A program made the translations under genes and the position numbers. This document shows, in pieces, positions 1 through 64,000 of a stretch of 64,000 bases of DNA. The DNA is from an uncultured Dokdonia sp. (GTDB lineage: Bacteria; Bacteroidota; Bacteroidia; Flavobacteriales; Flavobacteriaceae): the NCBI GenBank assembly GCA_947503305.1, contig CANNDF010000004.1, forward strand, positions 124,001 to 188,000, given 5' to 3'. How positions within the stretch are numbered: the first letter of the stretch is position 1; every line of letters starts with the position of its first letter. The notes beneath the pieces are model-generated. The model did no database searches and was not told where the DNA came from. It saw only the letters and a program-made list of their open reading frames with translations.

Positions 1-216
1 TTCTTTACCATATTGGGCTAGAAATGGTTTTAATTCGGCTTGAGAAGCGATCATAGGGTTTTCTGGAGTGCCTTTTGGGAATATTTTTTCTTTTGGAACT
101 TCTGGTATTGTATCTACCTTAATTATGGGCTGAGGTATTTCTTTCTTTGCAGATTTAGTATCTTGACAACTAAAGCCTATAAAAGCCAAAACTAAAAGAA
201 TAATATACCTACGCAT
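1..216 (-). CDS. Lipoprotein, N-terminal fragment (runs off the window)
   Basis: The first 72 codons of a minus-strand gene; the rest lies before position 1. The N-terminus has two Arg, a hydrophobic stretch and a lipobox ending in GFSC (Cys17), followed by a charged linker rich in Lys, Glu and Pro. This is a typical type II signal, so the product should be anchored in a periplasmic or outer membrane leaflet. No domain is recognisable in the visible part. Its start codon (cat at 214-216) lies only two bases from the start of the plus-strand Nudix gene, so each gene's promoter must lie inside the other's coding region or one of the starts is further in. Confidence 0.7.
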   Translation of the reverse strand, partial: MRRYIILLVLAFIGFSCQDTKSAKKEIPQPIIKVDTIPEVPKEKIFPKGTPENPMIASQAELKPFLAQYGKE

Positions 217-218
217 AA

Positions 219-863
219 ATGAATTTTGAAAAATGTTTACGATTGCTTTCAAAAATAAGCAATTTGCCATTGCCAGGAAAAGAAGCTCAATTTATGATGG
301 CTCCTATGGAGCGAGTCAAAGAACTTACAGATATCGATATAGAAAAAATGAATCCCAAACAAGCGGGAGTCATGGCTCTTTTTTACCCTGATCATGAGAA
401 GGAAGCTCGCCTTATTTTAATGCTTAGAAAAACATATAAAGGAGTGCATTCTAATCAAGTTGGATTTCCAGGAGGTAAAGTAGAAAAGGAAGATATAAAT
501 CTAGAAGCTACAGCTTTACGGGAAACCGAAGAAGAAATAGGAGTGGAGCGCTCAATGATTACAGTTGTAAAAAAAATGACAAACATTTTTATTCCTCCTA
601 GTAATTTTAAAGTACAGGCCTTTATAGGATATATGACTCAGACACCTATATTTATTCCACAAGAAGATGAGGTAGAGGCATTGATAGAGGTCAAGCTAAA
701 TGACTTTCTTTCTGATAATGCAATAATTACAAAAACGATTACAACTTCTTATGCTGTTGATATAGAAGTTCCTGCGTTCGAATTAAATGGGCACGTCGTC
801 TGGGGTGCTACGGCTATGATGTTGAGCGAACTAAGGGTTCTTTTAGGAGAAGCCCATAAATAG
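219..863 (+). CDS. Nudix hydrolase, CoA-pyrophosphatase (NudL) type
   Basis: A 214-residue Nudix enzyme. The segment from residue 82 to 109 carries FPGG followed by an acidic stretch and RETEEEIG, the Nudix box in the slightly longer form typical of the NudL/CoA-diphosphatase subfamily; the Glu residues 102-106 should bind the metal. The family cleaves CoA and acyl-CoA to 4'-phosphopantetheine and adenosine 3',5'-bisphosphate. The N-terminal pattern (LPG..AQ..M.P..R) also fits that subfamily and argues for the start used here. It is followed 80 bases later by an acyltransferase, a pairing that is plausible for lipid/CoA metabolism but is inference. Confidence 0.88.
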   Translation: MNFEKCLRLLSKISNLPLPGKEAQFMMAPMERVKELTDIDIEKMNPKQAGVMALFYPDHEKEARLILMLRKTYKGVHSNQVGFPGGKVEKEDINLEATALRETEEEIGVERSMITVVKKMTNIFIPPSNFKVQAFIGYMTQTPIFIPQEDEVEALIEVKLNDFLSDNAIITKTITTSYAVDIEVPAFELNGHVVWGATAMMLSELRVLLGEAHK

Positions 864-873
864 ATGGGTTTTG

Positions 874-881
874 TATATTTG
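874..881 (+). promoter_or_regulatory. Putative -7 element (TATATTTG)
   Basis: A perfect match to the Bacteroidota -7 consensus TAnnTTTG, 65 bases before the acyltransferase start. No convincing TTG -33 element is found at the expected spacing, so this is only half a promoter. Confidence 0.35.
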
Positions 882-945
882 TCATTCGCTTTTATACTAA
901 CAGCTTATCTAGCTGAAACAAAAAGCACTCAACTTAAATGTTTAT

Positions 946-1749
946 ATGGGTTTATTTAAAACCAATCCTTTTGGTCATATTTTATTTTTAAAGCGTTGGC
1001 TTATTCGATTTGCTGGAGCAATGACCCATCGTCGTTATAGAGGATTTAATGAACTTCAAATTGAAGGTTCAGAACTTCTTAAAAACCTTCCAGATACAGG
1101 AGTTCTTTTTGTATCAAACCATCAGACCTATTTTGCAGATGTAGTGGCCATGTTTCATGTATTTAATGCTAGTTTAAGTGGACGTGAAGATTCTATAAAA
1201 AACATAGGATATTTATGGAAACCTAAATTGAATATGTATTATGTTGCCGCAGGAGAAACAATGAAAAGTGGATTACTCCCACGTATACTTGCCTATGCAG
1301 GAGCTATTACTGTAAGTAGAACCTGGCGAGAAAAAGGAAAAGAAATAGAAAGGCAGGTTAATTTTCAAGATACAGAAAATATAGGTGTTGCCTTAAATGA
1401 TGGATGGGTAATTACATTTCCTCAAGGAACTACTAAGCCCTGGAAACCTATCCGAAAAGGAACTGCACATATTATCAAGCAATATAAACCTATTGTTGTT
1501 CCTATAGTCATCGATGGCTTCAGACGTAGTTTTGATAAAAAAGGGCTACGTATAAAAAAACGAGGTATTCTTCAATCTTTTGAAGTTAAAGAACCATTGA
1601 ATATTGATTATGAAAATGATACAGTAGAAAAAATTGTAGAACAATTAGAATATGCTATTGAGCAACATCCATCCTTTCTAAAAGTAATTCCTCAGGAAGA
1701 AATTGAAAAAGAAGAAGAACTTAATAGAACACGTCAATGGGAATATTAG
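946..1749 (+). CDS. 1-acyl-sn-glycerol-3-phosphate acyltransferase (PlsC-like)
   Basis: A 267-residue lysophospholipid acyltransferase that should transfer an acyl chain to lysophosphatidate at the inner membrane. Two catalytic blocks are visible: NHQTYFAD at residues 58-65 (motif I) and FPQGTT at 158-163 (motif III, usually FPEGTR), followed by VPIVIDGF (motif IV). In motif I the His and Asp are separated by five residues rather than the usual four. A second ATG at 938 is in another frame, so 946 is the only sensible start. It follows the Nudix gene on the same strand with an 82-base gap containing a -7-like element. Family assignment is firm; the exact acyl acceptor is not. Confidence 0.85.
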   Translation: MGLFKTNPFGHILFLKRWLIRFAGAMTHRRYRGFNELQIEGSELLKNLPDTGVLFVSNHQTYFADVVAMFHVFNASLSGREDSIKNIGYLWKPKLNMYYVAAGETMKSGLLPRILAYAGAITVSRTWREKGKEIERQVNFQDTENIGVALNDGWVITFPQGTTKPWKPIRKGTAHIIKQYKPIVVPIVIDGFRRSFDKKGLRIKKRGILQSFEVKEPLNIDYENDTVEKIVEQLEYAIEQHPSFLKVIPQEEIEKEEELNRTRQWEY

Positions 1750-1758
1750 TCATATATT

Positions 1759-1968
1759 CTATTGAACAGCTGGATTAAAAAGTTCTCTATAATGTGCATT
1801 TACCCATACGAGTCCTTTGAAATATCCAAAATCTAATAATCTGGTACTAAAGGAAATTTCTATGGAGGTTTGATTCATAATTGGAGAAGGTGTTTGAGTG
1901 CATACGACAGTAGGTGCTTGATTCAAAAAATTATGAAATTCTAGTTTCTGATTAATTTCAAACACCAT
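1759..1968 (-). CDS. Small hypothetical protein
   Basis: A 69-residue reading frame between the end of plsC and a terminator, convergent with plsC. The sequence has balanced composition and no signal peptide or membrane segment. I recognise no family. It could be a real small protein or a chance frame; it is listed because the strand would otherwise be empty between 1750 and 2030 and an ATG start is available. Confidence 0.3.
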   Translation of the reverse strand: MVFEINQKLEFHNFLNQAPTVVCTQTPSPIMNQTSIEISFSTRLLDFGYFKGLVWVNAHYRELFNPAVQ

Positions 1969-2036
1969 AAATATCCTGAATAGGAACTCAACCTTGAAGT
2001 GTCATTATAGAAGCAGCTTAAAAATGTCATCAAAAA

Positions 2037-2066
2037 AAAACTGAAAACCCGCAGGTTTTCAGTTTT
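2037..2066. terminator. Bidirectional terminator hairpin
   Basis: A perfect inverted repeat: arms aaaactgaaaacc and ggttttcagtttt around a cgca loop. Runs of A before and T after mean it can terminate transcription in both directions, serving the convergent genes on either side. Confidence 0.8.
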
Positions 2067-2088
2067 AGAAGTATAGTTTCCCCCAAAA

Positions 2089-2700
2089 TTATACTTCCAT
2101 CTTTTTTAATTCTTTATAATTACGATCTAATCTACGCATGAGTATTCCATAAATCATTTTATAAAGGCCCCACATTATAAGCATAATAATACTTATAATT
2201 ACTACAAACTGTACTATAAGAACTGTTAGACTTCTGTCTGCAAAGATATCAGGACTGTTTTGGATAGTAATAATAAACGCAATAGTAGTGGCAATCGCAA
2301 GAAATGCCATACTAAACCAGATATAGTATTTTACAGTTTTGCGTGTCTTGATAATGTTCTCTAACAATACCTTGGAAGAATCAGTGCTTTGTATTTTTTT
2401 GTAATTCATATAAAACCAAGCAACAAAAAATATAAGAGCACCTATGTGAACAATTGGGATGATAATATCAAATGTCTGTAGTCCAAATTCTTGTTCTTTC
2501 TGTTTGATATCATTACCTCCAAACGCAAAGGATAATATGATCCAAAAAGCAAATTCTATCATACTAATGATAAAAATCCATTTTACAATAGACGAGGATT
2601 TTTTAAGGAGCATTGGGTAAATGTCCTTTTTATCTAATTTAGGTAAGGACGCTTCTTGTTTTTGCCAATCTTTTTTTAATAATTCTAATTCATCTACCAT
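2089..2700 (-). CDS. Four-helix membrane protein partner of an ECF sigma factor
   Basis: A 203-residue protein with an acidic/charged N-terminus of about 35 residues and four predicted transmembrane segments (about 37-60, 78-98, 125-145 and 157-180), ending in a basic tail. It starts four bases after the sigma factor gene, so the two are almost certainly co-transcribed. That position, together with a cytoplasmic N-terminus followed by membrane helices, fits an anti-sigma or sensor role, but there is no recognisable zinc-binding anti-sigma motif. Homologues in flavobacteria are often mislabelled as carotene monooxygenase; nothing here supports that. Confidence 0.75.
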   Translation of the reverse strand: MVDELELLKKDWQKQEASLPKLDKKDIYPMLLKKSSSIVKWIFIISMIEFAFWIILSFAFGGNDIKQKEQEFGLQTFDIIIPIVHIGALIFFVAWFYMNYKKIQSTDSSKVLLENIIKTRKTVKYYIWFSMAFLAIATTIAFIITIQNSPDIFADRSLTVLIVQFVVIISIIMLIMWGLYKMIYGILMRRLDRNYKELKKMEV

Positions 2701-2704
2701 AGTA

Positions 2705-3199
2705 TTATGGGTTTAATATTTTTTTGAGTTTTCCTTTTACACGATTCATTTTTACTCGGGCATTTACTTCTGTGATACCCATCGTTTCAGAAATCTCTTT
2801 ATAATTTTTATCTTCTAGATATAAGAATACTAATGCTTTTTCTATATCATTTAATTTTTTTACTGCAGTGTACATTAACTTTAACTGTTGCTCTATAGTA
2901 TCATCATAATCTTCTGAAGATATACGAAACATAACGCTATCAAAATCTTGTGTTTGCACAGTACGTTTTGATTTACGATAGAGTGTAATTGCAGTATTTA
3001 ATGCTACACGATACATCCAGGTACTAAATTTTGCATCTCCTCTAAATTTGGGAAATGCACGCCATAACTGGATTGTAATTTCTTGAAAGAGATCATTGTG
3101 TTGATCTTGATTATTGGTATATAATCTACAGACTTTGTGCACAATGTTCTGGTTCTCCTCCAGAAGGGTTACAAATTGCTCTTGTAATTGTTTATTCAA
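2705..3199 (-). CDS. ECF-type RNA polymerase sigma factor
   Basis: A 164-residue sigma-70 family protein with only regions 2 and 4. Region 2 (about residues 30-80) contains the helix with FQEITIQLWRAFPKF and the STWMYRVALNTA segment; region 4 (about 115-162) contains a helix-turn-helix with YKEISETMGITEVNARVKMN. The only start codon after an upstream in-frame stop (tag, 3218-3220) is TTG, so translation probably begins at TTG 3197-3199. It is the first gene of a two-gene operon with the membrane protein downstream. It should direct a small extracytoplasmic-stress type regulon; the signal is unknown. Confidence 0.93.
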   Translation of the reverse strand: MNKQLQEQFVTLLEENQNIVHKVCRLYTNNQDQHNDLFQEITIQLWRAFPKFRGDAKFSTWMYRVALNTAITLYRKSKRTVQTQDFDSVMFRISSEDYDDTIEQQLKLMYTAVKKLNDIEKALVFLYLEDKNYKEISETMGITEVNARVKMNRVKGKLKKILNP

Positions 3200-3405
3200 G
3201 GGTTGATTGTTAGTTATCTATTTGTAGGCAGTTGTTGCGTAATGTTACAAAATTTTACAAATAGTTTAGAAGTATCAGTGTATTGTTGTCTAGAGCAAAG
3301 AGCGCTAGCAAAGTTATACTCCAAAGAAGATTACAGAAGACTTTATACTGAGAACCTTATTTTCAAAGTTATGCGTAGATATAATTTAATAACAAGTGAT
3401 AGGGA

Positions 3406-3828
3406 TTATTTTTTATGATATTTATCTCTCATATAAGTTACAGACTGTATCACTAATTCTTTAAGAACATTAATATCGACATCTGCTAGTTTATTAATAT
3501 AAAGGCAGGTTTTACTCGTTTTATGTTTACCAAGTTTATCCAGTAAGGGACCAAAATTCTCAAAACCAGGCATGATATAGAGGCTTATATTTTGTTTTCG
3601 AGGAGAGAAACCCACGATAGGCCATTTACCTTCACGACCACTTGCATAAACATAATGATAAGAGTCAAATCCTACGATACTATCTCCCCACATTTTAGGC
3701 GCGACACCAGTAATTTCTGTCATTAAATCTAGTAGTACAAAACTATCGGTTTTTTTTACAGGATGAGCAACAGCATTTAGAAAATCTTCAACTGAGGCAT
3801 CGTTTACTTTGGTTTTTGGATCGGACAT
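3406..3828 (-). CDS. DUF1801 domain protein
   Basis: A 140-residue soluble protein matching the DUF1801 fold: an N-terminal stretch that reads as helical, then MWGDSIVGF and YHYVYASGREG, and a C-terminal half with ISLYIMPGF. DUF1801 proteins are small cytosolic proteins of unknown molecular function, sharing a YdhG-like fold. It is followed on its upstream side, 41 bases away, by a second protein whose N-terminal domain is also DUF1801-like, so the two are probably co-transcribed and related. No catalytic residues can be proposed. Confidence 0.85.
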   Translation of the reverse strand: MSDPKTKVNDASVEDFLNAVAHPVKKTDSFVLLDLMTEITGVAPKMWGDSIVGFDSYHYVYASGREGKWPIVGFSPRKQNISLYIMPGFENFGPLLDKLGKHKTSKTCLYINKLADVDINVLKELVIQSVTYMRDKYHKK

Positions 3829-3869
3829 AATAGATGAATTTATGTAGAGAGTTTTTTTGACTCTATAGA

Positions 3870-4469
3870 TTAGCAGTTTTTATATTTGTCATGTAGACCT
3901 ACACCTTCTATAATCATAGGGACACATTTTTCTAACCGTCTAAGGCGTGTAGCTTCTTGCTTTGCTCCACCTATATGTTCTGCATATTCTCGTTGCTTAG
4001 AAGGGGTTAATTTTTGGAAGGCACTTTGTAATTCTTCTTTTTTTTGAAATGCATTTTCTAATTCTTCTGGGATTGCTACTTTTTTTGTGTTGCGTTCAGG
4101 TTTTATTTCTTTACCCTCTTTTGCGTTTTCTATAGCTTCCAATATATATTCTAATGCAAGATTTTCGTCTAGGTCTTCCAGGGATTCATAATGAAGAGAT
4201 CTCATGGCTTTTGTTTTTCCATCTTGTGCATTCCGTAAAAGTCCCTTTTTGTCTTTTAAAAAAACACCTTGAAAAAACCAAATACCAAAATGATTTTTAA
4301 ACCGTCCGATACCCAGTACATTACGACCATTAATCGTATAGCATGGGAAACTCCATTTCCATTCTTCTTTTAATTCTGTATCACCTATGATATCACGTAA
4401 TTGGTTGATGCCTTCTTTCCAAGGGGAAGGTTTTGAAAAATAAGCGTCTAGTTTTTCTGCTTTGTCCAT
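3870..4469 (-). CDS. DUF1801/YdeI (OmdA)-type protein
   Basis: A 199-residue protein in two parts: an N-terminal DUF1801-like domain (residues about 1-115, with WKWSFPCYTINGRNVLGI and NHFGIWFFQGVFL) and a C-terminal OmdA/YdeI domain (about 130-195, with AFQKLTPSKQREY and ATRLRRLEKCV). YdeI-type proteins have been linked to resistance to antimicrobial peptides in enterobacteria, but that role is not established here. An in-frame TTG two codons upstream exists; ATG at 4467-4469 is the more likely start. Transcribed divergently from the TonB receptor gene. Confidence 0.85.
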   Translation of the reverse strand: MDKAEKLDAYFSKPSPWKEGINQLRDIIGDTELKEEWKWSFPCYTINGRNVLGIGRFKNHFGIWFFQGVFLKDKKGLLRNAQDGKTKAMRSLHYESLEDLDENLALEYILEAIENAKEGKEIKPERNTKKVAIPEELENAFQKKEELQSAFQKLTPSKQREYAEHIGGAKQEATRLRRLEKCVPMIIEGVGLHDKYKNC

Positions 4470-4526
4470 ACCCAAATTTACAAATTCTACAGTTGAGAGT
4501 CAAAAACTGACAGTTGGGGAGGATAT

Positions 4527-4540
4527 GCTTTCGCGAAAGC
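4527..4540. repeat. 14-bp palindrome GCTTTCGCGAAAGC, copy 1
   Basis: Perfect copy. Intergenic, in the 138-base gap between the divergent starts at 4469 and 4608. It is one of only two copies that lie outside coding sequence. Confidence 0.97.
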
Positions 4541-4570
4541 GTAATTCGCCACATTTTTGCTCCGTAATCA

Positions 4571-4600
4571 ATCAACATCAATCAACATCAATCAATCAAC
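4571..4600 (+). repeat. Tandem ATCAACATCA repeats in a 5' leader
   Basis: Two exact tandem copies of atcaacatca (4571-4580, 4581-4590) followed by a diverged unit (atcaatcaac), directly before the ATG of the TonB receptor gene at 4608. Short tandem repeats in a leader can change copy number by slippage. Confidence 0.75.
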
Positions 4601-4607
4601 AATCGTT

Positions 4608-6767
4608 ATGAGATATTACTTTATTATACTTTTACTTACGGGACTTTCTTTACATGCACAGACTACTATTACTGGAACAGTGACAGATAACAAAGGGTTA
4701 CCCATAGAAGGGGCAAATGTTTATCTGGACGGAACCTATGACGGTGCATCTAGTGATGTAGATGGAAATTTTAGTTTTGAAACAACAGTTACTGGAGATC
4801 AATTGCTACTGATTACGTTTATATCTTATGAACCGTATTCTTATTTTGCTCCCGTGGCTATGATGAATAATCTTACAGTAAAACTTAAAGAAGATGTCAA
4901 CTCCTTAGATACAGTAGTACTATCTGCAGGTACTTTTGAGGCTAGTGATAATAGTAAAATCTCTGTTCTTAAACCGTTAGATGTGGTTACTACTGCTAGT
5001 GCTTTAGGAGATTTTGTAGGTGCTTTACAAACCTTACCTGGTACGACAACTGTAGCAGAGGACGGGCGTCTTTTTGTGAGAGGTGGTGATGCAGGGGAAA
5101 CACAGATTTTTATAGATGGAATTAGAGTATTTACTCCATATACGCCTACCACCAATAATATTCCCACTAGAGGTCGATATAGTCCTTTCCTATTTGATGG
5201 AATTACATTTTCTACAGGGGGATACTCGGCAGAGTATGGTGAAGCATTATCTAGTGTATTACTCTTAAATACAATTGATGAACCTGAGCAAAATAAAACG
5301 GATATAGGAATTATGACTGTAGGAGGTTCATTAGGTCATACACGTAAATGGGAAAAGAGTTCTTTGAGTTTGAGTACATCATATATAAATCTTGCCCCAT
5401 ATATTGAAGCTTTTCCAGATCGTAATGATTGGGAAAAACCAATAGAGGCAATTTCAGGAGAAGCCGTATATAGATATCGTACTACTGATGGGCTGTTTAA
5501 ATTCTATACTGCCTTCGATAGATCGGATTTTGAGTTGACACAAGAAGCGATAGATCTGCCTGATGGTTTGAATTTTAAGCTAAACAACAATAACTTATAT
5601 GTTAATAGCTCATATACAGGGATGTTATCTGATACATGGAGTATAAGAGCAGGAGGGAGTTATACCTATGGAAAAACAAAAATTGGTGTTATTTCTAATG
5701 ATATAGATGACACAGAAAATTCTGCTCATTTTAAAGTGAAATTAAAGAAGCGTTTTTCTAATAGATTTAAACTAGCTTTTGGTGCCGAGCATTTTACGAC
5801 AGATTTTAATGAAGATTTTAGCGGTATTATAAATGATCAAGAGTTTACAGATACTTATGGGTATACAAGTAATATAAGTGCTGCTTTTGCAGAAACAGAC
5901 ATCATTTTTTCAAAAAAGCTTGCTATCAAACTAGGAATACGAGGTTCTTATACAGATTATGCAAGTCAGTTTACGATGTCACCAAGAGCATCCTTAGCTT
6001 ATAAAGTTGGACAAAAGAGTCAGCTCTCACTTGCCTATGGTGATTTTTACCAAAACCCAGGTAATGACTTTTTAAAATTTAGCCAAGAATTAGAAGCACA
6101 AAAGACACAACATTATATTTTAAATTATCAATACAATGAAAACGGACGTATTTTCAGAGCAGAAGCGTATCGTAAAGATTATAATAGGCTTATTACTTTT
6201 GATACTTCTATAGCAAGTTTTGATAGCCAGTTTACAAATAATGGTGATGGATTTGCTCAAGGACTAGATCTATTCTGGAGAGATAATACGAGTATTAAAA
6301 ACATGGATTATTGGGTGAGTTATTCTTTTTTAGATACAGAACGTCAATATCTTAATTTCCCAGAACAGGCAACTCCGTCTTTTGCAAATACACATAATTT
6401 TTCTGTTGTAGGTAAATATTTTATAACAGATTGGAAATCACAAGTAGGAATAAGTTATCAGTTTGGTTCTGGGCGTAATTATACAAATCCCAATGTCCCT
6501 GGGTTTTTACAAGAACAAACAAAATCATTTAATAGTATAAGTCTTAATTGGGCTTATTTGATCTCTCAACAAAAGATATTATATGCATCTATTAATAATG
6601 TATTAGGATTTAATAATATTAATGGGTATGAATATAGTAGCACTCCTGATGTAAATGGTAATTTTAATAGACGGGCTTTAACTCCAGCGGCAGATCAGTT
6701 TTTCTTTGTAGGTTTCTTTTGGACAATTAGTGATGATAAGAATAGTAATCAATTGGATAGTCTATAA
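4608..6767 (+). CDS. TonB-dependent outer-membrane receptor
   Basis: A 719-residue outer-membrane receptor. The signal peptide (MRYYFIILLLTGLSLHAQ) is followed by a carboxypeptidase-regulatory-like domain (ITGTVTDNKG and DVDGNFSFET), then a plug domain (LPGTTTVAEDGRLFVRGG, FIDGIRVF) and a C-terminal beta-barrel rich in alternating aromatic residues. The ATG at 4608 is chosen because the frame upstream to 4557 begins with TTG and runs through the tandem-repeat leader without a signal peptide. There is no SusD partner next to it and it is shorter than SusC-type receptors (about 1000 residues), so a siderophore, vitamin or peptide substrate is more likely than a glycan; the substrate is unknown. 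Confidence 0.92.
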   Translation: MRYYFIILLLTGLSLHAQTTITGTVTDNKGLPIEGANVYLDGTYDGASSDVDGNFSFETTVTGDQLLLITFISYEPYSYFAPVAMMNNLTVKLKEDVNSLDTVVLSAGTFEASDNSKISVLKPLDVVTTASALGDFVGALQTLPGTTTVAEDGRLFVRGGDAGETQIFIDGIRVFTPYTPTTNNIPTRGRYSPFLFDGITFSTGGYSAEYGEALSSVLLLNTIDEPEQNKTDIGIMTVGGSLGHTRKWEKSSLSLSTSYINLAPYIEAFPDRNDWEKPIEAISGEAVYRYRTTDGLFKFYTAFDRSDFELTQEAIDLPDGLNFKLNNNNLYVNSSYTGMLSDTWSIRAGGSYTYGKTKIGVISNDIDDTENSAHFKVKLKKRFSNRFKLAFGAEHFTTDFNEDFSGIINDQEFTDTYGYTSNISAAFAETDIIFSKKLAIKLGIRGSYTDYASQFTMSPRASLAYKVGQKSQLSLAYGDFYQNPGNDFLKFSQELEAQKTQHYILNYQYNENGRIFRAEAYRKDYNRLITFDTSIASFDSQFTNNGDGFAQGLDLFWRDNTSIKNMDYWVSYSFLDTERQYLNFPEQATPSFANTHNFSVVGKYFITDWKSQVGISYQFGSGRNYTNPNVPGFLQEQTKSFNSISLNWAYLISQQKILYASINNVLGFNNINGYEYSSTPDVNGNFNRRALTPAADQFFFVGFFWTISDDKNSNQLDSL

Positions 6768-6824
6768 GAATTAGACTTTAACAATAACAAAGTATATAAC
6801 ATCTATAGCGAAATTATATTTACT

Positions 6825-7220
6825 ATGAACACAAAATTTTTAATGATGTCGAGTGCAATTATTTTAGGAATAATGGGACTTGGTCTAACATTTCTACCTG
6901 AAGAATTATCACAATCAATAGGAATAGGTACACATCAAATTTCTTTATTGATCCTACAAATTTTAGGTTCGCTGTATCTTGGGTTAGCAATACTCAATTG
7001 GATGGCTAAAGATAATCTTATAGGAGGGATTTATAGTAGACCATTACTAATTGGAAATTTAATTCATTTTTTAGTGAGCTCATTTGCGCTTATAAAAATT
7101 GTATCTCATATAGAACAAGCAGTAATTATAATACCTCTTGTAGTTATCTATTCTGTTTTTGCACTTTGTTTTGGATACAGATTTATAGTAGATCCTAATA
7201 GAGTATCTAAGGTAGTATAG
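6825..7220 (+). CDS. Small four-helix membrane protein
   Basis: A 131-residue, very hydrophobic protein with four likely transmembrane segments. The first may be a signal anchor (MNTKFLMMSSAIILGIMGLG). It follows the TonB receptor by 57 bases on the same strand and may be co-transcribed. No family is recognised and there are no conserved polar residues in the membrane that would suggest transport or redox chemistry. Confidence 0.7.
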   Translation: MNTKFLMMSSAIILGIMGLGLTFLPEELSQSIGIGTHQISLLILQILGSLYLGLAILNWMAKDNLIGGIYSRPLLIGNLIHFLVSSFALIKIVSHIEQAVIIIPLVVIYSVFALCFGYRFIVDPNRVSKVV

Positions 7221-7386
7221 ATAGTAACCTTACTACTCTAATTTTAATTATAGTGCTCTTGGATAACAGATTTAGAATAAATATCTGCATTTTTACAATG
7301 CTATCAATTTTAGGAACTACTCTATAGAGATGTTAAAGATATCTGCAAAATGTAAGAAACTTGTATATTAGCAAAAAAAAGAAAAT

Positions 7387-7755
7387 ATGCGACTTTTATT
7401 TATTGTATGCTGTTTGTTTTTAGCTTCTTGTAGTAGTGATGATGGGGGCGAAAGTGTTGAAGTATGTACTACCGAACTTGTCTTTGGATTAAGGGTTGTT
7501 GTTACTGATGCGACTTCTGGTAATCCATTAAGTGGTGTTACTGTAACTGCTCGTGAAGGAGATACATTTACAGAAGTACTTGCAGAAAGTGAGGCTGCAG
7601 GAGTATATTTAGGCGCTGCAGAACGTGCAGGGGCATACACAATTGTAATAGAATTAGAAGGTTTTCAAACGGTTGTTACAGAAACAATTTTTGTGGAAGA
7701 GGATGAATGCCATGTAATTACACAATCATTATCTTTTACCTTAGAAGCACTATAA
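7387..7755 (+). CDS. Lipoprotein with a carboxypeptidase-regulatory-like domain
   Basis: A 122-residue lipoprotein. The lipobox is at FLASC (Cys15), followed by the SSDDGG linker common in flavobacterial lipoproteins. Residues about 33-115 form one beta-sandwich domain of carboxypeptidase-regulatory type, with DATSGNPLSGVTVTA, a central AGVYLGAAERAGAYTI and FQTVVTETIF. Two cysteines (VCTTEL and DECHV) may form a disulfide. Such single domains are usually surface or periplasmic binding modules; no catalytic function is expected. Downstream, after 66 bases, is a secreted hydrolase on the same strand. Confidence 0.8.
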   Translation: MRLLFIVCCLFLASCSSDDGGESVEVCTTELVFGLRVVVTDATSGNPLSGVTVTAREGDTFTEVLAESEAAGVYLGAAERAGAYTIVIELEGFQTVVTETIFVEEDECHVITQSLSFTLEAL

Positions 7756-7820
7756 CGTCTTTTTAAAATAGGACTAGTAAGGGTTCAGGTAATGATTACG
7801 ATACTTGTATAAATCATTTT

Positions 7821-8978
7821 TTGAGATTTTTAGTAACATATGTATGTCTATTGATGACCTACCCTTTGTTAGGACAAGGTCAATATATAGAACGAATTCC
7901 TGTACCTAATAGTAATGGAGAAACATATGCTATTTATATCCCAGAGGGATATAATGTACAGAAAAAAGGAGCTGTTTTATTTTCTTTTGCTCCCGATGGT
8001 ATAGGGAGAAATGGTATACGTCCATTTAAATCTGAGGCAGATTCAAGACAGATGATTGTAGTTTCCTCCAATGATAGTAAAAATGGTCCTTATGACCTTA
8101 ACTTGAGAATTGCACAACGTCTTTTTAATACTGTGTTATCTAAATATGCTATAGATGATAAACAAATATATCTTGCTGGCTTTTCTGGTGGATCTCGACT
8201 TGCAACAGCTATAGCATCGCTTTCATCAAATATTGCAGGGGTAATAGGTTGTGGGGCTGCTTTTTCTAATGTCTCTGATCACCTCCCTAAAGATCAGCCT
8301 TATACATGGGTAGGGATTATAGGTGATGCAGATTTTAATTATCAAGAAATGCTTGCGGCAAAAAATTACTTAACAGGACTTAATTTTACTCATGCATTAC
8401 AGATTTTTTCTGGAAGTCATCAGTGGCCTCCAGAAGAAGAAGTTGCAGCGGCATTCCGATTTATGGATTTAGAACGACATAAAAATGGAGAAGATATGCT
8501 TTCGCGAAAGCGTATAGAAAACCATTTTAATGAAGATTGTCATCGACTGTCCCAATTTTATGAAAAAAATGATCTGATCAAAACTGCATTTACATATTCT
8601 CAAATGATTAATGGATATGAACAAGTGCGTATGGTAGATTCTTTGCGTGTAGAGCATAATAATCTGATTACATCTGATGCCTATATGAAGCAATATGCCC
8701 AAACGGAGAAGGCATTGAATACAGAGTTGGCTATTAAACGACGGTTAGAATTACGTTTTCACTCAGATTATAGAGAACCCAATCGTGCAAACTGGAAGGC
8801 TTGGAAAAAAGAAATCAAAGCCTTAAAAGAACCATCAGATATTCCTGCAATCACCCAGATGCATAAACGATTATTGTTTTATGTATACATACTAGGGTAT
8901 AGTAGCCAGAATCCTAATGTAACCAAGACAACAACTTCTCAACAAGCATTTTGTAAACAATTAAGACAGCTACTTTAG
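7821..8978 (+). CDS. Secreted alpha/beta hydrolase (TTG start)
   Basis: A 385-residue secreted protein with an alpha/beta-hydrolase core in its first 210 residues: nucleophile in GFSGGSR (about residue 120), an acidic residue in GIIGDADFN and a His in SGSHQWP. This resembles the poly-/feruloyl-esterase and peptidase-like hydrolases. The remaining 170 residues are helical and unassigned. The start must be TTG 7821-7823: the next Met in frame leaves no room for a signal peptide, and MRFLVTYVCLLMTYPLLGQ is a clear one. Palindrome copy 2 lies in frame at residues 226-230, encoding LSRKR, at the junction between the hydrolase core and the helical tail. Confidence 0.75.
   Translation: MRFLVTYVCLLMTYPLLGQGQYIERIPVPNSNGETYAIYIPEGYNVQKKGAVLFSFAPDGIGRNGIRPFKSEADSRQMIVVSSNDSKNGPYDLNLRIAQRLFNTVLSKYAIDDKQIYLAGFSGGSRLATAIASLSSNIAGVIGCGAAFSNVSDHLPKDQPYTWVGIIGDADFNYQEMLAAKNYLTGLNFTHALQIFSGSHQWPPEEEVAAAFRFMDLERHKNGEDMLSRKRIENHFNEDCHRLSQFYEKNDLIKTAFTYSQMINGYEQVRMVDSLRVEHNNLITSDAYMKQYAQTEKALNTELAIKRRLELRFHSDYREPNRANWKAWKKEIKALKEPSDIPAITQMHKRLLFYVYILGYSSQNPNVTKTTTSQQAFCKQLRQLL
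8498..8511. repeat. 14-bp palindrome GCTTTCGCGAAAGC, copy 2
   Basis: Perfect copy inside the hydrolase gene 7821-8978. Read in frame as LSRKR, in a charged stretch after the hydrolase core. Confidence 0.97.
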
Positions 8979-8993
8979 TACACTATTGTATCC

Positions 8994-9014
8994 ATAGGTT
9001 TTCATAAAACCTAT
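8994..9014 (+). terminator. Weak hairpin after the hydrolase gene
   Basis: Nine-base-pair perfect stem (ataggtttt / aaaacctat) with a three-base loop, 16 bases after the stop codon. The downstream T-run is interrupted, so termination may be inefficient. Confidence 0.4.
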
Positions 9015-9164
9015 ATTATCTACTTTTACGACTCCTTTTCTGCTTAGTCTAAAATATGCATCTCTTTACTATCATTATTATAAATAGTAGAAATGTCTGG
9101 ATCTATGTAACTAATTAAATTTTAAGACGTCATAGAGTGTACTATCAATTCATAAATCAAACAA

Positions 9165-10811
9165 ATGAAATCAATCAAAAAACAAATCTTATTTCTTTTA
9201 CTACTCTTTCTTCTCTTTACTATAGGAGTAAATGGACAATCCTTAGAAAACCGTGTCGATGCAATTTTGGAGGCTGTATATGCTCCAGATACTCCTGGAG
9301 TTACGGCCCTTATTGCAAAAAATGGAAATGTATTATATCGTAAAGCATTTGGGAAATCAAATTTAGAACTGGATATAGATATGATCCCTGAAAATGTTTT
9401 TGAGATAGGATCTATTACCAAACAGTTTACAGCTGTTGCTATTTTAATGTTAGAAGAACAAGGGAATTTAAATACGAGTGATAAGCTTTCGAAGTATATT
9501 TCTGACTATCCTAAAGGAGATCAAGTAACCATTCATCATTTACTTAATCACACATCGGGTATTAAGAGTTATACAAGTATGCCAGACTTTAGGACGCAAG
9601 CCCGTACAGATATGGAGCCTATAACGCTTATTAATTTTTTTAAAAACGAACCTTATGATTTTGAGCCAGGCACAGAATATAAATACAATAACTCTGCTTA
9701 TATAGTTTTGGGGTACATTATTGAAGAGGTTTCTGGGATGCCATATGCTGACTTTATTGAACAAAAAATATTTACGCCTCTAGGGATGGAAACTGCTACG
9801 TATGGTAGCCATTCCAAATTGATAAAAAACCGTGCATCGGGTTATCAACCTTTACAAGGAGGATATAAAAATGCAGATTATCTCAGTATGACATTACCTT
9901 ATGCAGCTGGGTCTCTTATGGCAAGTGTCGATGATATGCTGGTATGGCAACAGGCTATTCATAACAATACACTTATAACTAAAGAAAGTAAGCAAAAAGC
10001 TTTTACTAGCGGGATTTTGATCAATGGGAAACCTATTCACTATGGATATGGATGGCGTATTGATGAAATACAAGGAGTACCCACTATAGAACATGGCGGG
10101 GGTATTTTTGGGTATACTACTTATGGACTTTATATACCTAGTGAAGATATATATGCAGTCGTATTGCATAATGCCAATGGAAGGACAAGCCCTACGGATG
10201 TTACCATAAAAATAGCAGCAGAAGCTCTTAATAAATCATACATTAACCCTCAAAAAGTTACACTCTCTGATGCGCAATTAAAAAAATGGACTGGCACTTA
10301 TACTTTTGAAGATGATGCAGTACGTCATGTTACCTACGAAAATGGACATTTATATAGCAAAAGAGAAGGGAGCGAGAAATTTAAGATTTTTCCTATTTCC
10401 GATAATGAATTTGGTTTTGAAAATTCTTTTTCAAGATACACTTTTGCGAAAGCAAAAGGAAAACGAACTGCAACCTTTAGCAGTCGTATTCAAAAGTCTA
10501 AAGGTGTAGAAAGTGATGCCAAAGCACCAAAGGCTAAGGTCGCTATCGAAGTAGCACCAGACATATTACGTCAGTACGAAGGCGTGTATGAATTGCAGCC
10601 AGGGTTTGCGGTTACCATATCGGTAAAAGAAGATAAGATATATGCTATGGCTACAGGACAGCCTGAATTTGAAATATTTCCGGAAGTAGAGGATACTTTT
10701 TTCTTAAAAGTAGTCCCTGCTAAGTTGGTATTTGGTCGTACTGATAACGGAGCTGTAATTGAAGTGACACTCCATCAAGGAGGGCAGCAATTAAAAGGAA
10801 TCAAAAAGTAA
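9165..10811 (+). CDS. Secreted serine hydrolase, beta-lactamase/class C esterase type
   Basis: A 548-residue protein with a signal peptide ending near GVNGQ (residue 25). The beta-lactamase fold (about 35-350) has the SxxK motif at SITK (Ser83, Lys86), YNN at 174-176 and an HGGG motif near residue 300, as in class C beta-lactamases, D-alanyl-D-alanine carboxypeptidases and EstB-type esterases. Residues about 365-548 contain two beta-rich repeats (each with W/Y-x-G-x-Y and KFKIFP or EFEIFP), a common C-terminal extension in this family. Without substrate data the activity cannot be assigned further. A degraded palindrome (ttttgcgaaagc) sits near residue 427. Confidence 0.88.
   Translation: MKSIKKQILFLLLLFLLFTIGVNGQSLENRVDAILEAVYAPDTPGVTALIAKNGNVLYRKAFGKSNLELDIDMIPENVFEIGSITKQFTAVAILMLEEQGNLNTSDKLSKYISDYPKGDQVTIHHLLNHTSGIKSYTSMPDFRTQARTDMEPITLINFFKNEPYDFEPGTEYKYNNSAYIVLGYIIEEVSGMPYADFIEQKIFTPLGMETATYGSHSKLIKNRASGYQPLQGGYKNADYLSMTLPYAAGSLMASVDDMLVWQQAIHNNTLITKESKQKAFTSGILINGKPIHYGYGWRIDEIQGVPTIEHGGGIFGYTTYGLYIPSEDIYAVVLHNANGRTSPTDVTIKIAAEALNKSYINPQKVTLSDAQLKKWTGTYTFEDDAVRHVTYENGHLYSKREGSEKFKIFPISDNEFGFENSFSRYTFAKAKGKRTATFSSRIQKSKGVESDAKAPKAKVAIEVAPDILRQYEGVYELQPGFAVTISVKEDKIYAMATGQPEFEIFPEVEDTFFLKVVPAKLVFGRTDNGAVIEVTLHQGGQQLKGIKK
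10441..10454. repeat. Degenerate palindrome-like site (cttttgcgaaagca)
   Basis: In the beta-lactamase-type gene the sequence cttttgcgaaagc differs from the palindrome core by one base (T for C), keeping the FAKA reading. It may be a decayed copy, or chance in a Lys/Ala-rich stretch. Confidence 0.35.
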
Positions 10812-10827
10812 TTCCAATAGGATATAA

Positions 10828-10857
10828 AAAAGCCCGAATCAATGATTCGGGCTTTTC
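10828..10857. terminator. Bidirectional terminator hairpin
   Basis: Arms aaagcccgaat and attcgggcttt around caatg; runs of A and T on either side. Serves the convergent serine-hydrolase and acyl-CoA-ligase genes. Confidence 0.85.
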
Positions 10858-10883
10858 TTTTTTAGCTATGGAGGCTATAATGA

Positions 10884-12659
10884 TTATGCGGTATGTCCAT
10901 AAATATCATTATAAAGGTCTTTATAAATCTCTTTGATGATTTTACGCTTTAGCTTCATAGTAGGAGTTAAGTGTCCATCTTCTACGGTCCAAGGATTAGG
11001 TGTAAGTCGGAATTGTTTTACTTTTTCCCATTTGGCAAATGTTTCATTGGCTTCATCTACCTCTTTTTGATAGCGTTTTTGTACACGTTCATGTGTAACA
11101 AGCTCATTGTGATCTGAATAGGAAATATTTTTCTTATCTGCCCATTCTGTCAAAAATTCAAAATTAGGTTGAATGATTGCTCCTGGCATTTTTTCTCCAT
11201 CACCTACAACCATAATTTGCTCTATAAATCGAGATTGTTTAAAGCGATTTTCCAGTAATTGTGGAGCGACATACTTACCTCCAGAAGTTTTAAACATTTC
11301 TTTTTTACGATCTGTAATTTTTAAGAATCCATCACCGTCTATTTCTCCGATATCACCTGTATGGAAATATCCATTTTTAAGTACTTCGTTAGTTTTTTCT
11401 GGGTCTTTATAATAACCCATCATTACATTAGGGCCTTTTACAAGAATCTCTCCATCTTGGGCAATTTTTACTTCTACACCTGGAAGTAATTTTCCAACAG
11501 TTCCTATTCGGAATCCTCCTTCTCTCATATCATTTACAGAGCATACAGGCGAAGTTTCTGTAAGTCCATATCCTTCCATAATACCCATTTCTGCTGCATT
11601 AAATACACGAGCAAGGCGAGGTTGTAAAGCTGCACTTCCAGAGGCTATTAATTTAAGATTCCCTCCCAGACCTTCTTTCCATTTTGAGAAAATAAGTTTA
11701 CGAGCTAGACCTAATTTCTTTTCATACCACCAGCCATTTTGACCATATGGCTCATATTGTAACCCTAAATCTACAGCCCAAAAAAATAGCTTCTTTTTGA
11801 TACCAGTAAGATCGGCACCTTTTGCTATAATCTTGTCATATACCTTCTCTAATAATCTAGGTACCGCAGTCATAACAATTGGTTTTACTTCTTTTAAGTT
11901 ATCACTTATTGTTTCTAAAGACTCAGCAAAGTATATGGAAACTCCCATATATTGATATAAGTACATCAACATACGTTCATAGATATGACATACAGGAAGA
12001 AAACTTAAAGCTCTTACATTAGAATCTGGAATTGGAAGCCTTTGCGAACTAGCAAGCGCATTACTAACTATGTTTTGGTGTGATAACATAACTCCTTTAG
12101 GCCTTCCTGTGGTTCCCGAAGTATAAATAAGAGTAGCAAGATCTTTTGTAGTTACGTTTGCTTTTAACTTTTCTACCTCTTCTTGACTGCTATCATCTGC
12201 ACCTAGTTCAAGTACCTTAGACCAATTATCACAGCTTCCTAATTCATCAAAAGAGTATACCCCTTTTAATGATGGTACTTGATCCATAATTGCGGCTACC
12301 TTACCCTGTACTTCTACACAAGAGACAAAACAGTATTTTGATTCAGAATGATTTAGAACATATGCATAATCATCCATAGAAATTGTTGGGTAGATAGGTA
12401 CGTTTTGCGCTCCTAATTGTAGAATCCCTATATCACAAATATTCCATTCGGTTCTATTTGTCATAGAGATAATAGCTACTTTGTCATTAGGTTGTACACC
12501 TAGTTTTAATAATCCACGACTGATAGCGTTTGCTTTGTTAATATATTCTTGTGTTGAGGTCTTTTCCCAAACTCCATTCTTTTTTGTTGCTAGTGCATCT
12601 GGAATGTTATTTTTTTCTAATTGGTAATAGGGAAAATCAAAAAGTCTCGTAATTTCCAT
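10884..12659 (-). CDS. Long-chain fatty-acid--CoA ligase (AMP-forming)
   Basis: A 591-residue AMP-dependent synthetase that activates a fatty acid to acyl-AMP and then acyl-CoA. The motifs are in order: YTSGTTGRPKGVM (phosphate-binding A3), GYGLTETSP (A5), GYFHTGDIGE (A7) and FKTSGGKYVAPQLLEN (the hinge and catalytic-Lys region). The longer frame starts with TTG at 12680; ATG at 12657-12659 (MEITRLFDF) is the better start because it begins the usual N-terminus. The ending LMKLKRKIIKEIYKDLYNDIYG type tail fits bacterial long-chain ligases. Single gene, convergent with its right neighbour and preceded by a terminator. Confidence 0.9.
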   Translation of the reverse strand: MEITRLFDFPYYQLEKNNIPDALATKKNGVWEKTSTQEYINKANAISRGLLKLGVQPNDKVAIISMTNRTEWNICDIGILQLGAQNVPIYPTISMDDYAYVLNHSESKYCFVSCVEVQGKVAAIMDQVPSLKGVYSFDELGSCDNWSKVLELGADDSSQEEVEKLKANVTTKDLATLIYTSGTTGRPKGVMLSHQNIVSNALASSQRLPIPDSNVRALSFLPVCHIYERMLMYLYQYMGVSIYFAESLETISDNLKEVKPIVMTAVPRLLEKVYDKIIAKGADLTGIKKKLFFWAVDLGLQYEPYGQNGWWYEKKLGLARKLIFSKWKEGLGGNLKLIASGSAALQPRLARVFNAAEMGIMEGYGLTETSPVCSVNDMREGGFRIGTVGKLLPGVEVKIAQDGEILVKGPNVMMGYYKDPEKTNEVLKNGYFHTGDIGEIDGDGFLKITDRKKEMFKTSGGKYVAPQLLENRFKQSRFIEQIMVVGDGEKMPGAIIQPNFEFLTEWADKKNISYSDHNELVTHERVQKRYQKEVDEANETFAKWEKVKQFRLTPNPWTVEDGHLTPTMKLKRKIIKEIYKDLYNDIYGHTA

Positions 12660-12815
12660 GTGTATATATTTGCTATGCAAAATATGAAAAATTGATGGTA
12701 TTATTTTGTGATATAGTTAAAATCCTATGGAATATTTATGAAAATATACCAATAAATAGATTTTCAGGACATAAATAGAATAGGATGAGTGTTGTAGGAA
12801 CTTTCTGAGCACATT

Positions 12816-12848
12816 AAAAAAGGCACATTATTTATAATGTGCCTTTTT
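12816..12848. terminator. Bidirectional terminator hairpin
   Basis: Arms aaaaaggcacattat and ataatgtgccttttt around a four-base loop. It lies after the stop of the secreted carboxypeptidase (minus) and before the ligase start. Confidence 0.82.
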
Positions 12849-12873
12849 GAGTAGCTATTTTTTAAAAAATTGA

Positions 12874-15249
12874 CTATTCTTTTATCACTTTAATCGTTTG
12901 AGATATAGAATCCCCTTCAATGCGAACAAAATAAATCCCCCTTGCATATCCGCTATAATCTAGTTGAGTGTTTCCTATATGGGATTCTATACTAGATACT
13001 TGTTGTCCTTGAATATTGTATATCGTAGTCTGATATTGAGAGGCTGTTGTTTGAATGTTAAGTACATCTCTTACTGGATTAGGGAAGAATGTAAAATCCG
13101 TAATCACATTTTCATCAGTAGAGAGGACCTCATCAGTAGCTATATTAAAAATAAGATCGTCAAAATAAAATCCATCACGTGTTACTTGATCATCTGATAC
13201 AAGTTGAAACCTAGCTAGGATTTCTTCTCCTAAATAGTCAGTTAAAGAAATTTCTTCTAGTACCCAATCTAATTGTACCCCATCATACAACGGTTCACCA
13301 GCAGGTTGAATATTTGTCCCTGCTGTGGTAAATTTTCCACATTGAGGAATCCAAGTAGCTCCATTATCAATAGAGACTTCAAATTGAACATAATCCCATG
13401 TGTTTTCTATATCCCATCGAGCATAAAACGCTACAGATGCAAATAGTGCATCACTTAAGTCTATAGTTTCGTCAAGTGTAATTGATGAGTTTTCATCATC
13501 TTGATAGTTTCCTGATGGAGAGTCGGTAATAGAACTAGAAGGTGAAACAAAAGTACTAGATGTAGTGCCCCAATCATTTGTACTAAAATTAGCAGTACTA
13601 CTATTCCCATTATCATTAAAAACCTCCATTGAATTCCCAAAGATCTTTGATACTTCTATAGAGGTATCAAAAGACCCATTATTTATTATTAATTCATAGG
13701 TAAAAATCTCTCCTGATTGGACTTCTGATGATAGGGTATAGGTAATTTGTCCATCTTGATCGTCTAGAATGCCTAACCCAGATATGTTTACAGGAGTTCC
13801 TGCGTCTACTATATTACTAGTAATAGGATTTAAAGAGATTGTAAAATCTCCTGTCCCAGTGATTCCTAATCGTCTTACATTAAAAGTGGCATCTGCTACT
13901 GGGTCTAATGGGTTTAAGTTAACAACGAAAGGAGCAGTATCTTGAAGTGTAGCAAAATTATTTACCATTTTTGCTGCTGTCAGATTTAAAAACATCATTT
14001 CTCTTGAAATATCTTCAATCTGATTAGAAGGAGGATAAAAGGAGTTATTAACCTCAGGAGTAAATGCAAAAATGCTCTCGTGAGTGCCTACAGTACCATA
14101 CATAAAATCATCACTATCTCCAGAAAATGGGGAATCTCTAAGGGAAGTATATCCATTCTGAGAAACAAGTTCTGCACCTATTTGTTGATATAAAGGCTCA
14201 TCAGGAGTAGCTAGATCTGCATATGCAAAAGGTCTATATAATAATCTTCCAAAGGAGTGATTATTTAGTGCGATAACAAAGTTATGTTGTTCTACAAACC
14301 ATTTAATAGCTTGATTTTCTACTTCAGAAAACGCAGAAGGTCCATGATAGACATTCGAATCTGGATCTGGAGATGATCCTGGACCACTCCACGAACCATT
14401 ACTAGGATCACCATTAATATGGTAATCATAGTTACGATTATTATCTACTCCGTTTCCATTTTTTCTGTTCTTACGCCAGAACCCTTGACCATTGACAGGA
14501 TCTAATACTTGATTGTATAAATAGCCATCTGGATTTACTACAGGTACAAAATAGAGCTCTGTATTATTTACAATACTTTGTATTTCTGGATCTGAATCGT
14601 AATTTTCTAATAAATACCACATATAAAAGATAAGCTCGGATAGTGTAGCAAATTCACGAGCATGGTGAATACTAGTATATAAAATTTGTTCTTCCCCTTC
14701 ACTTGAACTATTAGGATTATCACTTATTTTAACCCATTCGATAGCATTTCCACCAATAGATGGTGTCACAGAATTATCTGGCTGCCCTTCTGTTAGAAAG
14801 TCTCCTATAGGGGCTCTTGCTGTAATTAAATCAGGGAACAATGCTTGCATTTGATCCAGCTCATCTAGATATTCTTGGTAAGTCATATACCCTCCTAACG
14901 ATCCTAAGTTAAAGTTTTCAGGAGTAGGGTAGAGCTCTCCGGCATTCTCATCACAAGAAGCATTTCTTACGATAGGTTCTCTGCTTTGACTTAACTCTCT
15001 TGAATCTTCTACAAGAATATCTACTTGGAATCCGTTAATATGTGCGCGTTCTAATTCTGAAACTGAAAAATCGGAAATAATAAAATGATCTTTTTTCTTT
15101 ATTCCATGGTCTACAGGAATATCAAGTTGTGATAATCTAAATAAATCATTTTCTTGATTATAGGATATTTTTGCACGTTGATATCTTTCTTGCGCCATAG
15201 AGGTTGATACAATAGAAAAAGAAAGAATAAAAAGTAAAAAATATTTCAT
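12874..15249 (-). CDS. Secreted M14 zinc carboxypeptidase with T9SS sorting domain
   Basis: A 791-residue secreted metallocarboxypeptidase. After the signal peptide and a pro-region of about 100 residues, the M14 catalytic domain (about 130-440) has zinc ligands in HHAREF (His, Glu) and NNHSF (His), substrate-site NRNYDY, and a catalytic Glu in FTPEVNNSF. A beta-sandwich region follows (about 540-700) with a WDYVQFEVSIDNG segment resembling adhesion-type jelly-roll domains. The last 75 residues are a T9SS type A sorting domain (FFPNPVRDVLNI, IKVIKE), so it should be exported through type IX secretion and cleaved. Role: release of C-terminal residues from peptides outside the cell. Confidence 0.92.
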   Translation of the reverse strand: MKYFLLFILSFSIVSTSMAQERYQRAKISYNQENDLFRLSQLDIPVDHGIKKKDHFIISDFSVSELERAHINGFQVDILVEDSRELSQSREPIVRNASCDENAGELYPTPENFNLGSLGGYMTYQEYLDELDQMQALFPDLITARAPIGDFLTEGQPDNSVTPSIGGNAIEWVKISDNPNSSSEGEEQILYTSIHHAREFATLSELIFYMWYLLENYDSDPEIQSIVNNTELYFVPVVNPDGYLYNQVLDPVNGQGFWRKNRKNGNGVDNNRNYDYHINGDPSNGSWSGPGSSPDPDSNVYHGPSAFSEVENQAIKWFVEQHNFVIALNNHSFGRLLYRPFAYADLATPDEPLYQQIGAELVSQNGYTSLRDSPFSGDSDDFMYGTVGTHESIFAFTPEVNNSFYPPSNQIEDISREMMFLNLTAAKMVNNFATLQDTAPFVVNLNPLDPVADATFNVRRLGITGTGDFTISLNPITSNIVDAGTPVNISGLGILDDQDGQITYTLSSEVQSGEIFTYELIINNGSFDTSIEVSKIFGNSMEVFNDNGNSSTANFSTNDWGTTSSTFVSPSSSITDSPSGNYQDDENSSITLDETIDLSDALFASVAFYARWDIENTWDYVQFEVSIDNGATWIPQCGKFTTAGTNIQPAGEPLYDGVQLDWVLEEISLTDYLGEEILARFQLVSDDQVTRDGFYFDDLIFNIATDEVLSTDENVITDFTFFPNPVRDVLNIQTTASQYQTTIYNIQGQQVSSIESHIGNTQLDYSGYARGIYFVRIEGDSISQTIKVIKE

Positions 15250-15302
15250 GATATGTAGGATTTAGAAACGCTAATATACAAGGATAACTTGAATCGAATT
15301 TA

Positions 15303-15334
15303 ATAAACTGCCTATTTCATAAGAAACAGTTTAT
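15303..15334 (-). other. Inverted repeat between purL and the carboxypeptidase
   Basis: Arms ataaactg and cagtttat with an inner tttc/gaaa pairing. A hairpin but without a T-run, so its function is uncertain; it may be a weak terminator for purL. Confidence 0.3.
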
Positions 15335-15372
15335 CTTTCTAGGACGTTTGTTTTATAAATACATTACAAAAA

Positions 15373-18300
15373 TCAGGCCTTTTTTTCTATCCATTTTCGT
15401 GCATTTTCAAAAGCAGTAATCCATGGAGAAACCTGATCTTTTCTGTTAGAAGGATAATGTGCCCAATTCCATTGAAAAATAGAGCGTTCTATATGAGGCA
15501 TTGTTACGAGATGTCTTCCTGTTTTATCACATAACATTGCTGTATTATAATCTGAACCATTTGGGTTTGCAGGATAGCTATCATAACCATATTTGGCAAC
15601 AATAGAATAATGATCCTCCGGCATAGGAAGGGTAAACTTTCCTTCTCCATGACTTATCCATACTCCTAAGGTAGTCCCAGCAAGTCCAGATAGCATAATG
15701 CTATTGTTTTCTTGAATAGCTACACTTGTAAAATTACTCTCATGTTTATGAGAATCATTATATGTCATTTTAGAAAGTTGTTTATGGTCTGGATTGATCA
15801 GATCTAATTCTAAAAATAATTGACATCCATTACATATGCCCACAGATAAGGTATCTTCTCTTGCAAAAAAGTCTTTGATTACCTTGTTTGCTTTCTCATT
15901 GTATTTAATAGCACCTGCCCATCCTTTTGCAGATCCTAGTACATCACTATTTGAAAATCCTCCTACGGCTCCCAAAAACTGAATGTCCTCTAATGTTTCT
16001 CTTCCAGAAATTAAATCGGTCATATGGACATCTTTTACATCAAAACCTGCAAGGTACATGGCATTTGCCATTTCACGTTCAGAGTTACTCCCTTTCTCTC
16101 TAAGAATAGCCGCTTTTGGTCGTGGAGTACTAACATCTATAGATGGAAGTTTTCCATTAAAACCTTCTGGGAATACATACCGTAAGGGTTGTACCTTATA
16201 ATTGTCATATCTGGTTTTTGCTAGACTTCCTGCAGTTTGTTTACTATCCAATAAATATGAAGTTTTATACCATGTATCTCTTAATGAAGAGATTGTTAAT
16301 CCTAACTCCACGCCATGATTTTTAATTTCCAGTGTATTTGAAGTCGTAACGGTTCCTATCTTAGAATAAGACACTCCATGTGCTAAGAGAATATCTTCGA
16401 CAGATGCATCAGTTGCCTGAAAAACAATACCTGCATTTTCAGAAAAAAGAATTTTAATAAGATCTGCTTCTCCAAGTTCGGAAAGATCCATATGAGCTCC
16501 TAGGTTTGTGTCTGAAAAACACAACTCTAGTAATGTGGTAATAAGACCGCCACTTCCAACGTCATGTCCAGCAAGAATTAAATCTTTTTTGATAAGGAGT
16601 TGTAGGGTATTAAACGCTTTCGCGAAAGCGGAATCATCTACAATAGTAGGCGCATCACTTCCTATAGTATTACATATTTGTGCAAAACTAGACCCTCCTA
16701 ATTTATAGGAATCCTGTGACATATTTATATAATAAATAGCTCCTCCATCTTTTTTGAAAACAGGCTCTACTACCTTAGTAATATCATTACAGCTTGCTGC
16801 TGCCGAGATCACTACTGTCCCAGGTGCAATTACATCTCCATCTGGATATTTTTGTTTCATGGAAAGACTATCTTTCCCAGTAGGAACGTTAATTCCTAAG
16901 TTAATTGCAAAATCAGAAATTGCTTGTACAGCTTTGTATAATCGAGCGTCTTCTCCCTCATTTTTACATGGCCACATCCAGTTTGCAGAGAGGCTTACAG
17001 ATGTTAAATTATCTTTGAGGGGTGCCCATACAATATTTGTCAATGCTTCGGCAATACTATTTTTACTTCCAGCAACTGGGTCTATTAAACCACTTATAGG
17101 TGAATGTCCTATCGAAGTAGCTATACCTTCTGTACTTTTGTAATCCATTGCCATTACTCCTACATTGTTAAGAGGTAGTTGTAGAGGGCCTGCACATTGT
17201 TGTTTTGCTACTCGACCTCCTACACATCGATCTACTTTATTAGTAAGCCAGTCTTTACAAGCAACAGCTTCTAATTGAAGAACTTGATCTAGATATTCAT
17301 GAAAGTTTTCTAATTGATAAGATGGGTTCTTATAGATTCGTGACACCGTCTTATCTTGCATTACTGTTTTTGGAGAACTACCAAACATATCTTCTAAAGC
17401 AAGATTCATGGGGGACTCACCAGTAGATTTGCTTACAAAACAAAATCTATGGTCACCTGTAACATCTCCAACTTCATACATAGGAGATCGTTCACGATCT
17501 GCTATACGTTTAAGCGTGTCTATATGTTTTGGCCCTATAACAAGTCCCATACGTTCCTGAGACTCATTTCCTATAATTTCTTTTGCAGAAAGGGTTTGAT
17601 CACCTACTGGTAGTTTATCTAAATCTATATGACCTCCAGTATCTTCTACTAATTCTGATAAGCAATTCAAATGACCACCCGCACCATGATCGTGTATAGA
17701 TACAATCGGATTTGTATGGCTTTCTACCATACCTCGTATAGCGTTTGCGGCACGTTTTTGCATTTCAGGATTAGAACGTTGGATTGCATTTAATTCTATT
17801 CCAGAACTAAAAGCTCCAGTATCTGCAGAGGAGACTGCGGCTCCACCCATTCCTATACGATAATTTTCTCCTCCTAAAATGACAATCTTATCTCCTTCAT
17901 TTGGTACATCTTTTATTGCTTGATCTTTCTTGCCATATCCTATACCTCCAGCTTGCATGATTACTTTATCATACCCTAATCTGCGTCCTTCTTCCTGATG
18001 CTCAAAAGTAAGAACAGATCCTGCTATAAGTGGTTGCCCAAATTTATTTCCAAAATCAGAAGCCCCATTTGATGCTTTAATCAAAAGGTCAATAGGATTT
18101 TGATATAACCACTTACGTGCTTCCATATTATTTTCCCAAGGGCGTTCTTGTTCTAATCTAGAATAGGGAGTCATATATACTGCTGTTCCAGCAAGAGGTA
18201 AAGAACCTTTCCCTCCAGCAAGACGATCACGAATTTCACCACCAGAACCTGTGGCAGCACCATTAAATGGCTCTACAGTTGTTGGGAAATTATGTGTCTC

Positions 18301-19038
18301 TGCTTTGAGAGAGATAACACTATCAAACTCTTCTTCTTGATAAAAGTCAGGCTTATCAGCAGTCTTAGGGGCAAATTGAGTGACACGAGGTCCATCTATA
18401 AAGGCGACATTGTCTTTGTAGGCAGAGACAATTGTATTGGGATTCTCTGCGGATGTTTTTTTGATAAGCTTAAAAAGAGAGGATGTCATTTCTTGACCAT
18501 CAATGACAAAAGTCCCATTAAATATTTTATGTCTACAATGCTCAGAATTTACCTGACTAAAACCAAAGACTTCAGAATCTGTAAGGGGCCTTCCTATTTT
18601 TTTGGATATACTTTTTAAGTAAATGATTTCCTCGTCACTTAGAGCAAGACCTTCTTGCTCATTATATGCAGCAATATCATCTAGTAGTATGATCGCTTCT
18701 GGCTCAATATCAATTTTAAAAATATCCTGATGTAACTTAGGATATTTTTCAAATAACATTGGATCAAAAGAATTATCATCTTCTGAACATGCTGTATATT
18801 CTTCTATTCGAATGATTCCATTGATCCCCATATTTTGAGTAATCTCTACAGCATTGGTACTCCATGGAGTTATCATACTCCCTCGAGGTCCAATAAAAAA
18901 AGCGTCTATAATGGACGCCTCTATCTTAGGTTGGTTGCCGAATAGCCATACAAGTTTTGAGCTATCTTCTTGTGTAACATCTTGATTACTGTGAACTGCG
19001 TAAATGGTACGCTTTGGGTTTCCGAAGAAATGAATCAT
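15373..19038 (-). CDS. purL: Phosphoribosylformylglycinamidine synthase (single-chain PurL)
   Basis: A 1221-residue single-chain FGAM synthase, fourth step of purine biosynthesis, converting FGAR and glutamine to FGAM with ATP. The N-terminal and central AIR-synthase-like halves carry MVESHTNPIVSIHDHGAGG and related nucleotide motifs. The C-terminal class I glutamine amidotransferase has Cys at about residue 1072 (GICNGCQLF) and the His-Glu pair in MPHIERS at about 1182-1184. Length fits the large type of proteobacteria and Bacteroidota. The start ATG is 19036-19038, preceded by TAAATTTG at 19070-19077. Palindrome copy 3 is in frame (AFAKA) in DDSAFAKAFNT. Monocistronic. Confidence 0.97.
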   Translation of the reverse strand: MIHFFGNPKRTIYAVHSNQDVTQEDSSKLVWLFGNQPKIEASIIDAFFIGPRGSMITPWSTNAVEITQNMGINGIIRIEEYTACSEDDNSFDPMLFEKYPKLHQDIFKIDIEPEAIILLDDIAAYNEQEGLALSDEEIIYLKSISKKIGRPLTDSEVFGFSQVNSEHCRHKIFNGTFVIDGQEMTSSLFKLIKKTSAENPNTIVSAYKDNVAFIDGPRVTQFAPKTADKPDFYQEEEFDSVISLKAETHNFPTTVEPFNGAATGSGGEIRDRLAGGKGSLPLAGTAVYMTPYSRLEQERPWENNMEARKWLYQNPIDLLIKASNGASDFGNKFGQPLIAGSVLTFEHQEEGRRLGYDKVIMQAGGIGYGKKDQAIKDVPNEGDKIVILGGENYRIGMGGAAVSSADTGAFSSGIELNAIQRSNPEMQKRAANAIRGMVESHTNPIVSIHDHGAGGHLNCLSELVEDTGGHIDLDKLPVGDQTLSAKEIIGNESQERMGLVIGPKHIDTLKRIADRERSPMYEVGDVTGDHRFCFVSKSTGESPMNLALEDMFGSSPKTVMQDKTVSRIYKNPSYQLENFHEYLDQVLQLEAVACKDWLTNKVDRCVGGRVAKQQCAGPLQLPLNNVGVMAMDYKSTEGIATSIGHSPISGLIDPVAGSKNSIAEALTNIVWAPLKDNLTSVSLSANWMWPCKNEGEDARLYKAVQAISDFAINLGINVPTGKDSLSMKQKYPDGDVIAPGTVVISAAASCNDITKVVEPVFKKDGGAIYYINMSQDSYKLGGSSFAQICNTIGSDAPTIVDDSAFAKAFNTLQLLIKKDLILAGHDVGSGGLITTLLELCFSDTNLGAHMDLSELGEADLIKILFSENAGIVFQATDASVEDILLAHGVSYSKIGTVTTSNTLEIKNHGVELGLTISSLRDTWYKTSYLLDSKQTAGSLAKTRYDNYKVQPLRYVFPEGFNGKLPSIDVSTPRPKAAILREKGSNSEREMANAMYLAGFDVKDVHMTDLISGRETLEDIQFLGAVGGFSNSDVLGSAKGWAGAIKYNEKANKVIKDFFAREDTLSVGICNGCQLFLELDLINPDHKQLSKMTYNDSHKHESNFTSVAIQENNSIMLSGLAGTTLGVWISHGEGKFTLPMPEDHYSIVAKYGYDSYPANPNGSDYNTAMLCDKTGRHLVTMPHIERSIFQWNWAHYPSNRKDQVSPWITAFENARKWIEKKA
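16616..16629. repeat. 14-bp palindrome GCTTTCGCGAAAGC, copy 3
   Basis: Perfect copy within purL. Read in frame as AFAKA. The symmetric bases extend to a 16-bp palindrome (cg...cg). Confidence 0.97.
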
Positions 19039-19069
19039 ACAAGTAAGTATGTGAGGTTTAATAAAAGCG

Positions 19070-19077
19070 CAAATTTA
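19070..19077 (-). promoter_or_regulatory. Putative -7 element for purL (TAAATTTG)
   Basis: A TAnnTTTG match on the minus strand, about 32 bases before the purL ATG. No clean -33 TTG at the expected spacing. Confidence 0.45.
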
Positions 19078-19189
19078 CATTTTTTAAGACAAAATCATTG
19101 CATTTTACTATAGCTAGGTATACTTTATTATAAACAGGTTTTAAACGGTTGCTATAAGATACTTTTTATAATAAAGAATACCCGTTTAT

Positions 19190-20227
19190 TTACTGTACAA
19201 TAAGCTTTTTTACAGTATTATTTATAGATATAAGATAGATTCCTTCAGAAAGTGAAGAGGTATCTATAGTTGTTGTCCTATTTTGATTTTGTATACCTGT
19301 AGAAGTTATAAGTAACTTTCCAGTTAGATCATATACTTCTATAGTTTCAATAGGTTGTACAGTCGCTATGCTTACAAAAGTGTCTGCAGGGTTTGGATAC
19401 ATAGAAAATGTAGTGGTTTCTATATCGTCTATAGATAATAACCCCCATATATCTTCTGCTTGCGGTCCCCCCCAAATAATAGTTGCAAGTACTGGATTAT
19501 CTATAAAGGGATTACGATTACCATAGACAGTCTCATAATGAGGATTGCGTTGTTCCTCAACCTCAGAAACGGGATCTTCTACATTCCAATTTAAAAATAA
19601 TTGAAGCATCTCTGTATCTCCTTGCATAGGTCCTGTCCCTGTAAATTCTGGGAGACATCGGTCACCATATCTAACATACATATACATAGCTATACGTGCT
19701 ACATCTCCTTTCCATTCATCTCCTGGATACCAATTGCCAGAACTTACATCACCAGAATTACCAGAACCATTTCCAAATAGCTTAGAACCTCTTGTACCAT
19801 TGCGTTGCACATCACTAGGACGTAAGTTATGTGGATCGGCAACGATACCAGATGAGCTATTGTTTGCATCTCCCATAGGAGGCATGGCACGACTCCTTGG
19901 GAAAACATGCTCGCGATTATACTCACAAACATTACCTCCAAACTCATTGATATTTCTAGTGCGATCTGTGGTACAATCTCCATCAGAATCATTAAAACCA
20001 TATACTAATAATACCTCATTGTTATTATTAGGATTTACATCGCTTACAATAAAAGATTCTGGTACATCCCCATAAATATAACTTTCGTTAAAATCTGAGA
20101 GTTTATCCTGTAATTCATCATACAATTCTTGACCAGTAAGGGTTAAATTTACATCATTGTAATACGGTTGCTGTGCTGCTAAATTTGCTACACATATCAA
20201 TGCTGCTAGTAATGTAATTTTTTTCAT
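19190..20227 (-). CDS. Secreted endonuclease I (EndA/NucM type) with T9SS sorting domain
   Basis: A 345-residue exported nuclease. A signal peptide (MKKITLLAALICVANLAAQ) precedes an endonuclease-I domain (about 25-255) with CEYNREHVFPRS (residues 101-112), DPHNLRPSDVQRNGTRGS and GNWYPGDEWKGDVARIAMYM, the His/Asn metal-binding blocks of this family, which cuts double- and single-stranded nucleic acids. The last 75 residues form a T9SS type A domain (MYPNPADTFVSI). Likely role: degradation of extracellular DNA for nutrients. It starts six bases after the end of the RNA methyltransferase gene, so they may be one transcript. Confidence 0.92.
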   Translation of the reverse strand: MKKITLLAALICVANLAAQQPYYNDVNLTLTGQELYDELQDKLSDFNESYIYGDVPESFIVSDVNPNNNNEVLLVYGFNDSDGDCTTDRTRNINEFGGNVCEYNREHVFPRSRAMPPMGDANNSSSGIVADPHNLRPSDVQRNGTRGSKLFGNGSGNSGDVSSGNWYPGDEWKGDVARIAMYMYVRYGDRCLPEFTGTGPMQGDTEMLQLFLNWNVEDPVSEVEEQRNPHYETVYGNRNPFIDNPVLATIIWGGPQAEDIWGLLSIDDIETTTFSMYPNPADTFVSIATVQPIETIEVYDLTGKLLITSTGIQNQNRTTTIDTSSLSEGIYLISINNTVKKLIVQ

Positions 20228-20233
20228 ATTTTT

Positions 20234-21448
20234 TTAATTATTTTTTCGCGAAAGCAATGCCATATAAAATCCATCATACCCCGTTTTTGCAGGGCTTATA
20301 TTCTCGTCTTTATCTAGTGTAAAATGAGCCCCTTGTTCAGTAGCCAAGAATGCGGTGATTTGATCATTGTTTTCTTGTGGTAAAATAGAGCACGTTGCAT
20401 ATACCATTTTACCACCAGGCTTTACAATTTTACTATAGGATTCCAATAATTCTGCTTGTCGATCAATTACTTTTTGCACAAAATCTGGTTGTAATTTCCA
20501 TTTTAAATCTGGATTTCTTTTAATAGTACCAAGACCTGTACATGGTGCATCTATAAGCACACGATCTGCTTTACCATATAATTTTTTAAAAACCTTTGTG
20601 CTATTAATAACCCGAGGGTCAATATTATGAACCCCTGCACGTTTTGCACGTCTCTTAAGTTCTTTAAGCTTGCCTTCATAGATATCCATTGCAATGATTT
20701 GCCCTTTATTTTCCATAAGAGCTGCCAGATGTAAAGTTTTCCCTCCAGCACCTGCACACGCATCTACAACTCGCATTCCTGGTTGCACATCCAGAAAACG
20801 AGCAACACGTTGAGATGAAGCGTCTTGAACTTCAAAATGACCGCTTTTAAAGGCTTCTGTGGTAAAAACGTTTTTACGCTCTATGAGTTGTAAAGCATCT
20901 GGATATGTATCTATAATTTTGGTATCTATATCTTGATCTGCAAGGGTATTCCTAAGTTCTTTTGTTGTTGTTTTAAGTGTATTTGCCCTTAAAATTACTT
21001 CAGCTTGGGTATTAAGAGCTGTTAACTCTTTGTCCCATTGTTTTCCTAAAGCCTTTTCTCCCATGGTATCCATCCAATCTGGAATGGATTCTTTGATTTT
21101 CCTTATTTTTATAAGTTCATCAAATTTTCCTTTAATCCGTCGGGTTGGTACTGGTTCAATTTGTTTCCAATCTGGAATGGCAATACCTCTTAAGGTAGCC
21201 CATACAGCAAAAAGTCGAAATAAATTAGGTCTTGTATATGGGGCTTTAACTTCGGCGATTTCAGAATACAGCCGCTTCCATCTCACTATATCATATACAG
21301 TTTCGGCAATAAAGCCTCTGTCACGAGAACCCCAACGTTTATCATATTTAAGCACTTGCTTAAGCACTTTGTCAGCTTGCTTATCTTGATTAAAAATAAG
21401 ATCTAAAGCATCTACTGCAGCAAAAACAAGATTACGATGTAATTTCAT
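20234..21448 (-). CDS. RsmB/NOP2-type RNA (cytosine-5-)-methyltransferase
   Basis: A 404-residue RNA m5C methyltransferase. The N-terminal helical domain (about 1-140, with KVLKQVLKYDKRWGSRDRGF) resembles NusB/RsmB-type RNA-binding modules. The SAM domain has DACAGAGGKTLHLAAL (motif I), DAPCTGLGTIKRNPDL (catalytic-Cys motif IV) and YATCSILPQENN (motif VI catalytic Cys). These two cysteines are those used by the family. It probably modifies rRNA; 16S position 967 is the best-known target but is not proven here. Palindrome copy 4 ends the gene: the last residues are LLSRKNN. Confidence 0.93.
   Translation of the reverse strand: MKLHRNLVFAAVDALDLIFNQDKQADKVLKQVLKYDKRWGSRDRGFIAETVYDIVRWKRLYSEIAEVKAPYTRPNLFRLFAVWATLRGIAIPDWKQIEPVPTRRIKGKFDELIKIRKIKESIPDWMDTMGEKALGKQWDKELTALNTQAEVILRANTLKTTTKELRNTLADQDIDTKIIDTYPDALQLIERKNVFTTEAFKSGHFEVQDASSQRVARFLDVQPGMRVVDACAGAGGKTLHLAALMENKGQIIAMDIYEGKLKELKRRAKRAGVHNIDPRVINSTKVFKKLYGKADRVLIDAPCTGLGTIKRNPDLKWKLQPDFVQKVIDRQAELLESYSKIVKPGGKMVYATCSILPQENNDQITAFLATEQGAHFTLDKDENISPAKTGYDGFYMALLSRKNN
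20242..20255. repeat. Palindrome copy 4 (12 of 14 bases: tttttcgcgaaagc)
   Basis: Core tttcgcgaaa intact, outer left two bases are tt instead of gc. In frame as LSRK, four codons before the stop of the RNA methyltransferase. Confidence 0.85.
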
Positions 21449-21464
21449 AATTTTAATTGAGCCG

Positions 21465-21472
21465 CAAAGGTA
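21465..21472 (-). promoter_or_regulatory. Putative -7 element for the RNA methyltransferase (TACCTTTG)
   Basis: A TAnnTTTG match on the minus strand, 16 bases before the start codon. It abuts the plus-strand promoter 21473-21502. Confidence 0.5.
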
Positions 21473-21502
21473 TTGCTTCTGACGTTAATAGTGGTACTTT
21501 TG
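21473..21502 (+). promoter_or_regulatory. Bacteroidota promoter (TTG-N19-TACTTTTG)
   Basis: TTG at 21473-21475, 19-base spacer, then TACTTTTG at 21495-21502, thirteen bases before the ATG of the Asp-box lipoprotein. Good match to TTG-N17-23-TAnnTTTG. Divergent with the -7 element at 21465-21472. Confidence 0.7.
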
Positions 21503-21515
21503 ATAAAAATTTACA

Positions 21516-22604
21516 ATGAGATATATACCCTTTATTTTTATTTTTTTATGCTGTTCGTGTGCTGAAAAAAAGACTGCGACTCCTCAGAAACCCTTTACGC
21601 ATGTTGACATAGACATTATTCATCAAGACTCTACAAGTATAAGGGCAGTTTCTGTTTCTGAAAAAGAGGTGCTTTTTGCAGGGAGTAATGGTGTCTATGG
21701 TAATTTTGAAATAAATGCTAAAGAAGGGATAAGTGATGATGGTGTCTATAATTCATATTTTAAGGTTAAGAATACAGGAGCTATTGATTTTTTAGATAAA
21801 AAACCCGCTTTTAGATCTATTGCCAATACAACGGACTCTTTTTTTATGTTAAGCATAGAAGCTCCAGCACTTTTGTATCACTATAGTAAAAAGACCAATG
21901 AGATTAAACTTGTTTATATAGAAGATGTAGAAGGAATTTTTTATGATGCTATGACATTTTGGAATGATCAAGAAGGTATTGCTATGGGAGATCCTATAGG
22001 AGATTGTTTATCTATAATTATTACTAGAAATGGGGGAGATACCTGGGAAAAAAAAGCATGCACTCATTTACCCAAAATTACTCAAGGAGAAGCTGCATTT
22101 GCTGCTAGTGATACGAATATTAAAACCATAGGGAGTCACACTTGGATTGTGACAGGCGGTATAAAGTCAAGAGTATTATATAGTCCAGATAAAGGAAATA
22201 CTTGGACCGTACATACTACTCCTATTGTACAAGGTGAAGAAACAACAGGCGCGTATTCGATGGATTTTTATAATGAATATCAGGGAATAATATATGGAGG
22301 CGATTATACAAAACCTGATCTTGCTGTTAACAATATTGCAATCACTAGTGACGGTGGTAAGACATGGAATACGACAAGCGCAAATGGAAATCAAGGATAT
22401 AAGAGTTGTGTACAGTACGTTCCTAATAGTAATGGGAAAGAGCTTATTGCCCTAGGATTTACTGGTATATCATATTCTCAGGATGGTGGAGATCATTGGG
22501 ATGAAATCTCTTCAGAATCTTTTTTGAGTTTTCGTTTCTTAAATGATAGTATTGCCTATGCTGGAGGGCGTAATAAGTTAGCAAGATTACGTTTCAGACG
22601 CTAG
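21516..22604 (+). CDS. Asp-box beta-propeller lipoprotein (BNR/Ycf48-like)
   Basis: A 362-residue lipoprotein (lipobox FLCCSC, Cys16). Several Asp-box repeats are spaced along it: TRNGGDTWEKK, SPDKGNTWTVH, TSDGGKTWNT and SQDGGDHWDE, the S/T-x-D-x-G-x-T-W signature of beta-propeller blades. These proteins resemble sialidase/BNR and photosystem II assembly factor Ycf48, but the repeats alone do not show enzyme activity. Likely a surface-bound scaffold or binding protein. Its stop overlaps the stop of the minus-strand neighbour by four bases. Confidence 0.85.
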   Translation: MRYIPFIFIFLCCSCAEKKTATPQKPFTHVDIDIIHQDSTSIRAVSVSEKEVLFAGSNGVYGNFEINAKEGISDDGVYNSYFKVKNTGAIDFLDKKPAFRSIANTTDSFFMLSIEAPALLYHYSKKTNEIKLVYIEDVEGIFYDAMTFWNDQEGIAMGDPIGDCLSIIITRNGGDTWEKKACTHLPKITQGEAAFAASDTNIKTIGSHTWIVTGGIKSRVLYSPDKGNTWTVHTTPIVQGEETTGAYSMDFYNEYQGIIYGGDYTKPDLAVNNIAITSDGGKTWNTTSANGNQGYKSCVQYVPNSNGKELIALGFTGISYSQDGGDHWDEISSESFLSFRFLNDSIAYAGGRNKLARLRFRR

Positions 22605-23050
22605 CGATTTCCTCTAGGTCTACCTCGTCTATTACGAAGTTGTTCGATAAGGTTACGTTTAAAATCTTCTTCGGCTTTTAAGAGAGTGAGTATCTTTTTT
22701 GATGAAATCACATCTTTGAGCTGAGTTATTAATACTTGTTTAGCATTTATTTTTTTTTGTTCTTGTGAAATAAGATTATCTAAGGCTTCTTTTCCTTCGT
22801 TTTCTGTCATTATATCAAAGTTTCCTTTCATATCCCTTAATAAACTACGCTCTTTCCTTCGTATTTTTTCCATAGCTTCATCATACGTATTATAAATAGG
22901 CCAAAATTGTTGCGCCTCTTCTGAGGTCAGATTTACACGTTCAGTAATAAACGCTATTTTAAGAGATCGTATGCGCTCTTGCCTCGGGTTTTGTGCTACT
23001 ACGATTACTGTAGTACATAAAAGGGCGATAATTAGTAATGTTTTTTTCAT
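22601..23050 (-). CDS. Periplasmic helical protein of an ECF sigma operon
   Basis: A 149-residue exported protein: signal peptide (MKKTLLIIALLCTTVIVVAQ), then a highly charged helical body with LTSEEAQQFWPIYNTYDEAM and a basic tail (RNRRGRPRGNR). The TSEEAQ.FWP.Y pattern occurs in flavobacterial sensor proteins encoded after ECF sigma/anti-sigma pairs, similar in shape to Spy/CpxP-like periplasmic stress sensors. It is the third gene of an apparent three-gene operon (sigma, membrane anchor, this). Proposed role: senses an envelope signal; this is inference. Confidence 0.8.
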   Translation of the reverse strand: MKKTLLIIALLCTTVIVVAQNPRQERIRSLKIAFITERVNLTSEEAQQFWPIYNTYDEAMEKIRRKERSLLRDMKGNFDIMTENEGKEALDNLISQEQKKINAKQVLITQLKDVISSKKILTLLKAEEDFKRNLIEQLRNRRGRPRGNR

Positions 23051-23054
23051 GATA

Positions 23055-23552
23055 TTAGTGTATCATCAGATCGTATGAATCTGTTGTTGTATTAAGGTAT
23101 TCTATTAATTCTGTATCTTCTAATGTTATACTTTCAGAAAGATTATTAAGTTCGTCATCAGATAATAATGATCCTAAGTCATATTCAGATAAGCTACTAT
23201 CTTCTAATTCTAGGTAGGTTGTAATACTATTACTTTCTAAATCTTCAAAGCTAGTAGAGGATATAGAAGAAGGTATAACAAAAAATAAAACAGCTAGTAT
23301 AGCAGCAATACTTGCGACGGCATAATACCACTTTGCTTTAGATAGTTGAACTACTTTTGAGGTAGTTGTATTTGTAATTATTCTAGTAGGCAGTGTGTCA
23401 AAATAACCATCAGGCACTATAAAACCAGCGCTTTTTGAAGTCCCGACAAGTTCTTCAAAAGCAATTTGAGTAGCAAGACGATCTTGAAAGCTTACAAAAT
23501 AGTCATTTGGTATGCTATACTCTGGCTTATTTATGTTGTTATCTTTTTCCAT
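23055..23552 (-). CDS. Putative anti-sigma factor, single-pass
   Basis: A 165-residue protein with a cytoplasmic N-terminal half (about 1-75, containing two similar segments PNDYFVSFQDRLATQIAFEEL and PDGYFDTLPTRIITN), one transmembrane helix at about 78-96 (WYYAVASIAAILAVLFFVI) and a periplasmic acidic C-terminus rich in Ser/Glu/Asp. It lies between the sigma factor gene (gap 32 bases) and the periplasmic sensor gene (gap four bases). The arrangement and topology fit an anti-sigma factor, though no ASD zinc motif is present. Confidence 0.8.
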   Translation of the reverse strand: MEKDNNINKPEYSIPNDYFVSFQDRLATQIAFEELVGTSKSAGFIVPDGYFDTLPTRIITNTTTSKVVQLSKAKWYYAVASIAAILAVLFFVIPSSISSTSFEDLESNSITTYLELEDSSLSEYDLGSLLSDDELNNLSESITLEDTELIEYLNTTTDSYDLMIH

Positions 23553-23584
23553 GTACTACTATGACTCTATAATTAGGAAATAGT

Positions 23585-24136
23585 TTAAGTATTCGTTAGG
23601 TATTCCGTTATTTTTTTAGTTGCAATGTGATATGAACTTTTCAAAGCACCTGTGGACGTTCCCAAAATGTCACTCAATTGCTCATAAGTCAAATCTTCAA
23701 AATATTTCATTCTAAAAACCTCTTGCTGCTTTGCGGGGAGTTTTTGTATAGCACGTTGCAATTTAAGTTGGATTTCGTTCCCTTCAAAATATACATCACT
23801 TTCTAAGGAATCAATCAATCTGTCTTGTAAGTCTTCATTTGATATTTGATAATGTTTTGCACGTTTATTTAAAAATGTAATTGCTTCATTAGTAGCTATA
23901 CGATAGAGCCATGTATATAATTTACTATCTCCTTTAAAGTTTTCAATATTGCGATGTACTTTAATAAAAACGTTTTGAAGGATATCATCAGTGTCTTCAT
24001 GATTTTTTACCATGTGACGTATATGCCAATACAAACGTTCTTGAAAAGTAGTCACTAATGTTGCAAAAGCAGTATCATTAGGTTTCTTTTTCAAGTCCTG
24101 TATGAGTTGGTTTTCGGTCGTTTTGATGATTGTCAC
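23585..24136 (-). CDS. ECF-type RNA polymerase sigma factor
   Basis: A 183-residue group IV sigma factor. Region 2 (about 25-90) has IRHMVKNHEDTDDILQNVFI and KLYTWLYRIATNEAITFLNK; region 4 (about 125-178) has KLPAKQQEVFRMKYFEDL and LSDILGTSTGALKSSYHIA. The start is GTG (24134-24136); no ATG is available near it. It heads a three-gene operon with a probable anti-sigma and a periplasmic sensor, the second such cassette in this window (the first is at 2089-3199). Confidence 0.93.
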   Translation of the reverse strand: MTIIKTTENQLIQDLKKKPNDTAFATLVTTFQERLYWHIRHMVKNHEDTDDILQNVFIKVHRNIENFKGDSKLYTWLYRIATNEAITFLNKRAKHYQISNEDLQDRLIDSLESDVYFEGNEIQLKLQRAIQKLPAKQQEVFRMKYFEDLTYEQLSDILGTSTGALKSSYHIATKKITEYLTNT

Positions 24137-24286
24137 GGTTATTAGACTCTACTTTTTTAAAATAGTTTAATTTTTTTTTTACTTTTTTTTCTATCAATTT
24201 TCATTTGAAAACCAATGAATTACGTACATATTATATATAAAATAATCGATGAAATACACAAAAACATAGATAAAATACACAATTTA

Positions 24287-24318
24287 TTTGGTTAATACAT
24301 TTTCTTGCTTTATATTTG
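24287..24318 (+). promoter_or_regulatory. Promoter of a candidate small RNA (TTTG-N20-TATATTTG)
   Basis: TTTG at 24287-24290, a 20-base spacer, then TATATTTG at 24311-24318: an exact TTTG-N17-23-TAnnTTTG promoter. It points away from the surrounding minus-strand genes into an otherwise empty 423-base gap. Confidence 0.7.
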
Positions 24319-24324
24319 AACCAT

Positions 24325-24472
24325 CATTGTAAAATGATCGACTAAGAAACCCCCAATTCATAAGTTGATTATCATTTATAAGTGCTTTTAATATCGTGAG
24401 CCCCAAATACGGTATTCTAAAGAACCTACTTAACTAAACGAAGCCGTTTTTTATAAAGCGGCTTCTTTTTTT
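24325..24472 (+). ncRNA. Candidate small RNA (about 150 nt) with own promoter and terminator
   Basis: In the 423-base gap between the sigma factor gene and the phosphohexomutase gene (both minus), the plus strand has a full promoter (24287-24318), two hairpins and a terminator. Hairpin A: atcatt/aatgat at 24323-24338, possibly partly 5' of the transcript. Hairpin B: aatatcgt (24390-24397) pairs with acggtatt (24409-24416; one G-U) with loop gagccccaaat. The terminator is 24440-24472. No open reading frame of meaningful length is present. The 5' and 3' ends are inferred, so coordinates are approximate. It does not match the parts of 6S, tmRNA, RNase P or SRP RNA that I can recall. Confidence 0.5.
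24440..24472 (+). terminator. Rho-independent terminator (plus strand)
   Basis: Stem gaagccg/cggcttc at 24440-24446 and 24459-24465, followed by seven T (24466-24472). On the minus strand the same stem lacks a T-run, so it belongs to a plus-strand transcript. Confidence 0.8.
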
Positions 24473-24537
24473 GTGATATAATTATTCTTAAAACTACTTT
24501 TTTATTTATACTTATAAAAAGCAATTATTGGTGTTTT

Positions 24538-24551
24538 GCTTTCGCGAAAGC
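24538..24551. repeat. 14-bp palindrome GCTTTCGCGAAAGC, copy 5
   Basis: Perfect copy. Intergenic, eight bases downstream of the phosphohexomutase stop codon (24560 side) and 66 bases beyond the small-RNA terminator. Confidence 0.97.
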
Positions 24552-24559
24552 AAAATTAA

Positions 24560-26290
24560 TTATACTCCCAGTGTTTTTTTAATTCCGCTAATACGAAGAT
24601 CCAACTTTGATGAAATGGTTTCGTAATTATCTAAATGATCAAGAGGTTCATTTACACTTATATAGAATTTAATTTTTGGTTCAGTACCACTTGGTCTAGC
24701 AGCAATTTTACTCCCATCTTCTGTGTAATAGATGAGAACATTTGAAGCAGGGATTTCTATTTTTTTTGTAATACCAGTTACAAAATTTGTTTCTTGCGAT
24801 AGTTGATAATCTTCTACTTTTATGACGGGACTTCCATTAATTTCTTTTGGAGGATTTTCTCGTAATTCAATTAGCATTTGCTGTATCTCTTTTGCGCCAG
24901 CCTGTCCTTTTTTAACTAATGAAATAAGTACTTCTTTATAAAACCCATGTTTTACATATAAAGCTTTTAGTTTTTCATGGAGTGTTTGACCTTGTTTTTT
25001 AACATGTGCAGCAATAGTACATGCTAAGAGCGTTGCTGTTACGGCATCTTTATCTCTTACAAAATCACCTACCATATACCCAAAACTTTCTTCACCACCT
25101 CCAATAAAATGTTGATCTGGATGATCGTTGATCATTTTTGCAATCCACTTAAAGCCAGTAAGTCCTGTTTTACATTCTATATTATATGACTGTGCCAATA
25201 CATCCATCATAGGTGTAGAAACTATCGTAGAACCTATAAATGGTTTATTGTATTCTGATTTACTTGAATTAGAAAACTGTTCTAATAAGTAATCTGTCAT
25301 TAATATCATCGTTTGATTTCCATTAAGAATGGCAAGTTTTCCATCATCTCCACGTACTGCAATTCCTAATCTATCACAATCTGGATCTGTACCAATAACA
25401 ATATCTGAGTCTTTTACTTCACCTAGTTCTAAAGCCATTTTAAGAGCTGCAGGTTCTTCTGGGTTTGGAGAGGTTACAGTAGGGAAACTTCCGTCGGGAA
25501 CGGCTTGTTCTTCTACGATATGTACGTTGTTAAAACCTGCTTTCTTCAGTGTATCAGGAATTAATGTAATTGATGTTCCATGTAATGAAGTAAATACAAT
25601 AGATAATGCTTCTTTATCCTTTGTTGATAAATCAGACACAACGTTTTTAATACTAGCATCAACAAATGCAGTATCTACTTCTTTATCGATAAGAGTGATT
25701 CGTTTTTTATTTTCACTAAAGAGGATATCTTTAAAATCCAATGATTCTATTTCTGCAATAATTTCCTTGTCTTGAGGTGGGACAAGTTGGCCTCCATCTA
25801 TCCAGTATACCTTATATCCATTATATTCTGGGGGATTATGACTTGCTGTAAGGACTATACCACATTGACAATTGAGATGTTTTACTGCAAAACTGAGTTC
25901 TGGAGTAGGACGTAGATCTGAAAATAAGAATACTTCAATATCATTTGCCGAAAAAACATTGGCCACTACTTGTGCAAGTTCTTTACTATTATGACGGCAA
26001 TCGTAGGCTATTGCAACCCTTAAAGGCATTTCAGGAAAAGATTTTTTTAGGTAATTAGAAAGCCCTTGTGTGTTTTTGCCTAGTGTATACTTATTAATTC
26101 TATTGGTTCCAGGCCCCATGATACCACGCATTCCCCCAGTTCCAAATTCTAAATTCTTATAAAAACTATCTGCAAGTTCTTCTGGATTATAGGCAATATT
26201 TTCTTTGATAATCTGTTGTGTTTCTTGATCAAATGTATCTGTAAGCCAAGTATTAGCTTTTTGAAGAATTTCGGGTTTATGGTAGATCAT
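24560..26290 (-). CDS. Phosphoglucomutase/phosphomannomutase family
   Basis: A 576-residue alpha-D-phosphohexomutase. The catalytic Ser is in [13 protein letters not shown] (about residue 150), metal ligands are in [13 protein letters not shown], the sugar loop is [20 protein letters not shown] and the phosphate loop [13 protein letters not shown]. The longer frame begins with TTG at 26314 overlapping a -7 element (TATTTTTG, 26312-26319), so the ATG at 26288-26290 is the start. It interconverts hexose 1- and 6-phosphates; which sugar is not determined by sequence. Alone in its transcription unit. Confidence 0.95.
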
Positions 26291-26311
26291 AAGTGGTAAA
26301 AATTTTGAATG

Positions 26312-26319
26312 CAAAAATA
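26312..26319 (-). promoter_or_regulatory. Putative -7 element (TATTTTTG)
   Basis: A TAnnTTTG match on the minus strand about 22 bases before the phosphohexomutase ATG. Supports the ATG at 26290. Confidence 0.5.
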
Positions 26320-26383
26320 CGTTTTTGTGTTAATTTTTATCGGTAATTACTGTAATATTGCTTATATGAATGATATTTGATGT

Positions 26384-29035
26384 ATGAACCGAAGTCTGTT
26401 TCTAATTTTAACCCTACTTTCTACTTTTTCTGTTTTAGGTCAACGAGATGCAGCCAATTGGTATTTTGGTAATTTTGCTGGACTAGATTTTAACTCTGGA
26501 GTTCCTCAAGTTTTGACCGATAGTTCTTTAGATACTATTGAAGGGTGTTCTTCTATCTCAGATAAAGATACAGGGCAATTGCTGTTCTATACAGAAGGGA
26601 CTACGATATGGAATAGGGCTCATGAAATCATGCTTAATGGAGAAGATATACTAGGTAGTTTATCTTCTACTCAATCTGCAGTGATTGTACCATTACCGGG
26701 TAGTTCCTCATTGTTTTACATATTTACTACAGACGAGGTTCAGGCCTATCAAAATAATGGTGTAGGTAATGGAATTAATTATTGTATCGTGTCTATGAGT
26801 GGCGATGGTGGATTAGGTGAAGTCATAGATAAAAATATTCCCTTATTACCAGAAGGGTCTGAAAAAATTTCTGTAGTCGAAACAGCAGATGGTGTGAATT
26901 TTTGGATTGTCACACATTTTGAAGATAGGTTTTATTCCTTTTTATTAGATGCCTCTGGGGTAGCACCACCTGTAATATCTCCTATTGGTCCAGACATAGA
27001 TAATTTTGAAAATTTTAGAGGCGCTATGAAGTTGTCTCCCGATGGCTCTAAACTTGCAATAGCACATTGCATAACGCAGCCTAGCGTAGGAGGTTTTGCC
27101 TACTTATATGATTTTAATAATACCACAGGAGTCGTAGACAATCAAGTATTACTAAGTGATGATTTAATATATTATGGAGTCGAGTTTTCTTCTGACTCCT
27201 CTAAGCTATATTATAGTGGGAAAACTATTGTTCCTGTTGGACAGGATGATAGTGTGATTATTGAGCAATATGATGTTACAGTATCTTCTGTGCCGAGTAC
27301 CCGTTTTACAATTAGTGAAGTGGAAGATGATTTATTAAGCGATCTGGCTGGAGCATTACAAATAGCAATGGATAGGAAGATTTATTATGCATTTCCAGGG
27401 GCAAATATATCAGTAATTAATAATCCTAAATTACCAGGAAATCTTTCAGATTATAGTATGGGTAGTGTAGGGTTAGGTTTTAATAGTAGTTCTTTTGGGC
27501 TTCCTCAATATATACAATCATTTTTTGAATCTTTTGTTACTGTAGAAGGGCGTTGTGAAGATGGTATTACAAATTTTATTGTTGATTCTAATGCTCAGAT
27601 TATAGGCGCTTCATGGGATTTTGGAGATCCGGCTTCTGGTGCAGATAATACTTCAAGCGTAATCAATGCTTCACATAGTTACAGTGAACCGGGTTTATAT
27701 ACGGTTACAGTAGAGTTTAGCTTTTCTGATAGGATACCAAAAACGTTTATTGAATTTGTTCGTGTCATTCCTAAAATAGAATTGCCGGACACTATTTCTT
27801 TTACCCAATGTGATGCAGATGGAGTTGATGATGGGATTGCTGTATTTAACTTGATTGCTTTGATGAATGAAATTGCGCCTGTTCCCAATTTACCATATCA
27901 GTTTTATAACTCTTTTGAAGATGCTGAGTTAACTCAAAATCCAATCAATAATCCAACTACTTTTGTAAATTCATCGAGTAATCAAACAATATATGTTGTT
28001 ATTGATAATGAAACTTCCTGTAATGGGATTATACCTATAGAACTGGATGTCTCTATTTTATCAGATAATTTAAATTTTTCGTATTCATTATGTGAAATCA
28101 GATTAAGTCAGTTTGATGTATGGATCGCAATGATGGACTTAGCAGATGAGATAAGTCAAGATTTTCCAGGTGGCGAAGTATCATTTTATTCGAGCTTGGA
28201 AAATGCCATTACACAATCTAATGAAATTACACCCGATACAGTACCTTCTACAGTAAGTGGTTTTGGAGGTGGTGTTTTCTATAGAGTAAGCATAAGTGAA
28301 GATAACATTAGAAGTTGTGAAGCAATAGGGTTTATAACGTTTAATATTATAGACGATGTCAATGAAGAAAATAAGTTCTTAAGTTTTTGCGCTTCTGAAG
28401 GCTCTCTTGCCTTAATTCTAGATGATCAGTATGCTTCATATGAATGGTCTACTGGAGAAACAACCCCTAGTATTGTTGTAGATTCTGAAGGAATGTATTC
28501 TGTATTATTAGAAAGCTTTAATGGCTGTGAAGGGAGAGTTCAATTTACAATTACTGAAATAGGAGAGTTAGTACTAGATGTACAGATAACAGATTTTCAA
28601 CAATACAATTCTATTATAGCAACGCCTTCAGATCCATCTTTAGATTTGTTTTATTCTATAAATGGGGGGGTGACATTTGAAGATAATGGAAACTTTGTAG
28701 GACTCCCTGCAGGAAATTATAGTTTATTAGTCGTTGATTTACAAAGTTGTAATGAATTTTCTCAGTTTATAGAAATACGTGGCGCTCCTAGATATTTTAC
28801 ACCTAATGGTGATGGAGTACACGATTTTTGGCAAGTGAATGATGCTAGAAACTACCCAGGAATGGTTGTCAAAATTTTTGATAGATATGGAAAACAGCTA
28901 TTTCAAATGAATAACACGAGTATAGGGTGGGATGGTGTGTATAATGGTGTAAAAATGCCTACAAATGCTTACTGGTATAGTATTGCATATGAAGGCCAAG
29001 AATATTATGGACATTTTACTTTAATAAGGCGTTAG
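26384..29035 (+). CDS. T9SS type B secreted protein with propeller-like and PKD regions
   Basis: An 883-residue secreted protein. The signal peptide (SVLGQ near residue 19) is followed by a beta-propeller-like region (about 25-380) with many Ser/Gly-rich segments and the NWYFGNFAGLDF start typical of gliding-associated proteins. A PKD-like domain at about 405-455 has WDFGDPASGADNTSSVINAS. A Cys-rich middle follows. The last 80 residues are the T9SS type B (CHU_C) domain: YFTPNGDGVHDFW, IFDRYGKQLFQ, GWDGVYNGVKMP. It is therefore a secreted or surface-attached adhesin-like protein rather than an enzyme. No catalytic motif is visible. Confidence 0.9.
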   Translation: MNRSLFLILTLLSTFSVLGQRDAANWYFGNFAGLDFNSGVPQVLTDSSLDTIEGCSSISDKDTGQLLFYTEGTTIWNRAHEIMLNGEDILGSLSSTQSAVIVPLPGSSSLFYIFTTDEVQAYQNNGVGNGINYCIVSMSGDGGLGEVIDKNIPLLPEGSEKISVVETADGVNFWIVTHFEDRFYSFLLDASGVAPPVISPIGPDIDNFENFRGAMKLSPDGSKLAIAHCITQPSVGGFAYLYDFNNTTGVVDNQVLLSDDLIYYGVEFSSDSSKLYYSGKTIVPVGQDDSVIIEQYDVTVSSVPSTRFTISEVEDDLLSDLAGALQIAMDRKIYYAFPGANISVINNPKLPGNLSDYSMGSVGLGFNSSSFGLPQYIQSFFESFVTVEGRCEDGITNFIVDSNAQIIGASWDFGDPASGADNTSSVINASHSYSEPGLYTVTVEFSFSDRIPKTFIEFVRVIPKIELPDTISFTQCDADGVDDGIAVFNLIALMNEIAPVPNLPYQFYNSFEDAELTQNPINNPTTFVNSSSNQTIYVVIDNETSCNGIIPIELDVSILSDNLNFSYSLCEIRLSQFDVWIAMMDLADEISQDFPGGEVSFYSSLENAITQSNEITPDTVPSTVSGFGGGVFYRVSISEDNIRSCEAIGFITFNIIDDVNEENKFLSFCASEGSLALILDDQYASYEWSTGETTPSIVVDSEGMYSVLLESFNGCEGRVQFTITEIGELVLDVQITDFQQYNSIIATPSDPSLDLFYSINGGVTFEDNGNFVGLPAGNYSLLVVDLQSCNEFSQFIEIRGAPRYFTPNGDGVHDFWQVNDARNYPGMVVKIFDRYGKQLFQMNNTSIGWDGVYNGVKMPTNAYWYSIAYEGQEYYGHFTLIRR

Positions 29036-29043
29036 TCATGCCC

Positions 29044-29985
29044 TTATAATGTCTCTTTAATGATGTATCGTTCTTTATCTTTAGAAGAACGTAGTATAAG
29101 CTCTCCTAAAAAGCCAGCAATAAATAATTGAACTCCTATAAGCATAGATACTAATGCTATGTAAAATTGTGGTCTATCAGTAATTAATCGTCCAGCTGGG
29201 TTTAAAAATAATTTGTCTATTCCTAAGTATAAAGAAAACCCAAATCCAATACTAAACATTAATACACCCAATGCCCCAAAGAGATGCATAGGTCGTTTTG
29301 CAAAACTAGAAAGGAACCATATTGTGAGTAAATCTAAAAAACCATTTATAAAGCGTTCCATACCAAATTTTGTTGTTCCGTATTTACGAGCTTGATGCTG
29401 TACAATTTTTTCTCCAATGTTTGTAAATCCAGCATTTTTTGCTAGTACAGGTATATAACGATGCATTTCGCCATATACATCTATTGTTTTGATGACATCT
29501 TGTTTATACGCTTTTAAACCGCAATTAAAATCATGCAATTTTAGCCCGCTAGTTTTCCGCGCTGCTGCGTTAAATAGCTTGCTAGGAATATTTTTTGCAA
29601 TGACAGAATCGTAACGTTTCTTTTTCCACCCAGAAACAAGATCGTACCCATGAGACGTAATCATTTGATATAGCTCAGGAATTTCTTCAGGATTGTCCTG
29701 TAAGTCTGCATCCATTGTGATTATAACATCACCTTTTGCCATGTCAAATCCAGCATGTAATGCTTGTGACTTTCCATAGTTTCTATTAAAACGAATTGCT
29801 TTTACTTCAGTATGCTTTCGCGAAAGCGTATATATCTCATTCCATGATTCATCTGTACTACCATCATCTATAAAAAGGATTTCATAAGAAAAATCATTGG
29901 CTTTCAGAACTTCTGAAAGCCAATGATGTAATTCTTTTATAGATTCTTGCTCATTGAGCAAGGGAATAACAACAGATAGTTGCAT
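29044..29985 (-). CDS. Glycosyltransferase family 2 with C-terminal membrane helices
   Basis: A 313-residue GT-A glycosyltransferase (dolichol-phosphate-mannose-synthase/GtrB/ArnC type). The N-terminus has VVIPLLNEQESI and the DAD metal motif (residues 92-94) in TMDADLQDNPEEI. Two transmembrane segments follow at about 232-255 and 270-295 (SFAKRPMHLFGALG and ISLVSMLIGVQLF-like), with a short charged C-tail. The family moves a sugar onto a polyprenyl phosphate. Palindrome copy 6 encodes LSRK at residues 54-57. It is followed by a DUF4199 membrane protein on the same strand, ten bases away, a common flavobacterial pairing. Confidence 0.92.
   Translation of the reverse strand: MQLSVVIPLLNEQESIKELHHWLSEVLKANDFSYEILFIDDGSTDESWNEIYTLSRKHTEVKAIRFNRNYGKSQALHAGFDMAKGDVIITMDADLQDNPEEIPELYQMITSHGYDLVSGWKKKRYDSVIAKNIPSKLFNAAARKTSGLKLHDFNCGLKAYKQDVIKTIDVYGEMHRYIPVLAKNAGFTNIGEKIVQHQARKYGTTKFGMERFINGFLDLLTIWFLSSFAKRPMHLFGALGVLMFSIGFGFSLYLGIDKLFLNPAGRLITDRPQFYIALVSMLIGVQLFIAGFLGELILRSSKDKERYIIKETL
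29814..29827. repeat. 14-bp palindrome GCTTTCGCGAAAGC, copy 6
   Basis: Perfect copy inside the glycosyltransferase gene; in frame as LSRK followed by His. Confidence 0.97.
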
Positions 29986-29994
29986 ATCGTTTTT

Positions 29995-30528
29995 TTAAGC
30001 GTCTTCGAACGGATTTTCTTTTTTCATAATTAATCCAGCGATGAGGGAAATTATAAAACCGAAAAATAAAGAAAAAATTATACCAATAGGAGCAATAAAA
30101 CCAATTTTTGTAAATGGCTCCTGGAAAGATAGTGATTGTTCAAGTTGTTCATCAGTAATATCTGGAGCTGCCTCTAACGTTCTATCTCTTATAACATCCA
30201 GCATTAGTTCTGAATAATTTGGTTCTAGAACAGTAGTTAATAATACCGTCCAAATAGTCCCTATTAGACCTGCAATTAATGCAATACCAAGGCCTATTTT
30301 AATAGCTTGTCCTAGTTTCATAAAACCGCCATTCTCTTTCTTAAATGCTTTAAAAGCACTTACAGTAATTACAATGCTAATCAAGAAACTTAATATTCCT
30401 AGAGACCAATGTGGGCTAAGAAAATTGTTTGTAACATAAAGAATTACATTAAAAACAATAGAGAGTATTCCTAGGAGAACTCCATAATTGATCATAAATT
30501 TTTTAGCCGAAGCTTTTACATTTTCCAT
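29995..30528 (-). CDS. DUF4199 membrane protein
   Basis: A 177-residue protein with four predicted transmembrane segments (about 14-34, 40-58, 76-98 and 146-168), basic at the N-terminus (MENVKASAKKFMINYG). The arrangement and the pairing with a family 2 glycosyltransferase match the DUF4199 family in flavobacteria. Function unknown; it may assist in membrane transfer of the glycosylated lipid, but there is no direct evidence. Confidence 0.85.
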   Translation of the reverse strand: MENVKASAKKFMINYGVLLGILSIVFNVILYVTNNFLSPHWSLGILSFLISIVITVSAFKAFKKENGGFMKLGQAIKIGLGIALIAGLIGTIWTVLLTTVLEPNYSELMLDVIRDRTLEAAPDITDEQLEQSLSFQEPFTKIGFIAPIGIIFSLFFGFIISLIAGLIMKKENPFEDA

Positions 30529-30667
30529 ATAAATGAGAGTTAGTTATTTTGGCTAGTTAGTACACAAAGATACCAAAACGTTACGTTGTGTTATTAATTT
30601 TAATTTCCACCAAGTAAATTCGCATGACTTTTTTTATTTTTATAGTTATAAATAATATTTTTATATG

Positions 30668-30675
30668 TAAATTTG
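30668..30675 (+). promoter_or_regulatory. Putative -7 element for bL31 (TAAATTTG)
   Basis: A TAnnTTTG match 36 bases before the bL31 ATG. No -33 TTG at the proper distance. Confidence 0.5.
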
Positions 30676-30711
30676 CACCTCGAAAAATTGAGATTATTAA
30701 AGTTTACAGAG

Positions 30712-30963
30712 ATGAAACAAGGTATACACCCAGAAAATTATAGATTAGTTGCTTTTAAAGACATGTCAAATGATGATGTTTTTTTAACAAAATCTGCAGC
30801 TGATACAAAAGAAACGATTGAAGTTGATGGAACGGAGTATCCACTTATTAAGCTTGAAATTTCTAGAACGTCTCATCCATACTATACAGGAAAAGCTAAA
30901 TTAGTAGATACAGCTGGACGTATTGATAAATTTAAAAACAAATATGCTAAGTTTAAGAAATAA
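30712..30963 (+). CDS. rpmE2: 50S ribosomal protein bL31, type B (zinc-free)
   Basis: An 83-residue bL31 of the type B form, with MKQGIHPENYRLVAF, EISRTSHPYYTGKAKLVDTAG and the IDKFKNKYAKF end. It lacks the CxxC zinc motif of type A bL31. A longer frame from TTG at 30673 overlaps the -7 element, so ATG 30712-30714 is the start. In many bacteria type B replaces the zinc form under zinc limitation; here it may be the only copy. A good terminator follows. Confidence 0.95.
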   Translation: MKQGIHPENYRLVAFKDMSNDDVFLTKSAADTKETIEVDGTEYPLIKLEISRTSHPYYTGKAKLVDTAGRIDKFKNKYAKFKK

Positions 30964-30988
30964 ATTAAACTAGTAAGTTTCAATATAA

Positions 30989-31016
30989 AGTCTTCCTTTT
31001 CGGAAGGCTTTTTTTA
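30989..31016 (+). terminator. Rho-independent terminator after bL31
   Basis: Stem agtcttcc/ggaaggct (one G-U) with a short loop, followed by a run of T (seven). Confidence 0.85.
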
Positions 31017-31090
31017 TGATTATAACCTTTCTATAATGGTGCTATCAATTTTTAATATGATGGTATTACAAATAGACTGTATATGCTTAT

Positions 31091-31098
31091 TACATTTG
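31091..31098 (+). promoter_or_regulatory. Putative -7 element (TACATTTG)
   Basis: A TAnnTTTG match 20 bases before the nitroreductase ATG. No clear -33. Confidence 0.45.
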
Positions 31099-31118
31099 TA
31101 CCATAAAACTATAGATTT

Positions 31119-31751
31119 ATGTCACACGTTATAGAAGCTCTTCAATGGCGATATGCTACAAAGAAGTTTGATAATTCACGCTATCTTCCCGAACATAAAA
31201 TTGAGATCATAAAAGAAGCATTTAATCTTACTGCAACAAGTTTTGGACTACAGCCAGTAAAATTATTAATTATTAAAAATAGAGACCTTAGACAACAACT
31301 CGTATCTGATTCTATGGATCAACAGCAGGTTGTTGATGCTTCACATCTGTTGGTTTTTTGTATAGAAAAGAATATAGATAATACATATATAGATGCGTAT
31401 TTTAAAAATATTCAAGAAATAAGAGATACTCCTGATGAGATACTAGAACCTTATCGAGATTATTTATTAAGTCATTTTAAAGATGAAACCCCAGAGCAAA
31501 TTAACCAATGGTCTACAAAACAAGCCTATCTGGCAATGGGTAATTTACTTACAATCTGCGCTATTGAAGAGATAGATGCATGTCCTATGGAGGGCTTTAA
31601 TCCAGATGGATATGATACGCATCTAGGACTATCAAAAAAAGGATTGGAAGCTGTATTGGTAATGCCTATTGGATATCGTGCAACAGATGATATGTTTTCA
31701 GGTTTTAAAAAAGTCAGAAAAACGATAGAAGATGTAATCTTAGAATTATAA
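31119..31751 (+). CDS. Nitroreductase-family NAD(P)H oxidoreductase
   Basis: A 210-residue FMN-dependent reductase of the nitroreductase (NfsB/NfnB-like) family. The N-terminal WRYATKKFDN and SFGLQPVKLLI and the C-terminal ACPMEGFNPDGYD and LVMPIGYRA segments are the FMN-contacting blocks. It reduces nitroaromatics, quinones or similar acceptors with NAD(P)H. Sequence does not show which. Single gene with its own -7 element. Confidence 0.92.
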   Translation: MSHVIEALQWRYATKKFDNSRYLPEHKIEIIKEAFNLTATSFGLQPVKLLIIKNRDLRQQLVSDSMDQQQVVDASHLLVFCIEKNIDNTYIDAYFKNIQEIRDTPDEILEPYRDYLLSHFKDETPEQINQWSTKQAYLAMGNLLTICAIEEIDACPMEGFNPDGYDTHLGLSKKGLEAVLVMPIGYRATDDMFSGFKKVRKTIEDVILEL

Positions 31752-31822
31752 AAATAAAATGGCAATAGTATGGCAAGATTCTTGTTTTATAGTATATAAT
31801 CACATAAAGAATACTAGAGACT

Positions 31823-31853
31823 TTTGTACTTTATGTCGAAGTTTTTAAATTTG
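31823..31853 (+). promoter_or_regulatory. Bacteroidota promoter (TTTG-N19-TAAATTTG)
   Basis: TTTG at 31823-31826, a 19-base spacer, TAAATTTG at 31846-31853; the expected transcript starts about 8-15 bases before the ATG at 31876. Confidence 0.7.
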
Positions 31854-31875
31854 TAAGTACCCAATACTAAAACTA

Positions 31876-32322
31876 ATGAAACGTTCTTTTTTAATTCTTT
31901 TCATTTTAGTCACCTATTTTGGTAATGCTCAAGAAGCAAAATGGCTAACTGATTTTGACGAAGCTAAGAAAACGGCAAAACGTACAAACAAGCCTATTTT
32001 GATGTATTTTACTGGAAGTGATTGGTGTGGTCCATGTAAGATGCTTAAAAAAGATTTTTGGGAAAATGAATCTTTTATAAAACAGTCAGGAGATTTTGTA
32101 TTACTAGAGATAGATGTTCCTTTTAAAGAAGATATTCTTACACCAGAACACTTTGCAAAAAATAAAGAACTCCTAAAAAAATATAACAAAGAAAAGTCAT
32201 TCCCTACCTTACTTGCTCTAAATGAAAAAGGGAAAGTACAAGATCGAATAAGCGCTTATAGTATGCTAAGAGACCCAAGTGGGTATTTTGCTTTTATAGA
32301 AAAAGTACGAGCATCTCAGTAA
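31876..32322 (+). CDS. Secreted thioredoxin-family protein
   Basis: A 148-residue exported thioredoxin-like protein. A signal peptide ends near FGNAQ (residue 19). The active site is WCGPC (Cys51, Cys54), with a downstream KYNKEKSFPTLLALNEKG containing the cis-Pro of the fold. It would act in the periplasm as a reductase or disulfide-carrier. Single gene with its own promoter. The canonical WCGPC matches cytosolic thioredoxin more than CcmG-like proteins. Confidence 0.92.
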   Translation: MKRSFLILFILVTYFGNAQEAKWLTDFDEAKKTAKRTNKPILMYFTGSDWCGPCKMLKKDFWENESFIKQSGDFVLLEIDVPFKEDILTPEHFAKNKELLKKYNKEKSFPTLLALNEKGKVQDRISAYSMLRDPSGYFAFIEKVRASQ

Positions 32323-32366
32323 GTAAAGACTTCTAATGCTTAAAATTTGAATCACTTCCTAAAGAA

Positions 32367-32398
32367 TTTGCATATTGATGCTTGTAGTTTGATATTTG
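32367..32398 (+). promoter_or_regulatory. Promoter (TTTG-N20-GATATTTG)
   Basis: TTTG 32367-32370, 20-base spacer, GATATTTG 32391-32398 (one mismatch to TAnnTTTG), 17 bases before the SDR start. Confidence 0.55.
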
Positions 32399-32414
32399 TC
32401 GTCAAATCCAAATT

Positions 32415-33218
32415 ATGTCCAAAGTAGTTTTTATTACAGGTGCTTCCTCAGGAATAGGAGCGGCAGTAGCTCAATACCTAGCATCAAAGTCATACATAGT
32501 ATATGGTACTAGTCGTCACCCCAAAAATAAGACAGAAGGACATGTACAAATGCTTCCATTAGATGTTACAGATACAATTTCTATAACAAAAGCCATTGCT
32601 GTAGTTTTAAAAAAAGAAGGACATATAGATTATGTAATTAACAATGCAGGAATGGGAATAACAGGTCCTCTAGAAGAAACCCCACTTAATGAGACAAAAC
32701 GTGTGTTTGAAACTAATTATTTTGGGGCATTAGAAGTAATCAAAGCTGTCCTTCCTTCCATGCGCTCTCATCGCAGAGGTATGATTATTAATATTACATC
32801 TATTGCTGGATATATGGGATTACCCTATAGAGGAATTTATAGCGCTACAAAAGGGGCTTTAGGAATCACAACTGAGGCCTACCGAATGGAACTCAGAGAG
32901 TTCAATGTAAAGATGACAACAGTCGCTCCAGGAGATTTTGCAACTAATATTGCTGCAGGGAGATATCATGCTCCTGTTCTTGAAAATTCACCATATAAAG
33001 ATAATTACGGTAATACATTAAAATTAATGGATGAACATGTGGATGCAGGAATGGATACTCAGGTAATGGCAAAAGTAATACACCGTATTATGCAGACAAA
33101 GAATCCTAAAGTTCATTATAGAGTAGGGTTTTTTATGCAGAAGTTTAGCATTGCACTCAAACGTATGCTTCCAGACACATGGTATGAAAAACTACTACTT
33201 AATCATTATAAACTATAA
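32415..33218 (+). CDS. Short-chain dehydrogenase/reductase (SDR)
   Basis: A 267-residue Rossmann-fold enzyme. The dinucleotide motif is TGASSGIG (residues 8-15), NNAG follows (about 81-84), then the catalytic Ser (ITSIAGY) and YxxxK in YSATK (near 155). The remaining C-terminal part (VHYRVGFFMQKF and MLPDTWYEKLL) is the typical end of the 'classical' oxidoreductases similar to 17-beta-hydroxysteroid-type. Substrate unknown. Soluble, cytosolic. Own promoter upstream; 106 bases to the aldolase gene. Confidence 0.92.
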   Translation: MSKVVFITGASSGIGAAVAQYLASKSYIVYGTSRHPKNKTEGHVQMLPLDVTDTISITKAIAVVLKKEGHIDYVINNAGMGITGPLEETPLNETKRVFETNYFGALEVIKAVLPSMRSHRRGMIINITSIAGYMGLPYRGIYSATKGALGITTEAYRMELREFNVKMTTVAPGDFATNIAAGRYHAPVLENSPYKDNYGNTLKLMDEHVDAGMDTQVMAKVIHRIMQTKNPKVHYRVGFFMQKFSIALKRMLPDTWYEKLLLNHYKL

Positions 33219-33289
33219 TGATTTTATGAATTGTGTATAAATGTACTATAACTTAAAAATATTGATTTTATAGGGATCGTTTCTTTACT

Positions 33290-33297
33290 TATTTTTG
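33290..33297 (+). promoter_or_regulatory. Putative -7 element (TATTTTTG)
   Basis: A TAnnTTTG match 27 bases before the aldolase ATG (33325). No well-spaced -33. Confidence 0.45.
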
Positions 33298-33324
33298 CAG
33301 AAATATAAAACACATCTTTATCCT

Positions 33325-33978
33325 ATGAAATTTTTTATTGATACTGCAAACCTTGATCAAATCAAAGAAGCACAAGACCTCGGTGTTCTCGATGGTGTTA
33401 CTACAAACCCTTCTCTAATGGCAAAAGAAGGTATTACAGGGCGTGATAATATATTAAAACATTATGTAGATATATGTAATATTGTCGATGGTGATGTAAG
33501 TGCAGAAGTTATTGCTACAGAGTATGAAGCTATGGTCAAAGAAGGAACAGAGCTAGCAGCATTGCATGAACAAATTGTAGTAAAATTACCTATGATTAAA
33601 GATGGAGTAAAGGCTTGTAAGTACTTTAGTGATAATGGTATTCGTACTAATGTTACACTCGTGTTTTCTGCAGGACAAGCATTACTGGCAGCAAAGGCCG
33701 GGGCTACCTATGTGTCACCATTTATAGGGCGTCTAGATGATATTTCTACAGATGGTCTTAACTTGATAGCAGAGATCCGCCATATATATGATAATTATGC
33801 CTTTGATACCGAAATTCTTGCAGCTTCAGTGCGTCATACAATGCATGTAATAGATTGTGCAAAAATTGGAGCAGATGTGATGACAGGTCCTTTATCATCA
33901 ATAGAAGGATTATTAAAACATCCTCTTACGGATAGTGGATTGGCTAAATTTTTAGCAGATTACCAAAAAGGAAATTAA
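33325..33978 (+). CDS. Fructose-6-phosphate aldolase / transaldolase (small subfamily)
   Basis: A 217-residue transaldolase-family Schiff-base aldolase. The beginning [31 protein letters not shown] and VVKLPM (catalytic Lys87) are characteristic; the SFIGRLDDI-like [11 protein letters not shown] and [15 protein letters not shown] motifs follow. The small subfamily includes both FSA (fructose-6-phosphate cleavage) and true transaldolases, which sequence here cannot separate. ATG at 33325 is chosen because the upstream [10 protein letters not shown] extension is not conserved in the family and lies over the promoter. Confidence 0.93.
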
Positions 33979-33994
33979 TTAAATTATAAATATC

Positions 33995-34039
33995 AACACA
34001 CAAAAAAACCTTCATATAATGAAGGTTTTTTTGTGTGTT
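33995..34039. terminator. Long perfect bidirectional terminator
   Basis: A 20-base perfect inverted repeat (aacacacaaaaaaaccttca at 33995-34014, its complement at 34020-34039) with a five-base loop. T-runs on both strands, between the convergent aldolase and redox-lipoprotein genes. Confidence 0.9.
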
Positions 34040-34045
34040 ATTATC

Positions 34046-35449
34046 CTACTGATTAAGATACGCTAAGAGTTCATCTTCAAAATTAGAACGATGTAAGTTT
34101 GCATGACTATTAAGAATCTTCCCTTTTTTATCAAGTACTATCGTCTTACTAATATCAGTAATGACAAGAGACCTTCTTGCATGAAACGGATCATCAAAAC
34201 GATATTCTTTAGAAGGATCAAATTTATGTTGTCTTAAATGTTGCGTCCATAGATCATTCTCATCGTTTATATTAATACCTATAAAATTAAATTCAGGGTA
34301 TTTTGATTGTAAGTCATGTGCTTTTTTGTGAGAATTCTCCATATGCATATGGTTGTTATAGGACCAAAAGTAAATAACTGTTGGTTTTTGTAACGTACTT
34401 GTGAGTGTAACCATACGTTGTCCTGCATCTACAAGCATAAGGTCTGGAATCTTATTACCAGCCTCCATTTTTTTATGAGTAATATAAAGCGCAGACATTT
34501 TATTTTTTACCTCCTCTGAGGTGATAGAACTCATTAATAATTTAAAAATATTATCTACATCCTCTTTATTGTTACTATTAGCGATAAAAATACGTCCAGT
34601 TCTGTATAACTTAGAGTCTTTAAGGCTTGTATTGGTGATGTTTTCTTTTATTGCTTCAATCTCATTATGATTATGTGTATACGATACGGTATTGTAAGAC
34701 GCTCTCGTTCCATATCTTTTGTATGCTTCATGATCTAGATATGCATTGATATAGCGTTGATATGTGTATAACTCTTGAAGGTTTGTATTGTTTAAGTTTA
34801 CGCTTTCGCGAAAGCTATAAAAATCATCAGGCAAATTTTCTATAAATGCAAGTTTATTCTTTCCATAGTGAGAGAAAGGATAGCTCTCTTTACGTTGGAA
34901 ATTATCATAGTTTACAGAAGCAAGCGCAATTTCTTCAAAAGCTGGAGAGACATCATGTTTTAGATTAAATTTTGTTAGAAACTTCTGCCGTTCACGATGC
35001 ATAGAGTCCAATAGTTTTTGAAATACCTGAGGCTCTTTTTGATAATGTTTTGTAAAACCATCGTTTTCAGATTCCCAATGCAAAAACATATCTATAAGAA
35101 AATTACTCCGTTCTGCGCCATTCCCTGAAAAGCTTAAAGATTCATCAAATTCAATAGTATTTACTCGAATCATAATACTATCTCCCTCCTCAATATGAAC
35201 AAGCTGACGTTCCGAGTGAATAAAACTATAAAGACCAGATTCAAAATCACTAAACTTACGAAAGAATCTATTGCGAGAGTCTAAATGAATGGTATCTATG
35301 ATTTGATCATTCTTTGATAGTAATACATATCCCCATTTTGGATTTATAATTTCTCCGCCTAAAAAAGTATTATTGGACTTTTTAGAATCTTCGTTTGTAC
35401 AGCTTATTAAGGATATAAAGCATACTAATATTGTAATGTAACTTTTCAT
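34046..35449 (-). CDS. TlpA/thioredoxin-like lipoprotein lacking active-site cysteines
   Basis: A 467-residue lipoprotein (lipobox LISC, Cys17). Its N-terminal part (about 25-120) resembles the DUF4369-type beta domain seen before thioredoxin modules in this group, then a helical middle (about 120-330), and a thioredoxin fold at the C-terminus (about 335-467) with PTVIYFWSYNNHMHM where the CxxC would be. No Cys occurs anywhere in this domain, so it cannot act as a disulfide redox enzyme. It may be a structural or binding relic. Palindrome copy 7 encodes FRES in the middle region. Close upstream of a 5' leader of more than 200 bases to the ABC-F gene. Confidence 0.82.
   Translation of the reverse strand: MKSYITILVCFISLISCTNEDSKKSNNTFLGGEIINPKWGYVLLSKNDQIIDTIHLDSRNRFFRKFSDFESGLYSFIHSERQLVHIEEGDSIMIRVNTIEFDESLSFSGNGAERSNFLIDMFLHWESENDGFTKHYQKEPQVFQKLLDSMHRERQKFLTKFNLKHDVSPAFEEIALASVNYDNFQRKESYPFSHYGKNKLAFIENLPDDFYSFRESVNLNNTNLQELYTYQRYINAYLDHEAYKRYGTRASYNTVSYTHNHNEIEAIKENITNTSLKDSKLYRTGRIFIANSNNKEDVDNIFKLLMSSITSEEVKNKMSALYITHKKMEAGNKIPDLMLVDAGQRMVTLTSTLQKPTVIYFWSYNNHMHMENSHKKAHDLQSKYPEFNFIGININDENDLWTQHLRQHKFDPSKEYRFDDPFHARRSLVITDISKTIVLDKKGKILNSHANLHRSNFEDELLAYLNQ
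34802..34815. repeat. 14-bp palindrome GCTTTCGCGAAAGC, copy 7
   Basis: Perfect copy within the thioredoxin-like lipoprotein gene; in frame as SFRES. Confidence 0.97.
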
Positions 35450-35595
35450 GGGGTCCGTATTACATACTACTGTAACACATCTTCTAATTTACAGTTAACC
35501 ATCAAATGTAACAGTTACTTCTAGATTCTATTGTTAATTCAACGTTAAAACGCAATTCATTTTTTTAGGATTTATGAGTTTATATGAAGATTTGA

Positions 35596-37305
<1,710 letters not shown>

Positions 37306-37311
37306 TGTAAT

Positions 37312-37818
37312 TTATTTTTTTGATTTTGTAAAATGAGCAATTAGTGCCCATGCACAGAAAATAATAAGAACAATACTTAGTGCAATACGCCATATGGGTA
37401 GCTCTTCACCTCGAAGTAACGGTGATAATTTCCATAGAGAGTAGATGATAATCAATATATTAATAAGTAAATTTAAAGGAGATCTTCTATAAGATGAGGT
37501 AGATTTATTATTTGATAAAGAAATGTCTTTACTTGCCATTGCTTGCTCATTAAGCTCCTCTTCTGAAATAGCAATGATATCTCCATTTTCATCAAGAGCA
37601 TTATCTACGAGACGTTTTGCAATAAGGACATTATCTTTATGAACAAGTATATGAACACCATTATTGTAATCCACCCCAAAACCTGCTCTTCGCGCACTTT
37701 CTTCATCGTTACGTATGATAGGTTGTATGTCAGAATCTTCAAGTAATGTCTGAAGGTATTTGACTTTAAGAGAAGAGCCTGTATAAATCTTTTCGTAACT
37801 AGTAGTATTAGGGAGCAT
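37312..37818 (-). CDS. DUF2007 membrane-linked protein
   Basis: A 168-residue protein: a DUF2007 domain in the first 75 residues (YEKIYTGSSLKVKYLQTLLED, GVHILVHKDNVLIAKRLVDNAL), a linker, then two transmembrane segments near the C-terminus (about 116-134 and 143-162). DUF2007 domains are found in putative signal-transducing proteins of Bacteroidota and proteobacteria, usually in the cytosol. Stop is seven bases from the end of the ABC-F gene, convergent. Ends eight bases before the next gene upstream, so co-transcription with 37826-38548 is likely. Confidence 0.82.
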   Translation of the reverse strand: MLPNTTSYEKIYTGSSLKVKYLQTLLEDSDIQPIIRNDEESARRAGFGVDYNNGVHILVHKDNVLIAKRLVDNALDENGDIIAISEEELNEQAMASKDISLSNNKSTSSYRRSPLNLLINILIIIYSLWKLSPLLRGEELPIWRIALSIVLIIFCAWALIAHFTKSKK

Positions 37819-37825
37819 ATTTTAT

Positions 37826-38548
37826 TTATTGAGTTTTGTCATATTTACTATTCCAAATTGCCGTATTAAAATTTTTTCCAAGTGCAAAGCCGTAAAATAA
37901 AACGACAGCTGCAATAGACTTAAACATAAAAAAGAATACCATAATATCCTGAGAAAAGTCTTGTTTTTTTGTAAACAGTCCATCAGGTACTAATAAGGTC
38001 GCAATGAAGCTTGCAAATAGTATTCCGACGATAAGATTTTCAAATGATTTATAGGGCCACATTAGCCATTTACGTAATGGGTGGAGATCATTACCCCATT
38101 TATGAATAAGATAAAAATAACCATTCCCCATAGGAGCAAATAACAATGGGTCATCAGTTTTTTCAAGAACAAACATTTTTGAAGGCGCTATAATTTTAAA
38201 GCCATCTAGTACAATCTGGTGTTTGTTTTCTATATATTTTATCTCACTTAGCGCCGATTGAGGGTATTTTCCTTTAAAATACTTAGAGTCTAGAAATCTC
38301 AGTCGGTAGTTAATACAGATTTTTTTGATTTGTGATAATGTAAAAATTCGATCTTGATCTATAATACTCAAATCAAAGGTATTGACAATCTCATCTTGTT
38401 TTCCTTTTAGTTTTTGGAGGAGTTCGCTTTCGCGAAAGCGATCTTCTTCCAGTACCCGTTGTACCTCTGCAAGAATATTTACATCTTGAAAATCTTTTTC
38501 TTTTTCTCGTATAAGTTTATCGTGAATATCAGTTTTAGAAAAGAGCAT
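37826..38548 (-). CDS. Conserved hypothetical membrane protein
   Basis: A 240-residue protein: a soluble, charged N-terminal part (about 1-165) and two transmembrane helices at the C-terminus (about 172-190 and 203-224). The N-terminal third is helical, with palindrome copy 8 encoding RFRES (residues 37-41), and a middle segment with IKYIENKHQIVLDGFKI. No family is recognised. Co-directional with the DUF2007 gene downstream by eight bases, so likely an operon of two membrane-associated proteins. Confidence 0.75.
   Translation of the reverse strand: MLFSKTDIHDKLIREKEKDFQDVNILAEVQRVLEEDRFRESELLQKLKGKQDEIVNTFDLSIIDQDRIFTLSQIKKICINYRLRFLDSKYFKGKYPQSALSEIKYIENKHQIVLDGFKIIAPSKMFVLEKTDDPLLFAPMGNGYFYLIHKWGNDLHPLRKWLMWPYKSFENLIVGILFASFIATLLVPDGLFTKKQDFSQDIMVFFFMFKSIAAVVLFYGFALGKNFNTAIWNSKYDKTQ
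38426..38439. repeat. 14-bp palindrome GCTTTCGCGAAAGC, copy 8
   Basis: Perfect copy; with flanking symmetric c/g a 16-bp palindrome. In frame as RFRES in the hypothetical membrane protein. Confidence 0.97.
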
Positions 38549-38678
38549 TTTTGTTTTAAAGATACATTGTTTATCTCATACAATCAATAGATATAACATA
38601 TACGTATAGTTAAAAGTATAACTAGCCCTAACAAAACTATAATGGGTATCAGGGCGTTTTCTTGTATATACTTACAAC

Positions 38679-41105
38679 TTACCGTAAACTAGCTCCTAGC
38701 TCTTTTTCAAAGCGAGTTTGGAGTTTACTCATGACTTTGTCTATCTGTTTTTCTGTAAGTGTTTTATGTTCATCTTGCAATGTAAAACTTACCGCATAAC
38801 TCTTCTTTCCTTCAGGAAGGTTATTACCTTCATAAACATCAAAAAGCTGTATATCTTTAAGTAGTTGTTTTTCAGTTTGCTTAGCAAGTGTATGAAGCTC
38901 TTCAAAACTCGTTTTCTTGTCTAGTAATAGCGCAAAATCACGTCGTACCGATGGAAATTTTGGAATGCTCTGGAATTTTATTTTATTTCTACTTGCTACT
39001 TCAAGAATATTATCCCAATGAAAATCAGCATAAAAAACGTCTTGAGTAATAGCGAGTTTTTTAAGAACACTTTTCTTGACGATACCGTAATCTACGAGCG
39101 GGGTTTTGCCTAATTGCAATCCTATAGCTTCAGAAAAAACATCATTTTTTACAATACGTGTTCTTCCTCGTGTAATACCCAATCTGTCTAAAATAGATTT
39201 CACAACTCCTTTCAAATAATAAAAATTAGAAGGAGTGTTGTCTATTGCCCAACTTTCCAGATTCAGATTTCCTGTAACAAAAAGTGTAAGGTGCTTTTTT
39301 TCTGACCTTCCAGACTCATAGTTATGATACGTTTTTCCAAATTCAAAAAACTTGAGATCAGAACGTTTTCTATTCATATTATAGGCAATAGCTTCTAAAC
39401 CAGAAAAAAGCATAGATTGCCTTAAAACACTCAATTCTTGCCCTAATGGATTAAGCATTGTTACATTATGTTCTTCATTTAAAGAGTCTGAGAGTTTGCT
39501 ATAGCTAGGTGTTGTAAGACTATTTGCCATAATTTCGTAAAAATTTTGCCCTACAAGTTGATTTGCAATTACATCTTGAACTTTATGGTCTTCAAATTTT
39601 GAAGTACTTGAAACAGTAGCATTTAATTTATTACCAAAATTAATATTGTTATATCCATAAACTCTTAAAATTTCTTCAATAACATCTGCTTCTCGAGTGA
39701 CATCATTACGATAGGCAGGAATAGTCATCCCTAATCCACTTTCAGTGACATTATTAATTTTAATATCTAGAGATGCCAGTATTGATTTAATATTTTCTCT
39801 AGGAAGTTCTTCACCTATAAGCTTTGTAGCATTTTCAAAACTCATAAACACCTGCTGATCTTCTATTTTTTTTGGGTAGATGTCTACAATCTCACTGGTG
39901 ATTTCTCCTTCGGCAATTTCTTGTAATAGTATAGCCGCTCTCATGAGCGCATAATCAGTTATATTAGGATCAATACCACGTTCAAAACGGAAAGAAGCGT
40001 CTGTGTTTAGACCATGACGTTTTGCAGTTTTGCGTATAGATACAGGATTAAAATAAGCACTTTCAAGAAAAATAGCAGTCGTTCTTTCTGTAACTCCGCT
40101 ATCTAATCCTCCAAAAACTCCTGCAATACACATTGGTTTTTCTGCGTCACATATCATAAGATCTTCCTCATGGAGTTCTCGTTCTACACCATCAAGCGTT
40201 GTAAATTTTGTCCCTTTTGCTACTGTTTTTACTTCTATTTTATTTCCTGTGATTTTTGAAAGATCAAATGCGTGTAATGGTTGTCCTAGTTCGTGAAGAA
40301 CATAATTAGTAATATCTACTACATTATTAATAGGCGAGAGGCCTATTGCTTTAAGACGATGTTGTAACCACATAGGGGAATCTTCGACTTTAAGACCACT
40401 GATAACTACCCCTGCATATCTAGGAGCACGAACCCCATCTAATACAGCTACATCAACTTTATTAAGCCTGTTTTCTATTTTAAAGGAAGTTGTAGAGGGA
40501 GTCATAAGCTCACTATTTATCTCTAGTTGCATAAGCCCAGCTCTTAAATCACGAGCGGTACCTAGATGACTCATTGCATCAGCACGGTTAGGAGTAAGCC
40601 CTATTTCAAAGACATGATCATTTTCTATTTCAAAAACATCAGAGGCAAGTGTTCCCGGTATTAATGCGTCATTTAGAACCATAATTCCATCATGACTTTT
40701 ACCTAAGCCTAATTCATCTTCTGCACATATCATTCCATGGGATTCTTCACCACGTATCTTCCCTTTTTTAATGGTCCATGCTTCTCCATTTTCTGCGTAT
40801 AGTGTAGTACCTATAGTAGCCACTGGTACCTTTTGCCCTTTTGCAACATTTGGAGCACCACAAACGATCTGTAGGGGAGTCCCTGTACCTATATCTACAG
40901 TAGTAACTTTTAGTTTATCTGCATTACTGTGTTTTTCACATGTTAAGACATGCCCTATAACAACCCCTTCTAGTCCACCTTGTACACTTTGGTAGTTTGC
41001 AATACCTTCTACTTCAAGTCCTAGATCGGTAAGAAGGTCTCCTGTACGAGTGGCATCCCAGTCGATTTTGATAAATTGCTTTAACCAGTTGTATGAAATT
41101 TTCAT
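38679..41105 (-). CDS. pheT: Phenylalanyl-tRNA synthetase beta subunit
   Basis: An 808-residue PheT, one chain of the alpha2beta2 enzyme that charges tRNA-Phe. The N-terminal tRNA-binding (OB) domain (about 38-150) has GVVIGHVLTCEKHSNADKL and GAPNVAKGQ. The B3/B4 editing domain follows (about 215-390, with GLDSGVTERTT), then B5 (about 400-475), the catalytic-like core, and the C-terminal anticodon-binding ferredoxin-fold (FPSVRRDFALLLD near 720). Length agrees with other PheT. The alpha subunit gene is not in this window, which is common outside Firmicutes. Monocistronic. Confidence 0.97.
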   Translation of the reverse strand: MKISYNWLKQFIKIDWDATRTGDLLTDLGLEVEGIANYQSVQGGLEGVVIGHVLTCEKHSNADKLKVTTVDIGTGTPLQIVCGAPNVAKGQKVPVATIGTTLYAENGEAWTIKKGKIRGEESHGMICAEDELGLGKSHDGIMVLNDALIPGTLASDVFEIENDHVFEIGLTPNRADAMSHLGTARDLRAGLMQLEINSELMTPSTTSFKIENRLNKVDVAVLDGVRAPRYAGVVISGLKVEDSPMWLQHRLKAIGLSPINNVVDITNYVLHELGQPLHAFDLSKITGNKIEVKTVAKGTKFTTLDGVERELHEEDLMICDAEKPMCIAGVFGGLDSGVTERTTAIFLESAYFNPVSIRKTAKRHGLNTDASFRFERGIDPNITDYALMRAAILLQEIAEGEITSEIVDIYPKKIEDQQVFMSFENATKLIGEELPRENIKSILASLDIKINNVTESGLGMTIPAYRNDVTREADVIEEILRVYGYNNINFGNKLNATVSSTSKFEDHKVQDVIANQLVGQNFYEIMANSLTTPSYSKLSDSLNEEHNVTMLNPLGQELSVLRQSMLFSGLEAIAYNMNRKRSDLKFFEFGKTYHNYESGRSEKKHLTLFVTGNLNLESWAIDNTPSNFYYLKGVVKSILDRLGITRGRTRIVKNDVFSEAIGLQLGKTPLVDYGIVKKSVLKKLAITQDVFYADFHWDNILEVASRNKIKFQSIPKFPSVRRDFALLLDKKTSFEELHTLAKQTEKQLLKDIQLFDVYEGNNLPEGKKSYAVSFTLQDEHKTLTEKQIDKVMSKLQTRFEKELGASLR

Positions 41106-41199
41106 CGCATCAAATTTGAAGGCACAAATATAACATTTACTTGTTGTTTTGTAAGTATTTTTGATACTTTCAGACTGAAACTATTTAATCCTTTTTTAA

Positions 41200-42420
41200 A
41201 TGAAAAAATACGTCACTTTTTTATTAATCTTAATAGCTATATCGTGTGATAATGCACCTCCAGCATTGCAAACAGGAATATGGAGAGCAACTTTAGAAGT
41301 TCAGGATGAGAAACAACTTCCTTTTATTTTTGAAGTTAAAGAAAACGGTAAATTGATTATTAGGAATGCAGAAGAGCGCATAGAAGTAGATGAAATTACA
41401 ATAGATGGAAATGCCATTAAGATTCAAACTCCAGTGTATGAGGGGTATTTTGATGGCATTTTAAGTAATGATGGAAAACGCATTGCTGGAGAATTTATAA
41501 AACCTAGTCTGGATAGAGTTGTCCCATTTACAATGGTTTATGGTGAAGAAGATCGTTTTCATATAAACAAGAAAGCCAGTACAGATATTACAGGAAACTG
41601 GGAATCTGTGTTTAGTCCAGATATAGAAGAAGATCGATATATTGCAAAAGGTATTTTTGAGCAAGATGGGAATCAAGTTACAGGAACATTTAGGACTACT
41701 ACGGGAGATTATCGATACTTAGAAGGGACGATTAATGGAGATCAAATGAGTCTATCTACCTTTGATGGAGCTCATGCCTTCTTATTTACGGCCACGGTTA
41801 CGGATAGTACTTTAGAAGGTCATTTTTATAGTGGGAATCATTGGAAAGAACCTTTTGTTGGTAAACGAAACCCAAGTTATGAGCTCCCGGATGCTAAAAA
41901 TTTGACATTTATTAAAGATGGGTATGAGGAACTTGCTTTTTCATTTCCAAATACTGACGGAACAATGGTTTCATTATCCGATGATCGTTTTAAAAACAAG
42001 GTGGTTATTGTAAAGATTATGGGAAGTTGGTGTCCTAATTGTTTGGATGAGTCTAAATTTTATATGAAGTATCTCAAAGAGCATCCAGATACCGATTTAG
42101 AAATTGTAGCCTTAGCGTTTGAGTATGCGCCTACAAAAGAAAAGGCAATCGCGAGTATAGAGCGGTTAAAAAAACGTATGAGTATCACATATCCCATATT
42201 ATTAGCCCAATATGGGAGTTCTGATAAAAAACTAGCACAAGAAAAACTTCCTATGCTTAACCATATCTTATCATATCCTACTTCTATTTTTGTAGATAGA
42301 AAAGGAGATGTGCGTAGAATCCATACGGGTTTTAATGGTCCTGCGACAGGTGATAAGCATCTAGAGTATAAAAAAGAGTTTGAGACTTTTGTAAAAAGCC
42401 TTCTAGACGAAAATTTTTAA
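41200..42420 (+). CDS. TlpA-like thioredoxin lipoprotein
   Basis: A 406-residue lipoprotein (lipobox AISC, Cys16). Residues 20-235 are beta-rich (WRATLEVQDEKQLPFIFE, GKRIAGEFIKPS, GNWESVFSPD). The C-terminal thioredoxin domain (about 240-400) has an intact WCPNC (W277, C278, C281) in MGSWCPNCLDES and the cis-Pro segment ILSYPTSIFVDRKG. It is therefore a redox-active periplasmic protein, unlike the Cys-less homologue at 34046-35449. May work in cytochrome or disulfide maturation; not determinable here. Confidence 0.9.
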   Translation: MKKYVTFLLILIAISCDNAPPALQTGIWRATLEVQDEKQLPFIFEVKENGKLIIRNAEERIEVDEITIDGNAIKIQTPVYEGYFDGILSNDGKRIAGEFIKPSLDRVVPFTMVYGEEDRFHINKKASTDITGNWESVFSPDIEEDRYIAKGIFEQDGNQVTGTFRTTTGDYRYLEGTINGDQMSLSTFDGAHAFLFTATVTDSTLEGHFYSGNHWKEPFVGKRNPSYELPDAKNLTFIKDGYEELAFSFPNTDGTMVSLSDDRFKNKVVIVKIMGSWCPNCLDESKFYMKYLKEHPDTDLEIVALAFEYAPTKEKAIASIERLKKRMSITYPILLAQYGSSDKKLAQEKLPMLNHILSYPTSIFVDRKGDVRRIHTGFNGPATGDKHLEYKKEFETFVKSLLDENF

Positions 42421-42507
42421 CAATAAAGCATTAAGCTTTAACACGAAACTAACAATACGGTTAGGCTATCACGTGTACCTTGTTGCAAATATCTAAACAA
42501 CTTTATC

Positions 42508-43617
42508 ATGAAGAATTATTACACGCTAGTGACTAAACTGGCAGTGTGTCTAATGTTATTTATAGCTATAGACTTAGATGCACAGATTAAAACACCCAGA
42601 GCTAGCCAAATGGCTAATGTAAATCAGACGGTAGGAATCTCCGAAGTTACTATTAATTATTCAAGGCCTAGTGTGAGAGGTCGTGAAGTATGGGGAACTC
42701 AACTTGCACATTATGGATTTCAAAATCTAAATTTTGGAACATCTAAGGCAGCTCCTTGGCGTGCTGGGGCCAATGAAAACACTGTTATTACGTTTTCTGA
42801 TGATGCTACTATTGAAGGGAAGCCTATTAAAGCAGGAACTTATGGATTGCATATTGCTTTACAAGAAAATGGTAATGCAACAATCATTTTCTCAAACAAC
42901 GCTACATCATGGGGAAGTTATTTTTATGATGAGGATGAAGACGAATTGCGGGTAGAAGTATCTATGACAGATATACCACATAAGGAACTACTCACATATG
43001 AATTCATAGCAGTAGATAATACATCTACCACAGTAGCTTTACAATGGGAGAAAAAAGCAATTCCTTTTAAAATAGGATTTGATGTTACAAATATTGTTAT
43101 GAATGATATTAGCAATAAACTAAGAGATCAAACAGGATTTACACGTCAGACATGGGAACAGGCGGCTCAATATGCATTAGGAGCTGGTGATACCGAACGT
43201 GCTTTGGAATGGGTTAATAATGCGCAAAGCGGGTGGTTTTTTAGTCAAAAAACATTTGCTAATGCTCAACTTAAATCTGCGATTTTAAATCAAATGGGAA
43301 AATCTGCTGAAGCTACAGCAGAGATAGAAAGTGTATTAGATATTGCTACAGTAATTGAAACACATCAATATGGTAGACAGTTAATTGCAAGTGGTAATAT
43401 TGATAAAGCAGAAAGAATATTTAAGGATAATGCTAAGAAAAATAAAAATGTATGGCCTACACAATATGGTCTAGGAAGACTTTATTCGGCGAAGGGAGAT
43501 TATAAAAGTGCACTTAAATATTTAGAAAAAGCACTGGCAAATGCCCCTAATCCAGGATCTAAAGGGAATGTACAAGCAAATATAGATAAACTTAAAAAAG
43601 GCGAGGATATCAATTAA
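42508..43617 (+). CDS. DUF2911 protein with C-terminal TPR
   Basis: A 369-residue secreted protein: signal peptide ending near DLDAQ (residue 26), DUF2911 domain at about 30-185 (PRASQMANVNQTVGI, INYSRPSVRGREVWG, WRAGANENTVITFSDD, KAGTYGLH), then TPR-like helices (about 210-365; ALEWVNNAQSGW, YGLGRLYSAKGDYKSALKYL, LEKALANAP). DUF2911 proteins are common in Bacteroidota with no known activity. The TPR part suggests protein-protein contacts in the periplasm. Confidence 0.9.
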   Translation: MKNYYTLVTKLAVCLMLFIAIDLDAQIKTPRASQMANVNQTVGISEVTINYSRPSVRGREVWGTQLAHYGFQNLNFGTSKAAPWRAGANENTVITFSDDATIEGKPIKAGTYGLHIALQENGNATIIFSNNATSWGSYFYDEDEDELRVEVSMTDIPHKELLTYEFIAVDNTSTTVALQWEKKAIPFKIGFDVTNIVMNDISNKLRDQTGFTRQTWEQAAQYALGAGDTERALEWVNNAQSGWFFSQKTFANAQLKSAILNQMGKSAEATAEIESVLDIATVIETHQYGRQLIASGNIDKAERIFKDNAKKNKNVWPTQYGLGRLYSAKGDYKSALKYLEKALANAPNPGSKGNVQANIDKLKKGEDIN

Positions 43618-43651
43618 ACTTCACAGTTTTAATAAATAAATCATAAAATAT

Positions 43652-43678
43652 AAACCCGCAAACACTGCGGGTTTTTTT
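43652..43678 (+). terminator. Rho-independent terminator
   Basis: Stem aaacccgca/tgcgggttt with a five-base loop and a following T-run; after the DUF2911 gene. Confidence 0.85.
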
Positions 43679-43732
43679 GCTTTATTATGATGATTTCCAT
43701 TTGTTTTTAAGTATCTTTCTAGAAAAAAGAAA

Positions 43733-44842
43733 ATGAAATTTTTACCATGTGCGCTCCTTATGAGTGCGCTCTTATTATGGAGTTGTTCCAATGATGATGA
43801 TATAAATGAAGATATATCTATAGCTACAGACTTTCCTGATTTTTCCTTTTTAAATTTTTCGCAGCCAGGAGTAATATTACAATATCAATATTTTGCAGAT
43901 ACTCAGATGGGTGATTTTAGAGATATAGCTTCTCTTGATGCAATTAATCCTGGAATTCAAAGAGTACATATTGCAGGTGATGTTGCAGGGATGTATGCAG
44001 GAAATCAAGTATGGCTTAAAGACTTACGGGAAGGGAGTGTTGCAAGTGCAATGAATTTTTTTTCAGAATCAGATACTGAGTTTCGGAGTTGGACAATTAA
44101 TTCAGAGATGGAAGTGTTTTCTGGATATAATGATTCTAATGCATTTGATAATTTCCGTCTGCGTACTATAAGCTTAAATACGGGTGTTGTTTATGACATA
44201 CCTATTGGGGCTTTGGGACAAAATAGCATCCCGGCTTATAGGAATAAACGACTTGTGTTTTATGAAAATCAATCGACACCTGGCGGAAATCAACAATCGA
44301 CATTAGTCCTAGTAAATACGGATACAGTGGAGGTAGTAGGGATAGATGTTCTAGATGAGAGTCACATATTTGGATTAACTTTTGGAGATCAAAATGATAT
44401 ATATGCTTTTTTAAGTAATGGAACGTATGTTCGATATGATCTAGATACATTTTCTGTATTAGAAATTCAAGAATCGTCTTTTGATAGAGTGCTTGACGGA
44501 TCAGAAATTATTGTAAATAACAAATTATATTTTACGTTTATGGTCCCAGAACCATCGACTATAGAAGATCTTCCTGCTGTTTATGATATTATTAATCAAA
44601 CTACAGTATTAGTAGATGTTACTTCAGTACTTGAAGCACTTGCAGAGGAGAACGGTTGGACAGCAATCAATCAAACAACAATGAATTTTGTACCTTCTCA
44701 AAACGCGTGGCTCATAGGTTATCGTTATACAGATACTACAAATACAGCCGTCGGAGGTTTTGCCACTATTACAAACGAATCAGAATTATTATCTCATATG
44801 GAAGTTTCTGATTTCCCATGGAATCTTGTAGTACTAGAATAA
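43733..44842 (+). CDS. Hypothetical lipoprotein with propeller-like repeats
   Basis: A 369-residue lipoprotein (lipobox LWSC, Cys18, followed by SNDDD). The rest is beta-rich with spaced DxDT/N-type segments (STLVLVNTDTVEVVGIDV, TYVRYDLDTFSVLEI) resembling a beta-propeller or DUF4221-like fold, but no known motif is certain. No catalytic residues seen. Terminator after it is shared with the T9SS protein gene on the other strand. Confidence 0.7.
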   Translation: MKFLPCALLMSALLLWSCSNDDDINEDISIATDFPDFSFLNFSQPGVILQYQYFADTQMGDFRDIASLDAINPGIQRVHIAGDVAGMYAGNQVWLKDLREGSVASAMNFFSESDTEFRSWTINSEMEVFSGYNDSNAFDNFRLRTISLNTGVVYDIPIGALGQNSIPAYRNKRLVFYENQSTPGGNQQSTLVLVNTDTVEVVGIDVLDESHIFGLTFGDQNDIYAFLSNGTYVRYDLDTFSVLEIQESSFDRVLDGSEIIVNNKLYFTFMVPEPSTIEDLPAVYDIINQTTVLVDVTSVLEALAEENGWTAINQTTMNFVPSQNAWLIGYRYTDTTNTAVGGFATITNESELLSHMEVSDFPWNLVVLE

Positions 44843-44854
44843 ATGATTCTATCA

Positions 44855-44894
44855 TACAAAGAGCGAGCTATATAGAAATAACTCGCTCTTTGTA
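44855..44894. terminator. Bidirectional terminator hairpin
   Basis: Thirteen-base arms tacaaagagcgag / ctcgctctttgta, between convergent genes. Confidence 0.82.
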
Positions 44895-44917
44895 TTAATG
44901 ATTATGTCTAAAAGACT

Positions 44918-45616
44918 CTATCGTTTTATAAGCTTCTGAGTTGTAGAACCGTCTAAGCGTATAAAATAAATTCCATTTTTCAACTGGGATACAGATACAG
45001 GAACATTTCTTTGCACAGTTCCTGTAGCTACCTGTGCACCTAGGACATTAAAGATTTCATAAGACATTTCCTTAGTAAGTTCTGGGAATGTAATGCTTGA
45101 TGTCGTAGGATTAGGGTACATAGAAAATGATGTGTCTTGTACATCTGATATACTAAGAGCAGGGTCCGAAGAACGCTCATAGGTAAAAGCACCGCCAGGG
45201 CCACCGCCTTGAAACGCAATTAACGTGTAATCTATGTAGATATCATCTGTAATTAAATGAAGAACAGAAGCTACGTTAATGGTACTCATAGGAGCATTAT
45301 TAACATAATCTGTCCAGGGAAGGAATGTAAGATCATCAATATCTGCAGTAGTTCCTACAGCCCACTCTGTATCAAGAGGACTTGTATTATTTACATTGTC
45401 AAATTCATCTTCCAAGACAATATTAAAAAAACCGCGAGTATCTGCTCTTGTAAGCCATACATTATCTGTAATACGATCTTGGTTTTCTTCCAATGTCCAA
45501 TCGGCATCAGACTCTTTTGTAACGGTAATAGTCGGACCGTCCCATATGGTTTGTGCGTAGTTTTGCAGCGCAAAAAGCATAAAAAGGGAAGTAAGTAAAA
45601 TGTAGTTTCTTTTCAT
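44918..45616 (-). CDS. Small secreted T9SS type A protein
   Basis: A 232-residue exported protein. Signal peptide (MKRNYILLTSLFMLFALQNYAQ), a beta-rich passenger of about 130 residues (GPTITVTKESDADWTLEENQ, NVWLTRADTRGFFNIV), then a T9SS type A domain in the last 70 residues (SMYPNPTTSSITF, GIYFIRLDG). The passenger is not recognised. It shares the secreted signature with the carboxypeptidase and endonuclease genes. Confidence 0.82.
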   Translation of the reverse strand: MKRNYILLTSLFMLFALQNYAQTIWDGPTITVTKESDADWTLEENQDRITDNVWLTRADTRGFFNIVLEDEFDNVNNTSPLDTEWAVGTTADIDDLTFLPWTDYVNNAPMSTINVASVLHLITDDIYIDYTLIAFQGGGPGGAFTYERSSDPALSISDVQDTSFSMYPNPTTSSITFPELTKEMSYEIFNVLGAQVATGTVQRNVPVSVSQLKNGIYFIRLDGSTTQKLIKR

Positions 45617-45713
45617 AATATTTTTTTAGCAGAATTTTAAAGGCATAAAATTAAAAAATATATTTAAGTAATATGATTATTAATGCGTTAAATAACGCTT
45701 AAAGACAGTGTGA

Positions 45714-47816
45714 TTATGAAATAAAACTCCAGATATTCTTAAATTTTACCATTTGTGCGTATACAAACCGAATAATTTGGTTTTCCGCTTTCGCGAAAGC
45801 GGGATCATCTTTTACAATTCCCCATGCATAGCTTCTAGCTACTTTTAGAATATCATTATCACGTATGATATCACCTATTTTTAGATTAAGAACACCACTT
45901 TGTTGTGTCCCCATGATATCACCTGGGCCTCTTAACTTTAGATCTACTTCGGCAATTTCAAAACCGTCATTGGTACGAGTCATGGTTTCTAATCGGGTTT
46001 TTGAATCATTAGAAAGTTTAAAACTAGTCATCAAAATACAGTAACTCTGTGATGCACCACGCCCTACACGTCCTCGTAGTTGATGTAGTTGACTTAACCC
46101 AAAACGTTCTGCGCTTTCTATGATCATTACAGAGGCATTGGGAACGTTTACACCTACTTCTATCACTGTAGTGGCTACCATGATTTGTGTCTCGCCTTTT
46201 ATAAAACGTTGCATTTCATAATCTTTGTCTGCAGGTTTCATCTTCCCATGAACGATAGAAATCTGATAATCGGGTAGAGGAAATTCTCTGGAAATACTCT
46301 CGTATCCATCCATCAAGTCTTTATAGTCCATCGCTTCTGATTCTTGGATAAGAGGGTATACAATATAGACTTGCCTGCCTTTCTTAATTTCGTCTCGGAT
46401 AAAGGCAAAAACTTTAAGTCTATTTGCATCATATCTATGCACAGTTTTTATGGATTTTCTTCCTGGAGGTAACTCATCAATAATAGACACATCTAGGTCT
46501 CCGTAAACTGTCATCGCAAGCGTGCGTGGAATAGGAGTAGCTGTCATTACAAGTACGTGAGGTGGATACTCATTTTTATGCCATAATTTACTACGTTGTT
46601 TTACTCCAAAACGATGTTGTTCATCAATAACAGCAAGCCCTAAATTTTTAAATTTTACCTTATCTTCAAGTAATGCATGTGTCCCGATAAGAATGTTTAA
46701 TTCACCATTTTCTAGTTTTTCATGAATTATTTTTCTACTTGAAGTTTTAGTTGATCCTGTAAGTAATGAAATACTGGTATTTAATGGTTTGCATAATTCA
46801 ATTAATCCATTATAGTGTTGTACTGACAAAATTTCAGTTGGCGCCATTAAGCATGCTTGAAAACCGTTGTCAAGTGCTATAAACATTGATAATAAGGCTA
46901 CAATAGTCTTTCCAGATCCTACATCTCCTTGTAAAAGTCTGCTCATTTGCGCATTTGTACCCAAATCATGGCGTATTTCTTTAAGAACTCTCTTTTGCGC
47001 TCCTGTCAATTCAAAGGGTAAATGATTCTTATAAAAATCATTAAATAATGGGCCGACTTTTTCAAAAGGATAGCCTTTTATTTTTGTTTTATGTGTTCTG
47101 TTTTTAAAGGCAAGTTGTAGTTGAATATAGAAGAATTCTTCAAATTTTAATCGGTATTGTGCCTTAGCTAAATCGACTTGAGATTTCGGAAAATGAATGT
47201 TCAGTAATGCCATGTTTTTTGGCATCAATTTTAAGTTTTCTAGAATAGGTTTTGAAAGGCTTTCATGCAAGTGGTTTTTTGCTTCCAAAAACAAGGTTTG
47301 CATAAGGGTATTTATTACCTTATTTGTGATTCCTTTATTGCTTAATTTTTCAGTACTTGGATAAATGGGCTGCATCGCACTGCGTAAACTTTTTTCATGC
47401 TCAGGTAGTAATTCCATTTCTGGATGTGGCATAGAAAATTTTCCATTGTAATAATTGGTTTTTCCAAAGATGACATATGGTGTATTGAGTTTAATACTTT
47501 CTTTAATCCATTTATGACCTCTAAACCAGACAAGCTCCATACTCCCCTCATCATCTTTAAATGTAGCTACAAGCCGTTTTCCTTTTCCTTCTATCATTTT
47601 AAGGCTTGTTACTTTTCCTATTACTTGGACATCGGCATTATTACGTTCTAACTCAGAGATGCTATAATAACGTGTTCTGTCTATATATCGATTTGGAAAG
47701 AGATGTATTAAATCTTGATACGTATGAATCCCAAGTTCAGCTCGTAATAGATCTGCCCGATTTGGTCCGACGCCTTTTAAGTAGTCTATAGGGGTTTGTA
47801 GGAAATTAGGATTCAT
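45714..47816 (-). CDS. recG: ATP-dependent DNA helicase RecG
   Basis: A 700-residue RecG, a superfamily 2 helicase that remodels stalled replication forks. The wedge/OB domain is at the N-terminus (GVGPNRADLLRAELG, FPNRYIDRT), then GDVGSGKTIVALLSM (Walker A), VIDEQHRFG (DEQH box), MTATPIPRTLAMT and QLRGRVGRGASQSYC. The longer frame begins with TTG at 47852; ATG at 47814-47816 (MNPNFLQTPIDYLKG) fits the family start. Palindrome copy 9 is near the C-terminus (PAFAKAEN). Confidence 0.96.
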   Translation of the reverse strand: MNPNFLQTPIDYLKGVGPNRADLLRAELGIHTYQDLIHLFPNRYIDRTRYYSISELERNNADVQVIGKVTSLKMIEGKGKRLVATFKDDEGSMELVWFRGHKWIKESIKLNTPYVIFGKTNYYNGKFSMPHPEMELLPEHEKSLRSAMQPIYPSTEKLSNKGITNKVINTLMQTLFLEAKNHLHESLSKPILENLKLMPKNMALLNIHFPKSQVDLAKAQYRLKFEEFFYIQLQLAFKNRTHKTKIKGYPFEKVGPLFNDFYKNHLPFELTGAQKRVLKEIRHDLGTNAQMSRLLQGDVGSGKTIVALLSMFIALDNGFQACLMAPTEILSVQHYNGLIELCKPLNTSISLLTGSTKTSSRKIIHEKLENGELNILIGTHALLEDKVKFKNLGLAVIDEQHRFGVKQRSKLWHKNEYPPHVLVMTATPIPRTLAMTVYGDLDVSIIDELPPGRKSIKTVHRYDANRLKVFAFIRDEIKKGRQVYIVYPLIQESEAMDYKDLMDGYESISREFPLPDYQISIVHGKMKPADKDYEMQRFIKGETQIMVATTVIEVGVNVPNASVMIIESAERFGLSQLHQLRGRVGRGASQSYCILMTSFKLSNDSKTRLETMTRTNDGFEIAEVDLKLRGPGDIMGTQQSGVLNLKIGDIIRDNDILKVARSYAWGIVKDDPAFAKAENQIIRFVYAQMVKFKNIWSFIS
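45787..45800. repeat. 14-bp palindrome GCTTTCGCGAAAGC, copy 9
   Basis: Perfect copy inside recG; in frame as AFAKA in the C-terminal region. Confidence 0.97.
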
Positions 47817-47889
47817 TGTCACGAATTTAAATGAATTTCCTTTCTTCGGCAATGCTCAATATAAACTTTGAAAAATCTTTTTTAAGTCT

Positions 47890-49023
47890 TCATAAGATAT
47901 ATACTACCATAAAACCTAAGTAAGTTCCTACCGCATTTCCTAAGCTACCTACTAGAATTGCAGGTAATAGAAGTTCTTTACGTTTAAAAGTTTCAGCGAG
48001 CGCAATAGCTGTAGTACCCCCTCCAATATTTGCTTGACTTACAATTGCAATCATTTCCCAATCTTTATAGATAAGCCCCCCTAGCATGATGCTAAGAATT
48101 CCGTGAAGTATTACTGCAAGTGCAGTAAAACCAAGTAATGTAAGACCAATTGTTTTTAACTCTACAACGGCACTGAGCTCACAATAAGCCCCTATTACTG
48201 CTAAAAATATGTATACCAAATATAATCCTAGCGTATGGCTCCCTTTTAATTTTGAAACAAATGGAATTTGTGCAAATACAATCCCCAAAGTAGAGATGGT
48301 AATAATAGATGGGATCTTTGGAAAAAAGACTGCGAGTTGTTCAGAAATAAAGTAGGCTACTAGCCCTAAAAAAAGCAGCCACATTATGCTGTGTAGCGTC
48401 AAATGTTCTTTACCTTCTATTACTTTTGTAGTTTTTTTTGTACTTATTTTTTTGTCTTTCCAGAATTTCCGAATGATAGCAGGAAAAGCAAGCGTTACAA
48501 TAATCCATAGCGTTGTAATCACATTATCTATAGCAATAGTACCTGCATAGAGGACACCTCGCTCTTGAAAATTGTATTCTAGCGCAATAGCATTAAAGTT
48601 AATGCTTCCGCCTGTATAAGTGCCTGTAAGCATTCCAGCTATTATTTTGCCATCTTCACCTAGAACATCTTGAGGAGATACTAGATACCAAGAGATAAGA
48701 ATTCCTAGTGTTGTTGCGACAGAACCTATTAAAAATAGAATAATCATAGGAGCACCAGCTCTCTTAATAGAAGTTAGATTTACATCTAAAAGAAGGTAAA
48801 AAATGGAAATAGGAGCCAGGTATTTAAAAATGATACTATACAAAGGGATTGTAGTAGAAGCAGAGGGAATCAACTTTAAATTTGCAATAACTGCTGTAAA
48901 TAGAATTACGAGTAAGGCAACTCCTAGTTTTTTGCCTATCCTCGTTTTTGCAACATATACAGAAGTAATCACCATCCCGCACAACATAACTAGGACATAA
49001 ATAGGATTTTCAATAATATTCAT
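47890..49023 (-). CDS. DUF819 membrane protein (YjcL-like)
   Basis: A 377-residue protein with about ten transmembrane segments; the hydrophobic stretches include VLVMLCGMVITSVYVAKT, FKYLAPISIFYLLLDVNL, GSVATTLGILISWYL and AIVSQANIGGGTTAIALAETF. The GGSINFNA and NIGGGTTA segments are the repeated, glycine-rich parts typical of DUF819. Function is thought to be transport, but the substrate is unknown. Single gene. Confidence 0.9.
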   Translation of the reverse strand: MNIIENPIYVLVMLCGMVITSVYVAKTRIGKKLGVALLVILFTAVIANLKLIPSASTTIPLYSIIFKYLAPISIFYLLLDVNLTSIKRAGAPMIILFLIGSVATTLGILISWYLVSPQDVLGEDGKIIAGMLTGTYTGGSINFNAIALEYNFQERGVLYAGTIAIDNVITTLWIIVTLAFPAIIRKFWKDKKISTKKTTKVIEGKEHLTLHSIMWLLFLGLVAYFISEQLAVFFPKIPSIITISTLGIVFAQIPFVSKLKGSHTLGLYLVYIFLAVIGAYCELSAVVELKTIGLTLLGFTALAVILHGILSIMLGGLIYKDWEMIAIVSQANIGGGTTAIALAETFKRKELLLPAILVGSLGNAVGTYLGFMVVYIL

Positions 49024-49211
49024 AAGGGATGTATATTAAGTTTTTTAGTTAATTATAAAGGCATTCTATTTTGAAAATAGACAGTAATTACCCTATTTAT
49101 ATACGGTGACAAGTAAATATACATTATTAAAATACGATTCTTTATATAGGATACTCATAGTAGGTACTTTTGGTATAAAAAATGCTATTAGATAATTGTA
49201 TTTTTAGGCCT

Positions 49212-51308
49212 ATGAAACACACTTTTTTATTTCTTTTTTTAATTTTTGCTTTCGCGAAAGCATATACTCAAGAAATATCTCCCCAAACTCAGAAGGTAGA
49301 TATTATAAACATTACTGCACTGGTACGTCCTGATTTTAGAGAAGCATCAATTAATGGAGATCTAGAAGTGACATTTACTGCATTAGAAGATGTCAAAGAA
49401 GTTCTACTAGATGCTAAAAAAATGACGATTGAAAACCTATCAAAAGAGTTTGTTATTAAGGCTTTAGAAGATCATATATCCATTCAAGGCCCTTTTGATA
49501 AAGGGCAGACGTATACCCGTCAATTTACCTATAGGGTAGTTCCTAAGCAGGCATTATACTTTGTAGACGCGATGGGAACACCTCAAGTATGGACGCAAGG
49601 GCAAGGAAAGTATACCTCGTATTGGTTACCGAGTATAGATGATATGAACGATAAAATTGAATTTGACCTTACAATAGAAGCTCCTAAAGAAATGACGGTA
49701 ATTGCGAGCGGATATTCAAAAAGTGTTCAAGAACTTGAGGAATATAATGTATGGCAATTTGATATGGTACAGCCTATGTCTAGCTATTTAGTGGCATTAG
49801 TCATAGGAACCTATGATAAAAAAATAGAAACTAGTACTTCGGGAATCCCTCTGGAATATTACTATTATCCTAAGGATACTTTAAAAGTTGAGCCTACCTA
49901 TCGATACTCAAAACAAATTTTTGATTTTCTGGAAAAAGAAATAGGTGTAGCATATCCTTGGCAAAACTATAAGCAAGTACCTGTAAAAGACTTTCTGTAT
50001 GCAGGAATGGAAAATACGTCACTCACTATTTTTTCTGATAGTTTTGTAGTAGACAGTATAGGATTTACAGATCGTAATTATGTAAATGTAAATGCGCATG
50101 AGCTTGCGCATCAATGGTTTGGCGATCTAGTAACAGAGACAAAAAGTGAACATCACTGGTTACATGAAGGCTTTGCAACCTATTATGCTTTGCTTGCCGA
50201 GCGCGAAATTTTTGGGGATGATTATTTTTATTATAAGCTGTATGAATCTGCAGAGCAACTACGTGAATTAAGTGATACTGGAAAAGGTCAGAAACTCGTG
50301 GCTTCTGGGGGTAGTAGTTTAACATATTATCAAAAAGGAGCTTGGGCATTACATATACTTAGAGAAAAAATAGGTTCAGCGGTTTTTGCAAAGGCCGTAA
50401 GAAACTATCTTACTACCTATGCTTTTAAAAATGTAACTACTACAGATTTTATAACTGAGGTCGAAGTGATTTCTGGCCAAGATTTAGAAGACTATAAAAA
50501 AGCATGGTTATATCAAAGTGCTTTTCAGGCTACAGATGCGCTGAAATCTCTTAAAAAGTCTCCTTTTATGCGATCCTATTTTGAATTACAGTCATTACGC
50601 CCTCAAGCATTAAAAAATAAGGTAAAACAGTTAGGAGGCATTCTTTCCTTATCAAATGATTATTTAGGACAAGAGGGTGTTTATCAATTGCTAGGAGAAA
50701 ACGCATCACTTAGTAATTCATTATATGAGATTGCATTTTCAAATAAAAATGTATACACACGTCAGGCTATAGCAACATCTATGGAGGCAATTCCTAATGT
50801 ATTGTTACCTCGTTTTAAAAGCTTATTAGTAGATAAAAGTTATGTGACTCGAGAGCAATCATTTTTAAAACTTTGGCTTCAGTATCGAAGTTCTAATGCA
50901 TTACAGTTACAGCACACGCTACTGGACCGCTATGATTCTCAATTTGGTTTTTCTGATGGTAATATTAGAGTTTTATGGTTGACTTTAAGCTTAGCAACTC
51001 AAAACTATAAACCAGACACTGCAAATAATCGTTTTAAAGAACTTGCATCGTATACAGAACCTTCACAACCATTTCAATTGCGTGAGAATGCATTTCAATA
51101 CCTATTTCAGATACAATCTTTTGATGAGGTAAGTCTTAAAAATTTGGTTGAAGCATGTGTACATCACACATGGCGCTTTCGCGAAAGCGCACGTAAGCTT
51201 CTCAACGAACTGTATAAAGATGAAGGATATCGTATCATGCTTAACAATCTAGAAACTAAATTATCTGAAAAAGAAATTGCTTATATAGCGCGTATTAAAA
51301 AGCAGTAG
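49212..51308 (+). CDS. Secreted M1 family aminopeptidase
   Basis: A 698-residue metalloaminopeptidase. The signal peptide MKHTFLFLFLIFAFAKAYTQ has palindrome copy 10 encoding its end (AFAKA), with the AKA site before the cleavage point. Then an N-terminal beta domain, YAGMENTSLTIF (GAMEN-type motif) and HELAHQWFG with HExxH-x18-E (the third ligand is in LHEGFA). The C-terminal helical part (about 440-690) has palindrome copy 11 in WRFRESARK. It removes N-terminal residues from peptides. The longer frame from 49182 (MLLDNCIFRP) is rejected because it would place charges before the signal peptide. Confidence 0.94.
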   Translation: MKHTFLFLFLIFAFAKAYTQEISPQTQKVDIINITALVRPDFREASINGDLEVTFTALEDVKEVLLDAKKMTIENLSKEFVIKALEDHISIQGPFDKGQTYTRQFTYRVVPKQALYFVDAMGTPQVWTQGQGKYTSYWLPSIDDMNDKIEFDLTIEAPKEMTVIASGYSKSVQELEEYNVWQFDMVQPMSSYLVALVIGTYDKKIETSTSGIPLEYYYYPKDTLKVEPTYRYSKQIFDFLEKEIGVAYPWQNYKQVPVKDFLYAGMENTSLTIFSDSFVVDSIGFTDRNYVNVNAHELAHQWFGDLVTETKSEHHWLHEGFATYYALLAEREIFGDDYFYYKLYESAEQLRELSDTGKGQKLVASGGSSLTYYQKGAWALHILREKIGSAVFAKAVRNYLTTYAFKNVTTTDFITEVEVISGQDLEDYKKAWLYQSAFQATDALKSLKKSPFMRSYFELQSLRPQALKNKVKQLGGILSLSNDYLGQEGVYQLLGENASLSNSLYEIAFSNKNVYTRQAIATSMEAIPNVLLPRFKSLLVDKSYVTREQSFLKLWLQYRSSNALQLQHTLLDRYDSQFGFSDGNIRVLWLTLSLATQNYKPDTANNRFKELASYTEPSQPFQLRENAFQYLFQIQSFDEVSLKNLVEACVHHTWRFRESARKLLNELYKDEGYRIMLNNLETKLSEKEIAYIARIKKQ
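49248..49261. repeat. 14-bp palindrome GCTTTCGCGAAAGC, copy 10
   Basis: Perfect copy at the end of the aminopeptidase signal peptide; in frame as FAFAKAYTQ. The residues 'AKA' form an A-x-A signal-peptidase site. Confidence 0.97.
51175..51188. repeat. 14-bp palindrome GCTTTCGCGAAAGC, copy 11
   Basis: Perfect copy, extended symmetrically to 18 bp (gcgctttcgcgaaagcgc, 51173-51190), the longest in the window. In frame as RFRESA in the aminopeptidase. Confidence 0.97.
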
Positions 51309-51311
51309 TGC

Positions 51312-51830
51312 TTATATAAGTTCTCCTACTTCTTTTTTGATATAGGACAAACCAGCTTCACTAGGAGCTTGATTGTCCATAAGATCTTGTAGGATCGTCT
51401 CTCGTAGTCGGTCACTGCTATCTATCTTATCACTCATGTTTGTTTTACGGATAATAGAGATGGTAGCATTTTTTGCTGTTCTAATAACGTTCCAGCATTC
51501 TTCAGTCACGTAAATCTGTTGTGCAAGGTTATGCTCAAATTCTTGTTCTATGGTTCGTAATAGGAGCCCCTCATAATCGTACTTGTCATCATTATAGGGT
51601 TTTACACGTATTAAGAGATTATCTGGAGAAATACGTTCTAAAAATAATGTAAGACGCTCGTAGGCTTGTAAGCGTTGCGGTAATGCAGTAACTTGATTTG
51701 CTTTGTGTAATAAGAAACGACGACGCCCTTCTTCTGTACGTGTGTACTGGCTGAAAAAGTAATAAGCTAGTAGTGCTACAATGATAGCAGGTAATAAGTT
51801 AAATGCTAGATTGGTTAAGTTAAATTCCAT
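51312..51830 (-). CDS. Hypothetical protein with N-terminal membrane anchor
   Basis: A 172-residue protein: one N-terminal transmembrane segment (about 5-27, NLAFNLLPAIIVALLAYYFFS), then a charged helical cytoplasmic domain with LHKANQVTALPQRLQAYERL, LLRTIEQEFEHNLAQQIY and NATISIIRK. The composition is that of a DUF-type flavobacterial single-pass protein. Function not recognised. Its stop is three bases from the aminopeptidase stop, convergent. Confidence 0.8.
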   Translation of the reverse strand: MEFNLTNLAFNLLPAIIVALLAYYFFSQYTRTEEGRRRFLLHKANQVTALPQRLQAYERLTLFLERISPDNLLIRVKPYNDDKYDYEGLLLRTIEQEFEHNLAQQIYVTEECWNVIRTAKNATISIIRKTNMSDKIDSSDRLRETILQDLMDNQAPSEAGLSYIKKEVGELI

Positions 51831-51935
51831 AGTTGTATGATTAGGGAGGACTAATGTAATGGTTTTACGCTATTTGCACAACGTCTTTATAGGGGCTTTA
51901 TTTTAAAAAAATATAAATTTAAAGAATCAATAGTA

Positions 51936-53513
51936 TTATTGTAACACTTCTTTTTCTGTCATTTTTCCGCCTAGATGAACACAATCATATAATTCTTGCA
52001 TTCCATTAAATACAACAGGTGTTTTCTCGTAGCAATAGGTTTTGTCAAGTTCATTAGAAATATTAGTGTCATTGAGATTAACTTCTATATCACTCATTTT
52101 AAATTGACATGGGTGTTCGTAGCCTGCTGCATGTGTAATTTCTATAAATTCTTTACGGAATGTTTTGAAGTATTGCGCAAGTCTTTCTGATTTTAACGGG
52201 ATATTAATTCCATTTTGTAACCATTTACTTTGCGTTGCGATACCAGCCGGACATTTATTGGTATGGCATATTTGCGCTTGAATACAACCTATACTCATCA
52301 TCGCTTCGCGAGCAACATTGATACAATCTACTCCCATAGAAAAGGCCATGGCTGCTTTTGCAGGGAAGCCTAGCTTTCCGCTACCTATGAATACAATATG
52401 TTCTGAAAGTCCTTTACTCTGAAAAAGGCGATATAGGTCACTAAAACCATATACCCATGGCAAAGAAACGTGATCGGCAAAACTTGGTGGAGCTGCACCC
52501 GTACCTCCTTCACCGCCATCTACAGTAATAAAATCTGGACCTTTTCCTGTAGCTACCATGATATTTGCTAGTTCTTCCCATTGATCTAGTTTTCCTATAG
52601 CCGCTTTAATTCCTACAGGTAATCCTGTAGCTTCTGCAATTTTTTCTATAAAATCTACCATTTCTGGTACATTAGAAAAGGCTTTATGATTAGGAGGGGA
52701 TAGAACATCTTTTCCAATTTCTACACCCCGTATAGCAGCAATTTCAGGGGTTATTTTTGCCCCAGGGAGCACACCTCCTTTTCCAGGTTTTGCCCCTTGC
52801 GATAGTTTTACTTCAATGGCACGAATAAAAGGATTTTCTTGTACTAGCTTTACCATTTTTTCCATAGAAAAGCCACCGTCTTCTGCACGCACTCCAAAAT
52901 ACCCTGTGCCAAAATGAAATACAACATCACCTCCATTGCTATGATAGGGTGAGAGCCCTCCTTCTCCAGTATTGTGATATGCTCCAGCAATTTTGACACC
53001 TTTGTTTAAAGAGTCTATAGCTCTGGCACTTAGCGATCCAAAACTCATAGCACTTACATTGATAATAGATGCGGGTCTGTAGGGTCGTTTACGATTATGA
53101 TATGTTCCTATGACCTTTGCGCATGGTAAAAAGGTTTTATCGATACTATTTGGATGTTTTGGCCCTATTTGATAAGGCATCATGGCATTATTGATAAAGA
53201 TATGTTGGTGTGCATAGATATCTCTATCTGTACCAAACCCCTCGTAATTATTTTCTTTTTTTGCAGAGGCATAGATCCATCCTCGTTCAATACGATTAAA
53301 AGGGAGTTCTTCACGGTTATTTGCTACAAAATACTGACGCATTTCCGGACCTATACTTTCTAACATATACCGTATATGGCCTATTACAGGAAAGTTGTGA
53401 CTGATAGTATGTTTACGTTGAAAAAAAATATCTCTTAATGCAACAATAGCAATGGCGATCAATATCCAGCCCCACCAAGCGATGTTTCCTAAAAATCCTA
53501 ATACGGTATCCAT
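51936..53513 (-). CDS. FMN-binding glutamate-synthase-like protein, membrane-anchored
   Basis: A 525-residue homologue of the FMN-binding (beta/alpha barrel) domain of glutamate synthase, with an N-terminal hydrophobic segment (about 5-25) that would anchor it. Motifs include INVSAMSFGSLSARAIDSLNKG, GEGGLSPYH, KLSQGAKPGKGGVLPG, VDGGEGGTGAAP and GIATQ near the CNKCP cysteines (HTNKCPAGIA). Stand-alone GltB-type proteins are found in many Bacteroidota; they may oxidise or reduce an unknown substrate with FMN and a 3Fe-4S-like cluster. Not a complete glutamate synthase: amidotransferase and other domains are missing. Confidence 0.88.
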   Translation of the reverse strand: MDTVLGFLGNIAWWGWILIAIAIVALRDIFFQRKHTISHNFPVIGHIRYMLESIGPEMRQYFVANNREELPFNRIERGWIYASAKKENNYEGFGTDRDIYAHQHIFINNAMMPYQIGPKHPNSIDKTFLPCAKVIGTYHNRKRPYRPASIINVSAMSFGSLSARAIDSLNKGVKIAGAYHNTGEGGLSPYHSNGGDVVFHFGTGYFGVRAEDGGFSMEKMVKLVQENPFIRAIEVKLSQGAKPGKGGVLPGAKITPEIAAIRGVEIGKDVLSPPNHKAFSNVPEMVDFIEKIAEATGLPVGIKAAIGKLDQWEELANIMVATGKGPDFITVDGGEGGTGAAPPSFADHVSLPWVYGFSDLYRLFQSKGLSEHIVFIGSGKLGFPAKAAMAFSMGVDCINVAREAMMSIGCIQAQICHTNKCPAGIATQSKWLQNGINIPLKSERLAQYFKTFRKEFIEITHAAGYEHPCQFKMSDIEVNLNDTNISNELDKTYCYEKTPVVFNGMQELYDCVHLGGKMTEKEVLQ

Positions 53514-53579
53514 AGTTATATTTCAGTTATGTCAATAGCAATGACAACTAATTTTTCTTTTAAAAGCGTGATAAATGTA

Positions 53580-53587
53580 CAAATTTA
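53580..53587 (-). promoter_or_regulatory. Putative -7 element (TAAATTTG)
   Basis: A minus-strand TAnnTTTG match 67 bases before the glutamate-synthase-like start; -33 not found. Confidence 0.35.
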
Positions 53588-53611
53588 TGATATGAATTTG
53601 CTCATCGTTAT

Positions 53612-54889
53612 TTAGCTTCCTAAATAATCCTGTGTCATTTGCACAAAGGTTTTAACACCCAGTAAAAGTCCGCTTTCATCAATATGAAAATCAGGAGTGT
53701 GATGAGGTGCTGCGGTCTCATCTCCTGGTGTTTTACCTCCTAAGAAAAAATACAATCCAGGGACTTCTTTGGCAAAAAAGGAAAAATCTTCGGCACCAGT
53801 AATGGCTTTAATAACTTTTACATTTTCTTTACCCGCTGCTTTTTCTAACGAAGGAAGCATTTGTGAGGTAAGATCTGGGTCGTTATATGTGATCGGGTAT
53901 CCTTTGGCAATACTGATAGTGGCTTCTGCTCTATACGCTGTAGCAATAGCGGGAACCATTTCTTTCATACGACGATTGATTAATTCTTGCATATCATAGT
54001 CTAATGTGCGTAAGGTTCCTACAATTTGTGCACTTTCAGGAATAATATTACTTCGTACGCCTGCATTTATTTTTCCTATAGAAAGTACAGCAGCTTCTTG
54101 TGTGAGTGGTGACTCTCTGGATATTATAGTTTGTAAACCGTCTATGATTTTTACAGAGGCCATGATAGGATCTATACTTGTCCATGGGGTAGAGCCATGA
54201 CTTTGTTTTCCTTGTACATCGATCTCAAAACTTTGAGATGCTGCCATAATCCCACCTGGTTTGTAGGCAATCGTATTAACATCTTGACCTGCACCTATAT
54301 GTAACCCAAAAATGGCATCTACATCAGGGTTTTTAAGAACATTCTCTTTGACCATAAGTTCGGCACCGCCTTCTTCACCTGGAGGTGCTCCTTCTTCGGC
54401 TGGTTGAAAAATAAATTTGACAGTACCTGCAAAGTCATTGTTTTTTGCCAATACTTCTGCAACGCCCATTAGAATGGCGATATGTGTATCATGACCACAC
54501 GCATGCATAACGGGTACTTCTGATCCCCGATATTCTCCTTTGGCGGTAGATTTAAATGGGAGATCTACACGTTCTTCTACTGGAAGTGCATCTATATCTG
54601 CTCTTAAGGCGAGTACTTTCCCTTTTTGTTTTCCTTCTAGAATTCCTACCACACCAGTTTTTGCAATACCTGTCTGTACTGTAAGTCCCAATGATTTTAA
54701 GTGAGTAGATATTTTTTCGGCAGTTTTAAACTCCCGATTTCCGAGTTCAGGATTTTGATGAAAATCACGACGCCATTCAATTACTTTGGACTCTATGGCG
54801 TTGATATCTTTATCTAGGGGTGTTTGTGCTTTCGCGAAAGCGGTTACAACACAAATTGTAGCGAGTACGAATACTTTGATTTGTTTCAT
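53612..54889 (-). CDS. Secreted M20 amidohydrolase, copy A
   Basis: A 425-residue amidohydrolase (hippuricase/IAA-amino-acid-hydrolase-like). Metal ligands: HACGHDTH (Cys/His/Asp/His block), PAEEGAPPGEEGGAE (Glu/Glu block) and HTPDFH at the C-terminus. The lid domain contains GKQSHGSTPW. The signal peptide ends with palindrome copy 12 (TAFAKAQT). It is closely related to the enzyme at 56817-58106, from which it differs in the signal peptide and many surface residues. Substrate: N-acyl amino acids or dipeptides; unproved. Confidence 0.93.
   Translation of the reverse strand: MKQIKVFVLATICVVTAFAKAQTPLDKDINAIESKVIEWRRDFHQNPELGNREFKTAEKISTHLKSLGLTVQTGIAKTGVVGILEGKQKGKVLALRADIDALPVEERVDLPFKSTAKGEYRGSEVPVMHACGHDTHIAILMGVAEVLAKNNDFAGTVKFIFQPAEEGAPPGEEGGAELMVKENVLKNPDVDAIFGLHIGAGQDVNTIAYKPGGIMAASQSFEIDVQGKQSHGSTPWTSIDPIMASVKIIDGLQTIISRESPLTQEAAVLSIGKINAGVRSNIIPESAQIVGTLRTLDYDMQELINRRMKEMVPAIATAYRAEATISIAKGYPITYNDPDLTSQMLPSLEKAAGKENVKVIKAITGAEDFSFFAKEVPGLYFFLGGKTPGDETAAPHHTPDFHIDESGLLLGVKTFVQMTQDYLGS
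54828..54841. repeat. 14-bp palindrome GCTTTCGCGAAAGC, copy 12
   Basis: Perfect copy at the end of the M20 copy-A signal peptide, in frame as TAFAKAQT. The paralogous M20 copy B lacks it at the same place (SAFTQT). Confidence 0.97.
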
Positions 54890-54989
54890 ATACTTATTAA
54901 GTCAATAGGGTTTGGTTTATATTCTCACAATATTGAGTTCAAGATAATGAATCTAACCCTAATCTTTTTTATGGCTTATATAGAGCGCA

Positions 54990-55994
54990 TTAAAAATCAC
55001 CCAGCATAAAGGCTTCTAATTTTTCTTCCATTTCTTCTATAGGGGTATCTAACACTAAATAGGAATGGTTTGAATTTTCTTTTGGAACCCATGTGTTTCC
55101 TCCCGTTATATCTGCCTCACAAGACCCTCCTTCAACCCTATGCCAGTAGGATCCGACTCCATTACGAATCGCATAGAGAACTGCTGTTTGATCAAAAGTG
55201 GCGTTGTCAAAAATTTTACCTTTAAACTGGTGTTTCATCCATGGGGCATACTGCCCAAAATGATAAAATCCTAAGTAGAGTGGGGAGTCTTTTGGAAGTT
55301 TATTAAATACTTCTCCTGTTTTAAGACTTGCTCCTAGTTCGGCTCCTAAAAATGTGATAGGGAGCTCTAGATGTTCTAAAACGTATTTTGTGACACCTGG
55401 CATGTTTCCATCAAAATTCCACTCATTCTCACTGCTAGGGAAATTACCACCCATGACTACAAATTCCTTTACTTTAGAATGGATTAATTCTAACCCGTTT
55501 TTAGATGATATATCATCAGGTTTTGAATCTATTAAGGCTTTTATATTCATTAATGGACCTACTGTAATAATGACAAGGCTTTTATCTTTACTTGTACTTA
55601 ACAATTTTCTATATAACTGTGTGGCATCTGGTGCATTTTTAAAGGTGATATCATGTTTTAAATTTTCTGCAATGACCTTTGAATGGTTCCATGGTGTTAA
55701 GTGTGCCTCTCCTTGTCGTAAACCTATGGGGATATCTGGATTTCCATAATAGGTATTTACAGCATCTATAGCGCTTACAGCATATTGCTCAAGATTCCAA
55801 CACATCACTGCCAGAAGGTCTATTTCATTTTTATTCTGGAAATGATTGAGCATAGCCAAGGCTCCTAAGTCATCTGCGTCTCCTCCAAAATCAGTATCAA
55901 ATATGAGTTTTGTTTGAGCAGATATAGGTATACTTATCAGTAAAAAAGTTGTGTAAAAAAGGATAAAAGACTCAGATAACGTTTTTGTTGCCAT
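54990..55994 (-). CDS. Secreted nucleoside hydrolase-like protein
   Basis: A 334-residue exported member of the inosine-uridine nucleoside hydrolase family. Signal peptide ends near ISAQ (residue 27). The Ca-binding loop is DTDFGGDADD (residues 33-42), close to the DTDxGxDDA motif but with an extra residue, so the geometry may differ. Further blocks: TVGPLMNIKALI, FVVMGGNFPSSENEWNFDGN and FDQTAVLYAI. It would cleave ribonucleosides or related glycosides outside the cytosol. Flanked by two M20 amidohydrolases and an HExxH protein. Confidence 0.85.
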   Translation of the reverse strand: MATKTLSESFILFYTTFLLISIPISAQTKLIFDTDFGGDADDLGALAMLNHFQNKNEIDLLAVMCWNLEQYAVSAIDAVNTYYGNPDIPIGLRQGEAHLTPWNHSKVIAENLKHDITFKNAPDATQLYRKLLSTSKDKSLVIITVGPLMNIKALIDSKPDDISSKNGLELIHSKVKEFVVMGGNFPSSENEWNFDGNMPGVTKYVLEHLELPITFLGAELGASLKTGEVFNKLPKDSPLYLGFYHFGQYAPWMKHQFKGKIFDNATFDQTAVLYAIRNGVGSYWHRVEGGSCEADITGGNTWVPKENSNHSYLVLDTPIEEMEEKLEAFMLGDF

Positions 55995-56013
55995 TAGTAT
56001 ATAAAGTCAAAAA

Positions 56014-56775
56014 TTAGTTGTCATTCATGATCTCTTTTACAAATGTATGTAAGTCTTTGAGATCATTTTTAGTTTTTAGATATGGATCAATTCGGTGATC
56101 TCCCATATTCTGTATCTTATAGGTAGGAAGCGCTTCTTTAAAGTTAAGGAAAACAAAGGTATCTACAATTCTTTCTTTTAAAGGATGCGGTACATTAAAC
56201 GTTTGAACAATAGATGCTTGCATTCCTATATGAACGATTTCATGGATCATAGTATTTGCAGGGTTTGCATATTGTTTAAAATCTCCCGATGGGGTTGTAT
56301 AAATAAGTAAAGAACCTTCATCTGGATTAAAACTTCCTCCTGGACCATATAAGGTCAGGTTTATCTGATAGTGCTCAAACTCTTTAAAGTCCCAATTCCT
56401 GGCTGTAGTACTTATTTTTGAAATCATTGTATTGACTAACGGCAGTTGCTCTTCTATTTTATGATATCCTTCTTTATAATCAGATTTTTTATAGATACTA
56501 TCTTTTATAAAGACTTTTAGTGCTTCGTAGTCAGCATCTGAGAGCTTGTTTTCTTTTGCCTTTTTCTTTAATAGGTCTATAAGGGGACCTTTTGGTAGAC
56601 TTATTTGATAATTGTTTTCTTCAAAGAACGTAATATCTTGAATTGTTCTCCAGATATATTCGGATTCAGATTCTGCTGTAGGGATATTTACTACAAGACG
56701 ATTTTGACTTTTTGTGCTACAAAAGGTACATAAGGTTATTATAATAAGGAGACTCCTTTGAAATAGTGTTTTCAT
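56014..56775 (-). CDS. Secreted protein with HExxH motif (putative zinc protease)
   Basis: A 253-residue exported protein (signal peptide to about residue 23, TLCTFCSTKSQN). In its C-terminal half, MIHEIVHIGM holds HEIVH (residues 178-182), the zinc-binding HExxH, with a possible third ligand Glu201 in LKERIVD. The beginning of the mature part is helical and charged. I recognise no family; the motif and the secreted nature suggest a metallopeptidase. It lies between the nucleoside hydrolase and M20 copy B with gaps of 19 and 41 bases, so the four genes 53612-58106 may be one unit. Confidence 0.75.
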   Translation of the reverse strand: MKTLFQRSLLIIITLCTFCSTKSQNRLVVNIPTAESESEYIWRTIQDITFFEENNYQISLPKGPLIDLLKKKAKENKLSDADYEALKVFIKDSIYKKSDYKEGYHKIEEQLPLVNTMISKISTTARNWDFKEFEHYQINLTLYGPGGSFNPDEGSLLIYTTPSGDFKQYANPANTMIHEIVHIGMQASIVQTFNVPHPLKERIVDTFVFLNFKEALPTYKIQNMGDHRIDPYLKTKNDLKDLHTFVKEIMNDN

Positions 56776-56816
56776 AGTAATAATAACGATTTGTACAAGA
56801 TTGGTAGTATAATTAT

Positions 56817-58106
56817 TTACTTTCCATTCAAGTAGTCTATTGACATCTGGCTTAAAGCTTTAACACCTAATTGGAAGCCAGATTCGTCTATAAAAAAATC
56901 AGGCGTGTGATGTGGGAAAGCTTCTGTATTTCCAGGTGTCATTCCTCCTAGGAAGAAATAAAATCCTGGTACTTTTTCTTGAAAAAACGAAAAATCTTCC
57001 CCTCCTGTAACGGCTTTTTGTAATTGAACGTTTTCGTCTCCACCTACGGTTCTAAGGGTAGGTAACATCTGATCTGTAAGTGCTAGATCATTGTATGTAA
57101 CTATAGTCATATTTTGCCAATCGATGCTTGCTTCTCCTCCATAAGCTTTTGCAATATCACGTGCCATTTCATCCATACGACGTATAATTTTCTCACGCAT
57201 ATCTGGATCTAATGTTCGTACCGTTCCTATCATCTCTGCACTTTCTGGGATTATATTGAATCGTAGCCCTGATGTGATTTTTCCTATTGTAATTACTGCC
57301 GCTTCATCAGTAAGCTTACTCTCGCGAGATATAATACTCTGAAAACCGTCTATAATTTTTGCAGAGATATAAATGGGATCTACGCCACTCCACGGCTGAC
57401 TACCATGTGTTTGCTTTCCTTTTACGTTTACAACAAAACGTTCTGTAGCGGCCATTGTTCCTCCTGGTTTATAACGGATAGTGTTTACCGGAGTTCCCGA
57501 ATTTATATGCAATCCAAAAATGGCATCTACCTTTGGATTTTCCAATACTCCTTCTTTTACCATTAATTTTGCTCCCCCTTCTTCTCCTGGTGGTGGACCT
57601 TCTTCTGAGGGTTGGAAAATAAATTTTACAGTACCATTAATTTTGTCTTTATTTTTTGCCAATACTTCTGCTACACCCATAAGAATTGCAGTATGAGTAT
57701 CGTGACCACAGGCATGCATTACACCTGTTTCTGCACCTAAGAAAGTGGTTTTTACTTCAGATTTAAAAGCAAGGTCATTACGTTCTGTTACAGGTAGGGC
57801 ATCTATATCTGCCCGAAGCGCTACTACTTTCCCAGCTGTATTGCCTTTGAGAAGTCCAACGACTCCCGTTTTTGCAACACCTGTTTGTACTTCTATCCCT
57901 AATGATTCTAAATGTTTGGCTATTTTTTCGGCGGTTTTAAACTCTCGATTTCCTAATTCTGGATTTTGATGAAAGTCACGACGCCATTCAATCACTTTGT
58001 CTTTTACAGCTTCGATATCTTTATCAAAACTGGTTTGTGTAAAAGCACTCCCAGCAAGTAATAAAAAAATTGGAACCAGTATTTTTTGTAAGCTTAGATT
58101 TTTCAT
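56817..58106 (-). CDS. Secreted M20 amidohydrolase, copy B
   Basis: A 429-residue paralogue of 53612-54889 with the same catalytic pieces: HACGHDTH, PSEEGPPPGEEGGAK and HTPDFF (the last His of copy A's HTPDFH is Phe). GKQTHGSQPW is in the lid. The start is ATG 58104-58106 (MKNLSLQKILV); the longer frame begins with TTG at 58142 and overlaps the DsrE gene. The signal peptide ends in AGSAFTQ, without the palindrome. The two enzymes are aligned over their full length and most likely arose by local duplication with genes inserted between. Confidence 0.92.
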   Translation of the reverse strand: MKNLSLQKILVPIFLLLAGSAFTQTSFDKDIEAVKDKVIEWRRDFHQNPELGNREFKTAEKIAKHLESLGIEVQTGVAKTGVVGLLKGNTAGKVVALRADIDALPVTERNDLAFKSEVKTTFLGAETGVMHACGHDTHTAILMGVAEVLAKNKDKINGTVKFIFQPSEEGPPPGEEGGAKLMVKEGVLENPKVDAIFGLHINSGTPVNTIRYKPGGTMAATERFVVNVKGKQTHGSQPWSGVDPIYISAKIIDGFQSIISRESKLTDEAAVITIGKITSGLRFNIIPESAEMIGTVRTLDPDMREKIIRRMDEMARDIAKAYGGEASIDWQNMTIVTYNDLALTDQMLPTLRTVGGDENVQLQKAVTGGEDFSFFQEKVPGFYFFLGGMTPGNTEAFPHHTPDFFIDESGFQLGVKALSQMSIDYLNGK

Positions 58107-58131
58107 AGTATATAATCTATATGTAAATAGT

Positions 58132-58674
58132 TTAAAATGCAATTAATTGATATCCATCTTGTTGCGACTGGATTAAAATAGTCATTGCCGAGAGAGCCGT
58201 TTGTGTTAATGAAAGGCGTCTTTCTTCTGAGAGGTTACGTGCCCCTGCTGTTTGACCACATAGAATTATAGCTACGCCTGCTTTATCTATAGCTTCGAGC
58301 ATTTCTATGTTTGGATTATCTACGCCAAATTTTTCTTTATATGCATCATTTTTTAAAAGGCCATACGATGCTTGTCCATGTATCGCCATACGGACCTGTA
58401 GATTTTCTACGGGCACTCCTGCGTTTTCATGCATATTCAAAAAACGGGCTATGGTTTCTATATATTTATTACGCTGGCTAGGGTCTTCGGGTGCTTTGGC
58501 AACATCAAAAACGACTTTAAAAACCCTGTCGGTATCTGTACTAAAATCTGGATTTGGAACTTCATAGGTTTTCCCAAATTCAGGAATCATATTCCCAACG
58601 ACTGCTTTAGGTTGTTGGGTATACGCTTTCGCGAAAGCGAATACTATCAAAATCATCGCTATCAATTTCTTCAT
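58132..58674 (-). CDS. Secreted DsrE-family protein
   Basis: A 180-residue exported protein of the DsrE/DsrF sulfur-relay fold. The signal peptide MKKLIAMILIVFAFAKAYTQ has palindrome copy 13 encoding AFAKA before the cleavage site. Conserved elements are RVFKVVFDVAKAPEDPSQRN, VRMAIHGQASYGLL, the Cys in VAIILCGQTAGARNL and LSAMTILIQSQQDGYQLI. Periplasmic DsrE proteins occur widely; function is not established. The longer frame to 58785 is rejected because it buries the signal peptide. The gene ends 26 bases before the M20 copy-B ATG. Confidence 0.88.
   Translation of the reverse strand: MKKLIAMILIVFAFAKAYTQQPKAVVGNMIPEFGKTYEVPNPDFSTDTDRVFKVVFDVAKAPEDPSQRNKYIETIARFLNMHENAGVPVENLQVRMAIHGQASYGLLKNDAYKEKFGVDNPNIEMLEAIDKAGVAIILCGQTAGARNLSEERRLSLTQTALSAMTILIQSQQDGYQLIAF
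58625..58638. repeat. 14-bp palindrome GCTTTCGCGAAAGC, copy 13
   Basis: Perfect copy (16 bp with flanking c/g) at the end of the DsrE signal peptide; in frame as FAFAKAYTQ, the same nine residues as in the aminopeptidase although codons differ at several positions. Confidence 0.97.
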
Positions 58675-58789
58675 AAGGGATTGTATAAAGATGTGAAGAT
58701 AGGGGATAATTCTGTTGTTGAAAAATCGAAATAAAAACCCAGTTTTAATCTTCCTTTTCTGTACGGCAGTTTGTACTTTGGGCACAGCT

Positions 58790-61123
58790 ATGGATTCTAA
58801 GTTAGAAGTATATATTGAAGGACTGAACGATGCACAACGCGCACCTACATTGCATAAGGACGGCGCTCTTATCGTTATTGCCGGTGCTGGTTCTGGAAAG
58901 ACACGAGTGTTAACTATGCGTATCGCTTACTTGATGAGTCAAGGTGTTGATGCTTTTAATATTCTTGCACTTACATTTACCAACAAAGCGGCTCGCGAAA
59001 TGAAAAAGCGTATTGCTGGCATTGTTGGGAATAGTGAAGCAAAAAACCTATGGATGGGTACTTTCCATTCTATTTTTGCAAAAATTCTTCGCTTTGAAGC
59101 AGATAAACTGGGGTTTCCATCTAATTTTACTATTTACGATACTCAAGATTCACAACGATTAATCAGTGCGATTATCAAAGAAATGGGTCTTGATAAAGAT
59201 ATCTATAAGTATAAACAAATTCAGAATAGAATTTCGTCTTATAAGAATAGTCTTATTACGGTTAAAGCATATTTTAATAATCCAGAATTGGTTGAAGCAG
59301 ATGCGATGGCCAAACGCCCTCGTATGGGGGAGATCTATAATGAGTATGTAGATCGATGTTTTAAGGCTGGCGCCATGGATTTTGATGATCTATTATTACG
59401 TACTAATGAGTTGTTAAATCGTTTTCCAGAAGTACTAGCTAAGTATCAAAACAGATTCCAATACATATTAGTAGATGAGTATCAGGATACAAATCATAGC
59501 CAGTATTTAATTGTAAAAGCACTTTCAGATCGATTTCAGAATATATGTGTTGTAGGCGATGACTCTCAAAGTATTTATGCATTTAGAGGTGCAAACATTA
59601 ATAATATCCTAAACTTTCAAAAGGATTATGATAATGTAAAAATGTATCGTTTGGAACAGAATTATAGATCTACAAAAAATATTGTAGAGGCTGCAAATTC
59701 TGTCATAGAAAAGAATAAAACACGTCTGGATAAAACGGTTTGGACTTCTAATGATGAAGGCGGGAAAATTGTGGTGCATCGATCTCCTACAGATGGAGAA
59801 GAAGGGCGCTATGTCGCAAGTAGTATTTTTGAAAACAGAATGAATCATCGGTTACTTAATGGTGATTTTGCAATACTATATCGTACCAACGCACAATCTC
59901 GTGCCATGGAAGATGCACTACGGAAACGGGATATTCCGTATCGTATTTATGGAGGACTATCCTTTTATCAACGCAAAGAAATTAAAGATGTACTAGCATA
60001 CTTGCGTTTAATTATTAATCCTAAAGATGAAGAAGCGCTCAAGCGTGTTATAAACTATCCTGCGAGGGGTATAGGTAATACTACTGTTGATAAACTAATC
60101 GTAGCTGCAAAACACTATGATCGTTCTATTTTTGAAGTAATTGAGAAGATAGAACAACTAGGAGGTTCTATGAATATTAATAGGGGTACACAAACAAAAC
60201 TAGCCAACTTTGTTACGATGATCAAAAGCTTTCAAGTTCTAAATGAAGGTGGTGATGCCTATGAAGTTGCAGAAACTGTTGCAAAAAAAACAGGATTACT
60301 ACAAGAGCTCAAAAAAGATGGAACTCCAGAAGGAATTGCTCGTATTGAGAATATAGAAGAGTTACTTAACGGAATGCGCGATTTTGTAGAAGAGCAAAAA
60401 CAACTGGCAGATACTACTGGATCGCTTGCTGAGTTCCTAGAAGATGTAGCCTTAGCTACCGATATGGATAATGATAAAGGTGATGAAGATCGTGTGGCTC
60501 TTATGACAATACATCTGGCTAAAGGGTTAGAATTTCCTTTTGTTTATATAGTAGGAATGGAGGAGGATCTTTTTCCGAGTGCCATGAGTATGAATACCAG
60601 AAGTGAGTTGGAAGAAGAGCGCCGACTTTTTTATGTAGCACTTACCCGTGCTGAAAAGCAAGCCTATCTTACCTATACTGAGTCTCGCTATCGCTGGGGA
60701 AAGCTTATTGATGCCGAACCTAGCCGATTTATAGAAGAAATAGATGATTCCTTCCTGGATTATCAAACACCTATGCAACATTATAGGTATAAACCTTTGG
60801 TTGATTCTGATATTTTTGGCGATGTGGATAAGAGTAAACTTCGTTTAAAAAAACCTGTAAGTGGCACTCCTCCTAAGGTAGGTACCCCTACTCAAGATCA
60901 ATTGCGAAAGCTTAGAAAAATTAAGCCAACTACTAGTGACACGTCTATGACTAGTCTTGCTGGTGATTTACAAGTAGGGACTATAGTAGAGCATATCCGT
61001 TTTGGTAAAGGAATTGTTACCAATCTAGAAGGGAAAGGGCAGGATCAAAAAGCTGAAATCAATTTTGAAAATGGAGGCCTTAAAAAATTACTTTTACGCT
61101 TTGCTAAGCTTAAAATTATTTAA
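58790..61123 (+). CDS. UvrD/PcrA-type DNA helicase
   Basis: A 777-residue superfamily 1A helicase. Walker A is IAGAGSGKTRVLT (near residue 34), Walker B ILVDEYQDTN, motif III VVGDDSQSIYAFRGA, motif IV/V YRLEQNYRST and LMTIHLAKGLEFPFVYIVG, motif VI VALTRAEKQAYLT. The C-terminal 80 residues hold a PcrA-like Tudor-type tail (GTIVEHIRFGKGIVTNLEG). The start is ATG 58790 (MDSKLEVYIEGLNDAQ); the 25-residue extension upstream is not family-like. It unwinds DNA in repair and replication restart. Its 3' end overlaps the esterase gene by eight bases. Confidence 0.95.
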   Translation: MDSKLEVYIEGLNDAQRAPTLHKDGALIVIAGAGSGKTRVLTMRIAYLMSQGVDAFNILALTFTNKAAREMKKRIAGIVGNSEAKNLWMGTFHSIFAKILRFEADKLGFPSNFTIYDTQDSQRLISAIIKEMGLDKDIYKYKQIQNRISSYKNSLITVKAYFNNPELVEADAMAKRPRMGEIYNEYVDRCFKAGAMDFDDLLLRTNELLNRFPEVLAKYQNRFQYILVDEYQDTNHSQYLIVKALSDRFQNICVVGDDSQSIYAFRGANINNILNFQKDYDNVKMYRLEQNYRSTKNIVEAANSVIEKNKTRLDKTVWTSNDEGGKIVVHRSPTDGEEGRYVASSIFENRMNHRLLNGDFAILYRTNAQSRAMEDALRKRDIPYRIYGGLSFYQRKEIKDVLAYLRLIINPKDEEALKRVINYPARGIGNTTVDKLIVAAKHYDRSIFEVIEKIEQLGGSMNINRGTQTKLANFVTMIKSFQVLNEGGDAYEVAETVAKKTGLLQELKKDGTPEGIARIENIEELLNGMRDFVEEQKQLADTTGSLAEFLEDVALATDMDNDKGDEDRVALMTIHLAKGLEFPFVYIVGMEEDLFPSAMSMNTRSELEEERRLFYVALTRAEKQAYLTYTESRYRWGKLIDAEPSRFIEEIDDSFLDYQTPMQHYRYKPLVDSDIFGDVDKSKLRLKKPVSGTPPKVGTPTQDQLRKLRKIKPTTSDTSMTSLAGDLQVGTIVEHIRFGKGIVTNLEGKGQDQKAEINFENGGLKKLLLRFAKLKII

Positions 61124-62087
61124 TAGGTAGAAATTCATATATAAACTCTCCAATACCTTTCCGTACATCTAATAGAGCTTGATCACTCCAGTCTGATACA
61201 TGTCCTCCTTCAAATCCATACATCTCTCTTTCTATATCATAGCTATCTAATGATTGATTAAGTCTTTTGGCATTTGAAGTGGGTACAATAGGATCACTTT
61301 TTCCATAAAAAGATATTATAGGGCTACTTGCTTCTGATATTAGTTGAGCTGGACTATTTACAACAGCATAGTCTGTTCCTGGTGGATACGCATCTTCGTC
61401 TACAAATAAAGATAAGTTTGTTTGAAAATTTGGATCATTTGCATAAAATGGGTCTGTAAAATCTGCAGGTCCTACAATATTTGCAACAAATTTTACACGA
61501 TTATCTATATCATATGTCTGATCGTATACAAGTGCAAGATGAGCACCTGCGCTACTTCCTACAAAGCCAAATTCGGGAAGTATTTGAAATTGATTTTGCC
61601 TAGCAACAATATGGTTAATTACTGCATCAATATCTAAATACTGGTTAGGAAATGCTGGAATGACAGGTACTTGCGCCAACACATAATTTATATTTACTAT
61701 AGCATGTTGGGGAAAATATTCTAGTAAATACGTTACATAAGTTGACATTGCATCTTTATCTCCACTTACCCAACTTCCTCCATGAATGAGTAAAATTATC
61801 TTTGTTTTGTCAAATTTTCTACCTGAAGGTAAATAGATATCATAGACTTGTTCGGGATGATTTCCATAGGGAATATCTGTGAGTGTTGTTGCCTCTAAAT
61901 GGATATCATTTGAAGTAGTTAGAAGCTCAAAATTCTTAGATTCCAATGTAGTATCAGAAATATTGCTTAGATCTTCAATTTCATCTAGAGCACATGATGA
62001 TAGAAGTATGCATACAATACCCATGAAAATGGAATGATAGATATTGGTGTGTTTTTTATTTGTTGAGAGGTTAAGTAAATATGACAT
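61116..62087 (-). CDS. Lipoprotein alpha/beta hydrolase (esterase/lipase)
   Basis: A 323-residue lipoprotein hydrolase. Lipobox in LLSSC (Cys32). The oxyanion motif is LLIHGGSWVSG, the nucleophile is in VGSSAGAHLAL, the acid in FYGKSDPIVPT and the His in GFEGGHVSDW: a complete hormone-sensitive-lipase-like triad. It should hydrolyse carboxyl esters at the outer membrane or periplasm. The upstream region contains a decayed copy of its 5' end (62278-62538). Confidence 0.88.
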   Translation of the reverse strand: MSYLLNLSTNKKHTNIYHSIFMGIVCILLSSCALDEIEDLSNISDTTLESKNFELLTTSNDIHLEATTLTDIPYGNHPEQVYDIYLPSGRKFDKTKIILLIHGGSWVSGDKDAMSTYVTYLLEYFPQHAIVNINYVLAQVPVIPAFPNQYLDIDAVINHIVARQNQFQILPEFGFVGSSAGAHLALVYDQTYDIDNRVKFVANIVGPADFTDPFYANDPNFQTNLSLFVDEDAYPPGTDYAVVNSPAQLISEASSPIISFYGKSDPIVPTSNAKRLNQSLDSYDIEREMYGFEGGHVSDWSDQALLDVRKGIGEFIYEFLPIK

Positions 62088-62277
62088 TTTATAGTTAATT
62101 TTATGTTTATAAGCTGATTTTCAACAGTATATACTACTATTTTGTAGCCGCTTATGTTTCGTTTAATGGGCGCAAGACACAAATAATAATAGAGATTTAC
62201 ACATGTAAAGTAATAAGTGGTAGAAATCGTGTTATATACGGGAGTATGTAGAAATATTCGTATGAATTAGTATGTAT

Positions 62278-62538
62278 TCATACCCAGTTATTTCTTCTTT
62301 GATGGGAGTAAATAACCGATTCTTTATCAACATTTATATTGCCTCTTGAATAGGGGCTATCATATGAGGTGAATTTAAAAACCTGCTCAGAATATTTATA
62401 CGTTGAAAAATAGAAATTTATAGATGTCATATCGACATCAGAAGTGTTGTTTTCATCTTCAATTTTATTCATTGCGTATAGTAAAAAAAACGCACAAAGA
62501 ATACCTATGAAGATGGATTGGGGGATCCTTCTTTTCAT
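62278..62538 (-). pseudogene. Decayed duplicate of the 5' end of the esterase lipoprotein gene
   Basis: Residues after ATG 62536-62538 align with the esterase N-terminus: SIFIGILC against SIFMGIVC, KIEDENNTSDV against EIEDLSNISDT, then TSINFYFSTY against SKNFELLTTS. The lipobox Cys is lost (LLYAMN for LSSCAL), the hydrolase body is missing and a stop comes after about 86 codons. Even the upstream DNA is shared (aggttaagtaaat in both). This is best read as a partial, degenerating duplication rather than a working gene. Confidence 0.7.
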
Positions 62539-62740
62539 AATTTGTAGGTTAAGTAAATTTGGTAATCTAAGATACAATTATATGATTAAAAATCCGTGTT
62601 TTTTATAGTATATTATGACTTTTTTCACATATTTATATATTTGATAAACAGATTTTTACAATAAAATATTAATGTGCTAAATAGGTTTTATGATATAATG
62701 ATTTTATTCTCCATATATTTAACATATAATATGATGAATT

Positions 62741-63358
62741 GTGGCAGATTTTATAAAAATATATGCTAAAGATCCTAGCGAAAAGGAGGTGAAAAAAGCT
62801 GTAGAAATTGTTAAAAATGGAGGGCTTATTATTTATCCAAGTGATACGGTGTACGCATTAGGTTGTGATATTACAAATACAAAAGCTCTTGAACGTCTGG
62901 CAAAAATAAAAGGGGTCAAATTACAAAAGGCTAATTTTTCATTTGTTTGTGAAAATTTAAGTAACCTTTCAGATTATGTAAGACAAATCGATACTAAAAC
63001 TTTTAAAATTTTGAAAAGAGCATTGCCAGGTCCTTATACGTTTATTCTTCCTGGGAATAATAATCTACCCACTGTTTTTAAGAAGAAAAAAGAAGTTGGA
63101 ATAAGAGTTCCTGATAATAATATTACTAGAGCGATTATTCATGAATTAGGAAATCCTATCGTATCAACATCTATATATGATGAGGATGAACTCATTGAGT
63201 ATATGACAGACCCCGAACTTATTTTTGAAAAATGGCAACGTATTGTAGATGTGGTTATAGACGGAGGGTATGGTGATAATGTTCCTTCTACAGTTATTGA
63301 CCTTACTGGAGATGACCCTGTTGTTATAAGAGAAGGGAAAGGAAGTTTAGAAATATAG
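62741..63358 (+). CDS. Sua5/YciO/YrdC-family protein (threonylcarbamoyladenylate synthase-like)
   Basis: A 205-residue YrdC-fold protein. The beginning has GGLIIYPSDTVYALGCDITN (the KxR..S/TN signature region); LKRALPGPYTFILPG and VGIRVPDNNITRAI and VPSTVIDLTGDDPVVIREGKG follow. It should make L-threonylcarbamoyl-AMP for the t6A37 modification of tRNAs; YciO-like members may lack that activity. Start is GTG 62741-62743 with no in-frame ATG nearby. It could be YciO rather than TsaC; sequence features do not separate them here. Confidence 0.88.
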   Translation: MADFIKIYAKDPSEKEVKKAVEIVKNGGLIIYPSDTVYALGCDITNTKALERLAKIKGVKLQKANFSFVCENLSNLSDYVRQIDTKTFKILKRALPGPYTFILPGNNNLPTVFKKKKEVGIRVPDNNITRAIIHELGNPIVSTSIYDEDELIEYMTDPELIFEKWQRIVDVVIDGGYGDNVPSTVIDLTGDDPVVIREGKGSLEI

Positions 63359-63385
63359 AAAAAGCCCCACGAATGAGGCTTTAAA
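63359..63385 (-). terminator. Terminator of the LRR gene (minus strand)
   Basis: On the minus strand aaagcctc pairs with ggggcttt (one G-U) and is followed by a T-run. The plus strand lacks both perfect pairing and T-run, so it serves the LRR gene. Confidence 0.6.
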
Positions 63386-63411
63386 CTAAATCTAAAAAGA
63401 TTTGGGGGGAA

Positions 63412-63436
63412 TATACTGGTCTTCTTCACCAGTATA
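63412..63436 (-). other. Perfect hairpin after the LRR stop codon
   Basis: Nine-base arms tatactggt/accagtata with a seven-base loop, seven bases beyond the LRR stop. No T-run; it may be part of the 3' end structure with the terminator that follows. Confidence 0.4.
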
Positions 63437-63442
63437 GGGTTA

Positions 63443-64000
63443 CTAACCGCCAGCAATGGCAGTAGTTATTTCGTTAAAAGAATTACCATGATATGATAAC
63501 TCTTCTAGATTTTTTGAATTCAAGTTTTCTGGTAAATCTCCTGAGAAGTTATTATCAAATAAACTTAATCTCTTTAATGATGGTAATGCGATGATTCCCT
63601 CAGGTAATTCTCCGTAAAAACGATTACTACTTATCTGTACATCTTTTATATTTTCTAATGCTACTATTGAAGCTGGAAGTTGGCCAGTAAAATCATTACT
63701 ATACAAACTTAATCTTCTTAATTTTGTTAAATTTCCAATGTCTTCTGGTAATTCACCAGTTAAATTATTGAAGAATACATCTAAATATTCTAAAGCAAAT
63801 AATTGGGTTAAGTTTGAAGGTAATGTACCATTCAATTTATTAAACGAAAGATTCAAAACTTTTAATCCTTTTATATCGGTAAGGGTTTCTGGAATACTAC
63901 CTTCTATTTTGTTTTTATGTAGATTCAATACCTTCAGGTTTTTTAAATTCCCAAGAGTTTCTGGTAAGTTACCTTGAAGGTTATTGTTTGCGAGACTTAA
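63443..64000 (-). CDS. Leucine-rich repeat protein, C-terminal part (runs off the window)
   Basis: At least 185 residues of a minus-strand gene whose start is beyond position 64000 (the frame stays open to the end). It consists of plant-type 23-24-residue LRRs: NNNLQGNLPETLGNL, NKIEGSIPETLTDI, NKLNGTLPSNLTQL, NNLTGELPEDIGNL, NDFTGQLPASIVAL, NRFYGELPEGIIAL, NNFSGDLPENL, about seven in view. The LxGxLP ending is the sub-type also seen in plant receptor kinases and in some bacterial proteins. It ends ITTAIAGG without a T9SS domain. Likely a binding surface outside or inside the cell; no start or signal visible. Confidence 0.85.
   Translation of the reverse strand, partial: LSLANNNLQGNLPETLGNLKNLKVLNLHKNKIEGSIPETLTDIKGLKVLNLSFNKLNGTLPSNLTQLFALEYLDVFFNNLTGELPEDIGNLTKLRRLSLYSNDFTGQLPASIVALENIKDVQISSNRFYGELPEGIIALPSLKRLSLFDNNFSGDLPENLNSKNLEELSYHGNSFNEITTAIAGG

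Follow-up and report, generated by a model that had tools for sequence, protein, structure and literature searches.

Each copy of GCTTTCGCGAAAGC, a 14-bp palindrome, lies at the centre of a larger site with two-fold symmetry that spans about 52 bp and consists of the core itself and of arms that reach to about position +19 on either side. This site is a DNA-level element that bears the marks of selection and of a constraint on its spacing. The first-pass annotation, based on a 64-kb window (the whole stretch of DNA that was analysed, from an uncultured Dokdonia sp.), had likened the palindrome to the highly iterated palindromes of cyanobacteria and had named a genome-wide count as a way to check the idea. 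The count gives 570 copies in the source genome (G000; 4.26 Mb in 57 contigs) and 0 copies of the reversed pattern used as a control, and the likeness holds in that the excess is large, copies lie both in genes and between them, and positions are conserved. It is chiefly in cyanobacteria (HIP1) that highly iterated palindromes have been described, and there is still no agreement on their function; with a case from the Bacteroidota whose copies are evenly spaced, whose symmetric footprint is large and whose phyletic limits are sharp, the question of function becomes testable. New here are the evenness of the spacing, the extension of each copy to a strand-asymmetric site of some 52 bp, the recurrence at orthologous positions through point mutation, and the presence of sites on mobile elements. 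We found no earlier report of a GCTTTCGCGAAAGC site in open-licence PMC papers, supplements excluded, and the available passages of two motif surveys (PMC5217627, PMC4060949) mention neither Dokdonia nor Flavobacter.

The site in the window and its arms

A pattern search of the window reproduced exactly all 12 perfect copies previously placed there, as well as a 12/14 copy at 20242..20255. The earlier tally of 13 copies is thus correct for those that it listed, but it overlooked a second 12/14 copy at 10440..10453, which might have decayed from a full site or might match by chance. No copy with exactly one mismatch is present in the window and, when up to two mismatches are allowed, the 14 matches compare with a mean of 0.12 and a maximum of 2 in 100 dinucleotide shuffles. 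The lengths to which the palindrome extends beyond the core had been given as 16 bp in four copies and 18 bp in one, and these were wrong: upon recount, the palindrome measures 14 bp in five copies, 16 bp in three (16616, 49248 and 58625), 18 bp in three (38426, 45787 and 51175) and 22 bp in one (24538).

Sites lie both inside genes, irrespective of which strand is coding, and outside them; the copies themselves are listed without a strand. Between ORFs lie the cores at 4527..4540, where core and arms together cover about 4508-4559, and at 24538..24551. The core at 8498..8511 lies within an ORF at 7821-8978 (+), and that at 16616..16629 within purL (FGAR-AT; 15373-19038, -), where a site is also present at the corresponding place in a genome of genus g11. 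Within a glycosyltransferase ORF (29044-29985, -), the core at 29814..29827 is found at the identical position in G190, of genus g191, and with one mismatch in G206, while the core at 34802..34815, in a thioredoxin-like ORF (34046-35449, -), recurs in two further Dokdonia loci (L231 and L232) and has two mismatches in G206. The core at 38426..38439 (ORF 37826-38548, -) is shared with locus L229 and with G206. Close to the C-terminal end of recG (45714-47852, -), the core at 45787..45800 was found in L229, L230 and G190 and is replaced without a gap in G206, L231 and L232. An M1 peptidase ORF (49182-51308, +) holds one core close to its start, at 49248..49261, also found in L229, and another close to its end, at 51175..51188, found in G206 and L231 as well and, with 4 and 3 G in its arms, less G-poor than the other sites of the window. 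The core at 54828..54841 is close to the start of an M20 peptidase ORF (53612-54889, -). The last core, at 58625..58638 within a DsrE-like ORF (58132-58785, -), serves well as a worked example of the whole site, as the stretch 58606..58657 comprises the core and 19 bp on each side, with no G at all from +4 to +19 outward in either arm.

When sites are aligned outward from the core, position +1 is a G, on both sides, in 68% of cases in G000, 89% in G206 and 92% in G242. Position +2 leans toward T in Dokdonia and toward G in g11, an A mostly follows at +3 or +4, and G is scarce from +4 up to about +19 and climbs at +20. From +4 to +18, G accounts for 6.9, 6.8 and 5.5% of bases in G000, G206 and G242, respectively (65, 105 and 88 sites), versus 15.3, 14.9 and 13.8% from +21 to +35; the arms of G190 are weakly G-poor (17.1 vs 22.1%, 49 sites). 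As G goes down C goes up, and A rises more than T. Because C replaces G and A+T is just 2-4 points above that of the genome, the bias of the arms is mainly a strand asymmetry, and that same small surplus of A+T led us to reject AT-rich arms that would melt or bend. A longer hairpin stem was also rejected, because left and right arms are uncorrelated. In genes, the arms on the upstream and downstream sides of the core look alike whichever way the gene is oriented, and those of intergenic sites look no different. Around imperfect cores, G in the arms amounts to 9.2% with one mismatch (42 copies), 12.8% with two (39) and 16.2% with three (72), and the strand asymmetry fades around copies with two and three mismatches. 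Compared with their site-less orthologues, sites have 3.53 vs 4.51 G in the arms, a difference that is not significant with 19 sites (p=0.08).

Copy number, conservation and spacing

Codon-preserving shuffles had been set beforehand as the yardstick for the excess, and the finding withstood them in the four genomes to which they were applied. Sampled coding DNA from G000, G206, G242 and G190 contains 41, 58, 43 and 41 copies, versus means of 0.40, 0.65, 0.45 and 0.35 over 20 synonymous shuffles each. In the same coding samples, the peptide AFAKA is written with the motif in 18 of 25, 34 of 41, 21 of 23 and 20 of 21 instances; being mostly motif-encoded, these peptides indicate that it is the DNA that dictates the protein sequence. 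Based on simple longest-ORF calls, 24 of 65, 31 of 90, 44 of 88 and 7 of 49 sites in four genomes fall between ORFs, which is 14% to 50% of sites compared with an intergenic share of 9-13% of the DNA. A role as transcription terminator was rejected, as convergent gene pairs are not enriched in sites.

The phyletic boundary of the site is sharp. Close relatives, where the first-pass annotation had proposed to look for the motif, do carry it: all 18 Dokdonia genomes examined are positive, with 369-905 copies, and so are three genomes from two other genera of the family (g191 and g11), with 408-664, as opposed to none or few copies in most relatives. The motif occurs in 61 genomes out of a sample of 299 from the family, with 408-857 copies in five (G000, G206, G010, G242 and G190), 16-19 in three and 1-9 in 53. 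A sample of 296 genomes of the phylum, which overlaps the family sample in some genomes, has 16 with any copy and, besides G000, a maximum of 4. The source genome is a Dokdonia, its RecG being 93% identical to that of an uncultured Dokdonia, and in a comparison of 80 named recG loci the best four are those of Dokdonia; these carry 1, 5, 6 and 7 copies in the recG neighbourhood, and the other 76 carry none. The possibility that other genera use a dialect palindrome was rejected, as none was seen across these 76 loci, some of which are merely 3-6 kb long, and other G+C-bearing palindromes of at least 12 bp never exceed two copies per recG locus, a few loci being just 3-6 kb in length. In a tree of RecG and in one built by a quick method from four proteins, g191 adjoins Dokdonia and g11 stands apart on a long branch; a single clade of the motif-rich genera is not rejected with the four proteins (p-AU 0.44).

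Perfect copies are apparently kept by selection. Copies with one or two mismatches are in fact rarer than perfect ones, with 98 one-mismatch copies beside 570 perfect in G000, 74 beside 664 in G242 and 128 beside 408 in G190, so that perfect copies make up 85, 90 and 76%, respectively, of those with at most one mismatch. Sites also recur at orthologous positions across genera, a conservation that had been proposed as a further check. Eight overlapping pairwise comparisons of alignable DNA, with genic and intergenic sites pooled, yielded 17 shared and 27 unshared sites, versus 0.8-3.5% of control 14-mers fully identical in the same alignments. Identity in the flanks of shared sites averages 51-74%, which is to say that the core stays while the flanks diverge. 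The sites shared across genera include those in purL, recG, the glycosyltransferase gene, where the g11 alignment has gaps beside the core, and a MiaB/RimO-like gene, named from its translation. Because the core aligns without a gap in 24 of the 27 site-less counterparts, and with a gap in the other 3, copies arise by point mutation, and the same figure speaks against the self-copying element that the first-pass annotation had listed among possible functions and, more generally, led us to reject an inserted repeat. In ungapped alignments to site-less relatives, to which this count is restricted, 65 of 75 counterpart cores differ from the motif by 5-8 mismatches.

Outside islands, sites occur at a density of about one per 4-7 kb, and the coefficient of variation (CV) of the gaps is 0.42-0.74, versus 0.93-0.99 for random placement. 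It is 0.42 in the window (11 gaps), 0.45 in G242 (87 gaps), 0.66 in G206 (89), 0.69 in G190 (80) and 0.74 in G299 (99), and in G000 it is 0.48 over the first 326 kb of contig C1 (50 gaps; random 0.98 +/- 0.13), a run selected for the absence of long gaps, so that this low value applies to selected island-poor runs. Even spacing is upheld in G000, G206 and G242 with controls matched for genic and intergenic placement. The full list of 100 G000 sites takes in a few long stretches without any site, which raise the CV to 1.16; in that same list, gaps shorter than 3 kb account for 5% versus 29% expected. One of the site-free stretches, at about 326-389 kb of C1, encodes a T4SS coupling protein, a tyrosine recombinase and a DncV-like nucleotidyltransferase, a gene content such as an acquired island would have. 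In G190, the one genome sampled in this way, 20 coarse samples of 20 kb placed evenly along the chromosome have 1-5 sites each and no evident trend.

How the site may be read

The reading that we tentatively put forward is that of an evenly spaced landmark for a sequence-specific protein acting at the scale of the chromosome, which is in line with the nucleoid sites that the first-pass annotation had listed among possible functions. A single dedicated protein, probably acting as a symmetric dimer, would read the site as DNA, and it would be to the cell's advantage that no more than a few kilobases pass without a site. Its likeliest role would be in chromosome-scale organisation or maintenance, as a repeated anchoring or boundary point, rather than in gene regulation, and mobile elements and prophages resident in such hosts would face the same pressure. 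In length and palindromic form the site resembles Noc sites and parS, palindromes of 14-16 bp and of the TTTC/GAAA type that are bound by a dimer and are distributed unevenly, with depletion at the terminus. Those sites, however, number tens, not hundreds as seen here, and differ from GCTTTCGCGAAAGC in half-site register. A Noc-like ParB paralogue was rejected as the reader, as the motif-rich genomes have no extra ParB-family gene: ParB_N has one match in each of the 7 motif-rich genomes tested and in 7 of 8 others, the remaining genome (G101) having three. Proteins known to bind nucleoid sites tolerate degenerate copies, whereas the large perfect share in G000 (85%) and G242 (90%) argues against a landmark of that kind. 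The weak arms of G190, the CV of 1.16 over 100 G000 sites, the missing ParB paralogue and the fact that uptake sequences, too, are reported to be evenly spaced (PMC1939737) also weigh against a landmark. Moreover, avoidance of G on one strand over some 16 positions is hard to reconcile with an ordinary dimer on duplex DNA, and a reading in single-stranded DNA fits at least equally well. No other observation hints as strongly against an ordinary duplex-binding dimer as this asymmetry between the strands of the arms, which keeps single-strand readings alive.

It is possible, if somewhat doubtful, that the site is a novel genome-wide mark in which a palindromic core has two arms that are read on a single strand, that it is maintained every few kilobases on chromosomes, conjugative elements and prophages so as to give resident DNA a regular signal, and that a dedicated enzyme of resection, restart or DNA exchange would check it strand by strand. 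The site might act in single-stranded DNA as a Chi-like end-resection signal or as a hairpin-type signal for replication restart, which we consider distinctly unlikely. Chi occurs in the order of once per 4-5 kb, must be exact in sequence and is read strand-specifically, and the density of our site is similar; Chi, however, is short, non-palindromic and oriented, and we know of no Chi that is a 14-bp palindrome, which we count against this proposal. The exchange of G for C and of T for A in the arms would be invisible to duplex flexibility, and conjugative elements and phage contigs carry sites, both of which we count in favour of such a signal. The 3' half of the core, GCGAAAGC, is a known DNA mini-hairpin that would leave the G-poor 3' arm free for reading, and d(GCGAAAGC) is, according to a passage of PMC5430850, among the solved single-strand hairpins (PDB 2K71). 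In a folding test, real arms did favour the core hairpin (0.714 vs 0.655 for swapped arms, n=243, Wilcoxon p=0.04), but the effect is small and the arms were not less paired. An AddB-type nuclease domain, a conceivable partner (background on Chi in the available part of PMC7644769), is encoded in all 16 genomes examined. However, the AddB pieces (572-776 aa) are 48-51% identical within Dokdonia while the site is invariant, and they show 2 columns unique to motif-rich genomes compared with 0-2 in 15 control splits, so that AddB, judged from these partial proteins, was rejected as the obvious cognate reader for want of a clear motif-linked signature. Alternatively, the site could be a mark of DNA exchange under molecular drive, after the manner of the uptake sequences in Neisseria and Haemophilus, with site-bearing DNA being preferentially taken up or recombined at about one site per transferred fragment, which we regard as rather unlikely. 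The resemblance to the uptake sequences of Neisseria (DUS) and of the Pasteurellaceae (USS) is considerable, with many near-perfect copies, genic as well as intergenic, genus dialects (at +2), the even spacing reported for uptake sequences in the accessible text of PMC1939737 and the anatomy of core plus flanking arms described in that of PMC12616744. In the same two sources, nevertheless, known uptake sequences are non-palindromic, and Pasteurellaceae arms are AT-rich instead of strand-asymmetric. ComEC was found in 16 of 16 genomes, which speaks for an exchange mark, but these include all 7 motif-poor genomes tested. Known uptake sequences are also tied to type IV pilins, whereas a PilB/PilT-type ATPase (PF00437) scored over the cut-off, in 20 genomes, only in G000, G242 and the motif-poor G017, and not in G206, G010 and G190; with 3 of the 5 motif-rich genomes tested having no such match, an uptake mark, which the first-pass annotation had allowed for, is not supported in its known pilus-dependent form, and type IV pilus uptake was rejected as a general explanation. 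The match in G000, furthermore, sits in a site-poor stretch, between sites at 602 and 630 kb of C1.

We find it very improbable that the site serves an orphan DNA methyltransferase as its target, a role that has been proposed for HIP1. The parallel is a real one to the extent that HIP1 (GCGATCGC) is likewise a short G+C-bearing palindrome, strongly over-represented and thought to be maintained by selection. In the consulted portions of the literature, HIP1 is described as an 8-bp motif under selection that occurs every 1131 bp in Synechocystis (PMC6604393), and as overlapping the targets of orphan methylases in cyanobacteria (PMC4390886, PMC6604393). Our site differs from HIP1 in its 14-bp core, its footprint of about 52 bp, its strand-asymmetric arms, its even 4-7 kb spacing and its occurrence in another phylum, and the motif-rich genomes share neither a C5 nor an N4/N6 methylase. 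PF00145 (C5) has no match in 5 of 9 motif-rich genomes (G000, G305, G314, G242 and G190), and PF01555 (N4/N6) exceeds the cut-off only in G010, G190 and G101 of 16 genomes, and thus has no match over it in 7 of the 9 motif-rich ones, including the six Dokdonia genomes tested. For these two families, then, the methyltransferase target previously suggested is not supported, and we rejected both as shared partners; besides, a methylase alone would explain neither the arms nor the spacing. A neutral origin of the copies as a by-product, whether of a bias in mutation or in repair or of an element that was inserted or copies itself, seems to us barely credible. Copy number is the sole point in its favour, and against it stand the gapless cores in 24 of 27 site-less counterparts, the divergence of flanks around a preserved core, the even spacing, and the deficit of one- and two-mismatch copies relative to perfect ones. 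Our search for a reader protein thus tied none of the candidates to the motif, be it a shared pilus motor, a ParB paralogue, the two methylase families or an AddB signature. Such a reader should be encoded by a gene that Dokdonia, g191 and g11 have in common and that other genomes lack or have in a different form, and the 52-bp site could be used as bait for the protein.

Copies on mobile DNA

Copies are also found on mobile DNA outside the motif-rich genera. We took 20 stretches around copies from 13 motif-poor genomes, and in 8 of these (G101, G078, G087, G201, G215, G111, G012 and G172) the stretches match across genera at 72-97% identity, while those from the other 5 have no match among one another. 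Proteins encoded in five stretches (L312, L313, L320, L323 and L326) include RND efflux pumps, metal P-type ATPases, tyrosine recombinases, TraG and DUF4138, so conjugative metal-resistance elements carry sites, as do some phage contigs. One site-bearing element was compared with plasmids by megablast and matched none. In stretches L309-L322, which hold 31 sites, many of them mutually homologous, G in the arms is 10% versus 17% further out. Copies in motif-poor genera, often marking conjugative elements for metal resistance, make the site a possible tracer, and these elements may have passed through motif-rich hosts. Phage P12024S, whose host may or may not belong to a motif-rich genus, has no copy in its 35.5 kb. 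In viral stretches, among the matches listed, 12 of 85 copies have arms with at most 10% G, and the arms of most are not G-poor; in the three viral stretches with G-poor-armed copies whose proteins were scanned (L143, L152 and L160), the genes include those for an integrase, tail proteins, a phage transposase and a head protease.

Sites on mobile DNA and a site-free stretch

Among the viral matches listed, the IMG/VR phage contigs L143, L160 and L130/L147/L152 carry 2 or 3 copies of the motif apiece, and the arms flanking the palindromic core are G-poor at most of these copies; in L160, the three copies are separated by 3.1-3.6 kb. Sites are also borne by conjugative-type elements that carry metal-efflux genes and together make up one family (stretches L309-L322 and L326), found in genera within the Flavobacteriaceae. 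This family is common to eight sampled genomes of different genera, with 72-97% identity between stretches. At the element sites the second base outward from the core is G in 50%, which is nearer to the motif-rich genus g11 than to Dokdonia and hints at the donor of these elements.

In the Dokdonia genome G000, the site-free stretch of contig C1 at about 326-389 kb (L025-L028) encodes a T4SS coupling protein and a tyrosine recombinase, together with a DncV-like nucleotidyltransferase, possibly of a CBASS defence system, and a large DUF6443 protein that we read as RHS-type.

Genomes with weaker arms or intermediate copy numbers

Compared with G000 and G242, the motif-rich genome G190 (genus g191) has weaker arms, less even spacing of sites and commoner one-mismatch copies (128 of 536 copies), and it is possible that the site system is relaxing in this lineage. 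An intermediate count of 16-19 copies each was seen in G076, G287 (g77) and G051 (g52), where the copies could be either remnants or mobile DNA.

Coding context and AddB divergence

Several genic copies (in L323, L326 and L312, and at 54828 in the window) appeared by eye to lie close to an ORF start, in a signal-peptide-like part, where the encoded AFAKA peptide would be compatible with cleavage by signal peptidase.

In the AddB pieces compared (L350, L353-L357), G000 shares only 48-51% identity with five other Dokdonia, whereas RecG reaches 87-93% in the Dokdonia comparison; judging from these alignments, AddB is a fast-evolving repair protein in this genus.
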